Of a DNA stretch of 64,000 bases, positions 1 to 64,000 are shown one piece after another. The notes beneath the pieces are model-generated. The model was not told the DNA's origin. It did not search any database and saw only the letters and a list, made by a program, of their open reading frames with translations. Within the stretch, counting starts at the first letter, position 1. Every line of letters begins with the position of its first letter. The DNA lies in the NCBI RefSeq assembly GCF_000331305.1, contig NZ_KB217478.1, positions 3,135,776 to 3,199,775 of the forward strand. Direction: 5' to 3'. A program made the position numbers and the translations under genes. Origin of the DNA: Calothrix sp. PCC 7103 (lineage in GTDB: Bacteria; Cyanobacteriota; Cyanobacteriia; Cyanobacteriales; Nostocaceae).

Positions 1-1122
1 GACCTACTTGAGCGAGATGCTTACTTCATGATGGCAATTCAGTTTTCTCGCGGTTGTCCTTTCAATTGCGAATTTTGTGACATTATTTCTCTCTACGGTC
101 GCAAACCGCGTACTAAAGAACCGAATCAAACTTTGGCAGAGTTACAAAATCTCTATGATTTAGGCTGGCGGGGGTCACTGTTCATTGTCGATGACAACTT
201 TATTGGGAATCAGCGTAATGTCAAACGCTTCTTACAAGAATTGATACCTTGGATGAAGCAACATAACTATCCTTTCACTTTCATGACCGAAGCCTCTGTG
301 AATTTAGCAGAAGATGATGAATTGTTAGAGCTTATGGCAGAAGCAGGATTTTATGCTGTCTTTCTCGGCATTGAAACTCCTGACCAAGATAGCCTTGTTA
401 TTACACGCAAAATGCAAAATACGCGCAACCCGTTAGTAGATGCCTGCCGCAAGATAAACGAAGCAGGACTACTGATTTATGCCGGGTTTATCCTTGGCTT
501 TGATGGAGAACGTTCTGGTGCAGGTGAACGAATTCAAGCCTTTGTTGAACAGACCAATATTCCTCAACCTATGCTGGGCATTCTCCAAGCGTTGCCTAAC
601 ACAGCCCTTTGGAACCGACTTCAAACAGAGCAGCGTTTAATCTCAGGCGCCGATATCATTGCTACGGGCGACCAGAATACTTTAATGAATTTTGTTCCTA
701 CCCGCCCTATTGCCGAAATTGCGAAAGAGTATGTCGAAGGCTTCTGGAAGTTATACGAACCTGCGAACTATTTAAAACGATGTTTTCAGCAGTGCCTCAA
801 TATTGTTCCTCGAACAAGGCAAACACAAACCATGCAACTTCCCAAAGGCAAGCAGTTGCAGCTTATTGCTCAGTTAATTTGGCATCAGGGTTTACGAAGA
901 CCGGATATTCGAGGACAGTTTTGGCGCCAGTTATGGATACTTCTGCTCAAAAAGCCCCAAGTTCTCAATATGTATTTAGGATTATGCGCTACAGGAGAGC
1001 ATTTTTGGGAGTACCGAGTTTTAGCTAAGGAACGGATAACTCAACAATTAGGCTACGACCCATTAATTATAGGTACGTTAATAAATGAACCAATGCTGGT
1101 TACAAATATTTCAAACATTTAA
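1..1122 (+). CDS. B12-binding/DUF4070-type radical SAM protein, 5' end outside window
   Basis: The reading frame is open from base 1, so the first ATG at 28 is internal and the gene starts upstream of the window. Soon after the edge comes CPFNCEFC, the CxxxCxxC motif that binds the radical SAM 4Fe-4S cluster. The next ~200 residues fit a radical SAM barrel, and the remaining ~150 look like the DUF4070 C-terminal domain. Full-length members of this family are usually 500 or more residues with an N-terminal cobalamin-binding domain, which here would lie off the left edge. The substrate is unknown. The class call is firm from the cluster motif; the DUF4070 assignment is from family recognition. 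Confidence 0.85.
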   Translation, partial: DLLERDAYFMMAIQFSRGCPFNCEFCDIISLYGRKPRTKEPNQTLAELQNLYDLGWRGSLFIVDDNFIGNQRNVKRFLQELIPWMKQHNYPFTFMTEASVNLAEDDELLELMAEAGFYAVFLGIETPDQDSLVITRKMQNTRNPLVDACRKINEAGLLIYAGFILGFDGERSGAGERIQAFVEQTNIPQPMLGILQALPNTALWNRLQTEQRLISGADIIATGDQNTLMNFVPTRPIAEIAKEYVEGFWKLYEPANYLKRCFQQCLNIVPRTRQTQTMQLPKGKQLQLIAQLIWHQGLRRPDIRGQFWRQLWILLLKKPQVLNMYLGLCATGEHFWEYRVLAKERITQQLGYDPLIIGTLINEPMLVTNISNI

Positions 1123-1228
1123 GGAGTGTCCCGCAGGAAATATATCGCGTTTCTAGAAAGCATGTAAACCGGAGGTTTTACCGCAGTTAATTTTACGAAT
1201 GATACGCGAACTGCTATATATTAAAGTA

Positions 1229-1501
1229 TTACAAATTGCACCACAGTGGACTTACGTCTACCTTAGTAATAGCTTTATTCACTTTGAGAGTACGACCCAT
1301 CCACTCGGCGCCTAAGAGTGCTTTAATTGCAACTGCTTCCTCAGCATCTGTTTCCATATCTATAAAAGCAAATCCTCTCTTCTCACCTGTTTTTTTATCG
1401 ATGGGTAATCGCACTCTCCTTACAGAGCCATATTGTGAAAATATGTGCTTAAGCTCTAATTCTTTAACTTCAGAAGATAAATTGCTAACATAAACTGACA
1501 T
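1229..1501 (-). CDS. rbp: RRM-type RNA-binding protein (cyanobacterial Rbp family)
   Basis: This 90-residue protein is a single RNA recognition motif. RNP2 is seen as VYVSNL near residues 3-8 and RNP1 as RGFAFIDM near residue 42, with the aromatic residues that stack on RNA. It lacks the glycine-rich tail of some family members and ends shortly after the RRM fold. Cyanobacterial Rbp proteins are short cytoplasmic RNA binders, often induced by cold and linked to mRNA localisation near thylakoids; that role is family knowledge. It is transcribed alone, convergent with the radical SAM gene, and has a long upstream gap that could hold a regulated leader. Confidence 0.9.
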   Translation of the reverse strand: MSVYVSNLSSEVKELELKHIFSQYGSVRRVRLPIDKKTGEKRGFAFIDMETDAEEAVAIKALLGAEWMGRTLKVNKAITKVDVSPLWCNL

Positions 1502-2324
1502 AAAAATCTCTCAAATTATTTGCTTTACTTGATTATTGAATTTTTGATTGCTTTTATTCTGATATTTTAAAACTTTCGACTTTGCTTTCTAAAGCCACAA
1601 AAATAGCTTACTTCCTTACGAAACAACTATAGGGATTAAAGCCAAATTTTTGTGATAGAACGAATTATAAAACCTGCTTACCTAAGCAATGGAAACTCTT
1701 TAGAGAAATCCACAAAAAAATGCTTTTCGGTCATTCTGAACGCAGTGTAAAGCGAAGATTTTCCCGTTATCCGTAAACGAAGTTTTCCCGCAGGGTAGGA
1801 TATCCCGAAGGGTAGGGTAGAATCTCGCCCAGATGCTTAAGAAAGCGGGATAACTGCGTTAACGTTACTCAGCATGACACCACATTATCATTCGTTTTTT
1901 GGCTTACTCTTAAGGCAACCTGATACCATAAATTTACTAAACCAACTGACATATAGTACCTCTTGAACCTCATAGGTTTTAGAGATTTTATATCCGGGAA
2001 GGCTTCTATGGCAATGTGTCTATAGCGTAGTCACGTAGCCGAAAATAATTCTCTCTGGTTTAATAATAGCACGTAATATGTAATTATGTGTTAAGAACGC
2101 TATATATTAACGTAGACAGTTACAACTCTGGCACAAATGCTACACACAATACGTAGAAAGATGATAAGGTTTTTCTTACTATAGTAATTTCCAAGAGTTT
2201 TAATTCAATCTATAAAGTGGAAAAATATTTTTAGTATAAAATATTTCTAAATAGTAAAATTAGCAATTGCCTTTAATGTTGTGATTACTTTGTTTTTGAA
2301 ACCATTACAAAGAGGAATGCATCA
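1502..2324. other. Gene-free 0.8-kb region with a repeat element
   Basis: No open frame here looks like a gene. The region lies between the divergent RRM gene and response-regulator gene, so it should hold both promoters. The stretch 1502-1620 is AT-rich and is the likely leader of the RRM gene. A MITE-like element occupies about 1730-1878. The rest (1880-2324) is AT-rich without clear repeats. I found no copy of the ATGAGAA/TTCTCAT box that sits after the next gene. Confidence 0.6.
1730..1878. repeat. MITE-like element, GTCATNCTGA-ended family
   Basis: The left edge reads GTCATTCTGAACG; the right edge, read in reverse, is GTCATGCTGAGTAACG followed by TTAACGCAG. Inside are GTTTTCCCGCAGGG and GGATATCCCG, which recur in the longer element at 59663-59977. 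The termini are inverted and there is no coding capacity. It is a non-autonomous repeat of the kind common in cyanobacteria. Confidence 0.6.
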
Positions 2325-2993
2325 ATGAATCGAATTCTCATAGCTGAAGATGAACCCCGCATTGCTGCTTTTATTGAAAAAGGTTTGCGTTCTCATGGTT
2401 TTACTACATCTTTGGCAATTGACGCAAAATCTACTGCTGATATGGCTAATAGTAGCACTTTTGATTTATTAATTCTAGATTTAGGACTTCCAGGCAAAGA
2501 TGGCTTGGAGATTTTAGAAGAGTTACGCGGACAAGGTGAAAATGTCCCAGTGATTATTTTAACTGCCCGTGATGACATCCAGGATAAAGTTGCAGGTTTT
2601 GAAGCAGGCGCCGATGATTACATAACCAAACCTTTTCGATTTGAAGAATTGTTAGCTCGTGTTAAGGCAAGGCTACGTAATAACCCTAGCAAACAAGCTA
2701 CAGAAAGTACAGTTATTAAGTTCGGAAACATCGTTTTAGACTTACGCACACGTAAAGTAAAAGTAGACGAAGAAACAATTGAACTACCAGCACGCGAATT
2801 TACCCTAGCTGAAACCTTCTTCCGTCATCCCGGACAAGTATTAAGCCGCGAGCAGTTGTTAGATAGGGTGTGGGGTTATGACTATGACCCAGGTTCTAAT
2901 ATTGTCGATGTCTATGTCGGCTATTTACGAAAAAAACTTGGCGGCAACTTAATTGAAACTGTACGAGGAATGGGTTATCGTTTACGAACATGA
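2325..2993 (+). CDS. OmpR/PhoB-family response regulator (RppA-like)
   Basis: The 222-residue protein has a receiver domain at residues 1-118 with the acidic pair E8/D9, phosphoacceptor D52, T80 and K102, followed by an OmpR-type winged-helix DNA-binding domain at about 125-220 (REQLLDRVWGYDYDPGSNIV region). It should bind DNA as a phosphorylated dimer at direct repeats. It begins a module with a second receiver (3257), a histidine kinase (3665) and a lipoprotein (5237). Its stop codon lies inside a palindrome followed by CAT repeats every 11 bp, and an almost identical box precedes the UDP-glucose dehydrogenase gene, so these are candidate targets. RppA-like naming is from family resemblance only. 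Confidence 0.93.
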   Translation: MNRILIAEDEPRIAAFIEKGLRSHGFTTSLAIDAKSTADMANSSTFDLLILDLGLPGKDGLEILEELRGQGENVPVIILTARDDIQDKVAGFEAGADDYITKPFRFEELLARVKARLRNNPSKQATESTVIKFGNIVLDLRTRKVKVDEETIELPAREFTLAETFFRHPGQVLSREQLLDRVWGYDYDPGSNIVDVYVGYLRKKLGGNLIETVRGMGYRLRT

Positions 2994-3027
2994 GAATTTT
3001 CTCATTAGGTTTTCATGACATATTCAT
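2990..3027 (+). promoter_or_regulatory. Candidate operator: palindrome plus 11-bp spaced CAT repeats
   Basis: ATGAGAA and TTCTCAT form a 7-bp inverted repeat with a 2-bp spacer (2990-3005). CAT ends then fall at 3005, 3016 and 3027, exactly 11 bp apart, with TTTCAT and ATTCAT as the second and third units. Eleven-base direct repeats are typical of OmpR/PhoB-family sites. The site overlaps the stop codon of the regulator gene and lies about 230 bp before the next receiver gene. The same layout recurs at 5753-5790. Confidence 0.6.
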
Positions 3028-3256
3028 TCACCTGTAGAATATTGGTGTTTAGGTTTACTGTTTTTAGTTGTACAGATATTACTGTTTCAATAATAATTAT
3101 TGACATTGTTAATACTGTATAAAACCGCAAAAATAAATCAGGTAACAAAAAAATTGTAATTTTATGTAAAAATTGCATAAAATTATATTGTTTACACCTA
3201 TGATAACATAGAGGAGATAGGATTAGTTTTTTAATTAAAAATCATAATTTATAACT

Positions 3257-3616
3257 ATGAATCGTATATTAATCGCTGAAGATGAAGAACGTTTGGCTGC
3301 TGTGATGCAAAAAGGGTTTAAGAAAAATGGATTTGTAACGGTAGTTGCTTCCGATGGAGAAAAGGCGTTACAAATGGCTGTAGGTGAAGATGTTGAGCTG
3401 CTATTGCTTGATTTAGGTTTACCAGTTAAAGATGGTTGGACTGTATTAAAAGAACTTCGTAGTAAAGGAGAAAAGTTACCAATCATTATTGTAACTGCAA
3501 TTAATGATGAATGTAATCGTAATATTGCGCTGAGTTTAGGCGCCAATGAATATGTAACTAAACCATTTAGGTTTGGTGATTTAATAGAAAAAGTTAAGTT
3601 TTATTTAAAAAAATAA
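3257..3616 (+). CDS. Single-domain response regulator (receiver only)
   Basis: At 119 residues this is a receiver domain with no output domain. The acidic pair E8/D9, phosphoacceptor D52, T80 and K102 are all present. Its first ten residues match the upstream OmpR-type regulator at nine of ten positions, pointing to a duplication followed by loss of the DNA-binding half. It may act as a phosphate sink, a CheY-like partner, or a modulator of the kinase gene 49 bp downstream. The candidate operator at 2990-3027 lies upstream and could control this gene with the kinase and lipoprotein. Confidence 0.9.
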   Translation: MNRILIAEDEERLAAVMQKGFKKNGFVTVVASDGEKALQMAVGEDVELLLLDLGLPVKDGWTVLKELRSKGEKLPIIIVTAINDECNRNIALSLGANEYVTKPFRFGDLIEKVKFYLKK

Positions 3617-3664
3617 ATTGTCAAGCTAAATTAAAAAATATTAATTTTTAGAGTTTGAAGTTTG

Positions 3665-5221
3665 ATGTCTAAAAATTTGAGTGTACAAAAATTAGAGGTC
3701 ATTAACCGCTTAAAAAAGGGCAAAGGCTTTTTTTGGGCAGCACGTACCCGTATTCTTTTATGGTACGTTGTAATAATTAGCTTTATATTTGCAGCTTCTA
3801 TCCCAGCGTTTCGTCAAGCTTTGTACGCGCGCGTAAATGCACGTGTGCATGAAGACATTGAAGAAAAAGTAGCGATATTTAAAGAATTAATCTCTGAAGA
3901 AGGCACAGCTACTAATAATGATATAAATCAAGAAGAAATTAAAGAAGCTGCTCAGTTACTTCGAGAATCAGACCAACGTCTTACTAAATTTCCATCTTAT
4001 AAAAAAGAGCTAAAAGAATTTTTTGATGCATATTTAGGAAATCAATTGCCCCAAGATGATACATTTTTGATTGTGTTAACAGATGGAAAATTTTATAAAT
4101 CTAGCCCCAGAGCTAGACCTGCAATACTTGATAGAGATTCAAGAATAATCCGAAGTTGGGCACTAATAACTCAACCACAAAAAGGAGAAATACAAACTTC
4201 ATATAGTGATGTTGGTGACATAATTTACTCAGCGAAGCCAGTAAAAATTAATGGCATAATCATGGGTGTATTTGTAGTTGCTCATACTACTGCTGGGGAA
4301 CGTGCCGAAGTATTAGAAGCTGTATCGGTCGTAATTACAGTCAGTTCATTCACTCTATTTGTTGCGTTAGTGCTAGCTTGGTTTGCCTCTGGAAAAATTC
4401 TTGCTCCTTTGCGTGTGCTTTCTAAAACAGCCCGTCAAATTGGAGAATCCGATTTAAATCAGCGTATTTCTGTCAAGGGAGAAGGAGAACTAGCGCAACT
4501 TGCAAAAACTTTTAACGAAATGATGGATAGGTTGCAAGCTGCTTTTATCAGTCAAAGAAATTTTATTAACGATGCTGGACATGAATTGCGAACTCCTATT
4601 ACTATCATTAGTGGTCATTTAGAGTTGATGGATAATGACAATCCAGAGGAAATCGAAGAAACTTTAGTGATAGTAATGGATGAACTCGACAGAATGAGCC
4701 GATTTGTGAATGATTTGGTTTTGCTAGCCAAGGCAGAGCGTCCAGATTTTTTACAGTTAGAAACAGTCTGTGTGCAAGCTTTAACAGAGGAGTTATTTAC
4801 CAAAGCCAAAGCTTTGGCTGAACGTAACTGGTTACTAGAAAGTGTTTGTTCATGTCGAATTGTTGCTGACCGTCAGCGTTTGACTCAAGCCATAATGAAT
4901 CTGGCACAAAATGCGACGCAACATACCAAAAGTACAGATACGATTGCTATTGGATCGGCTATTACTAAAGGTAAAATCAAATTTTGGGTGCGCGATACCG
5001 GAGAGGGTATTTCACTTTCTGACCAACAAAGAATATTTGAGCGTTTCGCGCGCGCTGCCAATAGTCGTCGTCGTTCTGAAGGTGCTGGTTTAGGGTTATC
5101 GATAGTTCAAGCTATCGCAGAAGCTCATGGCGGAAAAATCACCCTTGATAGCCAACTTGGCAGAGGCGCCACGTTCACTATAGTGCTACCCTTAAAAGCA
5201 CCCCTTGATAGAACGAATTAG
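3665..5221 (+). CDS. Membrane sensor histidine kinase (HAMP, HisKA, HATPase)
   Basis: I start at the ATG at 3665; a TTG three bases earlier is less likely. The order is: transmembrane helix at about 29-49, an extracytoplasmic sensing region to about 220, a second helix at about 222-242, HAMP, a dimerisation domain with DAGHELRTP (phosphorylated His306), then an ATP-binding domain with N-box NLAQNA, G1 DTGEGI and G2 GAGLGLSIV. It should autophosphorylate and pass phosphate to one or both receivers upstream. The sensor region matches no domain I recognise, so the signal is unknown. The lipoprotein gene starts 15 bp after the stop and is probably co-transcribed. Confidence 0.93.
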   Translation: MSKNLSVQKLEVINRLKKGKGFFWAARTRILLWYVVIISFIFAASIPAFRQALYARVNARVHEDIEEKVAIFKELISEEGTATNNDINQEEIKEAAQLLRESDQRLTKFPSYKKELKEFFDAYLGNQLPQDDTFLIVLTDGKFYKSSPRARPAILDRDSRIIRSWALITQPQKGEIQTSYSDVGDIIYSAKPVKINGIIMGVFVVAHTTAGERAEVLEAVSVVITVSSFTLFVALVLAWFASGKILAPLRVLSKTARQIGESDLNQRISVKGEGELAQLAKTFNEMMDRLQAAFISQRNFINDAGHELRTPITIISGHLELMDNDNPEEIEETLVIVMDELDRMSRFVNDLVLLAKAERPDFLQLETVCVQALTEELFTKAKALAERNWLLESVCSCRIVADRQRLTQAIMNLAQNATQHTKSTDTIAIGSAITKGKIKFWVRDTGEGISLSDQQRIFERFARAANSRRRSEGAGLGLSIVQAIAEAHGGKITLDSQLGRGATFTIVLPLKAPLDRTN

Positions 5222-5236
5222 TGCTTTTAAGTAGCC

Positions 5237-5698
5237 ATGTTAGAAAAAGTAATTTTTGTTTGGGCAATTAGTGCGCTGCTATTTGTACTTTTAAATGCTT
5301 GTAGCAACCTCGAAAATTCGCGAAAGCCAATTCTTGTACCAACAGTTGTAGAAAATGCCTTCAACACCAAGTATTCTCCTGACATACCTCGGACTTGGCA
5401 AAAACATTACTATGGCTATGAAGCAGTTTTTATTCAAAATAATATTAAATACGAAGCAGAATATTCAGATAATGGGGAATGGCTAGAAACCGAATATTAT
5501 GTATCAGAGAAGGAATTTCCTAAAGCTGTGTTACAAAAAATAAAAAAAGAACGTCCTAACTTTGTTATTACAAAATACGAAGTTGAAATTACTCCTAAAG
5601 GAATATTTTACGAAGTAGATATTACCGATGGTGAAATCGAAGAAGAATTATATTTTGATGGAAAAGGTAATGCTGCTCCTGATTTATACGAAGATTAA
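5237..5698 (+). CDS. PepSY-like (DUF2874-type) lipoprotein
   Basis: The 153-residue product begins with a hydrophobic segment ending in LLNAC, a lipobox with predicted lipidated Cys22. The mature part carries two related beta-rich segments (around YEAVFIQNNIKYEAEY and YEVDITDGEIEEELYF), the pattern of the PepSY-like family of small periplasmic proteins. It follows the kinase gene by 15 bp and likely sits where the kinase sensor domain reaches, so a role as accessory sensor or inhibitor is plausible but inferred. The next gene is preceded by its own regulatory box, so this gene probably ends the signalling operon. Confidence 0.75.
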   Translation: MLEKVIFVWAISALLFVLLNACSNLENSRKPILVPTVVENAFNTKYSPDIPRTWQKHYYGYEAVFIQNNIKYEAEYSDNGEWLETEYYVSEKEFPKAVLQKIKKERPNFVITKYEVEITPKGIFYEVDITDGEIEEELYFDGKGNAAPDLYED

Positions 5699-5752
5699 TT
5701 AAGTTAGATTTTATACATATTATTTATTCGCTTGTTATCTTAAATAATCTTT

Positions 5753-5790
5753 ATGAGAAGGTTCTCATAAAAATTTCATCAAGAACTCAT
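5753..5790 (+). promoter_or_regulatory. Candidate operator before the UDP-glucose dehydrogenase operon
   Basis: ATGAGAA (5753-5759) and TTCTCAT (5762-5768) are separated by GG, then CAT ends occur at 5768, 5779 and 5790. Arms, spacer length and 11-bp period are the same as at 2990-3027 although the bases between differ, which argues for selection on a protein site. It ends about 80 bp before the ATG at 5873, suitable for a promoter-proximal site. Confidence 0.62.
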
Positions 5791-5872
5791 CCGTAACAAA
5801 GATTATGTGCATAAGCAAGAAAACACCTAGCAAGTGTCTCTGACGTGCAAAATAATTGGGAGGATTACCGTA

Positions 5873-7273
5873 ATGCGTATTTGCGTTATAGGCACAGGAT
5901 ACGTTGGTTTGGTTACAGGGGCATGTTTAGCACATATTGGGCATCATGTTATTTGTATCGACAACAATGCTGATAAAGTTGCTCTCATGCAATCTGGTCA
6001 ATCTCCTATATTTGAGCCTGGATTGGCAGAAATTATGCAAGCGGCGATGCAAGCCGGAAACTTAGAATTTACTACAGACTTAGGTATCGGTGTCGCGCAT
6101 GGTGAAATTTTATTTATTGCAGTCGGCACTCCTGCATTACCCACAGGTGAAAGCGATACACGATATGTTGAAGCAGTAGCGCGCGGTATTGGGTCGCATC
6201 TCAACGGTGGTTACAAAGTAATCGTCAATAAATCAACAGTACCAATCGGTTCAGGTGACTGGGTAAAAAGAATTGTGTTAGATGGAGTTGCCGAACGTCA
6301 ACAGATAATTGCTGGATTTGACGTAGTTAGCAACCCAGAGTTTTTACGTGAAGGTTCTGCTGTCTTCGATACCTTTAACCCCGACCGAATTGTTTTGGGT
6401 AGCAACAGCACAAAAGCAATTGCGATGATGCGAAAACTTTATGCGCCAATTATTGCGCGTAGGTTTGCAGAAGATCAATTTTTGCTTCCTGTTCCTGTGG
6501 TCGAAACAGATATTTCATCCGCAGAAATGATTAAATACGCAGCGAATGCATTTTTAGCAACGAAAATTAGCTTTATTAACGAAGTTGCGAATATTTGCGA
6601 CCGAGTAGGCGCCGATGTTACTCAAGTAGCTCAAGGTATTGGTTTAGACTCGCGTATCGGTAAAAAATTCCTCCAAGCTGGTATTGGTTGGGGTGGTTCG
6701 TGCTTTCCCAAAGATGTTTCTGCATTAATTCATACCGCCATTGACTATGGTTATGATGCTCAGTTATTGAGAAAAGCGGTAGCTGTCAACGAACGTCAAA
6801 AGTTGATTGCGTTAGAAAAATTACAACAAGTTTTAAAAATACTCAAAGGTAAAACTATCGGGTTATTAGGTTTAACTTTCAAACCAGACACCGATGATAT
6901 GCGCGATGCACCCGCTTTGATTTTAATCGAACAGTTGAATCGATTAGGCGCCAAAGTTAAAGCATACGACCCAATAATTTCTCAAACTGGGATGGCACAC
7001 AGTCTTTCAGGAGTAAAAGTTGAAAACGACGCGATTCAACTTGCTGATGGCTGCGATGCATTAGTAGTTGTTACTGAATGGCAATCATTCCGTAAATTAG
7101 ATTACGCCAAACTCGGCGAGAAAATGATAACGAAAATTATTGTGGATGGACGCAATTTCCTCAGCCCAGAAGTTTTAAGTGCTTCAGGTTTTCACTACAT
7201 AGGTATTGGTCGTCCTACACCTGCTGATATTACATCAATACCATCAATTGGCGCCGAATTAGCTTGTTACTAA
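5873..7273 (+). CDS. ugd: UDP-glucose 6-dehydrogenase
   Basis: The enzyme oxidises UDP-glucose to UDP-glucuronate with two NAD+, feeding acidic exopolysaccharide synthesis in the cytoplasm. I start at ATG 5873 because GGAGG lies 8-12 bases upstream and the protein then opens directly with the Rossmann segment MRICVIGTGYVGLV (GxGxxG). Downstream are the conserved lysine in EMIKYAANAF (about K221) and catalytic Cys277 in GWGGSCFPKD. The 466-residue length is normal. It is the first gene of the long polysaccharide operon, and the candidate operator at 5753-5790 is in its leader. Confidence 0.95.
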   Translation: MRICVIGTGYVGLVTGACLAHIGHHVICIDNNADKVALMQSGQSPIFEPGLAEIMQAAMQAGNLEFTTDLGIGVAHGEILFIAVGTPALPTGESDTRYVEAVARGIGSHLNGGYKVIVNKSTVPIGSGDWVKRIVLDGVAERQQIIAGFDVVSNPEFLREGSAVFDTFNPDRIVLGSNSTKAIAMMRKLYAPIIARRFAEDQFLLPVPVVETDISSAEMIKYAANAFLATKISFINEVANICDRVGADVTQVAQGIGLDSRIGKKFLQAGIGWGGSCFPKDVSALIHTAIDYGYDAQLLRKAVAVNERQKLIALEKLQQVLKILKGKTIGLLGLTFKPDTDDMRDAPALILIEQLNRLGAKVKAYDPIISQTGMAHSLSGVKVENDAIQLADGCDALVVVTEWQSFRKLDYAKLGEKMITKIIVDGRNFLSPEVLSASGFHYIGIGRPTPADITSIPSIGAELACY

Positions 7274-7300
7274 CGAAAAAACTCACAAAAGGACAACACA

Positions 7301-8542
7301 ATGCGACTCTTGGTATATTCCCACGACGCATACGGACTTGGTAACATCCGCAGAATGTTAGCTATCTGCGAACACCTCCTAAGTCAAATTCCAGAACTTT
7401 CGATTTTGTTGCTGTCTGGTTCACCAATGCTTCAAGGTTTTCGCTTACCCAAAGGTTTAGATTACATCAAACTTCCTTGTTTAAACAGAGGTGAAACAGG
7501 TGAAGTCGCTGTTAAGTATTTAGGTATGGGTATTGAGGAAACAGTTAAACTCCGTTCCGAGTTAATTTTATCAGCAGCAATTAATTTTAGACCGCATTTA
7601 TTTTTAGTAGACAAAAAGCCTTACGGGTTAAAGAACGAATTAACTAGTACTCTAAAATATTTTGAAGAGAAACTTCCAGATACCAAACTTGTTCTATTAT
7701 TACGAGATATTCTTGATTCTCCTGAAAAAACTATAAGCGAGTGGCAAAAACATCACTATCAAGAAACGATAGAAAGGTTCTACCATCAAATACTTGTTGT
7801 TGGAACACCAGATGTTTTTGATGTAGCTAAAGAATATCAATTTTCACCAATTATTACTCAAAAAACTCGCTATTGTGGTTACATCGGTCGTCAACCAGGT
7901 TTCGTACATCCAAGCTTCATCAGAAAGGAATTAGATGTATCTAAAGAAGAAAGTTTGATTTTGGTAACTCCAGGTGGTGGTGAAGACGGTTATCAATTAG
8001 TTGACTCATATCTATCAGCTTTAGCATTGCTTCCAGCACAAAATCTCATCAAAAGTTTAATAATTTGTGGACCGGAAATGCCTGCTGAACAAAAGCAACT
8101 CGTTTTTCAGGTAGCAGAAAATAATTCGAGAGTGCAAATTGGGGAATTTACAGATGATTTAATGAGCTACATGCAAGCCGCAGACGCAATTGTATCAATG
8201 GCAGGTTACAATACAGTTTGTGAAATTTTATCTGCTCGTAAATCTGCTGTAATTATACCGCGCAGTAAGCCATCTCAAGAACAATTAATTAGAGCCGAAA
8301 AAATGGCAAATCTAGGTTTATTTAAAGTACTTCATCCAGATAATATTGACTCTAAAATTTTACTTGACACTATTTTAAGTCAGTTACAAACTGAGAACAA
8401 TTCAGATTATCAGTTAAATATGAACGGTTTACCGCGCGTTAGTGACCAAATTTTAATGTTAATGTCTCAAGCAGTTTACAACCGTCAACTCAAAAAAATA
8501 TACAACGAGTCTTCTACACCATCTCTAGTTGTTAGTCATTAA
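7301..8542 (+). CDS. MurG-like (GT28/GT-B) glycosyltransferase, first of a pair
   Basis: At 413 residues this is a GT-B protein of the MurG/GT28 type. The N-terminal half opens with a SHDAYGLGNIRR segment like the glycine-rich loop of that fold, and the C-terminal half has the sugar-nucleotide site pattern (TPGGGEDGY, then SMAGYNTVCEIL and a PRSKPSQEQ loop). It shares this layout with the next gene, so the two are diverged tandem paralogues that may add successive sugars. It starts 27 bp after ugd, which suggests a substrate made from UDP-glucuronate, though donor and acceptor cannot be read from the sequence. No membrane segment is visible. Confidence 0.82.
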   Translation: MRLLVYSHDAYGLGNIRRMLAICEHLLSQIPELSILLLSGSPMLQGFRLPKGLDYIKLPCLNRGETGEVAVKYLGMGIEETVKLRSELILSAAINFRPHLFLVDKKPYGLKNELTSTLKYFEEKLPDTKLVLLLRDILDSPEKTISEWQKHHYQETIERFYHQILVVGTPDVFDVAKEYQFSPIITQKTRYCGYIGRQPGFVHPSFIRKELDVSKEESLILVTPGGGEDGYQLVDSYLSALALLPAQNLIKSLIICGPEMPAEQKQLVFQVAENNSRVQIGEFTDDLMSYMQAADAIVSMAGYNTVCEILSARKSAVIIPRSKPSQEQLIRAEKMANLGLFKVLHPDNIDSKILLDTILSQLQTENNSDYQLNMNGLPRVSDQILMLMSQAVYNRQLKKIYNESSTPSLVVSH

Positions 8543-8566
8543 TTAATAACTAAGGAAAAATTATCA

Positions 8567-9820
8567 ATGAAAAAAATTATGTTTTACTGCCAATACCTAA
8601 GTGGTATGGGACATTTAGTTAGAAGCACAGAAATTGTACGCAGTTTAGTTAAAGACTTTAAAGTTTATTTTATCAATGGTGGCCCCGTTATTGAAGGATT
8701 TGAAATGCCACCCGAAGTAGAAATTCTTAGATTACCTGCGCTGTGGTTAGAAAATGGTCAATTCACAGTTGGTGATAGTTCTTTAAGTGTTGAAGAAGTT
8801 AAAGAGTTTAGAAAAAATCTTCTCATTTCTGAATTTGATAGAATTCAACCAGATTGTTTAATTACTGAATTTTTTCCTTTTGGTAGACACAAGCTTTTGT
8901 TTGAATTACTTCCTTTTGTTGAGCATATAAAATCTACAAGCCCTAATACTAAAATAGCTAGTAGTTTACGTGATGTTATTGGCAAAGAAAGTGATGCAGA
9001 AGAAGAGGAAAGAATTTGTCATTTAATGAACCGTTACTTTGATTTATTACTGTTCCACTCTGACTCAAATTTTCAAACATTTACAGAAAGCTTCTCTAGA
9101 CACCAGGATATAAAAAGCGACATTGTACATACTGGATTTGTTACACAGGCGCCTACTTTCAACGATAACGATATTGATATTAACAAACTTTGGGGCGCTA
9201 GTAATTCCAAAAAAACAAAAATATTAGTTAGCGTCGGCGGTGGTAGAATTGGGCATGATCTGCTAGAGACTGTTGTGGAAGCTAGTTCGATTTTTGACAA
9301 AGGAATGCCTCATGTAGTCAAAATATTTACTGGACCTTTCATGCCAGAAGAGAAAGTAGAAAAATTAAAACAAGCTGCTTCTAATATCGATAATATTCAT
9401 ATAGAAAGATATACTTCACAGCTACTTGGCTACATGAAAACAGCTGATATATCTATCAGCTTAAGTGGTTATAATACTACTATGAACCTTCTCAGTACAG
9501 GAGTGCGCGCGATAGTTGTTCCAATTGGTCACGAAAATCAAGACAAAGAACAATTAGTGCGGACTATTAAGCTAGAACAAATAGGTCTTGTTGATTTTAT
9601 TCATCCTGAAAATTTGAAACCATTTTATCTAGCTGAGAAAATTCTTGAATGTCTCAGCAAAAAAACTGCGAACACCGACAATAAGCCAGTTTTTGATATG
9701 AGTGGCGCCGAAAATACGAAGAATTTTTTGAAAAATTACCTTGATAAAAATGTATATACTGTCCCCTTGTTAAAGGGATGGATTCGTAAATACTCAAATT
9801 TAAATACAACGGAGAGATAG
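8567..9820 (+). CDS. MurG-like (GT28/GT-B) glycosyltransferase, second of a pair
   Basis: This 417-residue paralogue of the preceding gene has the same GT-B layout: CQYLSGMGHLVRSTEIVRSL at the N-terminus, then SVGGGRIGHDLLE and SLSGYNTTMNLL with a GHENQDKEQL loop, the MurG/GT28 nucleotide-sugar region. It is probably cytosolic or loosely membrane-bound. It starts 24 bp after its paralogue and ends 3 bp before the ABC exporter gene, so translation is likely coupled and its product is presumably what the exporter moves. Divergence from the upstream copy is high, pointing to different specificities. Confidence 0.82.
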   Translation: MKKIMFYCQYLSGMGHLVRSTEIVRSLVKDFKVYFINGGPVIEGFEMPPEVEILRLPALWLENGQFTVGDSSLSVEEVKEFRKNLLISEFDRIQPDCLITEFFPFGRHKLLFELLPFVEHIKSTSPNTKIASSLRDVIGKESDAEEEERICHLMNRYFDLLLFHSDSNFQTFTESFSRHQDIKSDIVHTGFVTQAPTFNDNDIDINKLWGASNSKKTKILVSVGGGRIGHDLLETVVEASSIFDKGMPHVVKIFTGPFMPEEKVEKLKQAASNIDNIHIERYTSQLLGYMKTADISISLSGYNTTMNLLSTGVRAIVVPIGHENQDKEQLVRTIKLEQIGLVDFIHPENLKPFYLAEKILECLSKKTANTDNKPVFDMSGAENTKNFLKNYLDKNVYTVPLLKGWIRKYSNLNTTER

Positions 9821-9823
9821 TTA

Positions 9824-11668
9824 ATGAGTAAGCGCTCCAAAGAAAAAGATTTAAAAGGAGTTATACCAGGAATCACAAGGATTTTGCGGAAATTTTCCCC
9901 ATATATCCGTAAAGAAAGACTTTTAATTATTGCCTCTTTCTTCGCGCTATTACTTGAAACTGGTTTACGTTTATTGGAGCCTTGGCCTTTAAAATATGTC
10001 TTTGACTATATTCTCATACCTGCTCATAACAACACCGCAAACACTGCAAATCACTTCGGTCTTAGTCCAATTGTATTGCTCACTTTATCAGCAATATCAA
10101 TTGTAGTTATAACTGGAGTGGGTAGCATGGCTGCATACCTAAGTACTTACGGAATGTCCTTAGCTGTAATTCGAGTGTTATCAGAGGTACGAGGTAATCT
10201 ATTCAACCACTTACAAAGTCTCTCCCTCTCTTTCCATCAAAAGTCTAAAAGTGGTGACTTAATTACCCGCGTCACATCTGATATTGAAAAGATGCGGACT
10301 GTCACTGTTAAAACAGCTTTGCCTCTAATTACTAACGTTCTATCTCTGGTGGGGATGCTAGTAATCATGTTTTTTCTTAACTGGGAATTAGCGTTAGTAG
10401 CAATGACCATTTTCCCGATACTAACCTTGTTGACAAAAAACATGATTAGTCGCATTCGCAAATTCGCAAAACAACATCGTGACTCCGAAGGTGTTTTAGC
10501 TGCTACAACTGGTGAGACAATAGGCGCCATTAAGGTAGTGCAAGTTCTATCTCTCCAAGAAATGCTACACGGCATTTTTTCACAGCAAAACCAAAAAAGT
10601 CTAGACGAAGCTATCGAATCTCTAAGACTATCAGCAGCGCTAGAAAGAATTGTCCAGATTTTAATGGCAATTATTATAGCTATAGTATTGTGGCGCGGTT
10701 CCCATGTAGTTTTGCACAAGGAACTTAGTCCTGGGGAACTGTTGGTATTTATGACCTACCTCAGAAATGCCTTTGAACCGATGCGGAAACTTTCCAACCA
10801 AGTCGGACAAATAGCGAAAGCAACAGCTTCTGGAGAACGGGTAGTAGAACTTTTGGACTATGAACCGAATGTATGCAATAACCCTAGTGCTAAAAAAGCA
10901 CATCCCTTCTTTGGTACAGTACGATTTGAAAATGTTTCTTTCGGCTATGATACAGGTACAGAAATATTACAAGATGTCAGCTTTGTTGTTCAACCAGGGC
11001 AACAAGTCGCAGTAGTCGGACCATCTGGAAGCGGCAAATCAACTTTACTTAGTCTTATCTTACGTTTATATGACCCGGAAGCTGGTCGAATTTTAATTGA
11101 TGGTCAAGATATTAGAGAATATACAATAGATTCTCTACGGCAACAAATTAGCGTAGTTTTACAAGACAGCGTATTATTTGCTGCAAGTGTTAAAGAAAAT
11201 ATAGCTCATGGTAGACTTGGCGCCACCGATAAAGAAGTAGAAAAAGCCGCGCGTCTAGCTAATGCCCACGAATTTATAATGAAACTACCCCAAGGTTACG
11301 ACACAATTTTAAGCGAACGGGGTAGTACACTTTCGGGGGGACAAAGGCAACGTATCGCAATTGCTCGTGCTGCAATTCGTCAGGCGCCGATTATTATTTT
11401 AGATGAACCAACCACTGGTTTAGATAATGCTAGTGAGCGTACTGTTAACGCTGCACTCGCAAAACTTACCGAAGGTCAAACGACATTTGTTATTTCTCAT
11501 GACCTGAGAGCTGTAGAAAATGCAGATATTATTCTGTATATAGAGGGTGGACGTGTTTTAGAGCAAGGTACTCATAGAGAGCTTATGCGTTTGGGTAGTC
11601 GTTACGCAACTCTATACCGTATGCAAACTATTATTACTAAGGGGGATACTTATGCACTTGAAGCTTGA
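9824..11668 (+). CDS. MsbA/HepA-type ABC exporter (fused TMD-NBD)
   Basis: The 614-residue half-transporter has an N-terminal type I exporter membrane domain (helices near 32-55, 82-110, 165-205, 275-310) and a C-terminal ATPase: Walker A GPSGSGKS at 399-406, signature LSGGQ at 503-507, Walker B IIILDEPT near 523-530, and H-loop SHD. It should work as a homodimer flipping a lipid-linked glycan or polysaccharide precursor across the inner membrane. The cyanobacterial heterocyst-envelope protein HepA belongs to this class, but a hepA assignment is not supported here. Gene order places it as the exporter of the glycan built by the neighbouring transferases. Its last 17 bases overlap the next gene. 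Confidence 0.92.
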   Translation: MSKRSKEKDLKGVIPGITRILRKFSPYIRKERLLIIASFFALLLETGLRLLEPWPLKYVFDYILIPAHNNTANTANHFGLSPIVLLTLSAISIVVITGVGSMAAYLSTYGMSLAVIRVLSEVRGNLFNHLQSLSLSFHQKSKSGDLITRVTSDIEKMRTVTVKTALPLITNVLSLVGMLVIMFFLNWELALVAMTIFPILTLLTKNMISRIRKFAKQHRDSEGVLAATTGETIGAIKVVQVLSLQEMLHGIFSQQNQKSLDEAIESLRLSAALERIVQILMAIIIAIVLWRGSHVVLHKELSPGELLVFMTYLRNAFEPMRKLSNQVGQIAKATASGERVVELLDYEPNVCNNPSAKKAHPFFGTVRFENVSFGYDTGTEILQDVSFVVQPGQQVAVVGPSGSGKSTLLSLILRLYDPEAGRILIDGQDIREYTIDSLRQQISVVLQDSVLFAASVKENIAHGRLGATDKEVEKAARLANAHEFIMKLPQGYDTILSERGSTLSGGQRQRIAIARAAIRQAPIIILDEPTTGLDNASERTVNAALAKLTEGQTTFVISHDLRAVENADIILYIEGGRVLEQGTHRELMRLGSRYATLYRMQTIITKGDTYALEA

Positions 11669-12848
11669 GGAATGCAAAGCAACCCGCGTTATTTTAGTGC
11701 GTCACGGGCAAAGCACTTATAATTCTCTGGGATTGTATCAAGGTTGTAGTGACGAATCTGTATTAACTGAACTTGGATACAGCGATGCTCGTAAAACTGG
11801 AAATTTCCTCAAAGGGTTAAAATTTGATGCAATGTACACTAGTTCTTTGCAGCGCGCGCAACAAACTGCTAAAGAAATTTTAGGGGTAATGGCGCCTTCA
11901 TTGAATCCTGAAAGCATTTGTGCAAGCGAATTATTACGAGAAACAGATTTACCCGCTTGGCAAGGTTTAGCGTTTCAATATGTGAAAGAAAACTTTCCTC
12001 AAGAATATCGCACTTGGAAACAGTTTCCCCATGAATTTCGTATGGAGATTCCTAATCAAAATACTTATATACACCCTGCATTAGACCTTTACGACCGAGT
12101 ACAGAAATTTTGGTGCCAAGTACTACCACGTCACGTTGGTGAGACTATTTTACTAATAGTTCATGGTGGTACAAACCGTGCCTTAATTAGTACAGCGCTT
12201 GGCATTACTCCCGACCGCTACCACTGTATTCAACAATCAAACTGCGGTATTAGCGTATTGAATTTTCCTGATGGTACCTTAGAATCAGGGCGCCTGGAGA
12301 TAATGAATTTGGCTTCCCATGTTGGGGAATATCTTCCTAAACCTCAAGAAGGTGGTAAAGGTTTACGTCTTCTGCTTATACCTTCGGGCGTCAATGCTGA
12401 ACAAATGAATAGTTTAGCAGAACAACTTAACTCAGTTAAAATTCGGTTTTGTTTAAGTAGTATAGTTGATGATTCGCACACCATAGTACAAAAAGTCATT
12501 CAACATCATTCAGAAACAGTATATTCAGAAGTGTTTGAAGATGAGTTGCCAGAAGTTTGGCAAACAGGAATTATTAATCAAATTACTGCAAATTCAAATA
12601 ATTTAGTAACTGGTTTAATTGTCGCAAAAGAACAAATTATCAAACACTTGATTGGTCAAGCTCTTGGTATTGATTTAAATCAAGTAGAGCGGTTGCAAGT
12701 GGAAAAAGGAACTCTTTGTAGTATTCAGTATCCTGGGGAGCATCATCCACCGATTGTACAAGGGATGAATTTAAGTTATTACCAGGAGGCGGGCAGGGAT
12801 GCCCGCTCCACAAGAAAAGAGTTGTTTCAGTTTTTAATTAATGAGTAA
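11652..12848 (+). CDS. Histidine phosphatase-superfamily protein with extra C-terminal domain
   Basis: The first ~210 residues form a phosphoglycerate-mutase-like phosphatase: VRHGQST holds the catalytic histidine and VHGGTNRALI the second histidine. Residues 220-398 are an extra domain that I do not recognise. The gene overlaps the ABC exporter by 17 bp and lies 17 bp before a glycosyltransferase, so it is embedded in the polysaccharide operon; a role in dephosphorylating a sugar or polyprenyl phosphate is inferred. The last residues (EAGRDARSTRK) are encoded by a dispersed hairpin repeat, so the original C-terminus has been changed. Confidence 0.85.
   Translation: MHLKLEECKATRVILVRHGQSTYNSLGLYQGCSDESVLTELGYSDARKTGNFLKGLKFDAMYTSSLQRAQQTAKEILGVMAPSLNPESICASELLRETDLPAWQGLAFQYVKENFPQEYRTWKQFPHEFRMEIPNQNTYIHPALDLYDRVQKFWCQVLPRHVGETILLIVHGGTNRALISTALGITPDRYHCIQQSNCGISVLNFPDGTLESGRLEIMNLASHVGEYLPKPQEGGKGLRLLLIPSGVNAEQMNSLAEQLNSVKIRFCLSSIVDDSHTIVQKVIQHHSETVYSEVFEDELPEVWQTGIINQITANSNNLVTGLIVAKEQIIKHLIGQALGIDLNQVERLQVEKGTLCSIQYPGEHHPPIVQGMNLSYYQEAGRDARSTRKELFQFLINE
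12789..12814. repeat. GGGCAnGGATGCCC hairpin repeat inside a CDS
   Basis: GGGCAGGGATGCCC followed by GCTCCACAAG is one copy of a dispersed hairpin repeat. Other copies lie at 15569-15590, 20915-20939 and 33910-33935. This one lies within the coding frame of the histidine phosphatase and is translated. Confidence 0.7.
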
Positions 12849-12865
12849 TTATTGAGGAGAAGGAG

Positions 12866-14161
12866 ATGAAAATAGGATTTATAGTTTGGCGTTTTCCAGT
12901 ATTGTCAGAAGCTTTTATTCTTAATCAGATTATAGGTTTAATTGAACGTGGGCATGATGTTCATATTCATCCTGTGAATGGTTTACCAAAAAACTATACT
13001 GGTAAAGTTCATCCTGTTGTTGAAGAATATAAATTACTTGAGCGTACTTATTTTCCTCCTGTTGTTCCTGAAAACTGGTATGTACGTTTATTAGTAGGTG
13101 TGGGTTTGTTATTAAAAAATATTCACAAAGGTTCTTTAAAAACTTTACAGCTTTTTGATTCTACTAAATATGCTTCTGAAGTAAATAATTTAAAGACTTT
13201 GTATCGAACTGTATCATTACTTCAAGATGGTTCATATGACATTATTCATTGTCAATTTGGAACTTTGGCGCCTATTGCTCTTGCTTACCGCGATGCTGGT
13301 ATACTTAAAGGTAAGTTAATTACTACGTTCCGTGGTATTGATATTAGTAAGTATGTTCAAGAAAACGGCGCCAATGTTTATGACCAACTTTTTAAAGAAG
13401 GTGAATTTTTTCTTGCCAACTGTGAATTTTTTGGCAACCGTGCGATTAATTTAGGTTGTGACGCAAAAAGACTTGTAGTTCACGGTTCAGGACTAGATTG
13501 CACTAAATTCTCCTTCAAGCCTCGTTATTACCCCGTTGATGGTAAAATTAAAATTGCTACTACAGGGCGCCTGGTAGAAAAGAAAGGTATCGAATATGCG
13601 ATTCGTGCCATTGCAAAAATCGCAGCATCACACCCAAATATCGAATATAATATAATTGGAGACGGTGAATTAAAACAACGATTTGAGCAGCTAATTAGTG
13701 AATTGAATGTTGGACATATCGTCAAATTATTAGGATGGAAACAGCAAAAAGAAATTGTCGAAATTCTTGATAATTCTCATATTTTTATTGCCCCAAGTGT
13801 TACTGCTGCTGATGGAAATCAAGATGCACCAGTTAATACTCTCAAAGAAGCAATGGCAATGGGTTTACCAGTAATTAGCACTATACATGGTGGTATTCCC
13901 GAATTAGTTCAAGATGATATCTCAGGATTTTTAGTACCAGAACGTGATGCAGATTCTATTGCCGAAAAATTAGTTTATCTAATAGAACATCCCGAACGCT
14001 GGAAAAAAATGGGTGTTTCGGGACGCGCGCGCGTTGAAGAAAAATACGATATGAATAAGCTCAATGATGAATTAGTAGCAATTTATCAGCAAATGCTAAC
14101 TTCCCATTTACCTGAACAAACACCCGCAGAAAATACACAAGAATTGATATATCAATCTTAA
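12866..14161 (+). CDS. GT4-family glycosyltransferase, first of a tandem pair
   Basis: The 431-residue protein has a GT-B fold of family 4. The N-terminal part begins FPVLSEAFILNQI, as in WcaL-like colanic-acid transferases. The C-terminal part has TTGRLVEKKGIEYAI, then the E-x7-E type donor site around EAMAMGLPVISTIHGGIPE. It should transfer a sugar from a nucleotide donor onto the growing glycan at the inner membrane. GGAGAAGGAG just before the ATG is a good ribosome site. The next gene is a close paralogue with long identical stretches in the donor-binding half, which points to a tandem duplication. Confidence 0.9.
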   Translation: MKIGFIVWRFPVLSEAFILNQIIGLIERGHDVHIHPVNGLPKNYTGKVHPVVEEYKLLERTYFPPVVPENWYVRLLVGVGLLLKNIHKGSLKTLQLFDSTKYASEVNNLKTLYRTVSLLQDGSYDIIHCQFGTLAPIALAYRDAGILKGKLITTFRGIDISKYVQENGANVYDQLFKEGEFFLANCEFFGNRAINLGCDAKRLVVHGSGLDCTKFSFKPRYYPVDGKIKIATTGRLVEKKGIEYAIRAIAKIAASHPNIEYNIIGDGELKQRFEQLISELNVGHIVKLLGWKQQKEIVEILDNSHIFIAPSVTAADGNQDAPVNTLKEAMAMGLPVISTIHGGIPELVQDDISGFLVPERDADSIAEKLVYLIEHPERWKKMGVSGRARVEEKYDMNKLNDELVAIYQQMLTSHLPEQTPAENTQELIYQS

Positions 14162-14181
14162 ACTTTCTCTAAAAGGTCTTC

Positions 14182-14242
14182 TCTACTTTCTCTACTTTCT
14201 CTACTTTCTTTTCTTCCTTTGCGTACTTTGCGTACTTTGCGG
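14182..14242. repeat. Short tandem repeats between the two GT4 genes
   Basis: TCTACTTTC is repeated three times (14182-14208), and GCGTACTTT twice (from 14221) followed by GCGGTTCGTTAA. The second motif belongs to the same loose family as the GTGTACTTTGTGTC repeats near 33860. It separates two otherwise tightly packed genes, a plausible scar of the duplication. Confidence 0.6.
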
Positions 14243-14275
14243 TTCGTTAATCTAACATCAATTTTATTGTAAAAT

Positions 14276-15562
14276 ATGAGAGTAGCATTTTTCGTTGCAC
14301 ATTTCCCTGTGCTATCAGAACCATTTATTTTAAACCAAATAGCAGGTACAATAGAGCGTGGGCACGAAGTTGATATCTACTCACTCGATGGACCACCTGA
14401 AGATAGATCAAAAGTGCATCCATTAGTAGAGCAATATAATCTACTAGAGCGTACAATTTACGCACCAACTCGACCTAAAAATGAACTATGGCGTTGGATT
14501 AAAGGCTTAAGTCTACTGCTAGTAAACTTTCATAAAAATCCTTCCGTTTGCCTGCAATTATTTGATACTTATCGATATGTTAGTCAAGCGAAATCACTAA
14601 AAATGCTCTACCGAGCAATACCTTTTTTGGAAAAGAAATCATACGACATTATTCACTGTCAATTTAGTACATTGGGTGTGTTTGGTGTGTGGTTTCGGCA
14701 ACTTGGTTTAATTGAAGGTAAATTAATTTCAACATTTCGCGGTTCAGACATTAGTAAGTTTTTACCGAAATGGGGTGAAAAAGTTTATAAAGAATTATTC
14801 CAAGAAACAGATTTTTTCTTAGCTAACTGTGAATTTTTCAAAAATAAAGCTGTTGCGTTAGGTTGCGATGCCAATATGATTCATGTTCATGGTTCAGGAA
14901 TTGATACCAGCAAGTTTTTCTTTCAAGAACGTAATTTTCCTAATGATGAAGTTATTAGAATTGCTACCACAGGGCGCCTTGTAGAAAAAAAGGGTATTGA
15001 ATATGTAATTAAAGCTATTGCTCAAGTAGCAACAACTTACCCATATTTAGAATATAATATAATTGGTGACGGTACACTCAGAGAAAAATTTGAGAAATTA
15101 AGCGCAGAACTCAATGTTAGCCATATCGTTAAACTACTAGGATGGAAACAGCAAAAAGAAATTGTAGAAATACTCGATAAATGTCATATATTTGTTGCTC
15201 CTAGTGTAACTGGTAAAGATGGTAATCAAGACGCACCAGTTAATACTCTCAAAGAAGCAATGGCAATGGGCTTACCTGTAATTAGTACATTACATGGTGG
15301 TATTCCCGAATTAGTAGAAGATGAAATTTCTGGATTTTTAGTACCAGAGCATGATGCAGACGCTATTGCAGAAAAATTAATTTATCTGATCGAACATTCA
15401 GAAGATTGGGCAAAAATGGGTAGAGCAGGTCGCGCGCGCGTTGAAGCAAATTATGACATGACCAAGCTGAATGATGAATTAGTTGAAATTTATCAGCAAA
15501 TGCTGAATGGTGAGTTGACGGAGAGTTTTGCTGTAAGACCTTTGGTTTTTGCTAATAAATAA
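14276..15562 (+). CDS. GT4-family glycosyltransferase, second of a tandem pair
   Basis: This 428-residue protein is a close paralogue of the preceding gene, with the same FPVLSEPFILNQI opening, TTGRLVEKKGIEYVI and donor motif around EAMAMGLPVISTLHGGIPE. The segment HIVKLLGWKQQKEIVEILD is shared letter for letter. The N-terminal acceptor-binding halves differ more, so the donor is probably the same while the acceptor differs. No clear ribosome site precedes the ATG, and the leader is an AT-rich stretch after short tandem repeats, so it may have its own weak start signals. Confidence 0.9.
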   Translation: MRVAFFVAHFPVLSEPFILNQIAGTIERGHEVDIYSLDGPPEDRSKVHPLVEQYNLLERTIYAPTRPKNELWRWIKGLSLLLVNFHKNPSVCLQLFDTYRYVSQAKSLKMLYRAIPFLEKKSYDIIHCQFSTLGVFGVWFRQLGLIEGKLISTFRGSDISKFLPKWGEKVYKELFQETDFFLANCEFFKNKAVALGCDANMIHVHGSGIDTSKFFFQERNFPNDEVIRIATTGRLVEKKGIEYVIKAIAQVATTYPYLEYNIIGDGTLREKFEKLSAELNVSHIVKLLGWKQQKEIVEILDKCHIFVAPSVTGKDGNQDAPVNTLKEAMAMGLPVISTLHGGIPELVEDEISGFLVPEHDADAIAEKLIYLIEHSEDWAKMGRAGRARVEANYDMTKLNDELVEIYQQMLNGELTESFAVRPLVFANK

Positions 15563-15568
15563 ATAAAC

Positions 15569-15590
15569 AGGCAGGATGCCTGTTCCACAA
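15569..15590. repeat. Dispersed hairpin repeat, GGCAGGATGCC type
   Basis: GGCAGGATGCC followed by TGTTCCACAA lies just after the stop of the GT4 gene. It is a diverged copy of the element at 12789-12814 and may act as a weak processing or attenuation hairpin inside the operon. Confidence 0.5.
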
Positions 15591-15622
15591 TTGTAAAACA
15601 ATTATAATGGAGTATATAAAAA

Positions 15623-16666
15623 ATGATAGAACCAATTGTTACACTAGTTGTCGTACCTCGTGAACGTTTTAGTTGTACACAAGAGTCATTAGAAAGTATT
15701 TACGAACATACAGATTTTCCCTTCAAACTAATTTATGTTGATGGAAACTCACCAGCTAAAGTTCGTCGCTATTTAGAAACAAAAGCACGAGAAAAGGATT
15801 TTAAACTCATTCGTACAGACTATTACCTTTCTCCCAACCACGCGCGTAATATCGGTTTAAGTCACGTTGATACAAAATACTTAGTATTTGTTGATAACGA
15901 TGTTGTGGTGTCTCCAGGTTGGTTAAAAGCTTTAGTTGACTGTGCAGAAGAAACTAAAGCTACTGTAGTCGGTCCTCTCATGTGCGAAAAGAAACCTATT
16001 CACCAAAGAGTACACTTTGCTGGTGGGGAAAGTCATGTAGTTATTGACGTTAAAGGTCGGCGCCATCTACGCGAAAAAATGTACAAACAAGGACATAATG
16101 CCGTAGAATTACTTCCCCAACTTCAGCGCACCGAAACAGAATTATCAGAATTTCACTGTACTTTAGTTCGTACTAATATATTTGAGCGCATTGGTTATCT
16201 TGATGAAGCGATGCTCAATACCAAAGAACACCTTGATTTTTGCATGAATGTCGCTGCTTCAGGAGGTAAGGTATACTTTGAGCCAGCTAGTTTAGTTACC
16301 TACGTACCGGGACCACCTCTAGAGTGGACAGATTTACATTTCTATATGTTGCGTTGGAGCGATGCTTGGACTTTGGCTTCTTTAGAACACATCCGTGAAA
16401 AATGGGATTTATGCGAGGATGGTTATTTTAAAACCAAGTACAAAAAATTGGGTGTTAGACGCATCTCAACAATTATCAAACCCTTTGTACGTAAAGTCAG
16501 CTTCGGGCAAGAAAATAAACCCTTAAAAAGGTTCCTCAAAAAGCTTGACAGAAAAATCAACCGCTATCTCACCGACCACTACGCAGCTAAACTAGCTCAA
16601 CGCAAAATTCAACTTCCTGAAATTGTAAATCAACAGGCGCCGACAAAAGAATTATCCAAAGTTTAA
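15623..16666 (+). CDS. GT2-family glycosyltransferase
   Basis: The 347-residue protein has a GT-A fold of family 2. The nucleotide-binding start (VVVPRERFSCTQESLESIY), a metal-binding acidic motif in VFVDNDVVVSPGW, and a later region with a candidate catalytic acid (LNTKEHLDFCMNV) are visible. The C-terminal ~90 residues are basic, possibly for membrane contact. It starts 60 bp after the GT4 pair and is probably the last gene of the operon that begins with ugd, since a repeat-rich 270-bp gap follows. Donor and acceptor are unknown. Confidence 0.87.
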   Translation: MIEPIVTLVVVPRERFSCTQESLESIYEHTDFPFKLIYVDGNSPAKVRRYLETKAREKDFKLIRTDYYLSPNHARNIGLSHVDTKYLVFVDNDVVVSPGWLKALVDCAEETKATVVGPLMCEKKPIHQRVHFAGGESHVVIDVKGRRHLREKMYKQGHNAVELLPQLQRTETELSEFHCTLVRTNIFERIGYLDEAMLNTKEHLDFCMNVAASGGKVYFEPASLVTYVPGPPLEWTDLHFYMLRWSDAWTLASLEHIREKWDLCEDGYFKTKYKKLGVRRISTIIKPFVRKVSFGQENKPLKRFLKKLDRKINRYLTDHYAAKLAQRKIQLPEIVNQQAPTKELSKV

Positions 16667-16681
16667 CTCTTCAATCTGCTA

Positions 16682-16786
16682 TCTCTGTGTTCTCTGCGTC
16701 TCTGTGGTGAAAATAAGTTATTAGTTTTACCACAGTGGCACAGATAAAGACGTGATTTATTGCGTCTTTGCACAGAGATTTTTTTT
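16682..16786. repeat. TCTGTGGTGAAAA-type inverted repeat
   Basis: CTCTGCGTCTCTGTGGTGAAAA is answered by TTTTACCACAGTGGCACAGA and, further on, GCGTCTTTGCACAGAG. The arms are imperfectly inverted. The same family appears at 33664-33780 and near 62060. It lies between the GT2 gene and the porin gene and could fold at the end of the operon transcript. Confidence 0.5.
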
Positions 16787-16935
16787 AATAAGGTCTATTC
16801 AAAAACAATCAAAATATCTGTTATTATTCATTACATAAATTATTAATAAGAAATTTTACTGTAAATTTTCAAGAAAAGGTTGACTAATATTACCCTTAGA
16901 ATTAACAATACTAATTGTTCGTATGAGTAAGTAGG

Positions 16936-18642
16936 ATGGTAAAATATTTTCGGGGTTTAAAGTTGAGTTTAGTAATTTTACTTAACTCTCTTTTTCCTTT
17001 TAGTCAAGTTTATGCTGGAAAGGTGCATTTACCTCAAAAGATACCTGAGCAGTCATTGAGTCAAATGCAACTTCAACCTGATATAGAAAAATTAGAACCC
17101 CGATCTTCTACGTTACATACCTCTGATGAATTGAGTTTTTCAGATACGAAACAAGGTAAAACCTTTTTTGCTCAAAAACTTAATCTCGTTACTTCTGTTG
17201 AAAATGATGCAAAATGTGAGCTAAATTGTGAAAACGAAATTACTTCGGTTTTTGAGTTATCAGATATACATCCTACAGACTGGGTTTATACTGCTCTACA
17301 ATCATTATTAGAACGCTATGGACTATCTGCTGACAAAAAGTTTGATGGAAATCGTTCATTAACTCGCTACGAATTTGCTGCGATAATAAGTGTTGCAATT
17401 AACTATATAAATAAGCAAATTGCACTGAATTCTCAAAACATAACGCAAGAAGACTTAAAACTTTTGCAACGCTTACAAAGCGAATTTGCAACAGAACTCG
17501 ATAATTTACAAAGAAGAGTAGAGCTTTTAGAACAACGCTTACCAGGAGAAAGTGATCAATTTTCCACTACCACTAAATTGACTGGAGAGGTATTATTTGC
17601 CGTCATTGGTGTTGAGGATAAAAAAAATGATAACGATAATAATATTACTCTAGGTTCGCGTGTTCGTCTTAACTTGAACACCAGTTTTACAGGTAAAGAT
17701 AACCTAAGAGTTCGCTTGCAAAGTACTAGTCTTCCTAGACTTGATAGAATTACTGGAACTGATATGGCTCGTTTGGCTTTTCAAGGAAGCGACAACAACC
17801 AAGTTCGTGTCAGTGGTTTAGATTATTCTTTTCTAATTAGCAAAGATGTCAAAGTTCTCATACCTGTTGTTGGTGGTGATCTTGCAGACTTCACCGACCC
17901 TCTCAACACTTATCTTAGTGGAAGTTCCAGAGGTGCCATCTCTCGTTTTGGTCAACGTAACCCTATTTATCGTCAAGGAGGAGGTAGTGGTTTAGGGTTA
18001 AGTTATGAAATCAGTGATGCTTTTGAGTTTGAAGTGGGTTATATTGCCAGTGATGTAGATGACCCAGAAGTTGGATTTAATGAAGCAGATTATGGCGCCA
18101 TCGCGCAATTAACATTAGAACCAGCACAAGATATAGAATTCGGTTTAACTTATATATACTCTTACAATAACGTTAATACCGGGACTGGAAGCGAGCGTGC
18201 AAACGACCCGTTTGATGATAAAAGTGAAGCCATCGTTGCCAACTCCTTTGGGCTTCAGTCTACCATTAAACTCAATCCCAATATCACCGTTGGAGGTTGG
18301 GTTGGATATACACAAGCGACAGCAACCGACTTAGAAAATAACCCTACAGCTAATATCTTCAACTGGGCATTTACCCTCGCGTTGCCTGATTTTGGTTCTG
18401 AAGGTAGCTTGGCTGGCTTTACAATTGGTCAACCACCGAAAGTAACAAGTAATGATTTTAAAGTTGGCAACAGTAAATATCAGGATTCAGATACCTCGCT
18501 ACATTTAGAAGCTTTTTATCGACTGCAAGCGTCAAAAAATCTTGGAATCACCTTTGGTGTATTGATGATTACGAACCCAGAGCATAACAGCAACAACGAT
18601 TCAATTTACGTCGGAACTGTGCGTACTACCTTCAGATTTTAA
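16936..18642 (+). CDS. SLH-domain OprB-type outer-membrane porin
   Basis: The 568-residue protein starts with a signal peptide (hydrophobic core LSLVILLNSLFPF, likely cut after VYA near residue 27). An SLH domain follows at about 110-165 (HPTDWVYTALQSLLERYG, then NRSLTRYEFAAII), next a coiled-coil stretch (LQRRVELLEQRL), and then a ~350-residue beta-barrel of the OprB/iron-uptake-porin type ending in aromatic Phe, as outer-membrane barrels do. In cyanobacteria such proteins are the major porins; SLH binds the wall polysaccharide. It stands alone after the polysaccharide operon. Confidence 0.92.
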   Translation: MVKYFRGLKLSLVILLNSLFPFSQVYAGKVHLPQKIPEQSLSQMQLQPDIEKLEPRSSTLHTSDELSFSDTKQGKTFFAQKLNLVTSVENDAKCELNCENEITSVFELSDIHPTDWVYTALQSLLERYGLSADKKFDGNRSLTRYEFAAIISVAINYINKQIALNSQNITQEDLKLLQRLQSEFATELDNLQRRVELLEQRLPGESDQFSTTTKLTGEVLFAVIGVEDKKNDNDNNITLGSRVRLNLNTSFTGKDNLRVRLQSTSLPRLDRITGTDMARLAFQGSDNNQVRVSGLDYSFLISKDVKVLIPVVGGDLADFTDPLNTYLSGSSRGAISRFGQRNPIYRQGGGSGLGLSYEISDAFEFEVGYIASDVDDPEVGFNEADYGAIAQLTLEPAQDIEFGLTYIYSYNNVNTGTGSERANDPFDDKSEAIVANSFGLQSTIKLNPNITVGGWVGYTQATATDLENNPTANIFNWAFTLALPDFGSEGSLAGFTIGQPPKVTSNDFKVGNSKYQDSDTSLHLEAFYRLQASKNLGITFGVLMITNPEHNSNNDSIYVGTVRTTFRF

Positions 18643-18710
18643 AAATATACATATTTTGAAGATTAATGCTTGAAATTGGGAATTATAAATCAGGAGTGTA
18701 AAGTCAAATT

Positions 18711-19196
18711 ATGTATCCTGATTTATTGAACGACAATATTATGCAAGTTAGCTATTTTAACTCTTTGGGCAGAAGTATATGTGTAGTGTTGATTTCCGCT
18801 TATCAAAAGTATCTTTCTCCGCATAAAAGTTTCGCTTGCGCTCATCGAGTATTACATCAAGGTGAATCTTGCTCGCAATATATTAAAACAGTAGTAGCAC
18901 GCGAGGGTATTAAAATTGCCATAAAAAAATCGCGCGAGCGCTTTCAAGCATGTAAACAAGCAAGTCAGATATTACAAGCACGCAGGTTAAATTCTCCATT
19001 TAACTTAGTTTCGGCAATATCTGAAGAACAACAAAAAAACAAGCGCAAATATTCTAATAGTATTCAATGTGATAATTGTACAAAAGATTGTATAAATTTA
19101 GGTTGTGATTCAGTTGATTGTATTTCTTTTGATTGTAGCGGTTTGGATGGTAGTGGTATGGACTGTAATTTCTTTGATTGTGGTTGTGGTAGTTAG
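18711..19196 (+). CDS. YidD-family protein with cysteine-repeat tail
   Basis: Residues 22-92 match the YidD (membrane insertion efficiency factor) family: ISAYQKYLSPHKSF, then CAHRVLHQGESCSQY and a basic segment to RR92. YidD proteins are small, membrane-associated and help the YidC insertase. A basic linker follows, then a tail with nine cysteines at 120, 123, 127, 132, 137, 142, 152, 157 and 159; six of these fall on an exact five-residue spacing. A Met at residue 11 (base 18741) is an alternative start and would leave the YidD region intact. The tail could bind metal or form disulfides, which is inference. Confidence 0.8.
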   Translation: MYPDLLNDNIMQVSYFNSLGRSICVVLISAYQKYLSPHKSFACAHRVLHQGESCSQYIKTVVAREGIKIAIKKSRERFQACKQASQILQARRLNSPFNLVSAISEEQQKNKRKYSNSIQCDNCTKDCINLGCDSVDCISFDCSGLDGSGMDCNFFDCGCGS

Positions 19197-19204
19197 CATT
19201 CAAT

Positions 19205-19276
19205 GTCATACTGAACGTAGTGAAGTATCTCTTTTTCTATCGACATTTTAAGATTCTTCGCTTCGCTCAGAATGAC
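19205..19276. repeat. Short inverted-repeat element, GTCATNCTGA family
   Basis: The left end is GTCATACTGAACGTAGTGAAG and the right end in reverse is GTCATTCTGAGCGAAGCGAAG, so the 72-bp unit is a near-complete hairpin. It lies between convergent genes and may also end transcription. It is related to the elements at 1730-1878 and 59663-59977. Confidence 0.65.
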
Positions 19277-19290
19277 AAGTATTGTTTTTA

Positions 19291-20700
19291 CTACACGTTT
19301 ACTGCCGGACGACTGTTAACTATTGAGTAATCATCTTTACTTTGTTTAACAGGTGTCGGCGCCATTTCGCTACCTGTAATTAGTCTTGCACCTCGGTTGC
19401 GGGTGATGTAATTCCATCCCCACTGCACCATGACGACTAACTTATTATTAAATTCAATCAAGAAATAAACATGCACAAATAGCCAGAATGCCCACGCAAG
19501 GAAACCTGTAAGTTTCGTAAAGCCCAAATCGACAACCGCGCGATTGCGTCCAATCACTGCTAAACTACCGTGGTCTTTATATTTAAACGGCGCCGGAGTT
19601 TTTCCTTTGAGTCGTGTTTTAATAACTGATGCTACATACTCACCTGCTTGCATGGCAACTGGCGCCACTCCTGGTAAGGGTTTACCATTTTGATGTGAAT
19701 AATTAGCTAAGTCACCAATTACAAATATATTTGGATAACCTTTAACACTAAAGTCTGATTCTACAACAACACGTCCTGCACGGTCGCATTCAATCGAAGT
19801 TGCTTCCGCAAGGGTTTTACCCAATGGTGACGCTTTTACACCTGCTGCCCATAATACTGTTTGTGCAGGTATTTGCTCAACGTTATCACCACTTTTAATT
19901 GTGACTATATTATTTTCGATATTTGTTACCATAGTACTAGTGCGTACAGTTACACCTAACTGCTTTAATGAAGCAGCAGCTTTTTGTGATAATTCTGGTG
20001 CAAACGGTGGTAAAACTCTGTCTAAACCTTCTAACAGAATTATTTGTGCTTCCGATGTATCAATATTGCGGAAATCTTCTTTCATTGTATGGTAGGCAAT
20101 TTCTGCAATGGCGCCTGCAAGCTCCACCCCAGTTGGACCACCACCAACAACCACAAACGTTAATAAAGCACGTCTAGCTTGTGCGTCTGTTTCTTTCTCT
20201 GCTGCTTCAAATGCACTAAATATACGGCGCCGCATTTGAATTGCATCTTCAACCGTCTTTAAACCAGGTGCATGTTCTTCCCATTCATCTTTACCAAAAT
20301 AAGAATGTTTTGCACCCGTCGCTAAAATCAACGAATCATAACTTATTACATCATTACCCATAAAGACTTTTTGTCCCTGTGGGTCAATACTCGTAACTTC
20401 ACCCAGTAACACCTTAGTATTTTTACTCTTATTCAATACCGCACGTAGCGGTGAGGAAATATCCGCAGGTGATACCGTACCAGTGGCAACCTGATACAAC
20501 AGTGGTTGAAAAAGGTGAAAATTCCGCTTATCAATCAGTGTAACTTGAACATTATTCACACGACTTAACGCTTTCGCTGCGTACAACCCCCCAAAACCAC
20601 CTCCAACTATTACAACCTGAGAACATTTTGGCGCCGGAGTTTCCCCTGCTATAAATAGCGTTTGGTCTAATGGTGGCTGGTTATCGACTGCATCTACCAT
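19291..20700 (-). CDS. ndh: Type II NADH dehydrogenase (NDH-2)
   Basis: The 469-residue flavoprotein has two dinucleotide folds: VVIVGGGFGGLYAAKAL near residue 30 for FAD and FVVVGGGPTGVELAGAIAE near 185 for NAD(P)H. A conserved GVAPVAMQAGEYVA segment follows, then a C-terminal hydrophobic stretch (LAWAFWLFVHVYFLIEF) that anchors the protein to the membrane. It passes electrons from NADH to quinone without pumping protons; cyanobacterial homologues are thought to sense redox state as much as carry bulk flux. It is a single-gene unit, convergent with the YidD-like gene. Confidence 0.92.
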   Translation of the reverse strand: MVDAVDNQPPLDQTLFIAGETPAPKCSQVVIVGGGFGGLYAAKALSRVNNVQVTLIDKRNFHLFQPLLYQVATGTVSPADISSPLRAVLNKSKNTKVLLGEVTSIDPQGQKVFMGNDVISYDSLILATGAKHSYFGKDEWEEHAPGLKTVEDAIQMRRRIFSAFEAAEKETDAQARRALLTFVVVGGGPTGVELAGAIAEIAYHTMKEDFRNIDTSEAQIILLEGLDRVLPPFAPELSQKAAASLKQLGVTVRTSTMVTNIENNIVTIKSGDNVEQIPAQTVLWAAGVKASPLGKTLAEATSIECDRAGRVVVESDFSVKGYPNIFVIGDLANYSHQNGKPLPGVAPVAMQAGEYVASVIKTRLKGKTPAPFKYKDHGSLAVIGRNRAVVDLGFTKLTGFLAWAFWLFVHVYFLIEFNNKLVVMVQWGWNYITRNRGARLITGSEMAPTPVKQSKDDYSIVNSRPAVNV

Positions 20701-20914
20701 AAAAAGGTTTTCCTAATTTTGACATTCCTGTCACTATTCTTAACAAATTTTAACAACTTTGTCGTAAGAGTTATTGTCTATTTTTTACATATGAAGTTTT
20801 GTTAAAGTGTCAAATATTTCGTTTTACACGTAAATAATGATACTCATTAGCTACAATGTACGATTGACATTTTTCGCAAGTTGTATATTAAATAAAACTT
20901 TAATGTAAAAGGAA

Positions 20915-20939
20915 CGGGCAAGGATGCCCATCCCACAAG
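20915..20939. repeat. Dispersed hairpin repeat, GGGCAAGGATGCCC type
   Basis: GGGCAAGGATGCCC followed by ATCCCACAAG, in the gap between the DUF89 gene and the NDH-2 gene. Partial CACAAG echoes follow to about 20970. Confidence 0.6.
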
Positions 20940-20982
20940 ATCAAGATGCCTCACAAGATATTCCACAAGAGTTTTTTGGTTT

Positions 20983-22203
20983 TTATGCAGGGTTAGGGAC
21001 TAGTTGAATTACACCCCATTGACCGTTGGTTAGCCAATTTGTATCGCTTGGCGCCACTTTTTCGATGATTTCTGATTTTATTCCTGCGGCAACTTCAGAT
21101 TTTAGGGTGCGTAGTGCAAGTAATGGCGCCGGGAAATAAGAGATAATATCGTTGATGTTGGTAGTGTAGTCCCAGTGCCTGTCACCGAGTAATCGACGGT
21201 AATTTGCATCACCTTTAATAATTGTCAAGTTACTAGCAGCTAAATCATTTCTAATTACATCGGGCATTTCCCAAAAGGCTAATGGAGATGTCCAAAAGGA
21301 ATCACTGCTTAAAACTAGTTTTCCTAACTCCAAGTATTCTTGTAGACGATTTGCAAAAAAGGTTACATCCCAATTATTAGATTTCGCAAAAAATTCAATT
21401 GTTTGATGTACATCTTGAATCATGGCATCTGAGACAAAAGTGGGATGTGGTTTGAGATGTAACTTAATTTGTTTAGCTAAACCGCTACCGAGTAAAAAAT
21501 CGACTAAACATAAATCGCAAACCAACTCAAACCCAGCATTATCAACAACTATATCAAAACGTCCTTGCTGGTTCTTGCTAATTAAATCAACTACCGAAGC
21601 TGCATCGTTGACTAATATATGTGCTTGCTGAGTCTGAATATCAAATTGAGTACGGTCGGTTTCAAATGCAGACCACAAACTTAAATCAACGCGATTACCC
21701 CATAATGCAAAATATAATAAACCTAATAATGCTCCTTCTGATTCTGAATTATCTAACCAGCTATTAACTTGATGACATAGTGTAGCGATAGCGTCAAAAC
21801 CAGTTTCTAAACCTTGAAGTTTTTGGAGTGCGAACGGGTCAACACCTTGCGACTCACCAGGAGCAAAATAACCAGTGATATTTAAAATCAAACGATAAAA
21901 ATAAGTTTCAGCAACAAACCAGGGAATATCAACCCAACGTTGCCCAAGTAATGGATGAAGGTATTCATTCCAATTATTAAAATCGGCGCCAGTATCATCT
22001 ACCAAAGGTAGTATATACCCACTCGGTAAAGCACTAGCAAGTTGTTCTAAACTATCATTAACTGTACTAGTAAAAGAATTTTCAGCTATAACGCGACGAG
22101 CAATAGCAGGCATTCGTTGCGTAACAGTATACTCTGTAAAAGAACCAACTTCGGCGCCGACAAGCGGAGGTGGTAAAGGCAGTTTAGGAAGTAATCTAGT
22201 CAT
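20983..22203 (-). CDS. DUF89/ARMT1-like damage-control phosphatase family protein
   Basis: The 406-residue protein matches the DUF89 family. Visible landmarks are RWVDIPWFVAETYFYR (substrate-lid region), DPFALQKLQGLE, ILVNDAA, and the metal-site segment VVDNAGFELVCDL with Asp-Asn and Glu. Characterised members are metal-dependent phosphatases acting on damaged or excess sugar phosphates and related metabolites; the substrate here is unknown. It begins 5 bp after the stop of the membrane-protein gene on the same strand, so the two are likely one transcript. Confidence 0.82.
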   Translation of the reverse strand: MTRLLPKLPLPPPLVGAEVGSFTEYTVTQRMPAIARRVIAENSFTSTVNDSLEQLASALPSGYILPLVDDTGADFNNWNEYLHPLLGQRWVDIPWFVAETYFYRLILNITGYFAPGESQGVDPFALQKLQGLETGFDAIATLCHQVNSWLDNSESEGALLGLLYFALWGNRVDLSLWSAFETDRTQFDIQTQQAHILVNDAASVVDLISKNQQGRFDIVVDNAGFELVCDLCLVDFLLGSGLAKQIKLHLKPHPTFVSDAMIQDVHQTIEFFAKSNNWDVTFFANRLQEYLELGKLVLSSDSFWTSPLAFWEMPDVIRNDLAASNLTIIKGDANYRRLLGDRHWDYTTNINDIISYFPAPLLALRTLKSEVAAGIKSEIIEKVAPSDTNWLTNGQWGVIQLVPNPA

Positions 22204-22208
22204 GCCAT

Positions 22209-22787
22209 TTAACCATTAATAGTAGGAACATACTGCCGTAACAAATCATCAACAGATTGTCGCTGTAACGACTTGACCATCAAGTTAGATACCCTCTTAG
22301 CCAAACGACTCGAACTTTTTACAGCCAATACATCAACATCTGGTTCCGAAGGGTTTACATTCCATTCGTAGAATAGAATTTTTTCCCACCTAACAAACAC
22401 TCCATCACCCATCCAAATACCATTTTCCATGAGTGAGGGTTGATACGTAAACCCATTTAACAACATGTAAATACCAAAAATCAATCGAGAGACACCAGCT
22501 ATTCCTTCAGAAGTGTTGTTATCTGTAATAAATGAGCGAATCGATATTGCTGCTGACACTACAAACAGTATTCCAGCAAGGAAAGCTAATACTTGACCGA
22601 TATATCTCCCACGATTGGCAATTGTTAGCAGTGACCGACCAGCTTGTGTTCTCCCCACTGCCAAGTTGAAAATCAACCAGAGAGCTAATGGAATCAAGAG
22701 AATATATAAAATGTCACTAATCTGAAGTGTCATTATTTTAATAATCGATTCTAATAGAGCGGTTTTGATGTAAACATAATATTCCAA
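22209..22787 (-). CDS. Membrane protein, possible DUF5673-like
   Basis: Two or three hydrophobic helices (ILYILLIPLALWLIFNL, VLAFLAGILFVVSAAI, VSRLIFGIYMLLNGF) are followed by a soluble tail with a WMGDGVFVRWEKILFYEW segment, resembling a PH-like or DUF5673 domain. A Met at residue 19 (base 22733), directly before the first helix, may be the true start; neither choice has a strong ribosome site. The gene lies between the FAD/Rieske gene and the DUF89 gene in a same-strand row with short gaps (28 and 5 bp). The function is not known. Confidence 0.7.
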   Translation of the reverse strand: MEYYVYIKTALLESIIKIMTLQISDILYILLIPLALWLIFNLAVGRTQAGRSLLTIANRGRYIGQVLAFLAGILFVVSAAISIRSFITDNNTSEGIAGVSRLIFGIYMLLNGFTYQPSLMENGIWMGDGVFVRWEKILFYEWNVNPSEPDVDVLAVKSSSRLAKRVSNLMVKSLQRQSVDDLLRQYVPTING

Positions 22788-22815
22788 TCTCTCTTAAAAT
22801 TAAGCGATAAAACTA

Positions 22816-24756
22816 TTAAATTTCTAATAAACCCTCTGGATTTACCGATAGAATTTCACGTCTTTGTAGCCCTTCGCTGTGTAAAATTTCGTTTGCTGCT
22901 AACAAGCCACTACTGACAGCACGCTCCATTAACCCGCATGGAAAAGGCATTTTAACCCAATCGCCTGCATAAATTAAGTTATTAATATTACTGCGAGTTT
23001 CGGGACGTTCTGCGTAACTATTAGGTGGATATCCAGAAAAGTTTTTTTGGTTGACTAGTTCATGGTGCAGGATATTAGCTTGCTTGAGTTCAGGAACAAT
23101 ATCATACAGTTCCTGCTCAAAAGTCGTGAGCAGTGCGGATTGAGTTGGAAACTCTTTCTCTTTGTAGCAGTAAGCATGTAACTCAACGACACTACCACCT
23201 GTACGTTGCGACCAGTCGATAAATTGCTGCTGGATACGGTGGTATAAAGTAATGCTGTCTGTGAGTGCGTAACCAGATAGCGATGTAAAATTACTTTGTT
23301 CCCAAGCAAAATCACGGTCAAACCAAAAGCGACACACTGCAAAGGGGTCTGCGATGCTCAACTTTTCGATTTGCTCACGCGCTTTTTGATTAACGTCTCC
23401 ATCTAAACGTTTGAAAAGCTGCTGCACCCCAGGTACATCAGTAGCAAATATATAGTAATCTCCTACAACCGTCTCTGGTTTCACAGATTCCGGTTTGATT
23501 GCAACTAATTGTAACTCGTCGGAAGCTTGGCGCCCAATAATATTAAACTTAGCTAAATCTCTTTCTGCTGGCCCTTTCAATACCTTACCATCTGCCGCAA
23601 ATACTGCACCATGACAAGGACAGTGAAATTTACCATCGTCTGCCATTTTTACGGTACACCCCTGGTGAGTACAAGTTAGCAAGATAGCTTCTTGAGTATT
23701 TTCTGCAACTGCAAACACTTCGTCTGCGGCGCCAAAATATTCAAGAGTGCTATTATCGGCAACAATATGATTACGCTTTACAGAAAATGGTACATCACTG
23801 GCGCCGCTACCCACTTGATACGTTAGAGAATTAACGCTGTTATTTTCGGCTTTAATTTGACTAACAATTGCATTCGTGACAACTTGACCACCTTTACTTT
23901 TTATTGCATCAATAATAGGTTGCACTAAACTAGTGCCCATATCATCTTTAGTACCATTAAAAGCTAATCCTTCGGGGTTGCCAAAAAAATAAAAGTGGAA
24001 GAACTGCATTAATTCTCCCACACTCATTAAATCAGGTGCATTCAAACTTGACTTCGCAAAAGGTAAAAAGTATAAGTCATACAAACCTTGAGGAAAATCT
24101 TTTTCTACCCAATCAGCAACCGAAATATTATCAAAACGTTGATAATTCTTTTCACGCTCAAATCCACCTATTGCTTGAAATACCTGTAAATGTTTAATCT
24201 TTGTTAAATTTATTCCCCACTGCAAGCGATTTGGTGAAGCAATTGCCAAATCAACAATATTCCACGGAAAAGCTGAAGTGCTGGGACGAAAAACCTCTGG
24301 TTTATAGTGTTCACGGTAAACAAGCGAATAAAAATTTAACGATTTAAAGTTATCTGTAGCGTTTAAATCTTTAACTAAACTATTTAAATTATAATACTGT
24401 GGAAAAAATCCATGAAACCCATGTTCCATTCTAAACTTATCGGCGCCGACATTAACCTGCCAACTCGCAATTTTACCTCCAAACTGCGGAGATTTTTCAA
24501 GTAAAGTTACTGCAAATCCTCTTTGACTCAATTCGTAAGCACAAGCTAAACCTGCTAACCCCCCACCAACTATCACAGCAGTCTTAGGTTGATTTAATTT
24601 AAGTGGCAACGAGAGAGCATCTTTTTGAAATACCGTTGGCTTGGGTTTAACAAACCTTGAATATCCCATTACTCCCGCAACAGTACCAACACCAAATAAT
24701 TTTAATAAAGTTCGACGAGAAATAGCAGTTTCTGGCAAGTTTGAAAGTGTAGTCAT
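22816..24756 (-). CDS. Tat-exported FAD oxidoreductase with inserted Rieske domain
   Basis: The 646-residue protein opens with a twin-arginine signal (SRRTLLKLFGVG, residues 13-24). The FAD-binding site VIVGGGLAGLACAYEL (61-76) and the following regions resemble phytoene/zeta-carotene desaturases and amine oxidases. A Rieske 2Fe-2S domain lies inside the chain at about 330-410, with ligands C362/H364 and C379/H382 plus C367/C381 for the stabilising disulfide. The flavin domain then resumes and closes near GDWVKMPFPCGLMERAV. The fusion suggests internal electron transfer from flavin to the cluster, on the lumenal or periplasmic side. It lies downstream of a TetR gene with a palindrome in the gap. 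Confidence 0.88.
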   Translation of the reverse strand: MTTLSNLPETAISRRTLLKLFGVGTVAGVMGYSRFVKPKPTVFQKDALSLPLKLNQPKTAVIVGGGLAGLACAYELSQRGFAVTLLEKSPQFGGKIASWQVNVGADKFRMEHGFHGFFPQYYNLNSLVKDLNATDNFKSLNFYSLVYREHYKPEVFRPSTSAFPWNIVDLAIASPNRLQWGINLTKIKHLQVFQAIGGFEREKNYQRFDNISVADWVEKDFPQGLYDLYFLPFAKSSLNAPDLMSVGELMQFFHFYFFGNPEGLAFNGTKDDMGTSLVQPIIDAIKSKGGQVVTNAIVSQIKAENNSVNSLTYQVGSGASDVPFSVKRNHIVADNSTLEYFGAADEVFAVAENTQEAILLTCTHQGCTVKMADDGKFHCPCHGAVFAADGKVLKGPAERDLAKFNIIGRQASDELQLVAIKPESVKPETVVGDYYIFATDVPGVQQLFKRLDGDVNQKAREQIEKLSIADPFAVCRFWFDRDFAWEQSNFTSLSGYALTDSITLYHRIQQQFIDWSQRTGGSVVELHAYCYKEKEFPTQSALLTTFEQELYDIVPELKQANILHHELVNQKNFSGYPPNSYAERPETRSNINNLIYAGDWVKMPFPCGLMERAVSSGLLAANEILHSEGLQRREILSVNPEGLLEI

Positions 24757-24808
24757 AGATTAATTATTATGTATAGTCGTATATTGTACTTATTTCAACA
24801 AATATAAT

Positions 24809-24826
24809 CTACCTATCAATCGGTAG
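24809..24826. promoter_or_regulatory. Candidate TetR operator
   Basis: CTACCTATCAATCGGTAG is an 18-bp imperfect palindrome (CTACC and GGTAG arms, 14 of 18 positions symmetric). It lies between the stop of the TetR gene and the start of the FAD/Rieske gene, about 50 bp before that start, as expected for a repressor controlling that promoter. Confidence 0.6.
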
Positions 24827-24842
24827 GTAAAGGCGAAAAAAA

Positions 24843-25439
24843 TTATTTTGGAGTCAGTCCATCTAACAAAACATCTATCATTTCATTAACTATGACTTGT
24901 TTCGCTTCAACTTCGTTTCCAGATATCACCATTGGAATACTTTCCATTACCGATAAGAAAAACCCAGCTAGTACATTAGCACAGCAACTACGAATTTCTC
25001 CTTTTTGCTGTGCTATTTCAAACATTTGCTGTACAGGGATAAATATACATCTACGAGAACTTGCCGACAACTTGTTAAGATTTTCTTCACTTAAACATGG
25101 CATATCAGTGTGCAGCATACTGAGAAGATGCACAGGAGCTTGAGAAATAAACCACTTTGCCGCACAATTTAGCTGCGTGCGTAAATTGTCTTGTTGTTCT
25201 ATAGCATGTTGTAAACCTTGATGATGATGCTCAAACTCTAGCTCGGTGACAGCTACATATAGTTGCTCCTTGCTCTCAAAATGATAGTACAGCGATGCTT
25301 GGCGAATACCTACCTCTTTAGCAATATCTCGCATTGTTACATTACTATATCCGCGCGCACGAAACAATCGCTCTGCCGCATCAATCACGCGTGAACGTCC
25401 ATTACATGTAGATAACTTGGAGAATGGCGCCTCAGTCAA
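24843..25439 (-). CDS. TetR/AcrR-family transcriptional regulator
   Basis: The 198-residue protein has the family helix-turn-helix at about 26-60 (GYSNVTMRDIAKEVGIRQAS, then LYYHFESKEQLY). The C-terminal ligand-binding part is helical and carries five cysteines, which may matter for sensing. It is upstream of, and in the same direction as, the FAD/Rieske gene, with a palindromic site between them. The decayed Rieske oxygenase gene lies upstream on the same strand, so the regulator may once have controlled both. Confidence 0.9.
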   Translation of the reverse strand: MTEAPFSKLSTCNGRSRVIDAAERLFRARGYSNVTMRDIAKEVGIRQASLYYHFESKEQLYVAVTELEFEHHHQGLQHAIEQQDNLRTQLNCAAKWFISQAPVHLLSMLHTDMPCLSEENLNKLSASSRRCIFIPVQQMFEIAQQKGEIRSCCANVLAGFFLSVMESIPMVISGNEVEAKQVIVNEMIDVLLDGLTPK

Positions 25440-25584
25440 TGTAAACTTACCTAACGTTTGGTAGTTGAATATTCGTAGTAGATTCTAGCGTCAAATTGGC
25501 AACGGATACAACAGATGTAACGGATAGTTAATTAGCTTAAAATAAGTTAATAAATAGATTCGAGATTAAATCTTAAAGGTAACT

Positions 25585-26011
25585 TTAAATACAGCCAAAA
25601 GTCACGCCTTGTTTTTTTAACCACTTACGGTAAAGCATTGAGTAACGGTCAGTTGGAAGATTTACCTCTGCTTGTAAATCAAGAGGAAGGTGAGATGGTC
25701 TTTGTGACTCAATAATCGTGCGGTCTTCAGACATAATTTTTGCCTCTGTAGAGCACCATTGTTCATTTGTCACATTATGCACGCCTTTGAATGCTGTTAT
25801 GGCAAATTAAAGTATTATTATTAACCCATCCTAATGAAAGTTTAGCTCCTCGATGTGGACAATAATCTTGCCATGCGTGAATAGACGTACCATTATGCCA
25901 AACAACAATATCTTCTCCTAGCAACCTTTTTGGCAGAACGGCACCAGGTTTTAATTCTTGAGCGTGCGCGATAACGTGCCAGTCATTTAATAATACCTAG
26001 TCTTTCTCCAT
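25585..26011 (-). pseudogene. Decayed Rieske oxygenase (pheophorbide a oxygenase-like)
   Basis: Read on the reverse strand from ATG 26011, codon 5 is TAG, followed in the same frame by VLLNDWHVIAHAQELKPGAV, then WHNGTSIHAWQDYCPHRGAK, the first half of a Rieske oxygenase domain (C-x-H ligands in CPHRG). The frame ends after about 70 codons, before the second ligand pair. A short open frame at 25585-25782 then reads SEDRTIIESQRP and ends like the C-terminus of the same family. At least 200 residues between the two parts are gone. The intact parent would be an iron-sulfur monooxygenase of the PaO/Lls1 type. Confidence 0.75.
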
Positions 26012-26091
26012 AAATACCAGCGGCTAATGTGTTGGGGAATTTACACCATCATAATATGGCAATTGGCGCATTATTCATAAAATTTGCACAT

Positions 26092-26121
26092 TGTAGAGAC
26101 GTTACATGTAACGTCTCTACA
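26092..26121. repeat. Perfect 30-bp palindrome, GTAGAGACG family
   Basis: TGTAGAGACGTTACA is followed at once by its exact reverse complement. Related inverted repeats with GTAGAGAC ends are at 28971-28998, 30431-30480 and 41819-41867. It is a mobile-looking hairpin without coding capacity. Confidence 0.75.
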
Positions 26122-26252
26122 TCTAATTGTGTATATTTATGGTGCCATTCCACTAATAATACAAATCTTTCTCAAGAATGAGGTTTGCTCAGGCGTGCGA
26201 GTTTAAATTTTTATATAAAACTTATAAGAGCGTATTTCGAGGTAATAATTAT

Positions 26253-26756
26253 ATGAATTATCTTGTAGCAGTATTACCAGACAGAATTCAGGCGGAAGCA
26301 GCGTATACTGCGCTTGAAAAAGAAGGTTTACCTACAAATCAAATTGATATATTGGGAAAAGGTTATAAAAGTGCTGATGAATTTGGATTAATCAATCCTG
26401 AACAGCAAGCTAAAAAAGGATTTAAACGTTTGTCGCTGTGGCTAGTTCCTTTCGGCTATTTTGCTGGTTATGCTTTTAATGTTTTAACGGGTATTGAAAT
26501 ACTTCCCATTGGTCATCTTGGTAATCACGTTTTTGGAGGAGTTTTAGGAGCATTATCCGGCGCCTTGGGTGCGTACTTCGTAGGTGGTGGAGTTGGCTTA
26601 ACAGTGGGTAGTGGCGACGCTTTACCCTATCGGAACCGCCTCAATGCAGGCAAATATCTTGTGATTGTTCGCGGTACACAAGAATTACTTAATACGGCAA
26701 CCCAGATTCTGCGCTCCTATGAACCAGAGAATCTGCAAGGTTATGCAGAGGCATAA
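26253..26756 (+). CDS. Glycine-rich small membrane protein, stress-protein-like N-terminus
   Basis: I start at ATG 26253, which has GAGG about ten bases upstream; an earlier ATG at 26178 lacks such a site. The 167-residue protein begins MNYLVAVLPDRIQAEAAYTA, resembling short ferredoxin-like domains of general stress proteins. Hydrophobic and glycine-zipper segments follow at about 60-125 (GGVLGALSGALGAYFVGGGV). A C-terminal soluble part ends LNTATQILRSYEPENLQGYAEA. The glycine-zipper region suggests packing in a membrane. The function is unknown. A strong shared terminator follows. Confidence 0.7.
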   Translation: MNYLVAVLPDRIQAEAAYTALEKEGLPTNQIDILGKGYKSADEFGLINPEQQAKKGFKRLSLWLVPFGYFAGYAFNVLTGIEILPIGHLGNHVFGGVLGALSGALGAYFVGGGVGLTVGSGDALPYRNRLNAGKYLVIVRGTQELLNTATQILRSYEPENLQGYAEA

Positions 26757-26778
26757 CCTTGATAACGAAACTAATAAA

Positions 26779-26805
26779 AAAGGTGGATTGAACTTATCCA
26801 CCTTT
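26779..26805. terminator. Bidirectional Rho-independent terminator
   Basis: A 10-bp stem AAAGGTGGAT / ATCCACCTTT with a 7-base loop, flanked by A-tract on the left and T-rich bases on the right. It lies between convergent genes and can serve both. Confidence 0.85.
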
Positions 26806-26808
26806 TCC

Positions 26809-27897
26809 TTAATTCATGCTCGTCGCTGCAACAACTGAACCTTTGAAGTGTCCATTTGTCTTTCCTAAACGCTCGGCAATAACTTGACGGTATACCGCTT
26901 CATAACCATCAGCCATTTTCTGAGTGCTAAAGTTCTGCCAAACATAGTCACGGCAAACGTTGCGGTCGAGAACAATAGCTTTGTCAATAGCTTCGACACA
27001 TTCATCAACGCTTTCACAGATAAAACCAGTCTTACCATGCGCGATCACTTCAGGTGTGGAACCCATCTTCATCGCTATAACTGGTGTACCAGCAGCCATT
27101 GACTCAACCATTACTAAGCCAAAAGGTTCGCGCCAAGTTATTGGGAATAGCGTTGCTGCCGCACGTCCCATAATTTCATTCTTTTGAACGTGGTTTGCTT
27201 CACCTAAATACTGAATTTGCTCACCGTCTATACGGGGCTTAATTTCGCGTTCAAAGTATTCAACGTCTACCACATCAACTTTACCAGCCATTTTTAACGT
27301 CCATCCAGAACGCTTGGCAATTTCTATCGCGTGGTGTGGGCCTTTTTCTGGAGATATACGACCAATAAAGGCTAAATAAGGTTGTTCAGATGGTTGAGGG
27401 AAGAATTTATGGCTGGCAACGTCTATACCGTTATAAACTGTTGCAACACAATTTAAGTCTAATCTTGGTTCACGTTGTGAATCTGAAATGCTGATATACG
27501 GCTGACGCTTGGCGTGCTTGAACATCTTTTCATTGTCAGGCGTAAAAATACCGTGGAGGGTGTGGACTGTAGGTGTTGAAACTAAATTAACGAAGGGTAA
27601 GGAGCTAAACCCGACATGAGAATGAATAACATCGAACTCCGAAGCCCTTTCGTAGACCCAATTAAGTTGCAGCATTTCATAAATGCCGTACTCTTTAACG
27701 TTTGAGTCCAACCGCAAAGCGCGGGGATGAACTGATTCGAGGTTCGCTAAAGTTAGCGAGTCTCCTGAAGCGAAAAGCGTTACTTCATGTCCGCGTCGAA
27801 CCAATTCATCTGTCAGCAACCCCACTACTAACTCAGTGCCACCGTAACCTGGTGGTGGTACTCTTTCCCATAATGGAGCAACTTGAGCAATCCGCAT
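26809..27897 (-). CDS. GT4-family glycosyltransferase
   Basis: The 362-residue GT-B enzyme has the N-terminal glycine-rich loop PPPGYGGTELVVGLL, a central FIGRISPEKGPHHAI that opens the donor-binding half, and the E-x7-E type site in EPFGLVMVESMAAGTPVIA. This form, with GYGGTE near the start, is common in bacteria as a stand-alone transferase. It has GGAG just upstream of the ATG. It is not linked to the larger polysaccharide operons; a Gfo/Idh/MocA gene is the next gene upstream on the same strand after a 1.1-kb gap. Donor and acceptor are unknown. Confidence 0.9.
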   Translation of the reverse strand: MRIAQVAPLWERVPPPGYGGTELVVGLLTDELVRRGHEVTLFASGDSLTLANLESVHPRALRLDSNVKEYGIYEMLQLNWVYERASEFDVIHSHVGFSSLPFVNLVSTPTVHTLHGIFTPDNEKMFKHAKRQPYISISDSQREPRLDLNCVATVYNGIDVASHKFFPQPSEQPYLAFIGRISPEKGPHHAIEIAKRSGWTLKMAGKVDVVDVEYFEREIKPRIDGEQIQYLGEANHVQKNEIMGRAAATLFPITWREPFGLVMVESMAAGTPVIAMKMGSTPEVIAHGKTGFICESVDECVEAIDKAIVLDRNVCRDYVWQNFSTQKMADGYEAVYRQVIAERLGKTNGHFKGSVVAATSMN

Positions 27898-28874
27898 TTT
27901 TTTCTCCTTAAATGTGATTTAGATACACTTGCGCTTGTTGAAGGCGCCTGTGATAGTCTTACTTGTGTTAATAAACGTTAAGCCGATTTAGCTGAATTTA
28001 GCTGAGATTTAAAAGTGCATTTGAGATTCTGATAAGAACTTTAAGGGTTTGAAAATCAAAACCCTCTCTACCCGAAGTATTGAAATTATCCTACCACAAG
28101 AAATATTTTTATCGGAATATACCTTTAGATAACGATGCCTGCATAATGCTTAAAACAAATGCTTCAAGTGATGTCTAGTTTAGATACAGCTTTTTCAAAA
28201 TGACAACTACCATACGTAAGATTTTAAGTACTAATACAATTGCTACAATATTAATAAGCATTTAGTACAGCTATAAAAAGGAGTTAGTAAACGTATAATT
28301 AGCATTTTACTTATAAGAGTAATACTATACCTGTTTATTAAGTTTCTACATAGCTCATATCTTACACCTACACCCTAGAAGGGTGGGGCTATACAAGCGA
28401 AGCCTGCCTACGCAGGCTATAAATGCTTATTTTCCATGTTCTTGATAAAAATTTATGTTTATTAAAAAGCAGAAAAACTAAGTGTTAATACGTTGGTGCA
28501 AGATATAAGATAGGCTGTATATTGCGGTGAATCAGTAAAAAGCTCACACTGTTTGCTTTTGCGTTGTAATTGCTGATAGTTAATTGAGTGATTATGAAGA
28601 TGTTTATTTCTTGAATTAATGTATAAAATGTTAACTGTACTCAGAGCATGAGGAGTTTTGCTTGAAGTAGCTTTTCCCGTAGCGTTAAAGATACTTCGCT
28701 CCGTCCAGTATGACACATTCGATACTTAATCAACATTTTCGAGTCACAGACAGTGAATATTACCTGAAGTGCAGTTTGACATCTGAAAATAGTAATCAAC
28801 ATTGCACAAAAATTTAACAAACTGATTCATTTGAAATTATTTCGTCTTGTAAAATTTACCTTTGATATTGACTT

Positions 28875-28952
28875 ATGGATAAAGCAAAATTGTGGGTAGG
28901 TGTAGTCTCCCTGCTTATTGGCTACTGGGTACTCGTTAACTTAATGATGTAG
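28875..28952 (+). CDS. Possible 25-residue single-helix membrane protein
   Basis: ATG to TAG encodes MDKAKLWVGVVSLLIGYWVL and five more residues. It is a short charged start followed by one uninterrupted hydrophobic helix, the shape of the tiny membrane subunits common in cyanobacteria. It does not match PetG, PetL, PetM, PetN or the Psb small subunits that I know. There is no clear ribosome site. Chance is a real alternative at this length. Confidence 0.35.
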   Translation: MDKAKLWVGVVSLLIGYWVLVNLMM

Positions 28953-28970
28953 ACGTTTAATATTGATTGT

Positions 28971-28998
28971 GTAGAGACTAAGCATGTTTAGTCTCTAC
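28971..28998. repeat. GTAGAGAC inverted repeat
   Basis: GTAGAGACTAA and TTAGTCTCTAC are 11-bp arms around GCATGT. It lies just after the stop of the Gfo/Idh/MocA gene on the other strand and may act as its terminator hairpin. Confidence 0.65.
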
Positions 28999-29016
28999 TC
29001 TACGTTAATTATGTTG

Positions 29017-30147
29017 CTACGATTTACCTGATGGGTCGGCAGCGTGGACTAATTCTGGTTCTTGCTCGTTTGCTGGACGCTCGATAATTTGCTCGGCGCC
29101 TGGTCTAAGTTGTCGTTTAAATGTGCCTAATTGCACTGGTTTACGTGTTTGTGCAGATTGGTAAATAGCACGAATGATGCGAACATCGGCCAGTCCTTCT
29201 TCTCCTGATGGTTCGAGTTCTTTATTATTGAGAACGCAGTCAGAGAAGTAAATTATTTCTGCTGCAAATTGGTCGCCTGCTGAGAATAATTCTTCTTGTT
29301 TTTCTTGATTAATGGTAATTTGTTGCTTAAGTTCTCCTTGATACGAGTAAGCTGAGTCCATCCGCAAATCACCTTTTGTGCCTACTACTTGGTAACTTGA
29401 TACTGAAGCGGCGCCGAAACTCGATGTAAATGTTGCGAGTCGTTCTCCAGGGAAGCGCATTATTACACTAGTCATTTCCTCTATTTTTTCAAACCGCTTT
29501 TCTCCGTTGTTAGCACTGACGGCAATAACTTCGGTCGGTTCGTCCTGGAACAAATAACGTACTGCGTTGATACAGTAAACACCCATATCGTACACAGTGC
29601 CACCACCTATGGAAATATCTTCCATTCGGACGTTATCTTCGGCAACTTGCTGAGAAAATACTGAATTAAATATGCGGGGTTCACCAATTTTACCTGATTG
29701 AATCGTTTCGATAGCCCGTAAATTTGCTTTGTCAAAATGTAAACGGTAAGCAATCATTAATTTGACGTTATTTTCTTTGGCTGCGCGCGTCATTTGTTCG
29801 CACTCTTCTTCAGTTACAGCCATTGGTTTTTCACAGAGTATATGAATACCTTGTTTTGCGGCTCTGTTGGTATATTCAAGGTGTAAATGATTAGGTAATG
29901 CTATGTATACGGCATCGATATCGCAGCTGTTGAGGCATTCTTCATACTGGTCGTAGGAGTAAGTTTTTACACCATATTTTTTGCCGAGTTCTTCTCGTTT
30001 AGTTGGGTCGTCAGAGACTAATGCTGTGAGTTGGGAATTTTCAGCTTCTTCAAACGCGGGTAAAACAGTTTCTTGTGCTATCCACCCAAGTCCGACTACT
30101 GCGTAACGAATACGATGACCGTTGTTTGAGTTAGAATTATTAGCCAT
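29017..30147 (-). CDS. Gfo/Idh/MocA-family oxidoreductase
   Basis: The 376-residue enzyme has an N-terminal Rossmann fold (AVVGLGWIAQETVLPAF), the family signature EKPMAVTEEE with the conserved EKP lysine near residue 97, and a C-terminal alpha/beta substrate domain containing SIGGGTVYDMGVY. Family members reduce or oxidise sugars, inositols or related compounds using NAD(P). The last ~25 residues are polar and probably disordered. It is preceded by a good ribosome site (AGGAACTC) and stands alone. The substrate is unknown. Confidence 0.9.
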   Translation of the reverse strand: MANNSNSNNGHRIRYAVVGLGWIAQETVLPAFEEAENSQLTALVSDDPTKREELGKKYGVKTYSYDQYEECLNSCDIDAVYIALPNHLHLEYTNRAAKQGIHILCEKPMAVTEEECEQMTRAAKENNVKLMIAYRLHFDKANLRAIETIQSGKIGEPRIFNSVFSQQVAEDNVRMEDISIGGGTVYDMGVYCINAVRYLFQDEPTEVIAVSANNGEKRFEKIEEMTSVIMRFPGERLATFTSSFGAASVSSYQVVGTKGDLRMDSAYSYQGELKQQITINQEKQEELFSAGDQFAAEIIYFSDCVLNNKELEPSGEEGLADVRIIRAIYQSAQTRKPVQLGTFKRQLRPGAEQIIERPANEQEPELVHAADPSGKS

Positions 30148-30541
30148 GAGTTCCTTTTTTATTTCGATAATATGAATATTGAAATAGAGAACAAGAATTA
30201 TCTGCTTCTCAGGCTAGAAACTCATGGTAATAGTTCCATCTTCCTCGCGATGGAGAGAATTTATTATTTATCTTTATGTCATTTGGCTGTTGTTAAATTG
30301 TAAAATTTATAATCATGTAAAATAACTTTTATTTACAAACTTAAACTAAATTCCAATAAAAATAGTTTACAATCTTGATTTTTTAATACCGCAGATAGAA
30401 GCTATTTATAATTAAATAATTTAATTATATGTAGAGACGTTATATATTCCCTGCTGAACACTGCGTGAACACGTCTCTACAACGTTTTTGGTATAAACAG
30501 AATATTTTTCACAGATAAAATTAGCAACACCACCTTATAAA
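30148..30541. other. Gene-free divergent promoter region with one repeat
   Basis: The gap separates divergent genes and is AT-rich. The only structured part is the GTAGAGACGT inverted repeat at 30431-30480. I see no small gene or riboswitch-like pattern. Confidence 0.5.
30431..30480. repeat. GTAGAGACGT inverted repeat with 30-base loop
   Basis: 10-bp arms GTAGAGACGT and ACGTCTCTAC enclose 30 bases, a looser member of the family seen as a perfect palindrome at 26092-26121. Confidence 0.6.
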
Positions 30542-31162
30542 ATGGAAACAAGGTCAAATACACAGGTTATAGAGCGGAAGCTAGAACAAATTGGTAATAT
30601 CTTGCGGTTTGCAGGATGGATTGGTTTTTGGGTGGAACTTGGGTTTGCTGTAGGTGCGGGACTGACCTTATTATTTGCCATTACCGGACGCAGTTTCAAC
30701 CAAAATATTACATCTCCTGCATCTGTACCGGGAGCAGCAGTTAATTACACTCAATCCACTACACCAGGTCTTGGAATTGGAATATTTTGGGCAGGTTGTG
30801 GAATATTACTGTTGCTATTTAATGTTTACTTAGCGTTTCGACAAACAAGACTAGCTAGACGACTCCGCAATGGTGACATTAGCACGCATCCTAAGAAATC
30901 TGAAGTGATGCAAATTGTACGATGGGGTATTATTGCTAGCTTAGTAGGAATGCTAGCGACAATTATAGGAGGTGGTGTCACTCTCGCAGTACTACTAGCA
31001 AAATCAATTGCTGTACCTCAAGGTGTTGCTATAGTTGACCCCAATCGTATTATCCGCACGCTTGATATTTTTGTCGCCTTAGCTAACATGAATGGTATTA
31101 CTGGAAACTTTGTAGGTTTAGTTGCGGGTTTAGGTATTTTGAATTGGTTACACAGAGAATAG
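30542..31162 (+). CDS. DUF3611-family membrane protein
   Basis: The 206-residue protein has four likely transmembrane helices, near 25-48 (WIGFWVELGFAVGAGLTLLF), 75-100, 125-150 (IIASLVGMLATIIGGGVTL) and 185-203. Loops hold the conserved-looking segments IERKLEQIGNILRFAGWIG and DPNRIIRTLDIFVALANMNG. DUF3611 is found in cyanobacteria and plastids and has no settled function. It is a single-gene unit. Confidence 0.85.
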   Translation: METRSNTQVIERKLEQIGNILRFAGWIGFWVELGFAVGAGLTLLFAITGRSFNQNITSPASVPGAAVNYTQSTTPGLGIGIFWAGCGILLLLFNVYLAFRQTRLARRLRNGDISTHPKKSEVMQIVRWGIIASLVGMLATIIGGGVTLAVLLAKSIAVPQGVAIVDPNRIIRTLDIFVALANMNGITGNFVGLVAGLGILNWLHRE

Positions 31163-31816
31163 CTTCTAATAATAGAGAACATTTGCTCACTCAAGATGAA
31201 CTAGAAAAAGAAATTGCTAGTCGTCGTGGATTACAGGAAACTGATACATGAAGAACCACCTAGTTTAAGCAAGTACACCATTTAACACTAAGTTAATTGC
31301 TGCTTGCTTCACCTGCAATTTCTGCATCTCCTGCTGCCAAAATAGGTTCTCCATTAGTGAAAACAGTATGATTTATTTCTATATATTCAATCATTGATGT
31401 GTTAAAACACACTAAAAATATCTGTTGCAAATTATACAATTACTATCTAGTTATTAATTTATAAGATGTTTGTTGGGTTGCGCTGCGCTCCACCCAACCT
31501 AAAGTTATTGTTACTCTTCAAAAGTTTCTGGCGCCGCACTTTTTGGTTCGATGCTTGCTCCAGAGCGCTATTTACTATCTTTTACCAATGGTTATCACAG
31601 CAGGAATGCTTGGCATGTATGAATTTAGACACCGTATTCAGTAGTAATTTTTAAATATTTCAAAATACTACAAAACTGATCAAAAAAATGTAAAGTTTTT
31701 CTTTTAGATAGCATCGGATTCTGATAAGTTAGTATTCTGAAGCACTCCAAACGCCTTAAACGCTCAAAGCGCAGGCGCCGGGAATAACAGGTTTTGGTAA
31801 TACCTCTATTAAAGTT
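31163..31816. other. Gap with two short coding-like remnants and a hairpin repeat
   Basis: Directly after the DUF3611 stop, a frame reads REHLLTQDELEKEIASRRGL and ends at TGA near 31250. On the reverse strand, 31394-31293 reads MIEYIEINHTVFTNGEPILA and ends 13 residues later; it looks like the end of a larger gene. Neither has a credible ribosome site, so I treat both as possible fragments. A hairpin GTTGGGTTGCG / GCTCCACCCAAC lies at about 31472-31498. The last 100 bases are the aspartokinase leader. Confidence 0.4.
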
Positions 31817-33622
31817 ATGTCGCTAATAGTACAAAAATACGGTGGTACATCTGTCGGTTCGGTTGAACGTATTCAAACGGTAGCGCAGCGTATCAGTAAA
31901 GCTGTGAAAGCTGGAAATTCGCTTGTAGTGGTGGTTTCTGCGATGGGTAAAACCACGGATGGACTTGTCAAGTTAGCGCATGAAATTTCTAGAACTCCCA
32001 ATCGTCGAGAAATGGATATGCTGCTTTCGACGGGAGAACAGGTTACTATTGCCTTGCTGAGTATGGCTTTACAGGAAATTGGGCAACCAGCAATTTCGAT
32101 GACAGGTGCCCAGGTAGGAATTGTTACCGAAGCTCACCATACGCGCGCAAGAATTTTGCATATAGAAACAGAACGATTAGAGCGTCACCTACAAGAAGGT
32201 AAAGTAGTTGTAGTTGCTGGGTTCCAAGGTATTAGCAGCACTGAGGCGTTAGAAATTACTACCTTGGGGCGGGGTGGTTCAGATACTTCAGCGGTAGCAT
32301 TAGCAGCGGCATTACGGGCAGATTTTTGTGAAATTTATACCGATGTACCAGGTATTCTGACTACTGACCCGCGATTAGTTCCTGAAGCGCAGTTAATGGA
32401 CGAAATAACCTGTGATGAAATGCTGGAACTAGCCAGTTTAGGGGCAAAAGTGCTGCATCCGCGTGCGGTAGAAATAGCCCGTAATTACAGTATGCCTTTA
32501 GTAGTGCGTTCGAGTTGGAGTGACCAACCGGGTACTTGGGTAACTTCAAAGAAACACGAAGAGCGTTCGCTTGTAAATTTAGAAATAGCTCGTCCAGTTG
32601 ATGCAATTGAATTTGACGCAAACCAAGCTAAAATAGCATTATTGCGTGTTCCTGATAAGCCTGGAGTTGCCGCGCGCTTGTTTGGAGAAATAGCGCATCA
32701 AAAGGTCGATGTTGATTTAATTATTCAATCAATTCATGACGGTAATAGTAATGACATTGCTTTTACCGTAATGACACCGATATTAAAAAAAGCTGAAGCA
32801 GTGGCAGCCGCTATTGCACCAGTACTTCGCACCTCCCAAGCTAAATCTGAAGAAGCTGAGGTATTAGTAGAACAAAACATAGCTAAAGTAAGTATTGCAG
32901 GCGCCGGGATGATTGGGCGCCCAGGTGTAGCGGCGAAAATGTTCGCTACACTTGCTGAAGCTGGTGTAAATATTCAAATGATTTCTACTAGCGAAGTAAA
33001 AGTTAGCTGTGTAGTAGACGAAACCGACTGCGAAAAAGCCGTCACCTCCCTAGCAAAAGCTTTTGATATTACCACCTCCCCCCTCCACTCCTCGAATACT
33101 GTCCCACTCTCCCACTCTCCCGTTCGTGGTGTTGCACTCGACCTAAACCAAGCGCGTTTAGCAATTCGTAATGTTCCTGATAAACCAGGGATGGCAGCAA
33201 AGTTGTTTGGGTTACTCGCAGAACATAATGTTAGTGTTGATATGATTATTCAGTCACAACGTTGCCATATTATAGATGGGGCGCCAAGACGAGATATAGC
33301 TTTTACCGTCGCGCGTCTTGATGCTGAAAGTACCCAACTTTTTCTTCAACAAGCAGCAGTAGAATATGGTTGGGGCGAAGTGGTTTTAGATAGTGCCATC
33401 GCAAAAGTCAGTATAGTAGGCGCCGGAATGGTTGGGCAACCTGGTGTAGCAGCAAAAATGTTTGAAGCTTTAGCACAAAACAAAATTAATATTCAAATGA
33501 TAGCTACATCTGAAATTAAAATTAGCTGCGTTGTTGAACAAGAGCAAGGTGTTAAAGCTTTGCAAGTCATTCACGAAGCATTTGGTTTAGCTGGTAGCGA
33601 TAAATTTGTAGTTCCAGCGTAA
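31817..33622 (+). CDS. lysC: Aspartate kinase with four ACT domains
   Basis: It phosphorylates aspartate in the first step toward lysine, threonine and methionine. KYGGTSVGS (residues 7-15) and TTLGRGGSDTSAVAL mark the kinase domain (1-245). Four ACT domains follow in two pairs, each pair repeating the MIG/VGxPGVAAKMF and IQMI-TSE-KISCVV pattern, where lysine and threonine bind for feedback control. This doubled layout (601 residues) is typical of cyanobacteria. The linker between the pairs (about 420-434) is encoded by a CCCACTCT repeat and reads PLHSSNTVPLSHSP, unlike the rest of the protein. It is transcribed alone. Confidence 0.95.
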   Translation: MSLIVQKYGGTSVGSVERIQTVAQRISKAVKAGNSLVVVVSAMGKTTDGLVKLAHEISRTPNRREMDMLLSTGEQVTIALLSMALQEIGQPAISMTGAQVGIVTEAHHTRARILHIETERLERHLQEGKVVVVAGFQGISSTEALEITTLGRGGSDTSAVALAAALRADFCEIYTDVPGILTTDPRLVPEAQLMDEITCDEMLELASLGAKVLHPRAVEIARNYSMPLVVRSSWSDQPGTWVTSKKHEERSLVNLEIARPVDAIEFDANQAKIALLRVPDKPGVAARLFGEIAHQKVDVDLIIQSIHDGNSNDIAFTVMTPILKKAEAVAAAIAPVLRTSQAKSEEAEVLVEQNIAKVSIAGAGMIGRPGVAAKMFATLAEAGVNIQMISTSEVKVSCVVDETDCEKAVTSLAKAFDITTSPLHSSNTVPLSHSPVRGVALDLNQARLAIRNVPDKPGMAAKLFGLLAEHNVSVDMIIQSQRCHIIDGAPRRDIAFTVARLDAESTQLFLQQAAVEYGWGEVVLDSAIAKVSIVGAGMVGQPGVAAKMFEALAQNKINIQMIATSEIKISCVVEQEQGVKALQVIHEAFGLAGSDKFVVPA

Positions 33623-33663
33623 TTTGTAGCACATCTGTCCGAGATGTGTATTTATGTGTATTT

Positions 33664-33780
33664 ATTTCACCACAGAGACACAGAGAACACGGAGAGAAGA
33701 ATTATTAATTTAGGTAAATATTTAAAACCTTACTTCTCTACATTTCTTTTCTGTCTGTGCCCTCTGTGTCTCCGTGGTAA
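33664..33780. repeat. TTTCACCACAGAGACACAGAG inverted repeat
   Basis: CACCACAGAGACACAGAG is answered 90 bases later by CTCTGTGTCTCCGTGGTAAAA. These are imperfect inverted arms of the same family as 16682-16786. A further GTGTACTTTGTGTCTTTGTG copy lies near 33870. Together with the next repeat they fill the whole gap between lysC and the RlpA gene. Confidence 0.6.
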
Positions 33781-33909
33781 AAATATACTACTTTATGAAA
33801 TTAACTAATGATTTATATCACAAGTTTTGGTGTATAGGCGCCAATATATAATTCTTCTAACTCTTACCTTTGTGTACTTTGTGTCTTTGTGGTTCATTTA
33901 ATTTAAGAT

Positions 33910-33935
33910 GCGGGCAAGGATGCCCGCTCCACAAG
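33910..33935. repeat. GCGGGCAAGGATGCCCGC hairpin repeat
   Basis: A 7-bp stem GCGGGCA / TGCCCGC with loop AGGA, followed by TCCACAAG. It matches the copy inside the histidine phosphatase gene at 12789-12814 almost exactly. It is just after the stop of the RlpA gene on the other strand. Confidence 0.7.
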
Positions 33936-33943
33936 AAGTAAAA

Positions 33944-35107
33944 TTAAAATTCAGAGACCACAGCCAATTGTTGAGGTTTTTTCTTGTCTTTTAAAGTTAG
34001 CGCTGCATTTAAAGTCATTTTAGGTTGATTGGGCTGCATAATAACCGCTTCATAACTTACAACACCAGCGGTTTCACTGCCAATACAACGCGCTGCTGCG
34101 AGTGATAAATCAAGACTACGAGGTGGAATATATGGTCCTCGGTCGTTAACGCGCACTATCACTGATTTTCCTGTTGTTTTGTAAGTTACTTTTAAATGCG
34201 TGTTGAATGGTAGTGTTTTATGAGCAACCGTGAGGTCATTCTGGTTATAAGTTTCACCATTGGCAGTAGTACGACCGTGAAAATAGCCACCGTACCAAGA
34301 AGCCAAACCAGATAATTTCTGATTGGAATAGACCAAACCATACATATCTTGCTGCCCTTCGGTGAGTGAAAGCTTTGGCGCCTTCAATGCACTCCGAAGA
34401 TTATTCACCCAGTCAATAGCTATCAAATCAGCGCTTCGGGTTGTATTGCTGGATATTTCTTTGTTAACTCCCAATAAAAAGCGATTACCCGCCATTATTG
34501 CTGGGGCGCCGTCTACAGTAGCAGGTCGTAATTGAGATGGGTCTGAGACTTTGGACTGAAGAAGTTTATTCAAGCGTTGCTGCATAACGCTTGCCTGTAA
34601 TTGGTTTGGCAAGTTAGCAATCAAGTGATTATCTATCCAAACTTCATAGTTTGTTTCATCGCGACGAACGGTTACAACAGACAAATTCGATGGACGCTTT
34701 GGAGACTCGAAGGAAATCGGAAGACGGAACAAGTTTCGCAATGTGGGAGGTAATCCGAACCGTAAGCTTCGTAAAATCTTGTTTGCAAAATCACTGTCGT
34801 TGTCGTTCGAGTTAAGCAACTGCGGTGCTGATGAAACGCTTGTTTTGACTGCATTTAAAGCCTTTGGTATGACTGTTGATGATTCGTGATTGCTACCTGT
34901 AGCTGAACAGAACTGACTGTTACTAGTCTTAACGTCAGTTGACTTCTTAGTCCTTAAATCTACATTTAAGAACTTACTAGTAGCTTTTTCTGAACTAGAC
35001 GATAATTTTGCCGTTGGTATTTGCCTTGGAACATTTACAGTTATTTGATTCAACGACAAAAAACTACTAATCCAAGAAGTTACGAAAAAAATTCCAAGAA
35101 ATAGCAT
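33944..35107 (-). CDS. rlpA: RlpA-family septal-ring/cell-wall protein
   Basis: The C-terminal ~95 residues form a double-psi beta-barrel with GLASWYGGYFHGRTTANGE, then LPFNTHLKV and VRVNDRGPY, the RlpA signature including the conserved Asp in NDRGP. RlpA proteins bind or cleave peptidoglycan lacking stem peptides at the septum. The 387-residue length reflects a long low-complexity N-terminal part after a hydrophobic start (FLGIFFVTSWISSFLSL) that should export or anchor it. Whether it is a lytic transglycosylase or only a binder cannot be read here. Confidence 0.88.
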   Translation of the reverse strand: MLFLGIFFVTSWISSFLSLNQITVNVPRQIPTAKLSSSSEKATSKFLNVDLRTKKSTDVKTSNSQFCSATGSNHESSTVIPKALNAVKTSVSSAPQLLNSNDNDSDFANKILRSLRFGLPPTLRNLFRLPISFESPKRPSNLSVVTVRRDETNYEVWIDNHLIANLPNQLQASVMQQRLNKLLQSKVSDPSQLRPATVDGAPAIMAGNRFLLGVNKEISSNTTRSADLIAIDWVNNLRSALKAPKLSLTEGQQDMYGLVYSNQKLSGLASWYGGYFHGRTTANGETYNQNDLTVAHKTLPFNTHLKVTYKTTGKSVIVRVNDRGPYIPPRSLDLSLAAARCIGSETAGVVSYEAVIMQPNQPKMTLNAALTLKDKKKPQQLAVVSEF

Positions 35108-35443
35108 GGTGTAGTATATATTTTGGTAACAGCACCTAAAACGGGTGTAAACCTACTCCTGAGATTATTAATTAAGTGCAAACTGGACTTAGCCGAGAAC
35201 AAATATAGCCTACGGAACACATTAGACCTAAGCACCAAACAGAGCCTGATATAAATTACTGGAGTGATCCCCAGCAGAATTCATATTATCTTGTCCTTGT
35301 TAAACAAGCAAATAAAACTTTTCGATTTGTTCCCGACTTTTTCGAGCTTTTTGATTTGAATTTTTTATATATCTAAATTTTTGTGCTTTAAAATATGCAA
35401 AAATACTATTAATATCAACAGTCATTTCACTTAAATAATTCCA
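35108..35443. other. Gene-free gap
   Basis: A divergent promoter region between the RlpA and PhzF genes. It is AT-rich, especially from 35340. I see no repeats, RNA gene or small reading frame. Confidence 0.5.
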
Positions 35444-36340
35444 ATGATTAGTCTAAAATATTACATAGTTGATGTTTTTGCTGAGGCTAAATATACTGGG
35501 AATCAATTAGCTGTATTCACTAACGCAGGCGCCCTAACGGAGTCGCAAATGCAAGCTATAGCTAGAGAAATCAACTATTCAGAGACAACATTTATTATTT
35601 CAGAGCAAGCAGTATCTGGGGGGTACAACGTTAAAATATTTACACCATCCCAGGAAATTCCTTTTGCAGGTCATCCAACCTTGGGAACGGCTTATATACT
35701 TCAACGAGAGATTATTAAGCAATCAGCCCAAAGAGTTATTTTGAATTTACAAGTTGGACAGATACCAGTTAATATCGACAGCAGTGGAGCGAATGAACCG
35801 TATTTATGGATGCAACAAAAGGCGCCCGTTTTTAGCAAGGAAATATTTTCTATAGAGATAATTGCGGAAGTTTTGGGAATAGAAATAAGTGAAATAGATA
35901 CCAAGCATCCAGTACAAGCTGTTTCAACAGGTTTACCCTTTATTATTGTTCCTCTCAAGAATTTGGCATCGTTAAAAAAAGCAAAAGTAAATCAAGGCAA
36001 GTATTACAACCTAATTGAAAAAAGTAGCGCAAAAAGTATTTTAATTTTTTGCCCAGAGACTTACTACCCAGAGAATCATTTAAATGTACGTGTCTTTTGT
36101 GACTTCCTTGGCATACCCGAAGACCCAGCTACAGGAAGTGCCAACGGATGTTTAGCAGGTTATTTGGTCGAACACTCATATTTTGGTAAGAATGAAATCG
36201 ATACGCGTGTTGAACAAGGTTACGAAATCAACAGACCATCTTTAATCCTCCTCAAAGCCAACAAAAAATCACCAAGCGAACCCATTGAAGTACATGTAGG
36301 AGGAAAAGTAATTATGGTCGCTCAAGGAGAATTTGTTTGA
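35444..36340 (+). CDS. PhzF-family isomerase/epimerase
   Basis: The 298-residue protein has the two mirrored PhzF halves. The first holds VDVFAEAKYTGNQLAVFTN and the catalytic glutamate in NYSETTFI; the second holds FCDFLGIPEDPATGSANGC, the family signature at the active site. PhzF proteins are cofactor-free isomerases; outside phenazine producers their substrates are mostly unknown. There is no phenazine cluster here, so phzF would be a misleading symbol. It is transcribed alone, ending 270 bp before the carotenoid operon. Confidence 0.92.
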   Translation: MISLKYYIVDVFAEAKYTGNQLAVFTNAGALTESQMQAIAREINYSETTFIISEQAVSGGYNVKIFTPSQEIPFAGHPTLGTAYILQREIIKQSAQRVILNLQVGQIPVNIDSSGANEPYLWMQQKAPVFSKEIFSIEIIAEVLGIEISEIDTKHPVQAVSTGLPFIIVPLKNLASLKKAKVNQGKYYNLIEKSSAKSILIFCPETYYPENHLNVRVFCDFLGIPEDPATGSANGCLAGYLVEHSYFGKNEIDTRVEQGYEINRPSLILLKANKKSPSEPIEVHVGGKVIMVAQGEFV

Positions 36341-36612
36341 ATCTCTCAGCACTCCTATATTGTTTTTAATGCAGTGATTGATAACATCACAAAAAGAAGC
36401 TGCTTGAATTGATGAGGTTTTAAAACAGCAGGGATTGAGGTAAATTTTAAATTGGTACCTTGTAAAGTACACTAGTTCTAGTCTGGACACCTCTACATGG
36501 CTCACAAAGGTACTAATTACCTTTAAATGTGAAAGAGATGCCAAATGTAACGGAATGCAACGTATAATGAAAACGACAAAACCATTAAGAAATATTGAAG
36601 AAAGTAAAGTAA

Positions 36613-38971
<2,359 letters not shown>

Positions 38972-39173
38972 CAGAATAAAAGAGCGAGAAAACCATTAGT
39001 AACACGTTGCAAACTCATTACAATGCAATTCACAACAGGCGCGTAAGGGTAAAAGAATTTCTTTATCCTTACGCCGCTTGCATTTAGGCGCCTGCATCGA
39101 AGCTAAATTACCTTTTTTAAAAATATTGTTGACATTCCCATTAAAATCATGTATATTTATTATTCGTACACCT

Positions 39174-39265
39174 GGAGAGGTGGCTGAGTGGTCGAAAGCG
39201 GCAGATTGCTAATCTGTTGTACGGCAGGTAACTCCGTACCGAGGGTTCGAATCCCTCCCTCTCCG
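39174..39265 (+). tRNA. trnS-GCT: tRNA-Ser(GCT)
   Basis: The 92-base gene has acceptor arms GGAGAGG / CCTCTCC, a D arm with GGCTGAGTGGTCGAAAGC, an anticodon loop TTGCTAA with GCT at 39208-39210, the long variable arm typical of serine tRNAs, and the T arm GAGGG-TTCGAAT-CCCTC. The discriminator is G and CCA is not encoded. It reads AGC and AGU codons. Confidence 0.97.
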
Positions 39266-39283
39266 TATCCAAGAACAAAGTTA

Positions 39284-39343
39284 AAAGTGGTGAGTGCTGA
39301 GTGAAGAAAGTTAACTTCAACTCTACTCATCACTCACCACTTT
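39284..39343. repeat. GTGGTGAGTG inverted repeat after tRNA-Ser
   Basis: 13-bp arms AAAGTGGTGAGTG and CACTCACCACTTT enclose 34 bases. It belongs to the GAGTGCTGAGT family also seen at 55110-55149 and 62206-62320. It sits between the tRNA and a convergent gene and may stop transcription of both. Confidence 0.65.
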
Positions 39344-39358
39344 CTACGAGCGCACTAA

Positions 39359-40084
39359 TTAAAATCCGCCAAAGTTATAACCAACACCGATTAAAAGTCC
39401 AACATCAGTTTGGTCAAAAAATCCAGCGTTGATTGCTGCGGTTGCTGTAAACTGTTGAGTTAGTGGAAAATCAACTCCACCTGTCACGAGGAACGCGATT
39501 TGTGAGTTATCGCCACCTGTTTTAATGGCGCCACCAACTCCAACATAAGGAGCAATTGGTAATGGTTCTACAAATGGGTCATCAGGTTGCTGTAGAGAAA
39601 AATCATAGGTGACAGGAATCAAAATGGCTGTGTTATTACCAAAAACTGCCGCAGGTCTCACTGAAAAAGTTCTTGTCAACCCGACTTTACTCATGACAGC
39701 AAAGTTACCATCTCCTAGTGCTGAATCTCCACCACCCAGTCCAATATTGCCTGCCACACCAACATAACTTGAGCCACCACGAGTTGTTCGACCTGGGTCG
39801 ATATCTGCTTGTGCTACTTGTTTAGTGGTTTCTTGCTGGGTTTGTTCTGACTGTTGAACTGGAGTTGTTACTTCTTGTTGGATTAATGCAGCAGAAGTTG
39901 TTGCTGTAGTTCCTGGAACGGGTGTTACCGCTAAGTTATGCGCGCGCTTCAAAGCATTATTCAGCTTTTGGGCACTTGTGGGCACCGTTTCAGCTTGGAC
40001 ATTGCTACTTGCTAGCAGCACCATAGACGTTAGACTTAAAGCGCAAAAAATTCCGTTGCGAGAAAAAATACTCTTCACGTTCAC
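39359..40084 (-). CDS. Secreted protein with small beta-barrel-like C-terminus
   Basis: The 241-residue protein starts with a signal peptide (core GIFCALSLTSMVLLASS, cut near VQA, residue 31). A Gln/Thr-rich low-complexity segment at about 60-95 follows. The last ~140 residues alternate polar and hydrophobic strands with many glycines, ending IGVGYNFGGF with a terminal Phe, the pattern of a small outer-membrane barrel. No named family is recognised. It is convergent with tRNA-Ser and transcribed alone. A role in the outer membrane is inferred from the fold pattern. Confidence 0.7.
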   Translation of the reverse strand: MNVKSIFSRNGIFCALSLTSMVLLASSNVQAETVPTSAQKLNNALKRAHNLAVTPVPGTTATTSAALIQQEVTTPVQQSEQTQQETTKQVAQADIDPGRTTRGGSSYVGVAGNIGLGGGDSALGDGNFAVMSKVGLTRTFSVRPAAVFGNNTAILIPVTYDFSLQQPDDPFVEPLPIAPYVGVGGAIKTGGDNSQIAFLVTGGVDFPLTQQFTATAAINAGFFDQTDVGLLIGVGYNFGGF

Positions 40085-41005
40085 TCCTCAAAAAATACTG
40101 TCACACCAATTATTAAGTTTAATTGCTAGACTGCGATTTTTAGCAATATTCAATATTTAACACCAAAAATTTAATTTCAACATCGTCTCGGAGACTAGTA
40201 AAGATAAAAATTTTTACCGGAGGATACTGTTATATAACATTGATTATACGGTTGACAACACTTAGTCTGCTTTTTTAGTACATGTTTACTTCACTCTCAA
40301 ACTGAAACACATGGCAATCATGTTCATATTCTTAACATCAAATATTAATAAATACCTATATAGTTATAATTGTTATATTTTTTACTTTATAATCCACCGG
40401 AAAGTATTTTTTGTTGATTAATCAAAGCTTGCATTAAGTTTATTTTGTAAAAAAAATAACTTTTGTTGCATTTTCAATATTGTTCTTGATTTTCTCAATT
40501 TATTGAAAATACATTTAAGATAACATACGTAATAAATAGTGTATTGATTATATTTTCGTTCTTCTGTGTATAAAATTTGTAACTTTTAAATTTTATTAAC
40601 TAGAAACTTTTGTTTGTTATATATAAACCAAAACTTATCTATCTTTAGGAATAAGTCTTTACGAAAATTTCATGAAGACATCAGTAGATTCATTTAAAAA
40701 AACTCCTGAAACAACGTAACAAGGGTATTTTATTGGATAATAACCAGAATTTTATTATATAGTTTTTGTAAAAGCCATAAAATATATATATGATTATCTA
40801 AAGAAATATGCTAATTTAACATTGAGATATTGGAAAAGTATCAATGCCTATTCGCTGAGTTCTTAAAATTCATTGATAGAAAAGATAGCAAATAATATCC
40901 GCGTCAAGCAAATATCTCCTCAAAACAATTTACGTTTGCTTAAAACTATTTTCACTCTTTGTACTAAACTTTTAACCTTAATTATCACATGAAAAGCCTT
41001 CTACC
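40085..41005. other. Gene-free, strongly AT-rich 0.9-kb region
   Basis: It lies between divergent genes and is one of the most AT-rich stretches of the window. TTTCATGAAGACATCAG and ATTCATTT near 40669-40694 look like the CAT repeats of the 2990 and 5753 boxes but are not on an 11-bp period. I see no reading frame or RNA gene. Confidence 0.5.
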
Positions 41006-41809
41006 ATGAATAAAGTTAAAATACTGAACTTAGAAATTGACAATTTATCAAAGGTAGAATTTTTAGATACCCTACAATCCGGTATTGTATTTACACCGAA
41101 TGTAGACCATTTGATGAAGTTGCAAAAAGATCCAGAATTCGTCCAAGCTTATAGTGCTAGTAACTATAAAGTTTGTGATAGTCAGATACTGCTTTTAGCA
41201 GCTAGGCTATTGGGTACTCCTATACGCGAAAAAATTTCTGGCTCTGACTTATTGCCAGCTTTCTATACTCACCACCAGGAAAATGAAAGCATTAAAATAT
41301 TTCTTTTAGGCGCCAGAGAGGGTGTTGCTGCTCAAGCACAGCAGAATATCAACCTTAAAATTGGTAGAAATATTGTCGTTGGCTCTTATTCACCAAGCTT
41401 CGGGTTTGAAAACAACGATTTAGAATGTCAGCAAATTGTTGAAATTATAAATAATTCCGGCGCCACTGTTTTAGTCATAGGAGTTGGCGCCCCAAAACAA
41501 GAGAAATGGATATGTAAATATAAGGAGCAATTACAAAACATCAAAATTTTCATGGCACTTGGCGCAACAATTGATTTTGAAGCAGGAAATATGAAACGGG
41601 CACCAAAATGGATTAGTCAGACTGGGTTTGAATGGCTGTTTAGATTGCTGTGTGAGCCTAAAAGACTGTGGAAACGTTATTTAATCGAAGATATCCCATT
41701 TTTACTTTTAATTTTAAAACAAAAGTTAAATTTGTACCTTACAAAGGACTATCTTAAGAAAAATTCTAAAGATAGCCGTCATTCTTGGCACACCGCAGGT
41801 AAATATTAA
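41006..41809 (+). CDS. WecG/TagA/CpsF-family glycosyltransferase (GT26)
   Basis: The 267-residue enzyme shows the family landmarks: TPNVDHLMKLQKDPEFVQAY near residue 28, SDSQ/REKISGSDLLP with the conserved Asp, and VIGVGAPKQEKWI. These membrane-associated transferases usually add the second sugar (ManNAc or similar) onto an undecaprenyl-diphosphate carrier. It probably starts the lipid-linked unit for the polysaccharide locus that follows. It is convergent with the reverse-strand glycosyltransferase set, and no initiating sugar-phosphate transferase is seen next to it. Confidence 0.9.
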   Translation: MNKVKILNLEIDNLSKVEFLDTLQSGIVFTPNVDHLMKLQKDPEFVQAYSASNYKVCDSQILLLAARLLGTPIREKISGSDLLPAFYTHHQENESIKIFLLGAREGVAAQAQQNINLKIGRNIVVGSYSPSFGFENNDLECQQIVEIINNSGATVLVIGVGAPKQEKWICKYKEQLQNIKIFMALGATIDFEAGNMKRAPKWISQTGFEWLFRLLCEPKRLWKRYLIEDIPFLLLILKQKLNLYLTKDYLKKNSKDSRHSWHTAGKY

Positions 41810-41818
41810 CAAGAACAT

Positions 41819-41867
41819 GTAGAGACGTGTTCACTTAGTGTCCCGATCTTAATAATCACGTCTCTAC
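41819..41867. repeat. GTAGAGACGTG inverted repeat overlapping a gene end
   Basis: 11-bp arms GTAGAGACGTG (41819-41829) and CACGTCTCTAC (41857-41867). The right arm contributes the last codons and the stop of the reverse-strand gene that ends at 41856. A partial third arm CACGTCTGTAC follows. Confidence 0.65.
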
Positions 41868-43061
41868 AATCACGTCTGTACATTTTGAATTTTTATGTAA
41901 TTGCGCTAAGTTATATAAACATGCTTTTCTTGATACCATTTTAGGCGTAACATCAAGCCCAACTTTTTCTAATATTTTCTCCCAACGATACACCCAGTCG
42001 TTTCGTAAAAGTGTATTGACTATATTATTTTGTCGGATTTTATCCAAGCGCTCAGGTTGTGTATTCAATTCACAAATAATATCACCTAAATTATTTGTGT
42101 CATAAGCAATCGGAATCACAACGTCCTCCCAATCAAAGTATTCACTAAAAGCTTCGCAGTTTGGAGGTATGCCAATCATGACTGCACCTCCTGCTGCACC
42201 CTCAAAGAAGCGTGAACCTAATTCTTCCTGTCCACCAGTTTGTTCTGGTGTATCAAATTTTGCTTTATTCGCGATGAAGTAACGACTGCGCTTAATCAAA
42301 TCACTATAAAGCTTTCGGTGTTCTTTATAGTTATTCATTTGCAGACCTTTAAGGGTATCATGTAAATATAGTAAATTTTGCTGTTTAGAAAACTCAAGCA
42401 ATGACTGATGTACTATCGGAGAACGGCGCCCAATACTGTAAATATCGATACTTCTTTGTATATCAGTAGTCACAGGACAAAATTGAAGTGCATCGACAGC
42501 GTAAGGGATTGAATAGCAAGGACGATGGATTAAATCAGAAATTGCTTTGGCACTGGCTTTTTGAGTTGTGAAAATACAATCAAATTCTTTCAAAAGTTGT
42601 AAACATACTCTTGTTTTCGGGTTGCTCAGTTCTTTAACCCATATTTCGTCAATCCACAATACTGCTTTACGGCATTTTTCTCGCCATCCCTTAATCGAGT
42701 TGATGCACGTAATATCCCAATAATGCTGACAGATGAAAAAAAACAAGTCATACTCTTGTTCCACACGTGATGTTATACAGCCAGATTGAAGCCATTCTTT
42801 TCTGGCTGTTTTTACGGCAAGATAGTTTGCTAAAGGTTTATATACTTTGTTGGTAAAATTAGAATTAAGTACTGGTGCCAATACGTTTGCACTATCAAAT
42901 TCACAAATCGCATCTTCAAACTCAAATTCCGCTGAACGATATGCTTCAGAATGAAAACCGCGCATTGATGCAATTAGAATGCGTGCTGTGCCGTTAGGAT
43001 TATATTCTGATGTACTATCAAAATAGTTGCTGGTTAGATGATTATGATTATTAGATGACAT
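41856..43061 (-). CDS. Glycosyltransferase-like protein of the polysaccharide locus
   Basis: I start at ATG 43061 (MSSNNHNHLTS). An upstream ATG in the same frame, at 43298, would overlap the preceding gene by more than 200 bases and encode a region without family likeness. The 401-residue protein is GT-B-like: KARFDTPEQTGGQEELGSRF-type residues near 300, then EGAAGGAVMIGIPPNCEAF, resemble the donor site of group 1 transferases. Its last eight residues (CTDVIVET) are encoded by a dispersed GTAGAGACG repeat, so the native end has been replaced. It is the last gene of the reverse-strand set beginning at 46524. Confidence 0.72.
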   Translation of the reverse strand: MSSNNHNHLTSNYFDSTSEYNPNGTARILIASMRGFHSEAYRSAEFEFEDAICEFDSANVLAPVLNSNFTNKVYKPLANYLAVKTARKEWLQSGCITSRVEQEYDLFFFICQHYWDITCINSIKGWREKCRKAVLWIDEIWVKELSNPKTRVCLQLLKEFDCIFTTQKASAKAISDLIHRPCYSIPYAVDALQFCPVTTDIQRSIDIYSIGRRSPIVHQSLLEFSKQQNLLYLHDTLKGLQMNNYKEHRKLYSDLIKRSRYFIANKAKFDTPEQTGGQEELGSRFFEGAAGGAVMIGIPPNCEAFSEYFDWEDVVIPIAYDTNNLGDIICELNTQPERLDKIRQNNIVNTLLRNDWVYRWEKILEKVGLDVTPKMVSRKACLYNLAQLHKNSKCTDVIVET

Positions 43062-43080
43062 ATCAAATAGTGATTTATTG

Positions 43081-44262
43081 CTAGTTATTGATAGCATTTG
43101 TAACTTTTGTAACAAATTTTTGCTGTCTTGACTGTAGCCATTGAAGACGTTCGTCAAAAAGCTTGTGAGAAGTGTCTTCACTAAAGTTGCTAACTTGTAA
43201 CAAATTAACCAAAGTATAGGCAAATTCATCAGGAGTAAGAGCGACTTTAACAAAAGATGGATAGCCAAGAATGCCTCGCAGAGCGGTAGGAGTGGCAACT
43301 ATTGGCAAACCAGATGCAATAGCATCAAGTGTTTTAATCTGAACACCACCACCTGCCACTGAGGGAATAGCGATGACTTTAGACTGTGCCATGAATGCTT
43401 GAGCGTCTGGTACAAAACCACAATATTTAACATTAGTGTACTCATCACGTAACCATTCGGCGCCTTTTCCGGCAACATGTATTGATATATGTTTGGGTAA
43501 GCATGGGTAAACAGTTTCAAAAAACCACTTCAAACCCAATAAATTAGCTTTCCAAGTCCAGCTACCAATAATACCAATGTCAAATTTGTTCTGATTCTGT
43601 GAATGTGGGGGTTTGTAGCTTGGAGTTAAGCTAGAAGGTAAATCAAAAACTGTAGAATGTGGATTGAGTGCATGAAAGTACTTTGAATCATGCTGAGTGA
43701 ATGTCCAAACTTGGTGGGCTATACTTGCTAATGTATCTTCGCTCTTTTTAATTAGATGCGCTTCACGTGAATAAATTTGCTTAGATAGTAAGTTTCGCGC
43801 ACTGCGATATTGAGCTAAATAAACTTCATGCTCAACATTGTGAGCTACAAATATAATTTTGCTTTTCTTATGAATTTGATTTTGCGTTAGTAAATTAGTT
43901 ATCCATCCAATTTGAGCATGGTCGATAATTACAATCTCATAATCATCTCTATCTAAAAGTAGGTTGACAATTTCAATATATTCTGCAGAGTAATATTTTT
44001 TAGAAGAGTAAGGCAAGTTTCTCAACAAGCTACTGCCCATCCATAGTAAAGGAGATAGAGAAGATTTATGGGTTTCTATGCAACGGGCGCCTACAATAAC
44101 TTCATTCGGTTTTTTGACATCAGTATCACCAAGTCGATGATAACCAACAATAACTACTTCATATCCATTTTGTTCTAATACATCAATGAAACTTTGTGAA
44201 GCAATTTCACCCCCTGTTTTTTTAGAACTGGGAAGAACTGTTGTTAAATATAAAATTTTCAT
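43081..44262 (-). CDS. GT4-type glycosyltransferase
   Basis: The 393-residue GT-B enzyme starts MKILYLTTVLPSSKKTGGEI, a typical nucleotide-sugar transferase opening with the glycine loop. The C-terminal half has IGIIGSWTWKANLLGLKWF and a donor-site region around IPSVAGGGVQIKTLDAIASG, then LPIVATPTALRGI. It belongs to the group 1 transferases acting on a lipid-linked glycan. It begins 9 bp after the GT2 gene and ends 19 bp before the last gene of the set. Specificity is unknown. Confidence 0.87.
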   Translation of the reverse strand: MKILYLTTVLPSSKKTGGEIASQSFIDVLEQNGYEVVIVGYHRLGDTDVKKPNEVIVGARCIETHKSSLSPLLWMGSSLLRNLPYSSKKYYSAEYIEIVNLLLDRDDYEIVIIDHAQIGWITNLLTQNQIHKKSKIIFVAHNVEHEVYLAQYRSARNLLSKQIYSREAHLIKKSEDTLASIAHQVWTFTQHDSKYFHALNPHSTVFDLPSSLTPSYKPPHSQNQNKFDIGIIGSWTWKANLLGLKWFFETVYPCLPKHISIHVAGKGAEWLRDEYTNVKYCGFVPDAQAFMAQSKVIAIPSVAGGGVQIKTLDAIASGLPIVATPTALRGILGYPSFVKVALTPDEFAYTLVNLLQVSNFSEDTSHKLFDERLQWLQSRQQKFVTKVTNAINN

Positions 44263-44271
44263 GCCTTTATA

Positions 44272-45198
44272 TCAAACTCCATGTGTAGTTTTATAAGCTT
44301 GATATCGAACTCCGATTAATCCAGCGATAGTACCAATACCCCTGTAAACATTGAGCAATGCAGTAATTAGCGCATGTTGCCCTAATATAACAGAGGGGAA
44401 AATCATACAAAATCCTTTGGCAATTAGTGCTAAACCTTTCAGAACACGTATACTAATTACTGGAATTGAAGGATAAAGTTCGCGTTCACAGCGACTATGA
44501 ATACTCCAACCAAAATAACCACGTTGCAAAACCCATTGAACTGTAGTGCGAGTTGGAGGTATCCATTCATGAACTAATGCCTCCTGTGCCCAGATAAACT
44601 TATTTCCTGCTTTTCTTAGACGCATGAAAAAGTGTGAATCTTCTCCACCAGTTAATGCAAAGCGTTCATCAAATTTATCGATTTGCTTTAAAGCATGACT
44701 GCAAATCAAGACATTGTTAGTAGCTGCAACTTCGAGTTCATGACCAGTAGGATAGCAACGTGACTCAAAAAATTTACCCTTTGTTACCCATTGCGGAATA
44801 TCCGACTTCATAAAGTGAGGTATTACTGGTCCTGTCACTATGTCCGCATTGTAAGTTTGTTGGACAAACAGTAATTCATCTAACCAAAACTTATCGGGAA
44901 CCTCATCATCATCAATAAAAGCTAGAAAATTTGTATTTTCGCTCCTTGATGCGACTGCACGATTACGCGCGTAGGAAATACCTCGTCGTTCTTCAACACA
45001 ATATTTTAGCGACCACGGAAAATCAGCTTCGATCTTCGCACAAACTTCATGGGCCGAACCTGTGATGTCATTATCAACTACAATAACTTCAATATTAGGT
45101 GCGTCAGATTTTTTGAAGGCAAGCTCCTTTAGCCCTAGTAGCAAGCGTTCCAGTCCGAATGGACGCTTATAAGAAGCAATGCATATACTAACCAACAT
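44272..45198 (-). CDS. GT2-family glycosyltransferase
   Basis: The 308-residue GT-A enzyme has SICIASYKRPFGLERLLLGL at the nucleotide-binding start, the metal-binding motif FLAFIDDDEVPDKFW near residue 95, and GGEDSHFFMRLRKAG with the probable catalytic acid. Hydrophobic stretches near the end (IRVLKGLALIAKGFCMIF) suggest membrane contact. It starts 3 bp after the O-antigen-polymerase-like gene and ends 9 bp before a GT4 gene, so the set is translated from one message. Confidence 0.9.
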   Translation of the reverse strand: MLVSICIASYKRPFGLERLLLGLKELAFKKSDAPNIEVIVVDNDITGSAHEVCAKIEADFPWSLKYCVEERRGISYARNRAVASRSENTNFLAFIDDDEVPDKFWLDELLFVQQTYNADIVTGPVIPHFMKSDIPQWVTKGKFFESRCYPTGHELEVAATNNVLICSHALKQIDKFDERFALTGGEDSHFFMRLRKAGNKFIWAQEALVHEWIPPTRTTVQWVLQRGYFGWSIHSRCERELYPSIPVISIRVLKGLALIAKGFCMIFPSVILGQHALITALLNVYRGIGTIAGLIGVRYQAYKTTHGV

Positions 45199-45201
45199 CC
45201 G

Positions 45202-46524
45202 TTAAACCTCCCCATCAGTATTCGATGCTGTTAATTCAAACCATTGATCATCGCTAATTGCAGTTGCATATCTATAGACTTGCGACTGCTCTAAGTTAAT
45301 TGACACACTAAACGCCGTTGAAACGTAAATTATCCAAAAAATACTGTTAGTTGCTAATAATGTGCTTTCGCTAACGTTATAAATAAATAGGAAAGTCAAA
45401 TAAAGCAAATGCCATATTCCTTCAACATTTTGTGTTGTTCGCAAAAGCTTAATACTTTTGAAAACAGCTATCAAGTAACTACATACAAATGCGATTAATG
45501 CGGGAATACCCAATTCTACTAGCAAGTCCATCATACCGTTGTGACCATAAGGACACTCCCATGCCAGCTCTCGCCAAACCGAAGCGGTCACTTCACTATC
45601 CCAATCACGCCAAAACGCATTAAATCCATAGCCAATCAAAGGACGTTCGGCAATTTTTTCAAGCATTACCGACCATATATCAGTGCGTCCTGTTAATGTT
45701 AGGTCACGTCCAACTGCACCCGCAATAACATCAAGATTATCTATTATCAATATCCCTCCACTCCCAACTACAAGTACGACGCCAATTGTAAAAGGAATGA
45801 CATAAGAGTAGTTCCATCGCCATGACCGATAAAGTAAGAACGTCACAGTTAGCACAATACATGCAATGATTGCTGTTTTTGACGTGCAAAGTATTATCAA
45901 TGCTACTGATAAACTATAACCAACCCAACATAGCCATTGATAATTGTATTTTGTTGCCGTGCCAAGTGCAGCGAACAGAAATACTAAGTTACTTAACACT
46001 GAAACTCGACCCAAAATATTTTTATGCGTCATTACTCCTCGCCATGCACCTGCGTGAACACCTCCTTCTTGAACGCTCATTACACCATAGAACGGAAGTG
46101 CTATCGCAAACACAAAACTTAGTACCACTACTAGTCCACAAGCACAAGCAAGCAGTTGTAGTTGCTCGCGTAGACTAAACCGTATAGCCAAATACGTGCC
46201 AAATAAACTTGTGCCTAACAGTAAAATACTTCTTCGAGTTGTAATATCAGGCGCCACTGTCCACAACATGGACGCAATGCTGATTCCAACGAGCAGCCAA
46301 ATCCAAATATCATAACTCACAACACGCTGAAAACTTTTCCATTGAAACCCAATTAACACCAACGTAACCGCATAAATGCCCATGAAAATCAAAGGACTAT
46401 ACGGGTCTGGTGTATTAACAGTAGCATCTTCACTGTCCAAAAGAACAGGTACTACCGCAGTTGTGGAAAAGAACAGCGAAAGCACCGCAAATACTTTTTC
46501 AATAATCGTTGGAGTTTTAAGCAT
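45202..46524 (-). CDS. O-antigen ligase/polymerase-family membrane protein (Wzy/WaaL type)
   Basis: The 440-residue protein has about ten to twelve transmembrane helices and a large periplasmic loop carrying RPLIGYGFNAFWRDW and YGHNGMMDLLVELGI. The RP-x-GYG and HN residues are the usual signature of the O-antigen ligase (Wzy_C) family. It would polymerise or ligate repeat units on the periplasmic side. As first gene of the reverse-strand set it pairs with the Wzx and Wzc-like proteins encoded divergently at 47145-50722. Polymerase is more likely than ligase from this context. Confidence 0.87.
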   Translation of the reverse strand: MLKTPTIIEKVFAVLSLFFSTTAVVPVLLDSEDATVNTPDPYSPLIFMGIYAVTLVLIGFQWKSFQRVVSYDIWIWLLVGISIASMLWTVAPDITTRRSILLLGTSLFGTYLAIRFSLREQLQLLACACGLVVVLSFVFAIALPFYGVMSVQEGGVHAGAWRGVMTHKNILGRVSVLSNLVFLFAALGTATKYNYQWLCWVGYSLSVALIILCTSKTAIIACIVLTVTFLLYRSWRWNYSYVIPFTIGVVLVVGSGGILIIDNLDVIAGAVGRDLTLTGRTDIWSVMLEKIAERPLIGYGFNAFWRDWDSEVTASVWRELAWECPYGHNGMMDLLVELGIPALIAFVCSYLIAVFKSIKLLRTTQNVEGIWHLLYLTFLFIYNVSESTLLATNSIFWIIYVSTAFSVSINLEQSQVYRYATAISDDQWFELTASNTDGEV

Positions 46525-47144
46525 CGTTGATATTAGCTTCAGTATTTTTACTTCTTAAAGAGAAAAATACGTAGTTTACAAAACTAGTTTTATTGCTCAT
46601 AAACATCATAAACCCGTTTAGGTACTTGTATGAAGAATCTATAAATCTTGTTTCTATGGAAATACGCTTAGTAACATTCAAGTTGACAAGCGTAGGCGTA
46701 ACCTTATATGTAATGATATTCTCAGAATAATAATGATTAGTGTAGTCATATTGAGTTGACTTCATTTAATCTTCATTCGATAGGTTCGCTTACAAATTTT
46801 TCGTAAAGTCGAATAAGTCGAACGATTTCCGAATATATGTTAAGAAAAGTAAATTTTGAGTATTTTCACGCTGATAAGAGCAGCATAGTATTAAGAATGG
46901 GTAAAGATATGAACAATTTTTGATGCAGTCAGGCTTTAAGAGCATGAACTCATGGAATAACTGAGATAAGACGTATATAGAATAGGTTTACCCGACTTAA
47001 AGCGCCTGCATGTTAACTTAAAGTTGAGCTTTGCAGTGATATTAAAGCATGTGTTTAACTGTAATATGTAATATATTCTAAGTAGAAAACATCTAGAACA
47101 TAAATTCAACCATTTAATAATCCAACAATCAATCACGGGTTTTC
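46525..47144. other. Divergent regulatory gap of the second polysaccharide locus
   Basis: AT-rich, with no repeats that I can place. A reverse-strand frame at 46517-46765 overlaps the start of the polymerase gene by 8 bp but has no family likeness or ribosome site. Both promoters of the locus should lie here. Confidence 0.5.
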
Positions 47145-49457
47145 ATGGGAACACAAATACCGACAAAGCAAAATGGCGCCTCAAAGGTTAAAAATCCTTA
47201 CTCTACAGCACGCGAAGCTTTTTGGGCAATTAAAAAGCCAGAAGAAGAAGAAAACTCTATATTCATCCCAGCTTTGGGAGTTCTGCGTCGTCGAGCCTGG
47301 TTAATCGCAGTGGTAACAGTGGCAGTAGCAGCAACTTCAACTGTGTGGTCAGCAACGCGGACACCCAAGTATGAAGGTCGGTTTCAAATAATGGTGGAAC
47401 CATTGAAAACTACTGATAGCGAACTATTGAAGTTATTATCTAAAACACTTCAACAGAACGTAAATGAGATTACCAAGCAAAACACAACAGCGTTAGACTA
47501 TAACGCTTTAATGGAGGTACTTAAGAGTCCCAAGTTAATTGGCCCAGTTGTTAAAGAATTAAGAACTGAGTTTCCAGATATCAACTACGACCAATTAGTT
47601 GGTTCCGATGTAGCAGGTAAGACACCAGCTAACCGTGAAGGTACGCTATTAATGACGCGGATTGCGAAAGGAAAAGATGAATCGCGTGTAATTGAAGTCC
47701 GCTTCCGTGATAAGAATCCACAGAAAATTGAGTCTGTATTACAAGAAGTATCTCAAGCTTATCGCAAGTATAGTATCGAACAGCAGCAATCTAGTTTGCG
47801 ACAAGGTATGAAATTTGTCGAGCAGCAAGTACCAAAGTTGCAAATGCGCGTCAGCACACTCCAAGGACAACTTCAAGCATTTCAACAGCGTTACAATTTT
47901 TACAACCCGCAGCTACAAGGTGAGCAGTTGTTAAACCGACTAGATAATATTAAAGTACAACGTCTGGAAACCGAGCGAAAATTTTTAGAAGCACGGTCAT
48001 TATATACATCACTGCAAGGGCAATTAGGAATGTCACAAAGTGATGCAATCGCTGCTAGTGCTTTATCGGAGTCCCCCCAATATCAACAACTACTAACTCG
48101 TATTCGAGAACTTGATGCTCAAATCGCTGCCCAGTCAGTGCGATATCAAGAAGCAAGTCCCGTGATGCGAAGTTTACGAGAACAGCGCGAAAAACTCCTA
48201 CCATTATTACAGCAAGAAGAACAATTAGCATTGGGCAACCGTACAGGTGCAAGATTTCCATCATCCGTTGCCACCTATCAAAATACAGTACGACGTGATT
48301 TAACCAAGCAACTTGCTGACAGCACCAATCAAATGCAGTCACTAGATGCGAGTTTGCGTGCATTGACCCAAGCTGAGTATCAACTTAACCAACAAATCAA
48401 CCAATATCCGCAAGTCGCACGTCAGTACGCAAATTTACAGCGCGATTTACAAATAGCCACCGATACCCAAAATCAACTGCTTGCAAGACAAGAAGCTTTG
48501 CGAGTTGATGTCGCACAACAAGAAGTTCCTTGGGAGATAATAATGCCTCCAACCTTGCCGCGTGACAAGCAAGGTCGCTTAGTTCCTGCTTCACCCGCTC
48601 CCTCGCAAAACATTATGCTGGGTGGAATTGCTGGCTTACTTCTTGGTACAGGCGCCGCATTTGTGCTAGAAAATTTAAAAAATGTTTTCCATGACCCAGA
48701 AGAAATAAAGCGCACAGCAAAATTACCTATTATTGGTGCCATACCTTTTTGTCGAAACATTTCCACTCCCGCAATCGGCAATGTCGTAAAATTTAACGTT
48801 AAAGATAAAGAACAGACAGAATCAAACCTTGCTTTGAAGCAAAACGATAAAAACGCGGTTTTCACGCAAGCATTCTGTTCGCTTTATAACCGCGTACAAT
48901 CCATGAGCCAAGAAATGCCACTTCGTACAATATCTGTAACATCTACAACATCAGGTGAAGGTAGAACTACTGTTGCAGTTAACCTGGCGCAGATAGCAGC
49001 AGAAGCAGGGCAAAGAGTTTTACTTGTTGATGCTGATTTACGACATCCACAAGTTCATACTCAATTAGGCATACCAAATACTGAAGGATTAAGCGAAGTA
49101 CTTTCACAAGGGTTAGACATAAAAGACTCTGTTCAGCAATTACCAAGAGAAGACAACTTATATGTGTTGACTGCGGGTAAAGCAAAAGCCAACCCAAACA
49201 AATTATTCACCTCTAGCCAAATGGATAATTTTGTTGAACTATCACGCACACATTTCGACTTAGTGATTTATGACACACCGAATATGTTAGGGCGATTAGA
49301 TACAAACGCCTTGATAAATCACTCTGATGGTATACTACTTGTCGTTGGACTAGGTAAAACAAGACGCCCTAACTTTAAACAAGTAATAGAGGAGTTAAAA
49401 TCCGGACGAATAGGAATTTTAGGAATGGTGACAAATAGTTTGGATTCATTAAAGTGA
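47145..49457 (+). CDS. Wzc-like polysaccharide co-polymerase with altered Walker A
   Basis: The 770-residue protein has an N-terminal helix (about 52-70), a long periplasmic chain-length-determinant region with coiled coil (200-460), a second helix near 489-510, and a cytosolic ATPase domain related to bacterial tyrosine kinases. In that domain the Walker A is SGEGRTT, with Arg607 where the family has the catalytic lysine. Walker A' VLLVDADLRHP and the Walker B LVIYDTPNML remain. There is no tyrosine cluster at the C-terminus (MVTNSLDSLK). It probably still controls chain length, but kinase activity is doubtful. It overlaps wzx by 4 bp. Confidence 0.88.
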   Translation: MGTQIPTKQNGASKVKNPYSTAREAFWAIKKPEEEENSIFIPALGVLRRRAWLIAVVTVAVAATSTVWSATRTPKYEGRFQIMVEPLKTTDSELLKLLSKTLQQNVNEITKQNTTALDYNALMEVLKSPKLIGPVVKELRTEFPDINYDQLVGSDVAGKTPANREGTLLMTRIAKGKDESRVIEVRFRDKNPQKIESVLQEVSQAYRKYSIEQQQSSLRQGMKFVEQQVPKLQMRVSTLQGQLQAFQQRYNFYNPQLQGEQLLNRLDNIKVQRLETERKFLEARSLYTSLQGQLGMSQSDAIAASALSESPQYQQLLTRIRELDAQIAAQSVRYQEASPVMRSLREQREKLLPLLQQEEQLALGNRTGARFPSSVATYQNTVRRDLTKQLADSTNQMQSLDASLRALTQAEYQLNQQINQYPQVARQYANLQRDLQIATDTQNQLLARQEALRVDVAQQEVPWEIIMPPTLPRDKQGRLVPASPAPSQNIMLGGIAGLLLGTGAAFVLENLKNVFHDPEEIKRTAKLPIIGAIPFCRNISTPAIGNVVKFNVKDKEQTESNLALKQNDKNAVFTQAFCSLYNRVQSMSQEMPLRTISVTSTTSGEGRTTVAVNLAQIAAEAGQRVLLVDADLRHPQVHTQLGIPNTEGLSEVLSQGLDIKDSVQQLPREDNLYVLTAGKAKANPNKLFTSSQMDNFVELSRTHFDLVIYDTPNMLGRLDTNALINHSDGILLVVGLGKTRRPNFKQVIEELKSGRIGILGMVTNSLDSLK

Positions 49458-50722
49458 GTGTCATTCAAAATCTAATTGCACAAATTCAAAACAAGCTATC
49501 AAACCAGTTCCTGCGTAACCTAAGCTGGTTGGGAATGGCGGAAATTATCTATCGTATTTTCCGCTTATTGCTCGTTGCCATCATGGCTAGGTTTTTAAGT
49601 GACTATGACTATGGCTTAGGCGCTATAGTCTTAATGGTACGAGAATTTGCCATTAATTTTAGTAACTTAGGCATTGGTGCCAAAATAATTCAAGCCGAAG
49701 AAAAAGAGTTAAAACAACTATGTGACTCAGCGTACTGGTTAAACTGGGTAATTTTTGGTAGCTTGTTCGTAATTCAATGCCTTGTTGCATTTCCAATTGC
49801 CTGGGTAAAAAATACTCCGGAAGTTATTTTACCTATTTGCGTATCAGGAATTGCTTATTTAATTTGGCCTGTTACTAGCATTCAGAAAACTTTAATTCAA
49901 AGAGAAAACCGCTTCAAAATAATTGCATTTACCGATAGTCTACAATTTTCTTTAGCAAGTATTGTATCTGGTTTATTCGCCATTATGGGTTTAGGAGTAT
50001 GGGCATTTGCATTACCCCCTGTCATAATTGCTCCAATGGAAGTTATTATTTATAACAGATACCATAACTGGCGAATCAAAACTGGTTTTACAACCAAGTA
50101 TTGGCGCTCAATTTGGAAATTTGGTAGAAATATTTTAGCCATAGGTTTATTCAAAACGCTACGGAATAACTTAGATTACTTAATAATATTTAATTTTCTC
50201 GGAGTCAAAGAACTAGGAATATACTTCTTTGGTTTTAACGCTGGTTTAGGAATTAGTTTAAGTATTATTAATGCCGTAAACTCTGCCATTTTACCACATT
50301 TATGTGCAGTACGCTCTGAAATTAATGAACTTAAAAAAACTTACTTTCATAGTCTTAAAATAATTGCGCTAATTATTTTCCCTTTCGTATTACTACAATC
50401 AACTCTGGCGCCGTTTTATGTGCCAATAGTTTTCGGACAAAACCGGGTGAATGCGATTCCCATTATCATTATAGTGTGTTTATCAGCACTTCCACGACCT
50501 TTTGCAGATGCAGCTTCTCAGCTACTAGTTGCAGTCGGTAAACCAAATATAGACTTGCGCTGGAACGTTATATTTACTTTAATATTTGGAGTCACGTTGC
50601 TGGTTGGCGCCAAATTTTCAATACTTGGAGTCGCAATAGCCGTTTTGTGGGCACACGTTACCTGTTTACCCTTATTTTCCCTTTGGGTAACACAGCATGT
50701 TTTTGGAAAAAAATTAAATTAA
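49454..50722 (+). CDS. Wzx-type oligosaccharide flippase
   Basis: The 422-residue protein has about twelve transmembrane helices in the polysaccharide-transporter (MOP) fold, including the N-terminal LGMAEIIYRIFRLLLVAIMA and TSIQKTLIQRENRFKIIAF typical of the Wzx/RfbX group. It would flip undecaprenyl-linked units across the inner membrane for the polymerase encoded divergently. The start is GTG at 49454, in a 4-base overlap with the stop of the Wzc-like gene, which implies coupled translation. Confidence 0.9.
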   Translation: MSVIQNLIAQIQNKLSNQFLRNLSWLGMAEIIYRIFRLLLVAIMARFLSDYDYGLGAIVLMVREFAINFSNLGIGAKIIQAEEKELKQLCDSAYWLNWVIFGSLFVIQCLVAFPIAWVKNTPEVILPICVSGIAYLIWPVTSIQKTLIQRENRFKIIAFTDSLQFSLASIVSGLFAIMGLGVWAFALPPVIIAPMEVIIYNRYHNWRIKTGFTTKYWRSIWKFGRNILAIGLFKTLRNNLDYLIIFNFLGVKELGIYFFGFNAGLGISLSIINAVNSAILPHLCAVRSEINELKKTYFHSLKIIALIIFPFVLLQSTLAPFYVPIVFGQNRVNAIPIIIIVCLSALPRPFADAASQLLVAVGKPNIDLRWNVIFTLIFGVTLLVGAKFSILGVAIAVLWAHVTCLPLFSLWVTQHVFGKKLN

Positions 50723-51152
50723 ACATCTGAGAGTAGAATGGATATTTTGTAGAATGGGCATCCCTGCCTGTTCTATATTACATATTAGTCAAAATATATA
50801 CTCAAACACAAAATAAAAACTCGACTTTTGCACAATATAAATACTGAATATCAAGTATCCGCTCATAAAATAATACCAGTACAGAGATTGAGTTACTTCT
50901 CGCAAAACATCTACAATTAGGGCTTTTATGTAATGTGTTTGTGGTACTACGCGCTTAAAGCAACTTAGTACTACTGGTTAAGTTAACCAGTAGTACTTTC
51001 AGTTTCTGTCCCTATTCTAAAAGGGAACCCATTACCTAGAAAATTTCTAGAAAAAATCTTCCTGACTTCGATGCCAAGCTTACAATTTTAATGATGGTGG
51101 CTTGTGCCACCCTACTTGTTAAATAAAATAAATCATCCGTTACATCCGTTTA
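50723..51152. other. Convergent gap with repeat-like sequences
   Basis: Contains a degenerate GGGCATCCCTGCC element near 50756, the long palindrome at 50967-50997, and GGTGGCTTGTGCCACC near 51096 (a short hairpin). No coding sequence is seen. These hairpins could end transcripts arriving from both sides. Confidence 0.55.
50967..50997. repeat. Perfect 31-bp palindrome
   Basis: AGTACTACTGGTTAA is followed by one G and then its exact reverse complement. There is no T tract on either side (TTTC on the right), so it is not a standard terminator. It lies between convergent genes. No second copy was noticed in the window. Confidence 0.85.
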
Positions 51153-52100
51153 TCATCCGTTGCCAAGACTACGAATAGCTTCTACAACTTGCTGTGAAAT
51201 AAAGGGTAAAATATCGCGACTTTGGGCTTGGGGTTTTCCTTCGGTAAATACAATCAATAAATAAGGGCGTAAATCTGGAATTTCTATATAAGCTGCATCA
51301 TGACGTACTTGGCTTGTCCATCCTGCTTTCGACCAAATTTGTGCATTCTCAGGAAGTCCGGCGCCTAAAAAACCAGTTATTTGGTCTTCTTCGACTTCTT
51401 GAGGTAATAATTCTGGCTTAATATCGCGCTTCATTAACTTCATCATCGCAGTTCCGCGCGTGCTTGAAACAGCTACCCCACCAACAATACTGTGTAATAA
51501 CCTAGCTGTTGCGTTAGTTGTTAACATATTGCGATTTTCAAGCATTTGCCCGTAAAACGCGCGCTCACGCCCATATGGTCCATCGCACCAAGTTTTTTGA
51601 CAAACATTTATATCGCCTAATTCATCCCAACCCAAAGACTGATAATATCTATTGACTATTAAACGTTGATATTTCCAAGTGTCAAATGGGCCGGGTGGAA
51701 GTTCTGGGCCAGAAGTCGTACCGCTAAGTATATCCATTACTAAGCTAGTTGCATCGTTGCTAGAATCAACAATCATGTCGCGCATTGCCCGTTCTAACTC
51801 TTTCGACTCTCCTGTCATGCCTTTTTCTAACCATTCGTGTGCAGCTACTAGATAAAATAACTTCACGACACTGGCAGGATACACACGTTCTCTTCCGCGA
51901 TAAGTAAATCCACGCACAGGATGATTCCAAAAAGCATCTGGTGTTAGTGCCCCACCAGTATTTACAAGTACGGGCGGGTCGTAGACAATCCAAGTCAGTG
52001 CAATTTGTTCACGGGCGAGTGTTGAAAATTGAGAAAAAGTAGTCTCTAAAACACTTTGCCCAAGTTGTTCTAATTGTTCGTCTGTACTGAAAAAGTTCAT
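51153..52100 (-). CDS. Class A beta-lactamase-fold serine hydrolase
   Basis: I start at ATG 52100; an upstream ATG at 52133 would reach into the divergent gene. The 315-residue protein carries the SxxK motif as YPASVVKLFYL (Ser77, Lys80), an SxN motif in DSSNDATSL and a KTG-like WSKAGW with Ala in place of Thr. These place it in the beta-lactamase/PBP-like superfamily. No signal peptide is visible, so unlike true beta-lactamases it may act in the cytoplasm. Its start is 15 bp from the start of a divergent NlpC/P60 gene, suggesting a joint role in muropeptide handling, which is inference. Confidence 0.85.
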   Translation of the reverse strand: MNFFSTDEQLEQLGQSVLETTFSQFSTLAREQIALTWIVYDPPVLVNTGGALTPDAFWNHPVRGFTYRGRERVYPASVVKLFYLVAAHEWLEKGMTGESKELERAMRDMIVDSSNDATSLVMDILSGTTSGPELPPGPFDTWKYQRLIVNRYYQSLGWDELGDINVCQKTWCDGPYGRERAFYGQMLENRNMLTTNATARLLHSIVGGVAVSSTRGTAMMKLMKRDIKPELLPQEVEEDQITGFLGAGLPENAQIWSKAGWTSQVRHDAAYIEIPDLRPYLLIVFTEGKPQAQSRDILPFISQQVVEAIRSLGNG

Positions 52101-52115
52101 TTTTTTGTTTTTAAT

Positions 52116-52805
52116 ATGGAATCTAAAACCCAAAATCAGTTGTATCGGGATGAGTACAAATGTCTAGCTGACTTAAATGTATATGATTCCCCTGAATGCT
52201 CTCGACTTGCAACGCAAGCAGCAGCAGGACGACATCTAAAATTTACATCAAATCAGGATACAGCTATTAAGGTACTTTTGTGTGAAGATAATTACCCTGG
52301 CTGGTTAGCAGTTTCAGATTTAAATTTACTACAACCAGCTAATATACCTTACCAACCTCAAACATTTGCAGAAGAAGATATTAAAAAATTTTTGCCACAG
52401 GTAATTGACTTTACCCACCATGCTATGCAGCAACCTAATTACTACTTATGGGGTGGTACAGTAGCACCAAATTATGATTGTTCAGGTTTGATGCAAGCTG
52501 CTTTTGCATCGGTAGGGGTTCGTCTTCCTCGTGATGCCTATCAACAGGAAGCTTTTTTATTACCTATTAATGTTTCACAATTAGAACCAGGAGATTTAGT
52601 ATTCTTTGGAACTCCCCAAAAAGCAACACATGTGGGACTCTATTTAGGTGATGGTCGCTATATCCATAGTTCTGGAAAAGAGCAAGGACGTAATGGGATT
52701 GGTATTGATATCCTCTCGGAACAAGGGGATGCTGTTAGCCAGTCATATTATAAACAGCTGCGCGGCGCCGGTAGGGTTATTAAGAGTTTTGAGGGATTGG
52801 TATGA
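52116..52805 (+). CDS. NlpC/P60-family peptidoglycan endopeptidase
   Basis: I start at ATG 52116 (MESKTQNQLYRDEYKCLADL). The 229-residue protein has an N-terminal SH3-like domain (residues 10-75) and a C-terminal NlpC/P60 domain with catalytic Cys in YDCSGLMQAAF and His in ATHVGLYLGDGRYIHSSG. Structurally known cyanobacterial relatives are gamma-D-Glu-diaminopimelate endopeptidases that recycle wall peptides. There is no signal peptide, which fits a cytosolic recycling role. It overlaps the next gene by 4 bp and lies 15 bp from a divergent beta-lactamase-fold gene. Confidence 0.92.
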   Translation: MESKTQNQLYRDEYKCLADLNVYDSPECSRLATQAAAGRHLKFTSNQDTAIKVLLCEDNYPGWLAVSDLNLLQPANIPYQPQTFAEEDIKKFLPQVIDFTHHAMQQPNYYLWGGTVAPNYDCSGLMQAAFASVGVRLPRDAYQQEAFLLPINVSQLEPGDLVFFGTPQKATHVGLYLGDGRYIHSSGKEQGRNGIGIDILSEQGDAVSQSYYKQLRGAGRVIKSFEGLV

Positions 52806-53812
52806 GGAGTGGGTTCATTTCGGAATTAATGATTGGGCAAAATGGGGTTTCGCCAATTGTTCCTGATGTGTCAATAGTGGCGCCAGTGTACAATGAAGTC
52901 GAAAGCATCCCCCATTTACTCGATGCTATTACGTCTGTTTTTATACACAGTGAATTAAGTTATGAAATTATTTTGGTAGACGATGGTTCTACTGATGGGT
53001 CAGCGCAGTTACTTAAGCAACAAGCACAAACTCGCAATGACTTAAGAGCAGTAATTTTACGCCGTAACTACGGACAAACTGCGGCGATGGCTGCTGGTTT
53101 TAATCATGCACTAGGTAAATCAATTGTAACATTAGATGCCGATTTGCAAAATGACCCAGCCGATATACCGTTACTGTTAGCAAAGCTTGACGAAGGCTAT
53201 GATATGGTTAGTGGTTGGCGCCAAAAACGTCAAGATAAAGCTTTAACAAGGTTGCTGCCTTCCAAAATTGCTAACTGGATAATTCGTCGCATCACTGGAG
53301 TACGAATTCATGATTATGGCTGTTCGCTCAAAGCATACCGCACAGAACTTGTAGCGGATATGAATTTATATGGCGAATTGCATCGTTTTTTACCAGCTTT
53401 AGCGTATATCGAAGGCGCCCGTATTGCGGAAATGCCCGTTAGACATCATGCTCGACGTTTTGGTAGTAGTAAATATGGACTGTCAAGAACTTTCAGAGTC
53501 ATGATGGACTTACTTACTATAGCCTTTATGAAAAAGTTTCTTACCCGTCCCATGCACGTGTTTGGACTATTCGGACTTGGTTCAATTGTATCGGGTGGCG
53601 CCATTAGTATTTATTTAACTTTTGTCAAATTAGTATTTAACGAGGATATTGGAAATCGCCCATTATTAATTTTAGCCGTACTGCTTCTTGTTACAGGTGT
53701 ACAGTTATTTTCATTTGGTTTACTCGCAGAACTACTAATGCGTACCTACCACGAGTCACAAGGACGACCCATATACCGTGTGAGGGAAGTTGTAACAAAA
53801 GATGTGAAGTAA
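52802..53812 (+). CDS. DPM1/GtrB-type GT2 glycosyltransferase
   Basis: The 336-residue protein starts its GT-A domain at VSIVAPVYNEVESIPHLLDA and shows VDDGSTDGS, LDADLQNDPADIP and YGCSLKAYR, as in polyprenyl-phosphate glucosyl/mannosyl transferases. Two C-terminal helices (VFGLFGLGSIVSGGAISIYL and LLILAVLLLVTGVQLF) anchor it. It should make polyprenyl-phosphate-linked sugars for transfer outside the membrane. ATGA overlap with the NlpC/P60 gene indicates an operon. An MFS gene follows 47 bp later. Confidence 0.92.
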   Translation: MRSGFISELMIGQNGVSPIVPDVSIVAPVYNEVESIPHLLDAITSVFIHSELSYEIILVDDGSTDGSAQLLKQQAQTRNDLRAVILRRNYGQTAAMAAGFNHALGKSIVTLDADLQNDPADIPLLLAKLDEGYDMVSGWRQKRQDKALTRLLPSKIANWIIRRITGVRIHDYGCSLKAYRTELVADMNLYGELHRFLPALAYIEGARIAEMPVRHHARRFGSSKYGLSRTFRVMMDLLTIAFMKKFLTRPMHVFGLFGLGSIVSGGAISIYLTFVKLVFNEDIGNRPLLILAVLLLVTGVQLFSFGLLAELLMRTYHESQGRPIYRVREVVTKDVK

Positions 53813-53859
53813 TGTAACAATAAAGGGATTAATTCTTAATTCCTCCAAACGCATCTACC

Positions 53860-55101
53860 GTGGACGCTTTACACACATTTGATTCAAAATTGCGCCGTAA
53901 CCTGCTGGTATTATTTGCAGCAGGTTTATTATTCTGGTCAAGTATGGCTTCGCTGTTGCCAACACTGCCCTTGTATATACAGCATATTGGAGCAACTAAG
54001 CAGCAAATTGGAGTGACGATGGGCAGTTTTGCTATCGGTTTGTTGCTGTTTCGTCCCTATTTGGGAAAATTAGCTGACGAACGGGGACGTAAAATAGTAC
54101 TAATTATTGGTGTGTTAGCTGCTGCTTTGGCGCCACTTGGTTATACAATTGCAACATCAGTACCTGTGTTAATGGCATTACGCGCGTTTCACGGTATTAG
54201 CATTGCTGCGTTTGCAACTGCCTTCAGTGCCTTGGTTACAGATATTGCACCTAGTAAGGTTCGGGGTGAAATTCTAGGTTATATGAGTTTGGTTAACCCC
54301 ATTGGTATGGCAATAGGTCCAGCAATAGGTGGTTATTTACAAGAATCTGCTGGATATGTACCTTTATTTTTACTTGCAACTACACTAGCTACACTGTCAT
54401 TACTTTGTACATCACAAGTTGTGACTCCACCTTTAGCGACACCGATCTCAGGTGAAACAAATAATGGTAAATATAAATTTTGGCAAATTTTACTAAGTCC
54501 AAGAGTCCGAGTTCCAACCATTGTGATGCTGCTTGTTGGACTAGCATTTGGAACCATCAGTACATTTGTGCCTTTATTTCTCAAATCTACTCAAGTGGAT
54601 TTGAATGCAGGATTGTTTTACACCGCAGCAGCAATTACAAGTTTTAGTATTAGATTATTTACAGGCAAAACTAGCGACCGCATCGGACGAGGTTTATTTA
54701 TAACTATAGGTATTGCCTGCTATGGCATAGCAATGTTTGTATTGTGGCAAGCAAACACCGCAGTTGACTTTTTGTTAGCAGCTTTAATTCAAGGCGCCGG
54801 GGGTGGTACATTAATTCCAATGATAGTAGCGATGATGGCAGACCGTTCACTACCCCAGGAACGCGGAAGAATTTTTGCGTTGTGTATTTCGGGGTTTGAT
54901 GTTGGTATTGCGATAGCAGGCCCAGTATTAGGTTCTGTTGCGGAACAAGTTGGTTATCGCAATATGTTTGGTTTTGTAGGTGTACTGACTGTGATAGCCA
55001 TTATGATTTTCTTTACTCAGTCAAGTAAAGACCTCTATTCTTCAATGCGGTTTGCTTTAGGAAGAGGTCGGGATGCGTATACATTAAATAGTGCTGAGTA
55101 A
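53860..55101 (+). CDS. Major facilitator superfamily transporter
   Basis: The 413-residue protein has twelve likely helices in two halves. The MFS signature loop between helices 2 and 3 reads RPYLGKLADERGRKIVLIIG, with a related GKTSDRIGRGLFITIG in the second half. GTG 53860 is used as start; a weak ribosome site precedes it. The substrate cannot be read; drug-efflux-type relatives are common. It follows the GT2 gene by 47 bp and may share its transcript. An inverted repeat after the stop may end it. Confidence 0.88.
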   Translation: MDALHTFDSKLRRNLLVLFAAGLLFWSSMASLLPTLPLYIQHIGATKQQIGVTMGSFAIGLLLFRPYLGKLADERGRKIVLIIGVLAAALAPLGYTIATSVPVLMALRAFHGISIAAFATAFSALVTDIAPSKVRGEILGYMSLVNPIGMAIGPAIGGYLQESAGYVPLFLLATTLATLSLLCTSQVVTPPLATPISGETNNGKYKFWQILLSPRVRVPTIVMLLVGLAFGTISTFVPLFLKSTQVDLNAGLFYTAAAITSFSIRLFTGKTSDRIGRGLFITIGIACYGIAMFVLWQANTAVDFLLAALIQGAGGGTLIPMIVAMMADRSLPQERGRIFALCISGFDVGIAIAGPVLGSVAEQVGYRNMFGFVGVLTVIAIMIFFTQSSKDLYSSMRFALGRGRDAYTLNSAE

Positions 55102-55109
55102 AAACTGCT

Positions 55110-55149
55110 GAGTGCTGAGTGAAAAATTTCTTTTTCTTACTCAGCACTC
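55110..55149. repeat. GAGTGCTGAGT inverted repeat
   Basis: 11-bp arms GAGTGCTGAGT and ACTCAGCACTC enclose an AT-rich loop. The left arm follows further GTGCTGAGT copies that start inside the last codons of the MFS gene. It probably works as terminator between that gene and the convergent tRNA-Arg. Confidence 0.7.
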
Positions 55150-55178
55150 ACCACTTTAAACTTTACACTAATATAAAA

Positions 55179-55252
55179 CGGGCGGGAAGGGATTCGAACC
55201 CCTGACACCGTGGTCCGTAGCCACGTGCTCTAGTCCACTGAGCTACACGCCC
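55179..55252 (-). tRNA. trnR-ACG: tRNA-Arg(ACG)
   Basis: The 74-base gene on the reverse strand starts GGGCGTG, has D-arm TAGCTCAGTGGACTAGAGC, an anticodon stem CGTGG / CCACG around loop CTACGGA (anticodon ACG, read as ICG after editing), and T arm AGGGG-TTCGAAT-CCCTT. The acceptor arm has one unpaired position (T6 with C67). CCA is not encoded. Confidence 0.95.
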
Positions 55253-55303
55253 TTGCACTCACAAGAATAAATATTAGCATAGCCATTACAAAAGCACAAG
55301 CCA

Positions 55304-55792
55304 ATGAACGAAAATTTTTCTACCAACCTCAGTCACCTAGATCAGAAAGGACAAGCGCAGATGGTAGATGTCTCGGAAAAAGCGTCTACTGCGCGTACTG
55401 CTGTTGCAGTTGGACGAGTACGAATGTTAAGCGAAACGTTTGCTGCTATTGAAGCGGGTAACACACCAAAAGGTGATGTACTAGGGACTGCAAGACTTGC
55501 GGGAATAATGGCAGCGAAACAAACCGCGAACTTAATACCGCTGTGTCATCCTCTTCCGATACAGAAAGTCGAAGTTCAAATAATACCCCAACCGCAATTA
55601 CCAGGTTACGAAATTCGAGCGACCGTTAAAACCAAAGCGGAAACAGGGGTAGAGATGGAAGCATTAACAGCAGTATCCGTTGCAGCACTCACTTTATACG
55701 ATATGGCAAAAGCATTAGAAAAATCGATTCAAATAGAGTCTGTTCACTTAGTAAGCAAAACAGGTGGTAAATCTGGAGACTACGCAATATAA
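55304..55792 (+). CDS. moaC: Cyclic pyranopterin monophosphate synthase
   Basis: With MoaA this enzyme converts the GTP-derived 3',8-cyclo intermediate to cyclic pyranopterin monophosphate, the first stable precursor of molybdenum cofactor. The 162-residue length is normal. [10 protein letters not shown], then [10 protein letters not shown], and [19 protein letters not shown] with YDMAKAL are the family landmarks; the Lys and Asp of the last segment form the active site. It stands alone between tRNA-Arg and a small reverse-strand gene. Confidence 0.97.
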
Positions 55793-55951
55793 GTGTAAAA
55801 TTATTTAATTGGTTCCAATACTTATGTCGATAAAAATAATTGATTATCTTAAAGGTGATAAGAGAAGAAATGAAGGGTTATTTTATAACCCCTCTAAATT
55901 TACCAACCATTATTTTAATTACACATCTCAACAATTGTAGCTTTATACAAT

Positions 55952-56146
55952 TTATTTCATGCTACTCACAGCTTGGCTAACCGCAGTAGGACTAGTATAT
56001 TCATTATCGGGTAACTGTTCTAAAACTGAGATTGCATTATCATCGGCGCCATTTTTTTGAGCTTGTTTGACCAACTTCTCTCTACTTGCTGGATAATCCA
56101 TGCCTTTTAAATGCTTTTGTAATTGAATTGGATTAATCTTAGCCAT
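55952..56146 (-). CDS. DUF2795-family small protein
   Basis: The 64-residue protein (KINPIQLQKHLKGMDYPASR, then REKLVKQAQKNGADDNAISV) is a DUF2795 domain, a small helical fold of unknown function with a conserved LKGMDYPA segment. It ends LPDNEYTSPTAVSQAVSSM. Such proteins are common in cyanobacteria and thought to be soluble. It is a lone reverse-strand gene. Confidence 0.87.
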   Translation of the reverse strand: MAKINPIQLQKHLKGMDYPASREKLVKQAQKNGADDNAISVLEQLPDNEYTSPTAVSQAVSSMK

Positions 56147-56464
56147 AAAAGCGTTTCTCTATTTAAGCAACATTCATATATTTACAAGCTAAAAAATTAA
56201 CTACCTCTACCAAAAGATAAAATAAATCAGAATTAAGTAAATAAAAACCTCATCCACTTGACTGATGAGCCGTATTTTCGGCTTTCTTAAGTTAAATATA
56301 TAGAGTCATGGTAAGACAAACAAATCAGCAAGCGATAAACGGGCAACAAAGTATACAGCAGAACCAACAAACCCAACAAAATAATCACATGCAAAGCGTT
56401 CAAAACCAGCTTTGAATCTTAGAATAGGATACAATCCTAGTTGGTAAGATTCTGAAGTATATAT
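56147..56464. other. Gene-free gap with two adjacent small hairpins
   Basis: CTCATC-CACTTGACT-GATGAG is followed at once by GCCG-TATTTT-CGGC and TTTCTT (about 56252-56289). The second hairpin with its T-rich tail could be a weak + strand terminator. The rest is AT-rich. No gene is supported; a reverse-strand frame at 56306-56593 is a shadow of the next gene. Confidence 0.45.
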
Positions 56465-56722
56465 ATGCCTCCGCGTTGGCCTCGTATTCCCACTCGTCAA
56501 GACCCCGAATATCGTAAATTGGACGACCGCATGAATTTTGCCGTGCATGTGGCAATCTTTGCTGCTACCAATTCTGGAATGTGGTTCTTCCATAACTTTC
56601 TCAAAACAACTTGGGAGTGGTTGCCTTGGGTGACTCTCACCTGGTTAGGTGTATTGCTAGCACATCTTATATATATTGCCGTACTAGCAGATTATTCTAA
56701 TACACCCCCAAAATCTACATAG
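56465..56722 (+). CDS. 2TM-domain membrane protein
   Basis: The 85-residue protein has a proline/arginine-rich N-terminus (PPRWPRIPTRQDPEYRKLDD), then two helices: FAVHVAIFAATNSGMWFFHN and WVTLTWLGVLLAHLIYIAVL. This matches the 2TM family of small bacterial membrane proteins with unknown function. It is an independent small gene in a stretch of conserved cyanobacterial small proteins. Confidence 0.82.
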   Translation: MPPRWPRIPTRQDPEYRKLDDRMNFAVHVAIFAATNSGMWFFHNFLKTTWEWLPWVTLTWLGVLLAHLIYIAVLADYSNTPPKST

Positions 56723-56845
56723 TCAAACAATACTGGCGCCGCTCCTTAATTGTAACTTGAGGTAGTGGAGCCAATTTAGGTAAGGGCGCCATAATGAATA
56801 ATAGCTCGGAGTCTGAATAAAATATCTTACAGAGGTTTATTTTTT

Positions 56846-57154
56846 ATGGCAAACACAAACACCACAGAACTCCTCGAAGCCTTAGCTGCTGAAATTGGCG
56901 AAAATATATATATTGATATCGCCAAGTGGCATCTGTACTTATCGAATGCAAAACTGCATACAGTGGTAGCTGAGAAAATGTATCCGCTATTAACGTCAAA
57001 GTCTGTAAGCGAAGACCGGGTTACCCAAGTTCTACAATCAATCTCCGTCAAAATTGGTGGTGGCAGACGCGAATTACCTTTAGCCGATTTACTGCCACTT
57101 CAATGCCAAGTCAACTTAGTTGATATACTTGAAAAGTTTCAGTACAATATGTAA
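56846..57154 (+). CDS. DUF3181-family protein
   Basis: The 102-residue soluble protein (ELLEALAAEIGENIYIDIAK, WHLYLSNAKLHTVVAEKMYP, and a C-terminal GGGRRELPLADLLP) matches DUF3181, a family restricted mostly to cyanobacteria and without a known function. The ATG follows an AGAGG by about 13 bases. It lies in a same-strand row with two other small genes but has its own gaps of about 90-120 bp on both sides. Confidence 0.87.
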   Translation: MANTNTTELLEALAAEIGENIYIDIAKWHLYLSNAKLHTVVAEKMYPLLTSKSVSEDRVTQVLQSISVKIGGGRRELPLADLLPLQCQVNLVDILEKFQYNM

Positions 57155-57244
57155 AAAATGTACTACAGGTAGATTGAATTATACTGGGATGTTTCAGATA
57201 ATTACTTAGTTAAAAGCAGTAAAAAGTTAAAAAGAGACAATTCT

Positions 57245-57463
57245 ATGTCCCAGTATAAATTCCACAATGAATATACATTAGCCGAAGTGGCAGATGAGTT
57301 GGGTAAAAAAGCTTTAAAGCTGGGTTTAATACCTAGTTTTGTAGTCCGTTACTTCTCTGACTCTCGACAGTATTATATTCCCAATGAAACTGACTCGGAA
57401 CCTCTTACACCTGAACAAGCGTACATGCAACTCAAGGCAATGGTCGAAAAAGCTGGACTATAG
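57245..57463 (+). CDS. Conserved-looking 72-residue protein
   Basis: The soluble, charged protein has two segments: YTLAEVADELGKKALKLGLI, which looks like a helix-turn-helix-type start, and a C-terminal helix TPEQAYMQLKAMVEKAGL. AAAAGAGAC precedes the ATG as a modest ribosome site. I do not recognise the family. A strong terminator follows 23 bp after the stop, which supports it as a real gene. Confidence 0.75.
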   Translation: MSQYKFHNEYTLAEVADELGKKALKLGLIPSFVVRYFSDSRQYYIPNETDSEPLTPEQAYMQLKAMVEKAGL

Positions 57464-57486
57464 AAACCCGCTTTCTTGGGACATGA

Positions 57487-57516
57487 AAAAACCCGGTCAA
57501 CTAGAACCGGGTTTTT
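57487..57516. terminator. Rho-independent terminator
   Basis: An 11-bp stem AAAAACCCGGT / ACCGGGTTTTT with an 8-base loop. The T tract on the right serves the + strand gene at 57245; the A tract on the left would also let it act on the reverse strand. Confidence 0.9.
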
Positions 57517-57623
57517 AATTATTTAACGTTAATAAGCAGATTTACCCAGATATAAAATTTTACTTGTCGTTAATTCGACAAAATTATAATAATTTTGATA
57601 AGCAATTTATCGCCTTAGTAACC

Positions 57624-58301
57624 TTAAGCTACAAAGGCGCCTGATGGAATTGGTACAAGTTGAGGGGTAGACAAACAAGTACCCTGCCTGTACCAAACCC
57701 CCTCAACTTCAAAAGCCTCAAATTGAGTTGTTAAAACTGCCCAAGCTTGCTCATTTAACCCAGCAGAGTAAGTCCAGGTAAATTGCCTATCTTGATGCAG
57801 TCGTCTTTCGAGTTCCGCCAAATCCTCTGGTAGCCAAAAGCGAGTCATAACTCTCTGGGTGGCTATCTCAGGGGAGGTTTGTAACAAATCAGCCATCGGC
57901 TGATTCACGATAATTTGCTTGCGGGTATCTTGTCTAACAATGCTAATTGGTCGCTCGCACTCAGCAGCTACAATCATCCGACGCAGTAGTCCAACTGGCA
58001 TTTCCAATTGGCTACAAAAAACGGCGCCTTCTGTATGTAAAATACGTTCGGCAGTTTCGGATGGTGTAGGAGCAGCACCAGAAGACATCCATGAGTAAAA
58101 CTCAATAGGATGCTTACAGCGTCTCCAGCCAATCCGAACTTTGCCATTAAACTTAGCTGCCGTCTCGCTCAAAGCTTCTCCATAACTTTGAGCCAGGTGA
58201 GTTGCATCTCGCTTAGTAGGAGCAACAATTGAAACCCCTTCGTAAGAGATTTTATAGTCCCAACCAGGTAAATTCAGAATCTTAAGAATACTCGCACTCA
58301 C
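57624..58301 (-). CDS. Unrecognised protein with PAS-like C-terminal half
   Basis: The 225-residue protein has no signal or membrane segment. Residues 1-90 (LNLPGWDYKISYEGVSIVAP, later IGWRRCKHPIEFYSW) do not match a family I know. Residues 115-215 resemble a PAS domain, with ISIVRQDTRKQIIVNQPMAD and a LERRLHQDRQFTWTYSAGLN-like segment. It overlaps the upstream DNA-binding gene by 20 bp on the same strand, so the pair is one operon. A sensor or ligand-binding partner for that protein is an inference. Confidence 0.7.
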   Translation of the reverse strand: MSASILKILNLPGWDYKISYEGVSIVAPTKRDATHLAQSYGEALSETAAKFNGKVRIGWRRCKHPIEFYSWMSSGAAPTPSETAERILHTEGAVFCSQLEMPVGLLRRMIVAAECERPISIVRQDTRKQIIVNQPMADLLQTSPEIATQRVMTRFWLPEDLAELERRLHQDRQFTWTYSAGLNEQAWAVLTTQFEAFEVEGVWYRQGTCLSTPQLVPIPSGAFVA

Positions 58302-58731
58302 CTTCTTTTATACCTCCAGTATATTTATATAGTTTTACACCAGATAAACTGCTTTCCACGGAAACTTTATAGGTTTCTTGCCAAATAATTTTTCTTTCTT
58401 CCTCTGTTAGAGCGAGAGAAGACGTGATAATGGCAAAGTCCCCTGGTGTTGGTAGTACTTCCCCTTTTGCTATTGCTTGTAGATTTTTAACGCCACAACG
58501 CTTAAGTTTGGGCATATTGACCCTTACTAAGTCCGCTACTGTTCTTGGAGCGCAAGACTCCAAGTCATGCGACACACCCTTAGAAGCTACCCACTCGTAC
58601 AAAATTTCCTCAAGAACATCACTTTGCGACAAACCCTCACGAGCGCAAATACTCTTGAAAGTCCGTGCTAAAGTGCTTGGTACATAACCGCTGACTTGCT
58701 TATATTCGTCAGAACGTCTTCTGTCAGTCAT
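58282..58731 (-). CDS. Putative DNA-binding protein, ribbon-helix-helix-like N-terminus
   Basis: The 149-residue protein starts with a basic segment (MTDRRRSDEYKQVSGYVPST) followed by LARTFKSICAREGLSQSDVL, the strand-helix-helix pattern of CopG/Arc-type binders. Residues 80-125 (VKNLQAIAKGEVLPTPGDFA, then ALTEEERKIIW) may form a second helical domain. Such proteins often control their own promoter, and the region directly upstream has a TTGACA-type promoter on the other strand and repeated TGACA motifs. It overlaps the PAS-like gene by 20 bp. The family is not firmly identified. Confidence 0.7.
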   Translation of the reverse strand: MTDRRRSDEYKQVSGYVPSTLARTFKSICAREGLSQSDVLEEILYEWVASKGVSHDLESCAPRTVADLVRVNMPKLKRCGVKNLQAIAKGEVLPTPGDFAIITSSLALTEEERKIIWQETYKVSVESSLSGVKLYKYTGGIKEGECEYS

Positions 58732-58834
58732 GATTTCGACTGTCCTCCTAGTGTTTTATCCAACGCTTGTTCCTATTTTCTCTCATGACACCTAAAAATC
58801 AAGACATTTTGTGCCAAATTTTTTAAATGACATA

Positions 58835-58864
58835 TTGACATAAAAAAATGACAAGAGTTAGTAT
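58835..58864 (+). promoter_or_regulatory. Candidate sigma-70 promoter with TGACA repeats
   Basis: TTGACA at 58835-58840 and TAGTAT at 58859-58864 are 18 bp apart. ATGACA and TTGACA-like words occur three times between 58785 and 58855, which could be operator sites for the divergent DNA-binding protein. Confidence 0.5.
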
Positions 58865-58865
58865 A

Positions 58866-58978
58866 AAAGTGTAGAGTAATAAGTGGCTGAAGAAAAAGAA
58901 TGGTAGGACACCCTAACTGCTAGCTCCCCACGTGGCTGCTAGCTTACAACCAAAATAAGGAATCCGAGGTTTTTTTGT
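58866..58978 (+). ncRNA. Candidate small RNA ending in a T tract
   Basis: Downstream of the candidate promoter there is no reading frame before 59149. The stretch has GCTAGC copies flanking CCACGTGG (58919-58943), which can fold into one hairpin, and it ends in CCGAGG followed by seven T. Promoter, hairpin and T tract suggest a short transcript, but the last stem is weak and it matches no named sRNA that I know. Confidence 0.3.
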
Positions 58979-59148
58979 CTATGTATCTAGTATATATGCT
59001 GCCACTTACTTACGCAATACCTGTTAACTTAAGTACCTCATTTTATTTTTTGCCATATAAATAGACGTACTTGTTATGGCGCCCAAGTCCAAGCAAGGAC
59101 TGGAATCATATAGTGTGTAAACTTTACGGTATTAAATCGGCGAAAAGC

Positions 59149-59463
59149 ATGATGCAACTAACTTTTAGCGAATTTATCCATCCGTTATCAAATTTTCCCA
59201 ACGTGACAAATCATTATGGTAGTGATGAGCCAATGATGGATGTGTACACGATGGCAGGTCTAATCTTATACTCTGCTTGCGCGAATAATAACAGTCGCGC
59301 GAAAGCCAACACCCTCGAAGTATCAGCAGTCAATGCCGGACTAGTAGATGTGCGGTCATTGTTCGAGCAGTGTCAGGCAGGCGACAGAACAGCCATACTA
59401 GAGATGATAGGGCTGATGGCAGCAGGATTAGAAAACAGAATTCAAAAGCTTGAACCCGTCTAA
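59149..59463 (+). CDS. Hypothetical soluble protein, about 104 residues
   Basis: I use ATG 59149 (or 59152); an upstream TTG at 59071 gives 26 extra residues without likeness to anything. The protein has a short N-terminal segment (LTFSEFIHPLSNFPNVTNHY), then a mostly helical part with AGLVDVRSLFEQCQAGDRTA and a C-terminal helix GLMAAGLENRIQKLEPV. No family is recognised. It lies downstream of the candidate small RNA and near the RHH/PAS-like pair, in a region that looks accessory. Confidence 0.6.
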   Translation: MMQLTFSEFIHPLSNFPNVTNHYGSDEPMMDVYTMAGLILYSACANNNSRAKANTLEVSAVNAGLVDVRSLFEQCQAGDRTAILEMIGLMAAGLENRIQKLEPV

Positions 59464-59551
59464 AAACGGCGTTTGAGGATGGTTTAATTGCATAGGAAAT
59501 TCCAGAGACATGTCAAAGTGCCTCTGTTTTTTTTTGCCTTATTCAAATTTT

Positions 59552-59690
59552 GTCATGCTGAGGAACAAAGCATCTATTTGTCATGCTGAGGAACGAAGCA
59601 TCTATTTGTCATGCCAAGCCACAAAGCATCTCTTGTCATGCTGAGGAACGAAGCATCTATTTGTCATGCTGAGGAACGTAAACGTAGTTT
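59552..59690. repeat. 28-bp tandem repeats, GTCATGCTGAGGAACGAAGC
   Basis: Units begin at 59552, 59580, 59608, 59635 and 59663 (periods 28, 28, 27, 28). The third differs (GTCATGCCAAGCCACAAAGC). The last unit runs into the MITE-like element and forms its left end. There are no spacers, so it is not a CRISPR array. Confidence 0.85.
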
Positions 59691-59977
59691 TCCCGCAGTA
59701 TACGCAAAATACAAAGAGGCGCCAATAAAATTGTTCATTTTGTTGAAGGATATCCCGCAACCCTTATTTTTGGGAAGTTAATTGAACATATATTTTAGGT
59801 AAATAATTTAGTACAAATGTTCTTATAAGGGATGGTATCCCAAAGGGTTGGATAACATTTCAACACGTAGCTTAAACATCTATAAATTAGAATTAGTCAC
59901 AACTTTACTTTTAACAAACATCAAATCTTTTAGATGCTACCCTGCGGCAAAACTGCGTTAACGTGCCTCAGCATGAC
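59663..59977. mobile_element. MITE-like element of 315 bp with ~36-bp terminal inverted repeats
   Basis: The left end is GTCATGCTGAGGAACGTAAA followed by CGTAGTTTTCCCGCAG. The right end in reverse is GTCATGCTGAGGCACGTTAA followed by CGCAGTTTTGCCGCAG, a near-identical terminal repeat. There is no reading frame of note. The shorter element at 1730-1878 is related. A transposase in trans would be required. Confidence 0.7.
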
Positions 59978-60526
59978 AGGAGTTCAAATTTTACCTGTTT
60001 GAGTAGAAATTGTTTAGAGATAATACTTTTTCACATTCTTCTAACATTAATATGATATTCATTCGCTTATCTAAGTAAAATTTGGTAGATATATATGACA
60101 CTAAAAAATCTGTCATGTTTGCTATTGACGGTATTTACTTAAAAACGATTGTGCCAAATAAAAATCCGGCATATACTAAGTTGATGATTAGTTAAAAATG
60201 ATGCATTGGAGGACAAAAAATGATTGACATAATACTCGTAAATACTCATAAAAAACAACATAAATTTATACAAAATAACTATTGGTTTACACCTTTTTAA
60301 TTTTTATGGGCTTATTATCTAAACATGGTTGGTAAATTCACTTAAGTGAATCCAACTAGGTAAACAGAATCTATACTCAAACTCTCCAGTTATCAGGGAC
60401 TGCATCAACTTCTCCAGTTATCAGTCTCTATATCTACCAATTATTGCTATATTTTTTGCAGTCAAATATAGCAAGTTTAATCAAAACACTTTTTAGAACC
60501 TCCAATTTTTGTTATTCAGGGTGCAT

Positions 60527-61162
60527 CTATTTTTTATCTAAATTTTGTCTTAGTTCTCTAATCGCTATACTGGCGTTAGATTCGCGGGCTTTTTGTAAAG
60601 TATTATGAACAATATCTAAAACATTGCTCTTTGAAAAATACTTACTAATAGGCTTAAGAATATACTCTTTACCGTCTAACTGATAAATAAATAGCTGGTT
60701 TCTTTTAAACAGCCAAACTTCAGGTACTTGGTAAGGTAAATAGTCATTAACATCCGTAAAGCTGGTAACATCTATCTCTATAGCCAAATCAGGTGATGGG
60801 TCAACACCCCAATTAATCCTGTCTTTACCTGCTACAGCTTTCCAATTCTCAATATAAAAGCAGTAGTCTGGTTCTACACCACTGACTTCAGCAATTTCCA
60901 TTGTGATTGGCGTAAATGCTTCATAACTTTGCTCTAAGTTGTCTAATAAAGCAATTACAACCATTGATATAATATGAACATCACGTCCATGTTTTGGTAA
61001 CGGTGACATCAACAAAATTTCCCCTGGTCGATATTTTATGCGTGGTGAAGGCCTATCTGCTAACTGCTGGCATAACTTTTGATAGTCTTGCCAACTGCCT
61101 GGAAACCTCATTACTGTACCTGGGGGTAATTGAATTTTTTCTGGTGTTACAACGGCAAACAT
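60527..61162 (-). CDS. Uma2-family (DUF820) putative endonuclease
   Basis: The 211-residue protein has the Uma2 layout: RPSPRIKYRPGEILLMSPLP near residue 37, SGVEPDYCFYIEN and DLAIEIDVTSFTD, where the acidic residues and the following lysine region resemble a PD-(D/E)xK site. These proteins are very numerous in cyanobacteria and are often linked to mobile DNA, but their cellular role is unsettled. It begins shortly after a short dehydrogenase remnant, which suggests that this gene or its flank displaced an older one. It is followed by repeat-rich DNA. Confidence 0.88.
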   Translation of the reverse strand: MFAVVTPEKIQLPPGTVMRFPGSWQDYQKLCQQLADRPSPRIKYRPGEILLMSPLPKHGRDVHIISMVVIALLDNLEQSYEAFTPITMEIAEVSGVEPDYCFYIENWKAVAGKDRINWGVDPSPDLAIEIDVTSFTDVNDYLPYQVPEVWLFKRNQLFIYQLDGKEYILKPISKYFSKSNVLDIVHNTLQKARESNASIAIRELRQNLDKK

Positions 61163-61199
61163 AAATTTTATTTCCTAATTGCGATGAGTAGCTATATTC

Positions 61200-61265
61200 T
61201 ATCTTTCTGCCAATTCCTCGCGAGGTGCCTGTAATAATTGCAACTGTTCCTGCTAGATGAGACAT
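61200..61265 (-). pseudogene. 5' remnant of a short-chain dehydrogenase gene
   Basis: The frame from ATG 61265 reads MSHLAGTVAIITGTSRGIGR, the start of an SDR enzyme with the TGxxxGIG cofactor motif, then loses family likeness after about 22 codons. The rest of the gene is missing and the Uma2 gene starts 38 bp further on. Confidence 0.65.
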
Positions 61266-61304
61266 AATATTTGAAAGGGCTGGGTGGGCACTGCCCACCT
61301 TACT

Positions 61305-62018
61305 TTAGCCCAAATCGAACAACAAAATTTCTCCACCTACAGTAGTACTAATTTCTAACTGTTCGGTGCCGTTAATTTGCACTCCATCACCTGCGCGTAG
61401 TTCTTCACCGTTTAGGTTAACTAGACCTTTTGCAATTTGTAGCCAAGCATAGCGATGTGGTTGGACGTAATAATTTACGATGTCACCAGCATTTAAAACT
61501 GATGTATATAAATCTACATCTTGGTAAATTTTAACTGCACCATCACGTCCATCTTTGGCGCCAATCAAACGCATCTGACCACTACGTTCTTCAACAGAAA
61601 ATGCCTTTTGCTCGTATCTGGGTTCTAAGTTTTGTTGGTTAGGTAAAATCCAGATTTGCAATAAGTGAACTGGTTCGGTTTTAGAATGATTATATTCGCT
61701 GTGCCTAATTCCAGTTCCAGCACTCATAATTTGTGCTTCTCCTGGAAGTATTACTGAACCAGTACCTAAACTGTCTTTATGTTCTAATGCTCCTTCTAGA
61801 ACATAAGTAAGAATTTCCATGTCCTTGTGACCGTGAGTTGCAAACCCCGCACCAGGCGCCACACGGTCATCATTTATAACTCGTAAACTACGGAAACCCA
61901 TTCTATTTGGGTCATAAAAGTTACCAAAAGAAAAGGTATGACGACTATCAAGCCAACCTATTTGTGTAGTTCCGCGTGCGTTTCTGTCATGAATTAAATG
62001 TGCTACTGTTTGAGACAT
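61305..62018 (-). CDS. Pirin-family protein (YhhW-like)
   Basis: I start at ATG 62018 because AGGAGG lies seven bases upstream. The 237-residue bicupin has the pirin metal site His62, His64, His106 and Glu108 (in [11 protein letters not shown] and [10 protein letters not shown]). YhhW-type members show quercetin dioxygenase activity in vitro, and others act as redox or iron-linked regulators; which applies here is unknown. The remnant of a dehydrogenase gene follows it. A repeat-rich 300-bp gap separates it from the Dps gene upstream. Confidence 0.93.
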
Positions 62019-62325
62019 AATTCCTCCTAATAAAAACAAATATTGTAAAAATTTCTTTACTTATTCTCTGTGTACTCCGTGTCTCTGTGGTAAAAAGAAT
62101 CAACTCAACTTTTTGTATATATATATATTAGATAAGTTGACAAAAAATGAAAAGTACGCACTCGAAAGTAACGTACTTACCAAAAGGATACTATTAAATA
62201 AGTTATGAGTGCTGAGTGCTGAGTTGTTAATTATAAGTTATAAGTTGTGAGTTGTTAGTTATAACTTCCTTAGTTTTAGCTCCTCACTCTTGACTTATAA
62301 GTCATCACTCAGCACTTTCAACTAT
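62019..62325. repeat. Repeat-filled gap, GAGTGCTGAGT and CTGTGGTAAAA families
   Basis: CTCTGTGTACTCCGTGTCTCTGTGG-type words lie at 62060-62095. From 62206, GAGTGCTGAGTGCTGAGT and AAGTTATAAGTTGTGAGTTG are answered by ACTTATAAGTCATC and ACTCAGCAC near 62300-62320, giving a long imperfect hairpin. No gene is seen. Confidence 0.6.
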
Positions 62326-62889
62326 TTAATTAACACCAACGGTGTCTAGATTTTTAGCAGTTGCAGGCGCCCCGTTACTGGTAGTGCTAGAAGCTTGTAG
62401 GTGTGCTTCGAGGAACCATAAACGCTTGTCAATAGTACGTGAAACTTCAGTGTACAAGTCGGCTGTGTCAGCATCACCTAGTTCATCTGTTTTGTCAATA
62501 GCTTCGCGCAAATGTTTAGCGTAGGGTCCAAAACGTTCTGCAAGAGATGTTACATGCTCCATACCTGTTAAAATTTCAGTGGGATATTCTGGTAGAATTG
62601 AATTGTCAGCAGCCATGCGGACTGTTCCCATTGCATAACCACCTAAAGCGGTAATACGTTCGGCAAACATATCAACATACTCTTCAAGTTCACCAGCAAT
62701 TTCATCGAATAATTCATGTAGCTGGTAGAAGTCACTTCCTTTTACATTCCAATGTGCTTGCTTTGTTTGACTCTTTAAATCTGATGTAGCTGCTAGAGTC
62801 TGATTGAGTATTACTACTATTTGTTTACGAGCATCTGTTGGAATATCGATGCGGGTAGGATAAAGTCTTGATGCTAAGTTGCCACTCAT
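62326..62889 (-). CDS. dps: Dps-family ferritin-like protein
   Basis: The 187-residue protein has a four-helix Dps fold. The inter-subunit ferroxidase residues are visible as His46 (QAHWNVKG), His58, Asp62 and Glu66 (LHELFDEIAGELEE). Family members form 12-mers that oxidise and store iron using hydrogen peroxide, and some bind DNA. The short N-terminal tail is not strongly basic, so DNA binding is uncertain. Residues after 165 are a polar tail. It is transcribed alone. Confidence 0.93.
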   Translation of the reverse strand: MSGNLASRLYPTRIDIPTDARKQIVVILNQTLAATSDLKSQTKQAHWNVKGSDFYQLHELFDEIAGELEEYVDMFAERITALGGYAMGTVRMAADNSILPEYPTEILTGMEHVTSLAERFGPYAKHLREAIDKTDELGDADTADLYTEVSRTIDKRLWFLEAHLQASSTTSNGAPATAKNLDTVGVN

Positions 62890-63008
62890 TAGTTTCTCTC
62901 GTTTTCGGATCGACGAGACAAGTCTACTAATTTTCTATCGCGTTTCAAAACTCCCTCGCGATAGATGGGGTTCATCCGTTAGATGATTTATAATTTTGCC
63001 GAAAGAAA

Positions 63009-63026
63009 AAAGGGGAAAACCCCTTT
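63009..63026 (-). terminator. Rho-independent terminator of the 83-residue gene
   Basis: On the reverse strand, AAAGGGG and CCCCTTT form a 7-bp stem with a 4-base loop, followed by six T. It lies eight bases beyond the stop codon of the gene at 63034-63285. Confidence 0.85.
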
Positions 63027-63033
63027 GATCTCA

Positions 63034-63285
63034 CTAAGCAGTTTTACGTGGTATGTGCGGGATAGTAATATCGCTATACCCAGGATAAACAATTACAAAC
63101 TTTTCTACGCCTATGTCTAAGTGAGCTAGTCCTTCAGCATCTCTAAGTATTGCTGCTCGACATTCAGGAGTTTGGCAGTGGATAGAAATGTTTTTTTGTA
63201 TAAGGTCAAATTTTAAATGACAAACTCCCCACCAAGGAAATTTGTATGCTAGGTACTGAGAAACTACTTGAATGACACTCATCAA
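63034..63285 (-). CDS. Uncharacterised 83-residue protein
   Basis: A soluble small protein: VVSQYLAYKFPWWGVCHLKF, then SIHCQTPECRAAILRDAEGL and a C-terminal segment VEKFVIVYPGYSDITIPHIP. Three cysteines occur, two of them as CQTPEC. I do not recognise the family. A clean terminator directly after the stop supports it as a real gene. Confidence 0.72.
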   Translation of the reverse strand: MMSVIQVVSQYLAYKFPWWGVCHLKFDLIQKNISIHCQTPECRAAILRDAEGLAHLDIGVEKFVIVYPGYSDITIPHIPRKTA

Positions 63286-63607
63286 CTCTTAAACTCTAAA
63301 TGATTAACGAAGGATGAACATATTTTGGACAGTTTGCACCGCTCTTTACCTTTGTCTTCCCTAAAAATTAGCGCCAAGCTCTTTGATAAAAGACTGACGC
63401 TATAGGACAAATGTCCCACAGAACTTATTTAAAGGGAATACAAGCAGAATCATCTACGCCCTTAAAACCGGGTTTATCGGATTGTATGCGTAAGTCCTAG
63501 CTTGTATAAATTTGTTATTGTTATTAGACTGGCATCAAAATAATAATATTCTGTAACATTTAAGATTTTCTTTATAATTTTTGCTAAGAGAAGTTATTAT
63601 GATTAAT
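63286..63607. other. Gene-free gap
   Basis: No reading frame or repeat family is recognised. Around 63386-63470 there are GC-richer words (GACAAATGTCCCACAG, AAAACCGGGTTTATCGG) without a clear stem and tail. Confidence 0.45.
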
Positions 63608-64000
63608 CTAATCTTCGATTTCTAAGGCTAATTGGTATATATAACGACGAGGGAGCGAAGTTAAAAGTGCGATTTCGCGACTTGCTTGCGAGCGCGCAAT
63701 TCCTTGACTAATCATTTTTTCTAGTTCTGCCTTAATTTGACTTTCAGAAAGCTGGGTTTCATGCGTTACACCTCCCACCAGGATGGTATATTCTCCTTGT
63801 GGTTCGCGTGACTTGTAGTGACGACAAGCTTCTTCAATTGTTCCACGCCAAAATTCCTCATAATATTTAGTTAACTCCCGTGCGAGAACGATTTGGCGCC
63901 CTTGTCCTATCACTTCTGCTAAGTCTTGTAAAGTCGCACGTAAACGATGTGGCGATTCATAGAAAATAATAGTTCGAGATTCTTTCAGAAGAAATTCCAA
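63608..64000 (-). CDS. rsmI: 16S rRNA 2'-O-methyltransferase RsmI, C-terminal part
   Basis: The frame is open to the right edge, so this is the C-terminal ~130 residues; full members have about 280. IIFYESPHRLRATLQDLAEV is a landmark of the tetrapyrrole-methylase fold in RsmI, followed by VLARELTKYYEEFWRGTI and EYTILVGG. RsmI methylates the 2'-hydroxyl of C1402 in 16S rRNA. The final segment (SRSQASREIALLTSLPRRYI) matches the small C-terminal RsmI domain. Confidence 0.93.
   Translation of the reverse strand: MEFLLKESRTIIFYESPHRLRATLQDLAEVIGQGRQIVLARELTKYYEEFWRGTIEEACRHYKSREPQGEYTILVGGVTHETQLSESQIKAELEKMISQGIARSQASREIALLTSLPRRYIYQLALEIED

Follow-up and report, generated by a model that had tools for sequence, protein, structure and literature searches.

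GGCGCC in Calothrix sp. PCC 7103 and its genus is, on an account that we consider fairly probable as a whole, an alternate highly iterated palindrome that replaced HIP1 (GCGATCGC). It would have originated on the stem of the genus, in company with an orphan methyltransferase, and would now be protected against some changes, leak by another, and be lost more often than gained. The abundance of GGCGCC in place of HIP1 in this strain has already been published (Elhai 2015, PMC4390886). That paper, which dates the description of HIP1 to 1995, gives Calothrix PCC 7103 as "Alternative (GGCGCC)", with HIP1 at 14/Mb and two predicted GRCGYC methyltransferases, and describes the GATC endonuclease and CGATCG methyltransferase remnants; it reports the same alternative palindrome for Calothrix D253, of which 19 kb were available and whose HIP1 deficiency it cites from Robinson et al. 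1995. New here are the trait and its boundary across seven genomes of the genus, the former restriction methyltransferase without its endonuclease, the resisted synonymous changes together with the leak, and the 54:3 excess of losses.

GGCGCC and HIP1 in the window and the genome

The window, a stretch of 64,000 nt of the 11.58-Mb genome (G000), contained 89 copies of GGCGCC, in line with the 85-90 originally read from it; base composition predicts 3.2 (about four had been supposed). A maximal-order Markov model predicts 41, a value derived from sub-words that are inflated by the motif itself. Ranked by the ratio to composition, GGCGCC came first of the 64 palindromic hexamers in the window and was also on top in a 404-kb sample, the two sets that the ranking covers. 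Genome-wide, we counted 17,704 copies, against 8 of the reversed control CCGCGG, which is itself avoided. The excess over chance is about 30-fold, and the density of 1,528/Mb lies within the range of about 1,000-2,000/Mb of a GC-rich highly iterated palindrome (Elhai 2015, PMC4390886). The sites, correctly described as evenly spread, were slightly more regular than random (variance/mean 0.82-0.91 for 366 sites in 264 kb), with a mean spacing of 722 bases, i.e. near one per kb. GACGCC/GGCGTC was depleted (O/E 0.3-0.4), as was GATC, strongly. The top-ranking context CAGGCGCC, present 136 times on both strands of the 404 kb, also ranks first in Calothrix PCC 7103 in the published analysis, at 159/Mb (Elhai 2015, PMC4390886).

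The original prediction held GCGATCGC to be absent. This is true of the window, where its lack says little alone because composition predicts only 0.3 copies in 64 kb; in the whole genome HIP1 is rare rather than absent, with 163 copies (14/Mb) against 58 of its reversed control, and hence it is not plentiful outside the window either. Part of the HIP1 copies sits in imported-looking stretches, the clearest of which (L112:6001-16000) carries 5 HIP1, 29 GATC and 0 GGCGCC at a GC content of 43-48%, compared with 34-37% in its outer flanks.

The coding test comprised 306 ORFs from the window and 28 readable 20-kb stretches, 11 of them picked around methyltransferases. The suggestion that many sites are in-frame Gly-Ala codons was borne out: GGC GCC accounted for 423 of the 780 genic sites and wrote 423 of 795 Gly-Ala pairs (53%, 2.3% expected). 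Such a share could suggest an artefact mirroring base composition, preferred codons or the proteins encoded. Synonymous shuffling, however, gave only 42 +/- 8 genic sites in place of 780, the excess extended to all three frames (423/147/210 vs 17/12/13 after shuffling), and non-genic DNA carried GGCGCC at 1,369/Mb. The excess is therefore not due to codon usage, and given the contrast between GGCGCC and its control CCGCGG as well, we regard an artefact as practically out of the question.

Distribution of the trait

Among the 217 family genomes counted, GGCGCC reached 1,150-1,711/Mb in all seven of the genus (Dulcicalothrix/Calothrix lineage) and at most 111/Mb in the remaining 210; the sister-genus genome G028 contained only 4 copies. 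The trait thus has a sharp boundary at the genus. HIP1 was low wherever the alternate palindrome occurred, at 31-163 copies per genome in 7/7 genomes. A screen of 386 genomes of the phylum for independent GGCGCC palindromes yielded candidates that were set aside. In G420 (2,493 vs 38), HIP1 was about equally dense in the sample and the GGCGCC excess was mild. G284, G262 and others with high GGCGCC also had high CCGCGG controls and are probably GC-rich. HIP1 was low in G194, yet its sample contained no alternate palindrome.

A methyltransferase without its endonuclease

It was originally supposed that the palindrome may have been swapped, possibly together with a methyltransferase, and a GGCGCC-specific enzyme was proposed as the one to look for. 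The swap is supported, and a fitting enzyme is indeed present, both as already known (PMC4390886), but the enzyme is predicted to be of the degenerate GRCGYC type and not strictly GGCGCC-specific. The genome thus has a gene whose product is predicted to methylate GGCGCC. This gene, A1 (G000:C7:8004469-8005407), matches the C5 methyltransferase domain PF00145 at 5.9e-66, with the catalytic motifs PCQ and ENV visible in the alignment, and its best match among the PADLOC models is the type II methyltransferase PDLC03270. A plasmid gene annotated hindVM is 54% identical to it. For A1 and the second copy, the GRCGYC type is predicted from three lines: the endonuclease that partners the enzyme in relatives, the avoidance of the site and the family model.

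A predicted GRCGYC-type m5C methyltransferase was found in 7/7 genus genomes; the A1 homologues of the other six are 81-99% identical and free of stops. A1 is flanked by the same pair of neighbours in 5/7 genomes and G064 shares one of them, while in G061 the locus was seen only as two contig-end fragments, with a full copy elsewhere. The dN/dS values among the homologues (0.05-0.18) indicate that A1 is under purifying selection. A further m5C methyltransferase (370 aa, cluster B) accompanies the A1 type, a point against tying GGCGCC to A1 alone, and coordinate-based clustering, covering 68 of 89 PF00145 matches (the others were short fragments or the second parts of matches that had been split), recovered the same two types in all seven genomes. 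Elhai (2015, PMC4390886) thought a second GRCGYC copy possibly critical. We did not find it in G060 and G063, which still have 1,701 and 1,150 GGCGCC/Mb; that it is necessary is thus not supported.

A BsaHI/HindVP-type endonuclease adjoins the A1 homologue in two of three sister-genus genomes, as a 366-aa protein in G029 and split in two frames in G027, and also in G190. The adjacent sister-genus protein matches Pfam RE_HindVP at 2e-154, and that of G029 carries all three BsaHI-family motifs, WGKNQF, KNDKAFA and SPERRFD (PMC2413257). The third sister-genus genome, G028, yielded neither an A1 homologue nor the endonuclease. The endonuclease occurs in 40/217 family genomes; in the seven of the genus, none was detected at E <= 1e-20. 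Judged from gene content, A1 is a methyltransferase without a partner and not a restriction-modification system.

The 38 family genomes with both genes had a median GGCGCC density of 0.7/Mb, compared with 5.1/Mb in the 152 with neither (p=1.5e-6). This avoidance implies that the specificity of the enzyme includes GGCGCC. Outside the genus, all 18 family genomes with the methyltransferase (some homologues only fragments) and no endonuclease detected had at most 43 GGCGCC/Mb, so that the rise of GGCGCC is not explained by the enzyme alone. The GRCGYC methyltransferase may have been necessary for this rise; it is not sufficient.

Turnover of GGCGCC sites

Single changes were counted between G000 and its genus relatives in alignments over 264 kb, partly covered. 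The direction of change rests on two more distant genomes of the genus, G062 and G063, because alignments to the sister genus were too diverged (about 66-76% in larger blocks). On the recent branches, a strict count gave 54 losses and 3 gains, whereas the gain/loss ratio of other hexamers grouped by GC content was 0.84-1.07. When the genomes without GGCGCC were allowed to disagree, the ratio was milder (27 sites in 3/4 genomes vs 6 in 1/4). On the deeper branch, 12 sites were GGCGCC in the ingroup and in neither G062 nor G063, and 2 sites showed the reverse (both, but not the ingroup). Examples are given in Table 1.

Table 1. Word counts in the window and examples of site turnover (positions within the window)
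Feature	Position	Strand	Observation
GGCGCC set	1..64000	.	89 sites, first 646, last 63895
Other words	1..64000	.	0 GCGATCGC, 1 CGATCG, 25 GATC
Lost site	32105..32110	.	GGTGCC here, GGCGCC in 5/5 aligned genus relatives (C3>T)
Lost site, second example	49676..49681	.	GGTGCC here, GGCGCC in 5/5 aligned relatives
Ambiguous site	52764..52769	.	GGCGCC in four closest genomes, GGTGCC in both distant ones; gain on ingroup stem or parallel loss
Two-change gain (probable)	41309..41314	.	GGCGCC in four closest genomes; distant two GGTGCG, GGTGCT

The sites resist synonymous change, yet they seem to give way at the inner cytosine, through C>T. At 4-fold sites, C>T at C6 of GGCGCC was reduced (2.2% vs 7.8% in controls, p=0.003), as were transversions at C3 (0/189 vs 41/1377, p=0.007), whereas C6 transversions were not significantly so (2/183 vs 81/2700, p=0.17). 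The third position of Ala GCC, where the next base is not G, had changed in 4/130 cases within GGCGCC and in 51/399 elsewhere (p=0.0008). As for the leak, 35 of 46 single-base losses were GGTGCC or GGCACC. C3>T exceeded that of ordinary CpG over all positions (4.9% vs 2.8%, p=0.0009) but not at 4-fold sites (8.5% vs 7.4%, p=0.56). Under a second-order model, GGTGCC/GGCACC exceeded expectation 2.1-fold in G000 and 1.7-fold in relatives; under a third-order one, the factors were only 1.2 and 1.0. Since GGCGCC stands to GGTGCC+GGCACC at about 84:16 in G000, a fast C/T flip-flop at equilibrium was considered. It would, on a rough estimate, require about 40% back-conversion per branch; we saw 1/20, a small sample, and rejected it.

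Origin and maintenance of the palindrome

According to the account that we prefer, GGCGCC would have arisen on the stem of the genus, where HIP1 (and GATC generally) disappeared. A GRCGYC m5C methyltransferase, once half of a BsaHI/HgiDI-type restriction-modification system, would have been left orphan after loss of the endonuclease. M.BsaHI methylates the central (inner) cytosine of GRCGYC (PMC2413257), and we infer that GGCGCC is methylated likewise in vivo, to which the C>T leak at that base and the GGTGCC counts point indirectly. Such sites (GGmCGCC), free of restriction, could then have risen about 30-fold in all frames and between genes, and today their synonymous positions would be guarded, with the inner cytosine leaking C-to-T and loss outpacing creation. 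More tentatively, as a serious possibility rather than our expectation, the present set may be the remains of an ended burst and not a steady state: made on the stem after the loss of HIP1 and of the endonuclease, it would now be eroded from GGmCGCC to GGTGCC, through deamination of the methylated inner cytosine, faster than it is made, while other synonymous changes are resisted.

What created the sites and what protects them may be read differently. In the ratchet proposed by Elhai, a postulated mismatch repair directed by GmeC retains mutations giving rise to GGmCGCC, so that repair bias both makes and preserves the sites with no selected function; the decisive push may have come from a second GRCGYC methyltransferase copy. 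This model fits a density of about one site per kb, the depletion of GACGCC/GGCGTC, the enrichment in every frame and between genes and the excess of ingroup-only sites on the deeper branch (12 vs 2), but the recent branches run against it, G060 and G063 are rich in GGCGCC without a second copy detected, and the MutH analogue required is a postulate only (Elhai 2015, PMC4390886). These objections are not decisive because the model lets the repair bias stop near saturation (PMC4390886); we regard the ratchet as possible, though rather unlikely. Selection for a function of (methylated) GGCGCC, as a landmark in repair, recombination or chromosome organisation such as has long been suggested for HIP1, could explain why synonymous positions are conserved, spacing is slightly even and the methyltransferase is under purifying selection. 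Such selection would be hard to square with 54 recent losses against 3 gains, however, and a protein reading HIP1 could hardly switch specificity so easily (Elhai 2015, PMC4390886), so that we consider it unlikely.

Vsr-type short-patch repair, over-producing GGCGCC by converting T:G to C:G in the context of the site, would agree with the way change within the site clusters at the position expected for deamination of a methylated inner cytosine. A Vsr gene (PF03852) was nevertheless detected in only 1/217 family genomes and 0/7 of the genus. Over-repair should also deplete GGTGCC, which stands undepleted at 329/Mb in G000 (O/E 2.1 or 1.2 by model order), and back-conversion was as rare as stated above. 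We therefore disfavour Vsr as the cause and hold it to be very improbable.

Significance and comparison with known systems

The function and origin of highly iterated palindromes is an old question, for which this genus provides a clean case of HIP1 being replaced in nature: seven genomes show the trait, a sister genus lacks it, and there is a methyltransferase to remove or express. Protected synonymous positions, a single leaking base and the 54:3 losses make both the repair ratchet and the selected landmark testable, and Calothrix PCC 7103, PCC 7716 and Dulcicalothrix desertica PCC 7102 are available as cultured strains. If an ended burst is the true reading, highly iterated palindromes would be episodic products, datable by their GGTGCC halo, and this would speak against a ratchet that never stops.

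Our results share with those reported for Calothrix PCC 7103 and D253 (Elhai 2015, PMC4390886) the motif, the HIP1 density of 14/Mb, the top context, the GATC depletion and the GRCGYC methyltransferases. They differ in extending the trait from a single genome plus 19 kb of D253 to 7/7 genus genomes, two of them without the second copy detected. Like the HIP1 of most cyanobacteria, GGCGCC is a GC-rich palindrome found about once per kb, both within genes and between them, and a matching methyltransferase (predicted here) goes with it. Unlike HIP1, it has another sequence with no internal GATC or CGATCG, and among genomes examined closely it reaches high density in this genus only. With the BsaHI/HgiDI/HindV GRCGYC restriction-modification systems (PMC2413257), A1 shares its family model match and, through its sister-genome homologues, an adjoining BsaHI-type endonuclease. 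In contrast to those systems, the genus is without a detected partner endonuclease, and one target site is massively over-represented instead of avoided.

GGCGCC in place of HIP1 in seven genomes of the genus

The window (64,000 bases, 38.4% GC; G000:C7:3135776-3199775) contains 89 GGCGCC sites where base composition predicts 3.2, so the original count of about 85-90 was accurate, as was the reported absence of the HIP1 octamer GCGATCGC (0, with 0.3 predicted). CGATCG occurred once (8.2 predicted). CGCGCG (31 against 3.2 expected) and GCGCGC (20) were also in excess, below GGCGCC. The genome-wide counts proposed as a check agreed: the whole genome of Calothrix sp. PCC 7103 (G000; 11.58 Mb, 12 contigs) holds 17,704 GGCGCC (1,528/Mb) against 8 of the reversed control CCGCGG, and 163 GCGATCGC (14/Mb) against 58 for its reversed control. 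In a 404-kb readable sample (the window plus 17 stretches scattered across the genome), 651 GGCGCC were found against 21.3 expected from composition, and CAGGCGCC was counted 136 times on both strands.

Codon use was ruled out as the source of this excess. The 306 ORFs of 200 codons or more taken from the window and 28 readable 20-kb stretches of the genome (11 of them picked around methyltransferase genes) contained 780 GGCGCC; 30 synonymous shuffles gave 42.3 +/- 7.6. All reading frames were affected (423/147/210 against 17/12/13 in shuffles), and density was 1,880/Mb inside the ORFs and 1,369/Mb outside. GGC GCC accounted for 423 of 795 Gly-Ala pairs, with 2.3% expected from codon frequencies. 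About 0.96 Mb of relatives within the genus gave a similar pattern (1,051 against 60).

Among 217 Nostocaceae genomes counted, each of the seven belonging to this genus contained 7,475-20,380 GGCGCC (1,150-1,711/Mb), 1-8 CCGCGG and 31-163 GCGATCGC. The other 210 had at most 111 GGCGCC per Mb, the maximum coming from a genome (G084) with an even higher CCGCGG control; their GCGATCGC counts exceeded 1,000 except in G182 (30), G194 (535), G191 (574) and G184 (990). No second clear GGCGCC case was found among 386 genomes of the phylum, high counts being checked in part. GGCGCC has thus replaced HIP1 throughout the seven examined genomes, and the swap originally proposed for the lineage holds in all of them.

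HIP1 loss goes with general loss of GATC, both in the 404-kb sample (123 against 1,421 expected) and in HIP1-poor G194 (19 against 671, 190-kb sample), in agreement with the GATC endonuclease suggested in Elhai 2015 (PMC4390886). G194, a 10.7-Mb family genome read in stretches L114-L123, showed no alternate palindrome in its 190-kb sample; its commonest 8-mers appear derived from one iterated element around CTCCGCGAGGAG. In the window, GATC (25 against 224 expected) and GGCC (13 against 87) are depleted and numerous palindromes nearly missing; CCGCGG, GTGCAC, GTCGAC, GCATGC, CCATGG, TGCGCA, CGTACG and GAGCTC each occur 0 times in the 404-kb sample. This suggests many past restriction systems.

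One stretch of the genome, L112:6001-16000 (G000:C7:2866001-2876000), has HIP1, many GATC, raised GC and little or no GGCGCC, and looks like DNA recently acquired from another cyanobacterium; parts of L113 are similar, less clearly. In a HIP1- and GATC-poor genome, the HIP1/GGCGCC contrast may mark imports.

Mutation at GGCGCC sites

We aligned 264 kb of G000 with G065, G060 and G064 (94-95% identity over 186, 68 and 80 kb) and with outgroups G062 (86% over 54 kb) and G063 (82% over 41 kb), scoring losses at sites for which two or more of the other close genomes shared GGCGCC. In this strict count, 54 losses in 436 site-lineages stood against 3 gains; other hexamers, grouped by GC content, had gain/loss ratios of 0.84-1.07. 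All four lineages lose sites (G000 21, G060 6, G065 9, G064 18), and an outgroup carried GGCGCC for 25 of the 30 losses with an aligned outgroup. C3>T or G4>A, giving GGTGCC or GGCACC, made up 35 of 46 single-base losses. For GGTGCC/GGCACC themselves, 39 gains and 2 losses were counted, for the remaining one-base neighbours 36 and 14.

At 4-fold sites, C6 underwent C>T in 4/183 cases against 210/2700 at other cytosines not followed by G (p=0.003) and transversion in 2/183 against 81/2700 (p=0.17). C3 showed no transversions (0/189 against 41/1377, p=0.007), but C3>T resembled other CpG (16/189 against 102/1377, p=0.56), exceeding it over all positions (43/872 against 528/18655, p=0.0009). Ala GCC changed at its third position in 4/130 cases when part of a GGCGCC site and in 51/399 when not (following base not G; p=0.0008). 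From these rates, GGCGCC sites are protected except for C-to-T change at the inner cytosine. GGTGCC/GGCACC reach 329/Mb in G000 and 268/Mb in relatives, an enrichment of 2.1- and 1.7-fold, respectively, under a second-order model and of 1.2- and 1.0-fold under a third-order one; for comparison, a sample of g9, the sister genus, has 44/Mb and a sample of G194 58/Mb.

When sites aligned in all four genomes were counted more loosely, GGCGCC stood in three genomes at 27 sites and in a single genome at 6. The deeper branch seems to run the other way, toward gain: 12 sites had GGCGCC in the ingroup and lacked it in both G062 and G063, against 2 of the opposite pattern. At 4 of the 12, GGTGCC or GGCACC stood in G062 or both outgroups, so that parallel losses or one-step gains are possible; others need two changes. 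We read this as sites created in the past and decaying at present. The asymmetry of recent losses and gains may instead reflect weak selection that removes losses more slowly than they arise, or an incomplete ancestral picture.

Methyltransferases and a missing endonuclease

A profile search for METHYLTRANSFERASE (PF00145) gave 15 matches in G000 and 89 over the seven genomes. Clustering of 68 of the 89 found two types common to all.

Methyltransferase types common to the genus (L073, a stretch read)
Feature	Location	Length	Assignment
Methyltransferase A1	L073:9470-10408	313 aa	PF00145, type in 7/7 genus genomes
Methyltransferase B		370 aa	PF00145, type in 7/7 genus genomes

A1, of GRCGYC type, is 81-99% identical across the genus (dN/dS 0.05-0.18). 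In five genomes its neighbours are a RuBisCO-like mtnW gene on one side and an SLH/GHL10 gene on the other; G064 keeps one of these neighbours, and G061 has the full copy (83%) at another location, besides two fragments at contig ends (95-96%). No restriction gene was recognised beside A1 in G000. In g9, the nearest relative outside the genus (80-81% DNA identity, one 2.4-kb block), two of three genomes carry an A1 homologue (70-72%) directly 3' of an RE_HindVP protein (2e-154; 366 aa in G029, split over two frames in G027). The G029 protein contains WGKNQF, KNDKAFA and SPERRFD, motifs of the GRCGYC-cutting BsaHI/HgiDI group (PMC2413257). RE_HindVP occurs in 40 of 217 family genomes, some copies broken, and in 0/7 of the genus, all of which thus carry a predicted GRCGYC-type methyltransferase apparently lacking its partner.

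Outside the genus, median GGCGCC density was 0.7/Mb with both genes (38 genomes), 5.1/Mb with neither (152 genomes; p=1.5e-6 against both) and 5.5/Mb with an A1-type methyltransferase alone (18 genomes). Given these medians and the partner endonuclease, the target of the A1-type enzyme includes GGCGCC, restriction accompanies GGCGCC avoidance, and methyltransferase without restriction is insufficient by itself to make a highly iterated palindrome. The methyltransferase search originally advised thus yielded a candidate shared by the genus. G028 of g9 lacks both genes, yet has only 4 GGCGCC. The genomes G076-G079, of one genus, have full HIP1 and an A1 homologue; the endonuclease was not detected in them and GGCGCC stays at 20-43/Mb, so that there the methyltransferase alone does not raise its density.

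In the history we propose, the sites would be GGmCGCC in the cell and the endonuclease would have been lost before GGCGCC rose; like these two points, what caused the rise is inferred.

Comparison with known systems

GGCGCC in place of HIP1 in Calothrix PCC 7103 is already published: its entry in Elhai 2015 (PMC4390886) reads 'Alternative (GGCGCC)', with CAGGCGCC as commonest 8-mer (159/Mb), GATC at 16% of expectation and two GRCGYC-type methyltransferases, a GGCGCC-specific one not being recognisable. Our search of open-licence papers found nothing further on this alternate palindrome of Calothrix. The genus-level boundary and the site mutation pattern are new. Elhai 2015 (PMC4390886) suggests that a second methyltransferase copy may have been critical. 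Such a copy (about 60% identity) is present in G000, G062, G064 and G065 and shortened in G061, and among the seven genomes was not found in G060 and G063, which counts against that suggestion. HIP1 density in our genome equals that of Elhai's entry (14/Mb), and the leaking base of GGCGCC is the inner cytosine that M.BsaHI methylates in its site (PMC2413257).
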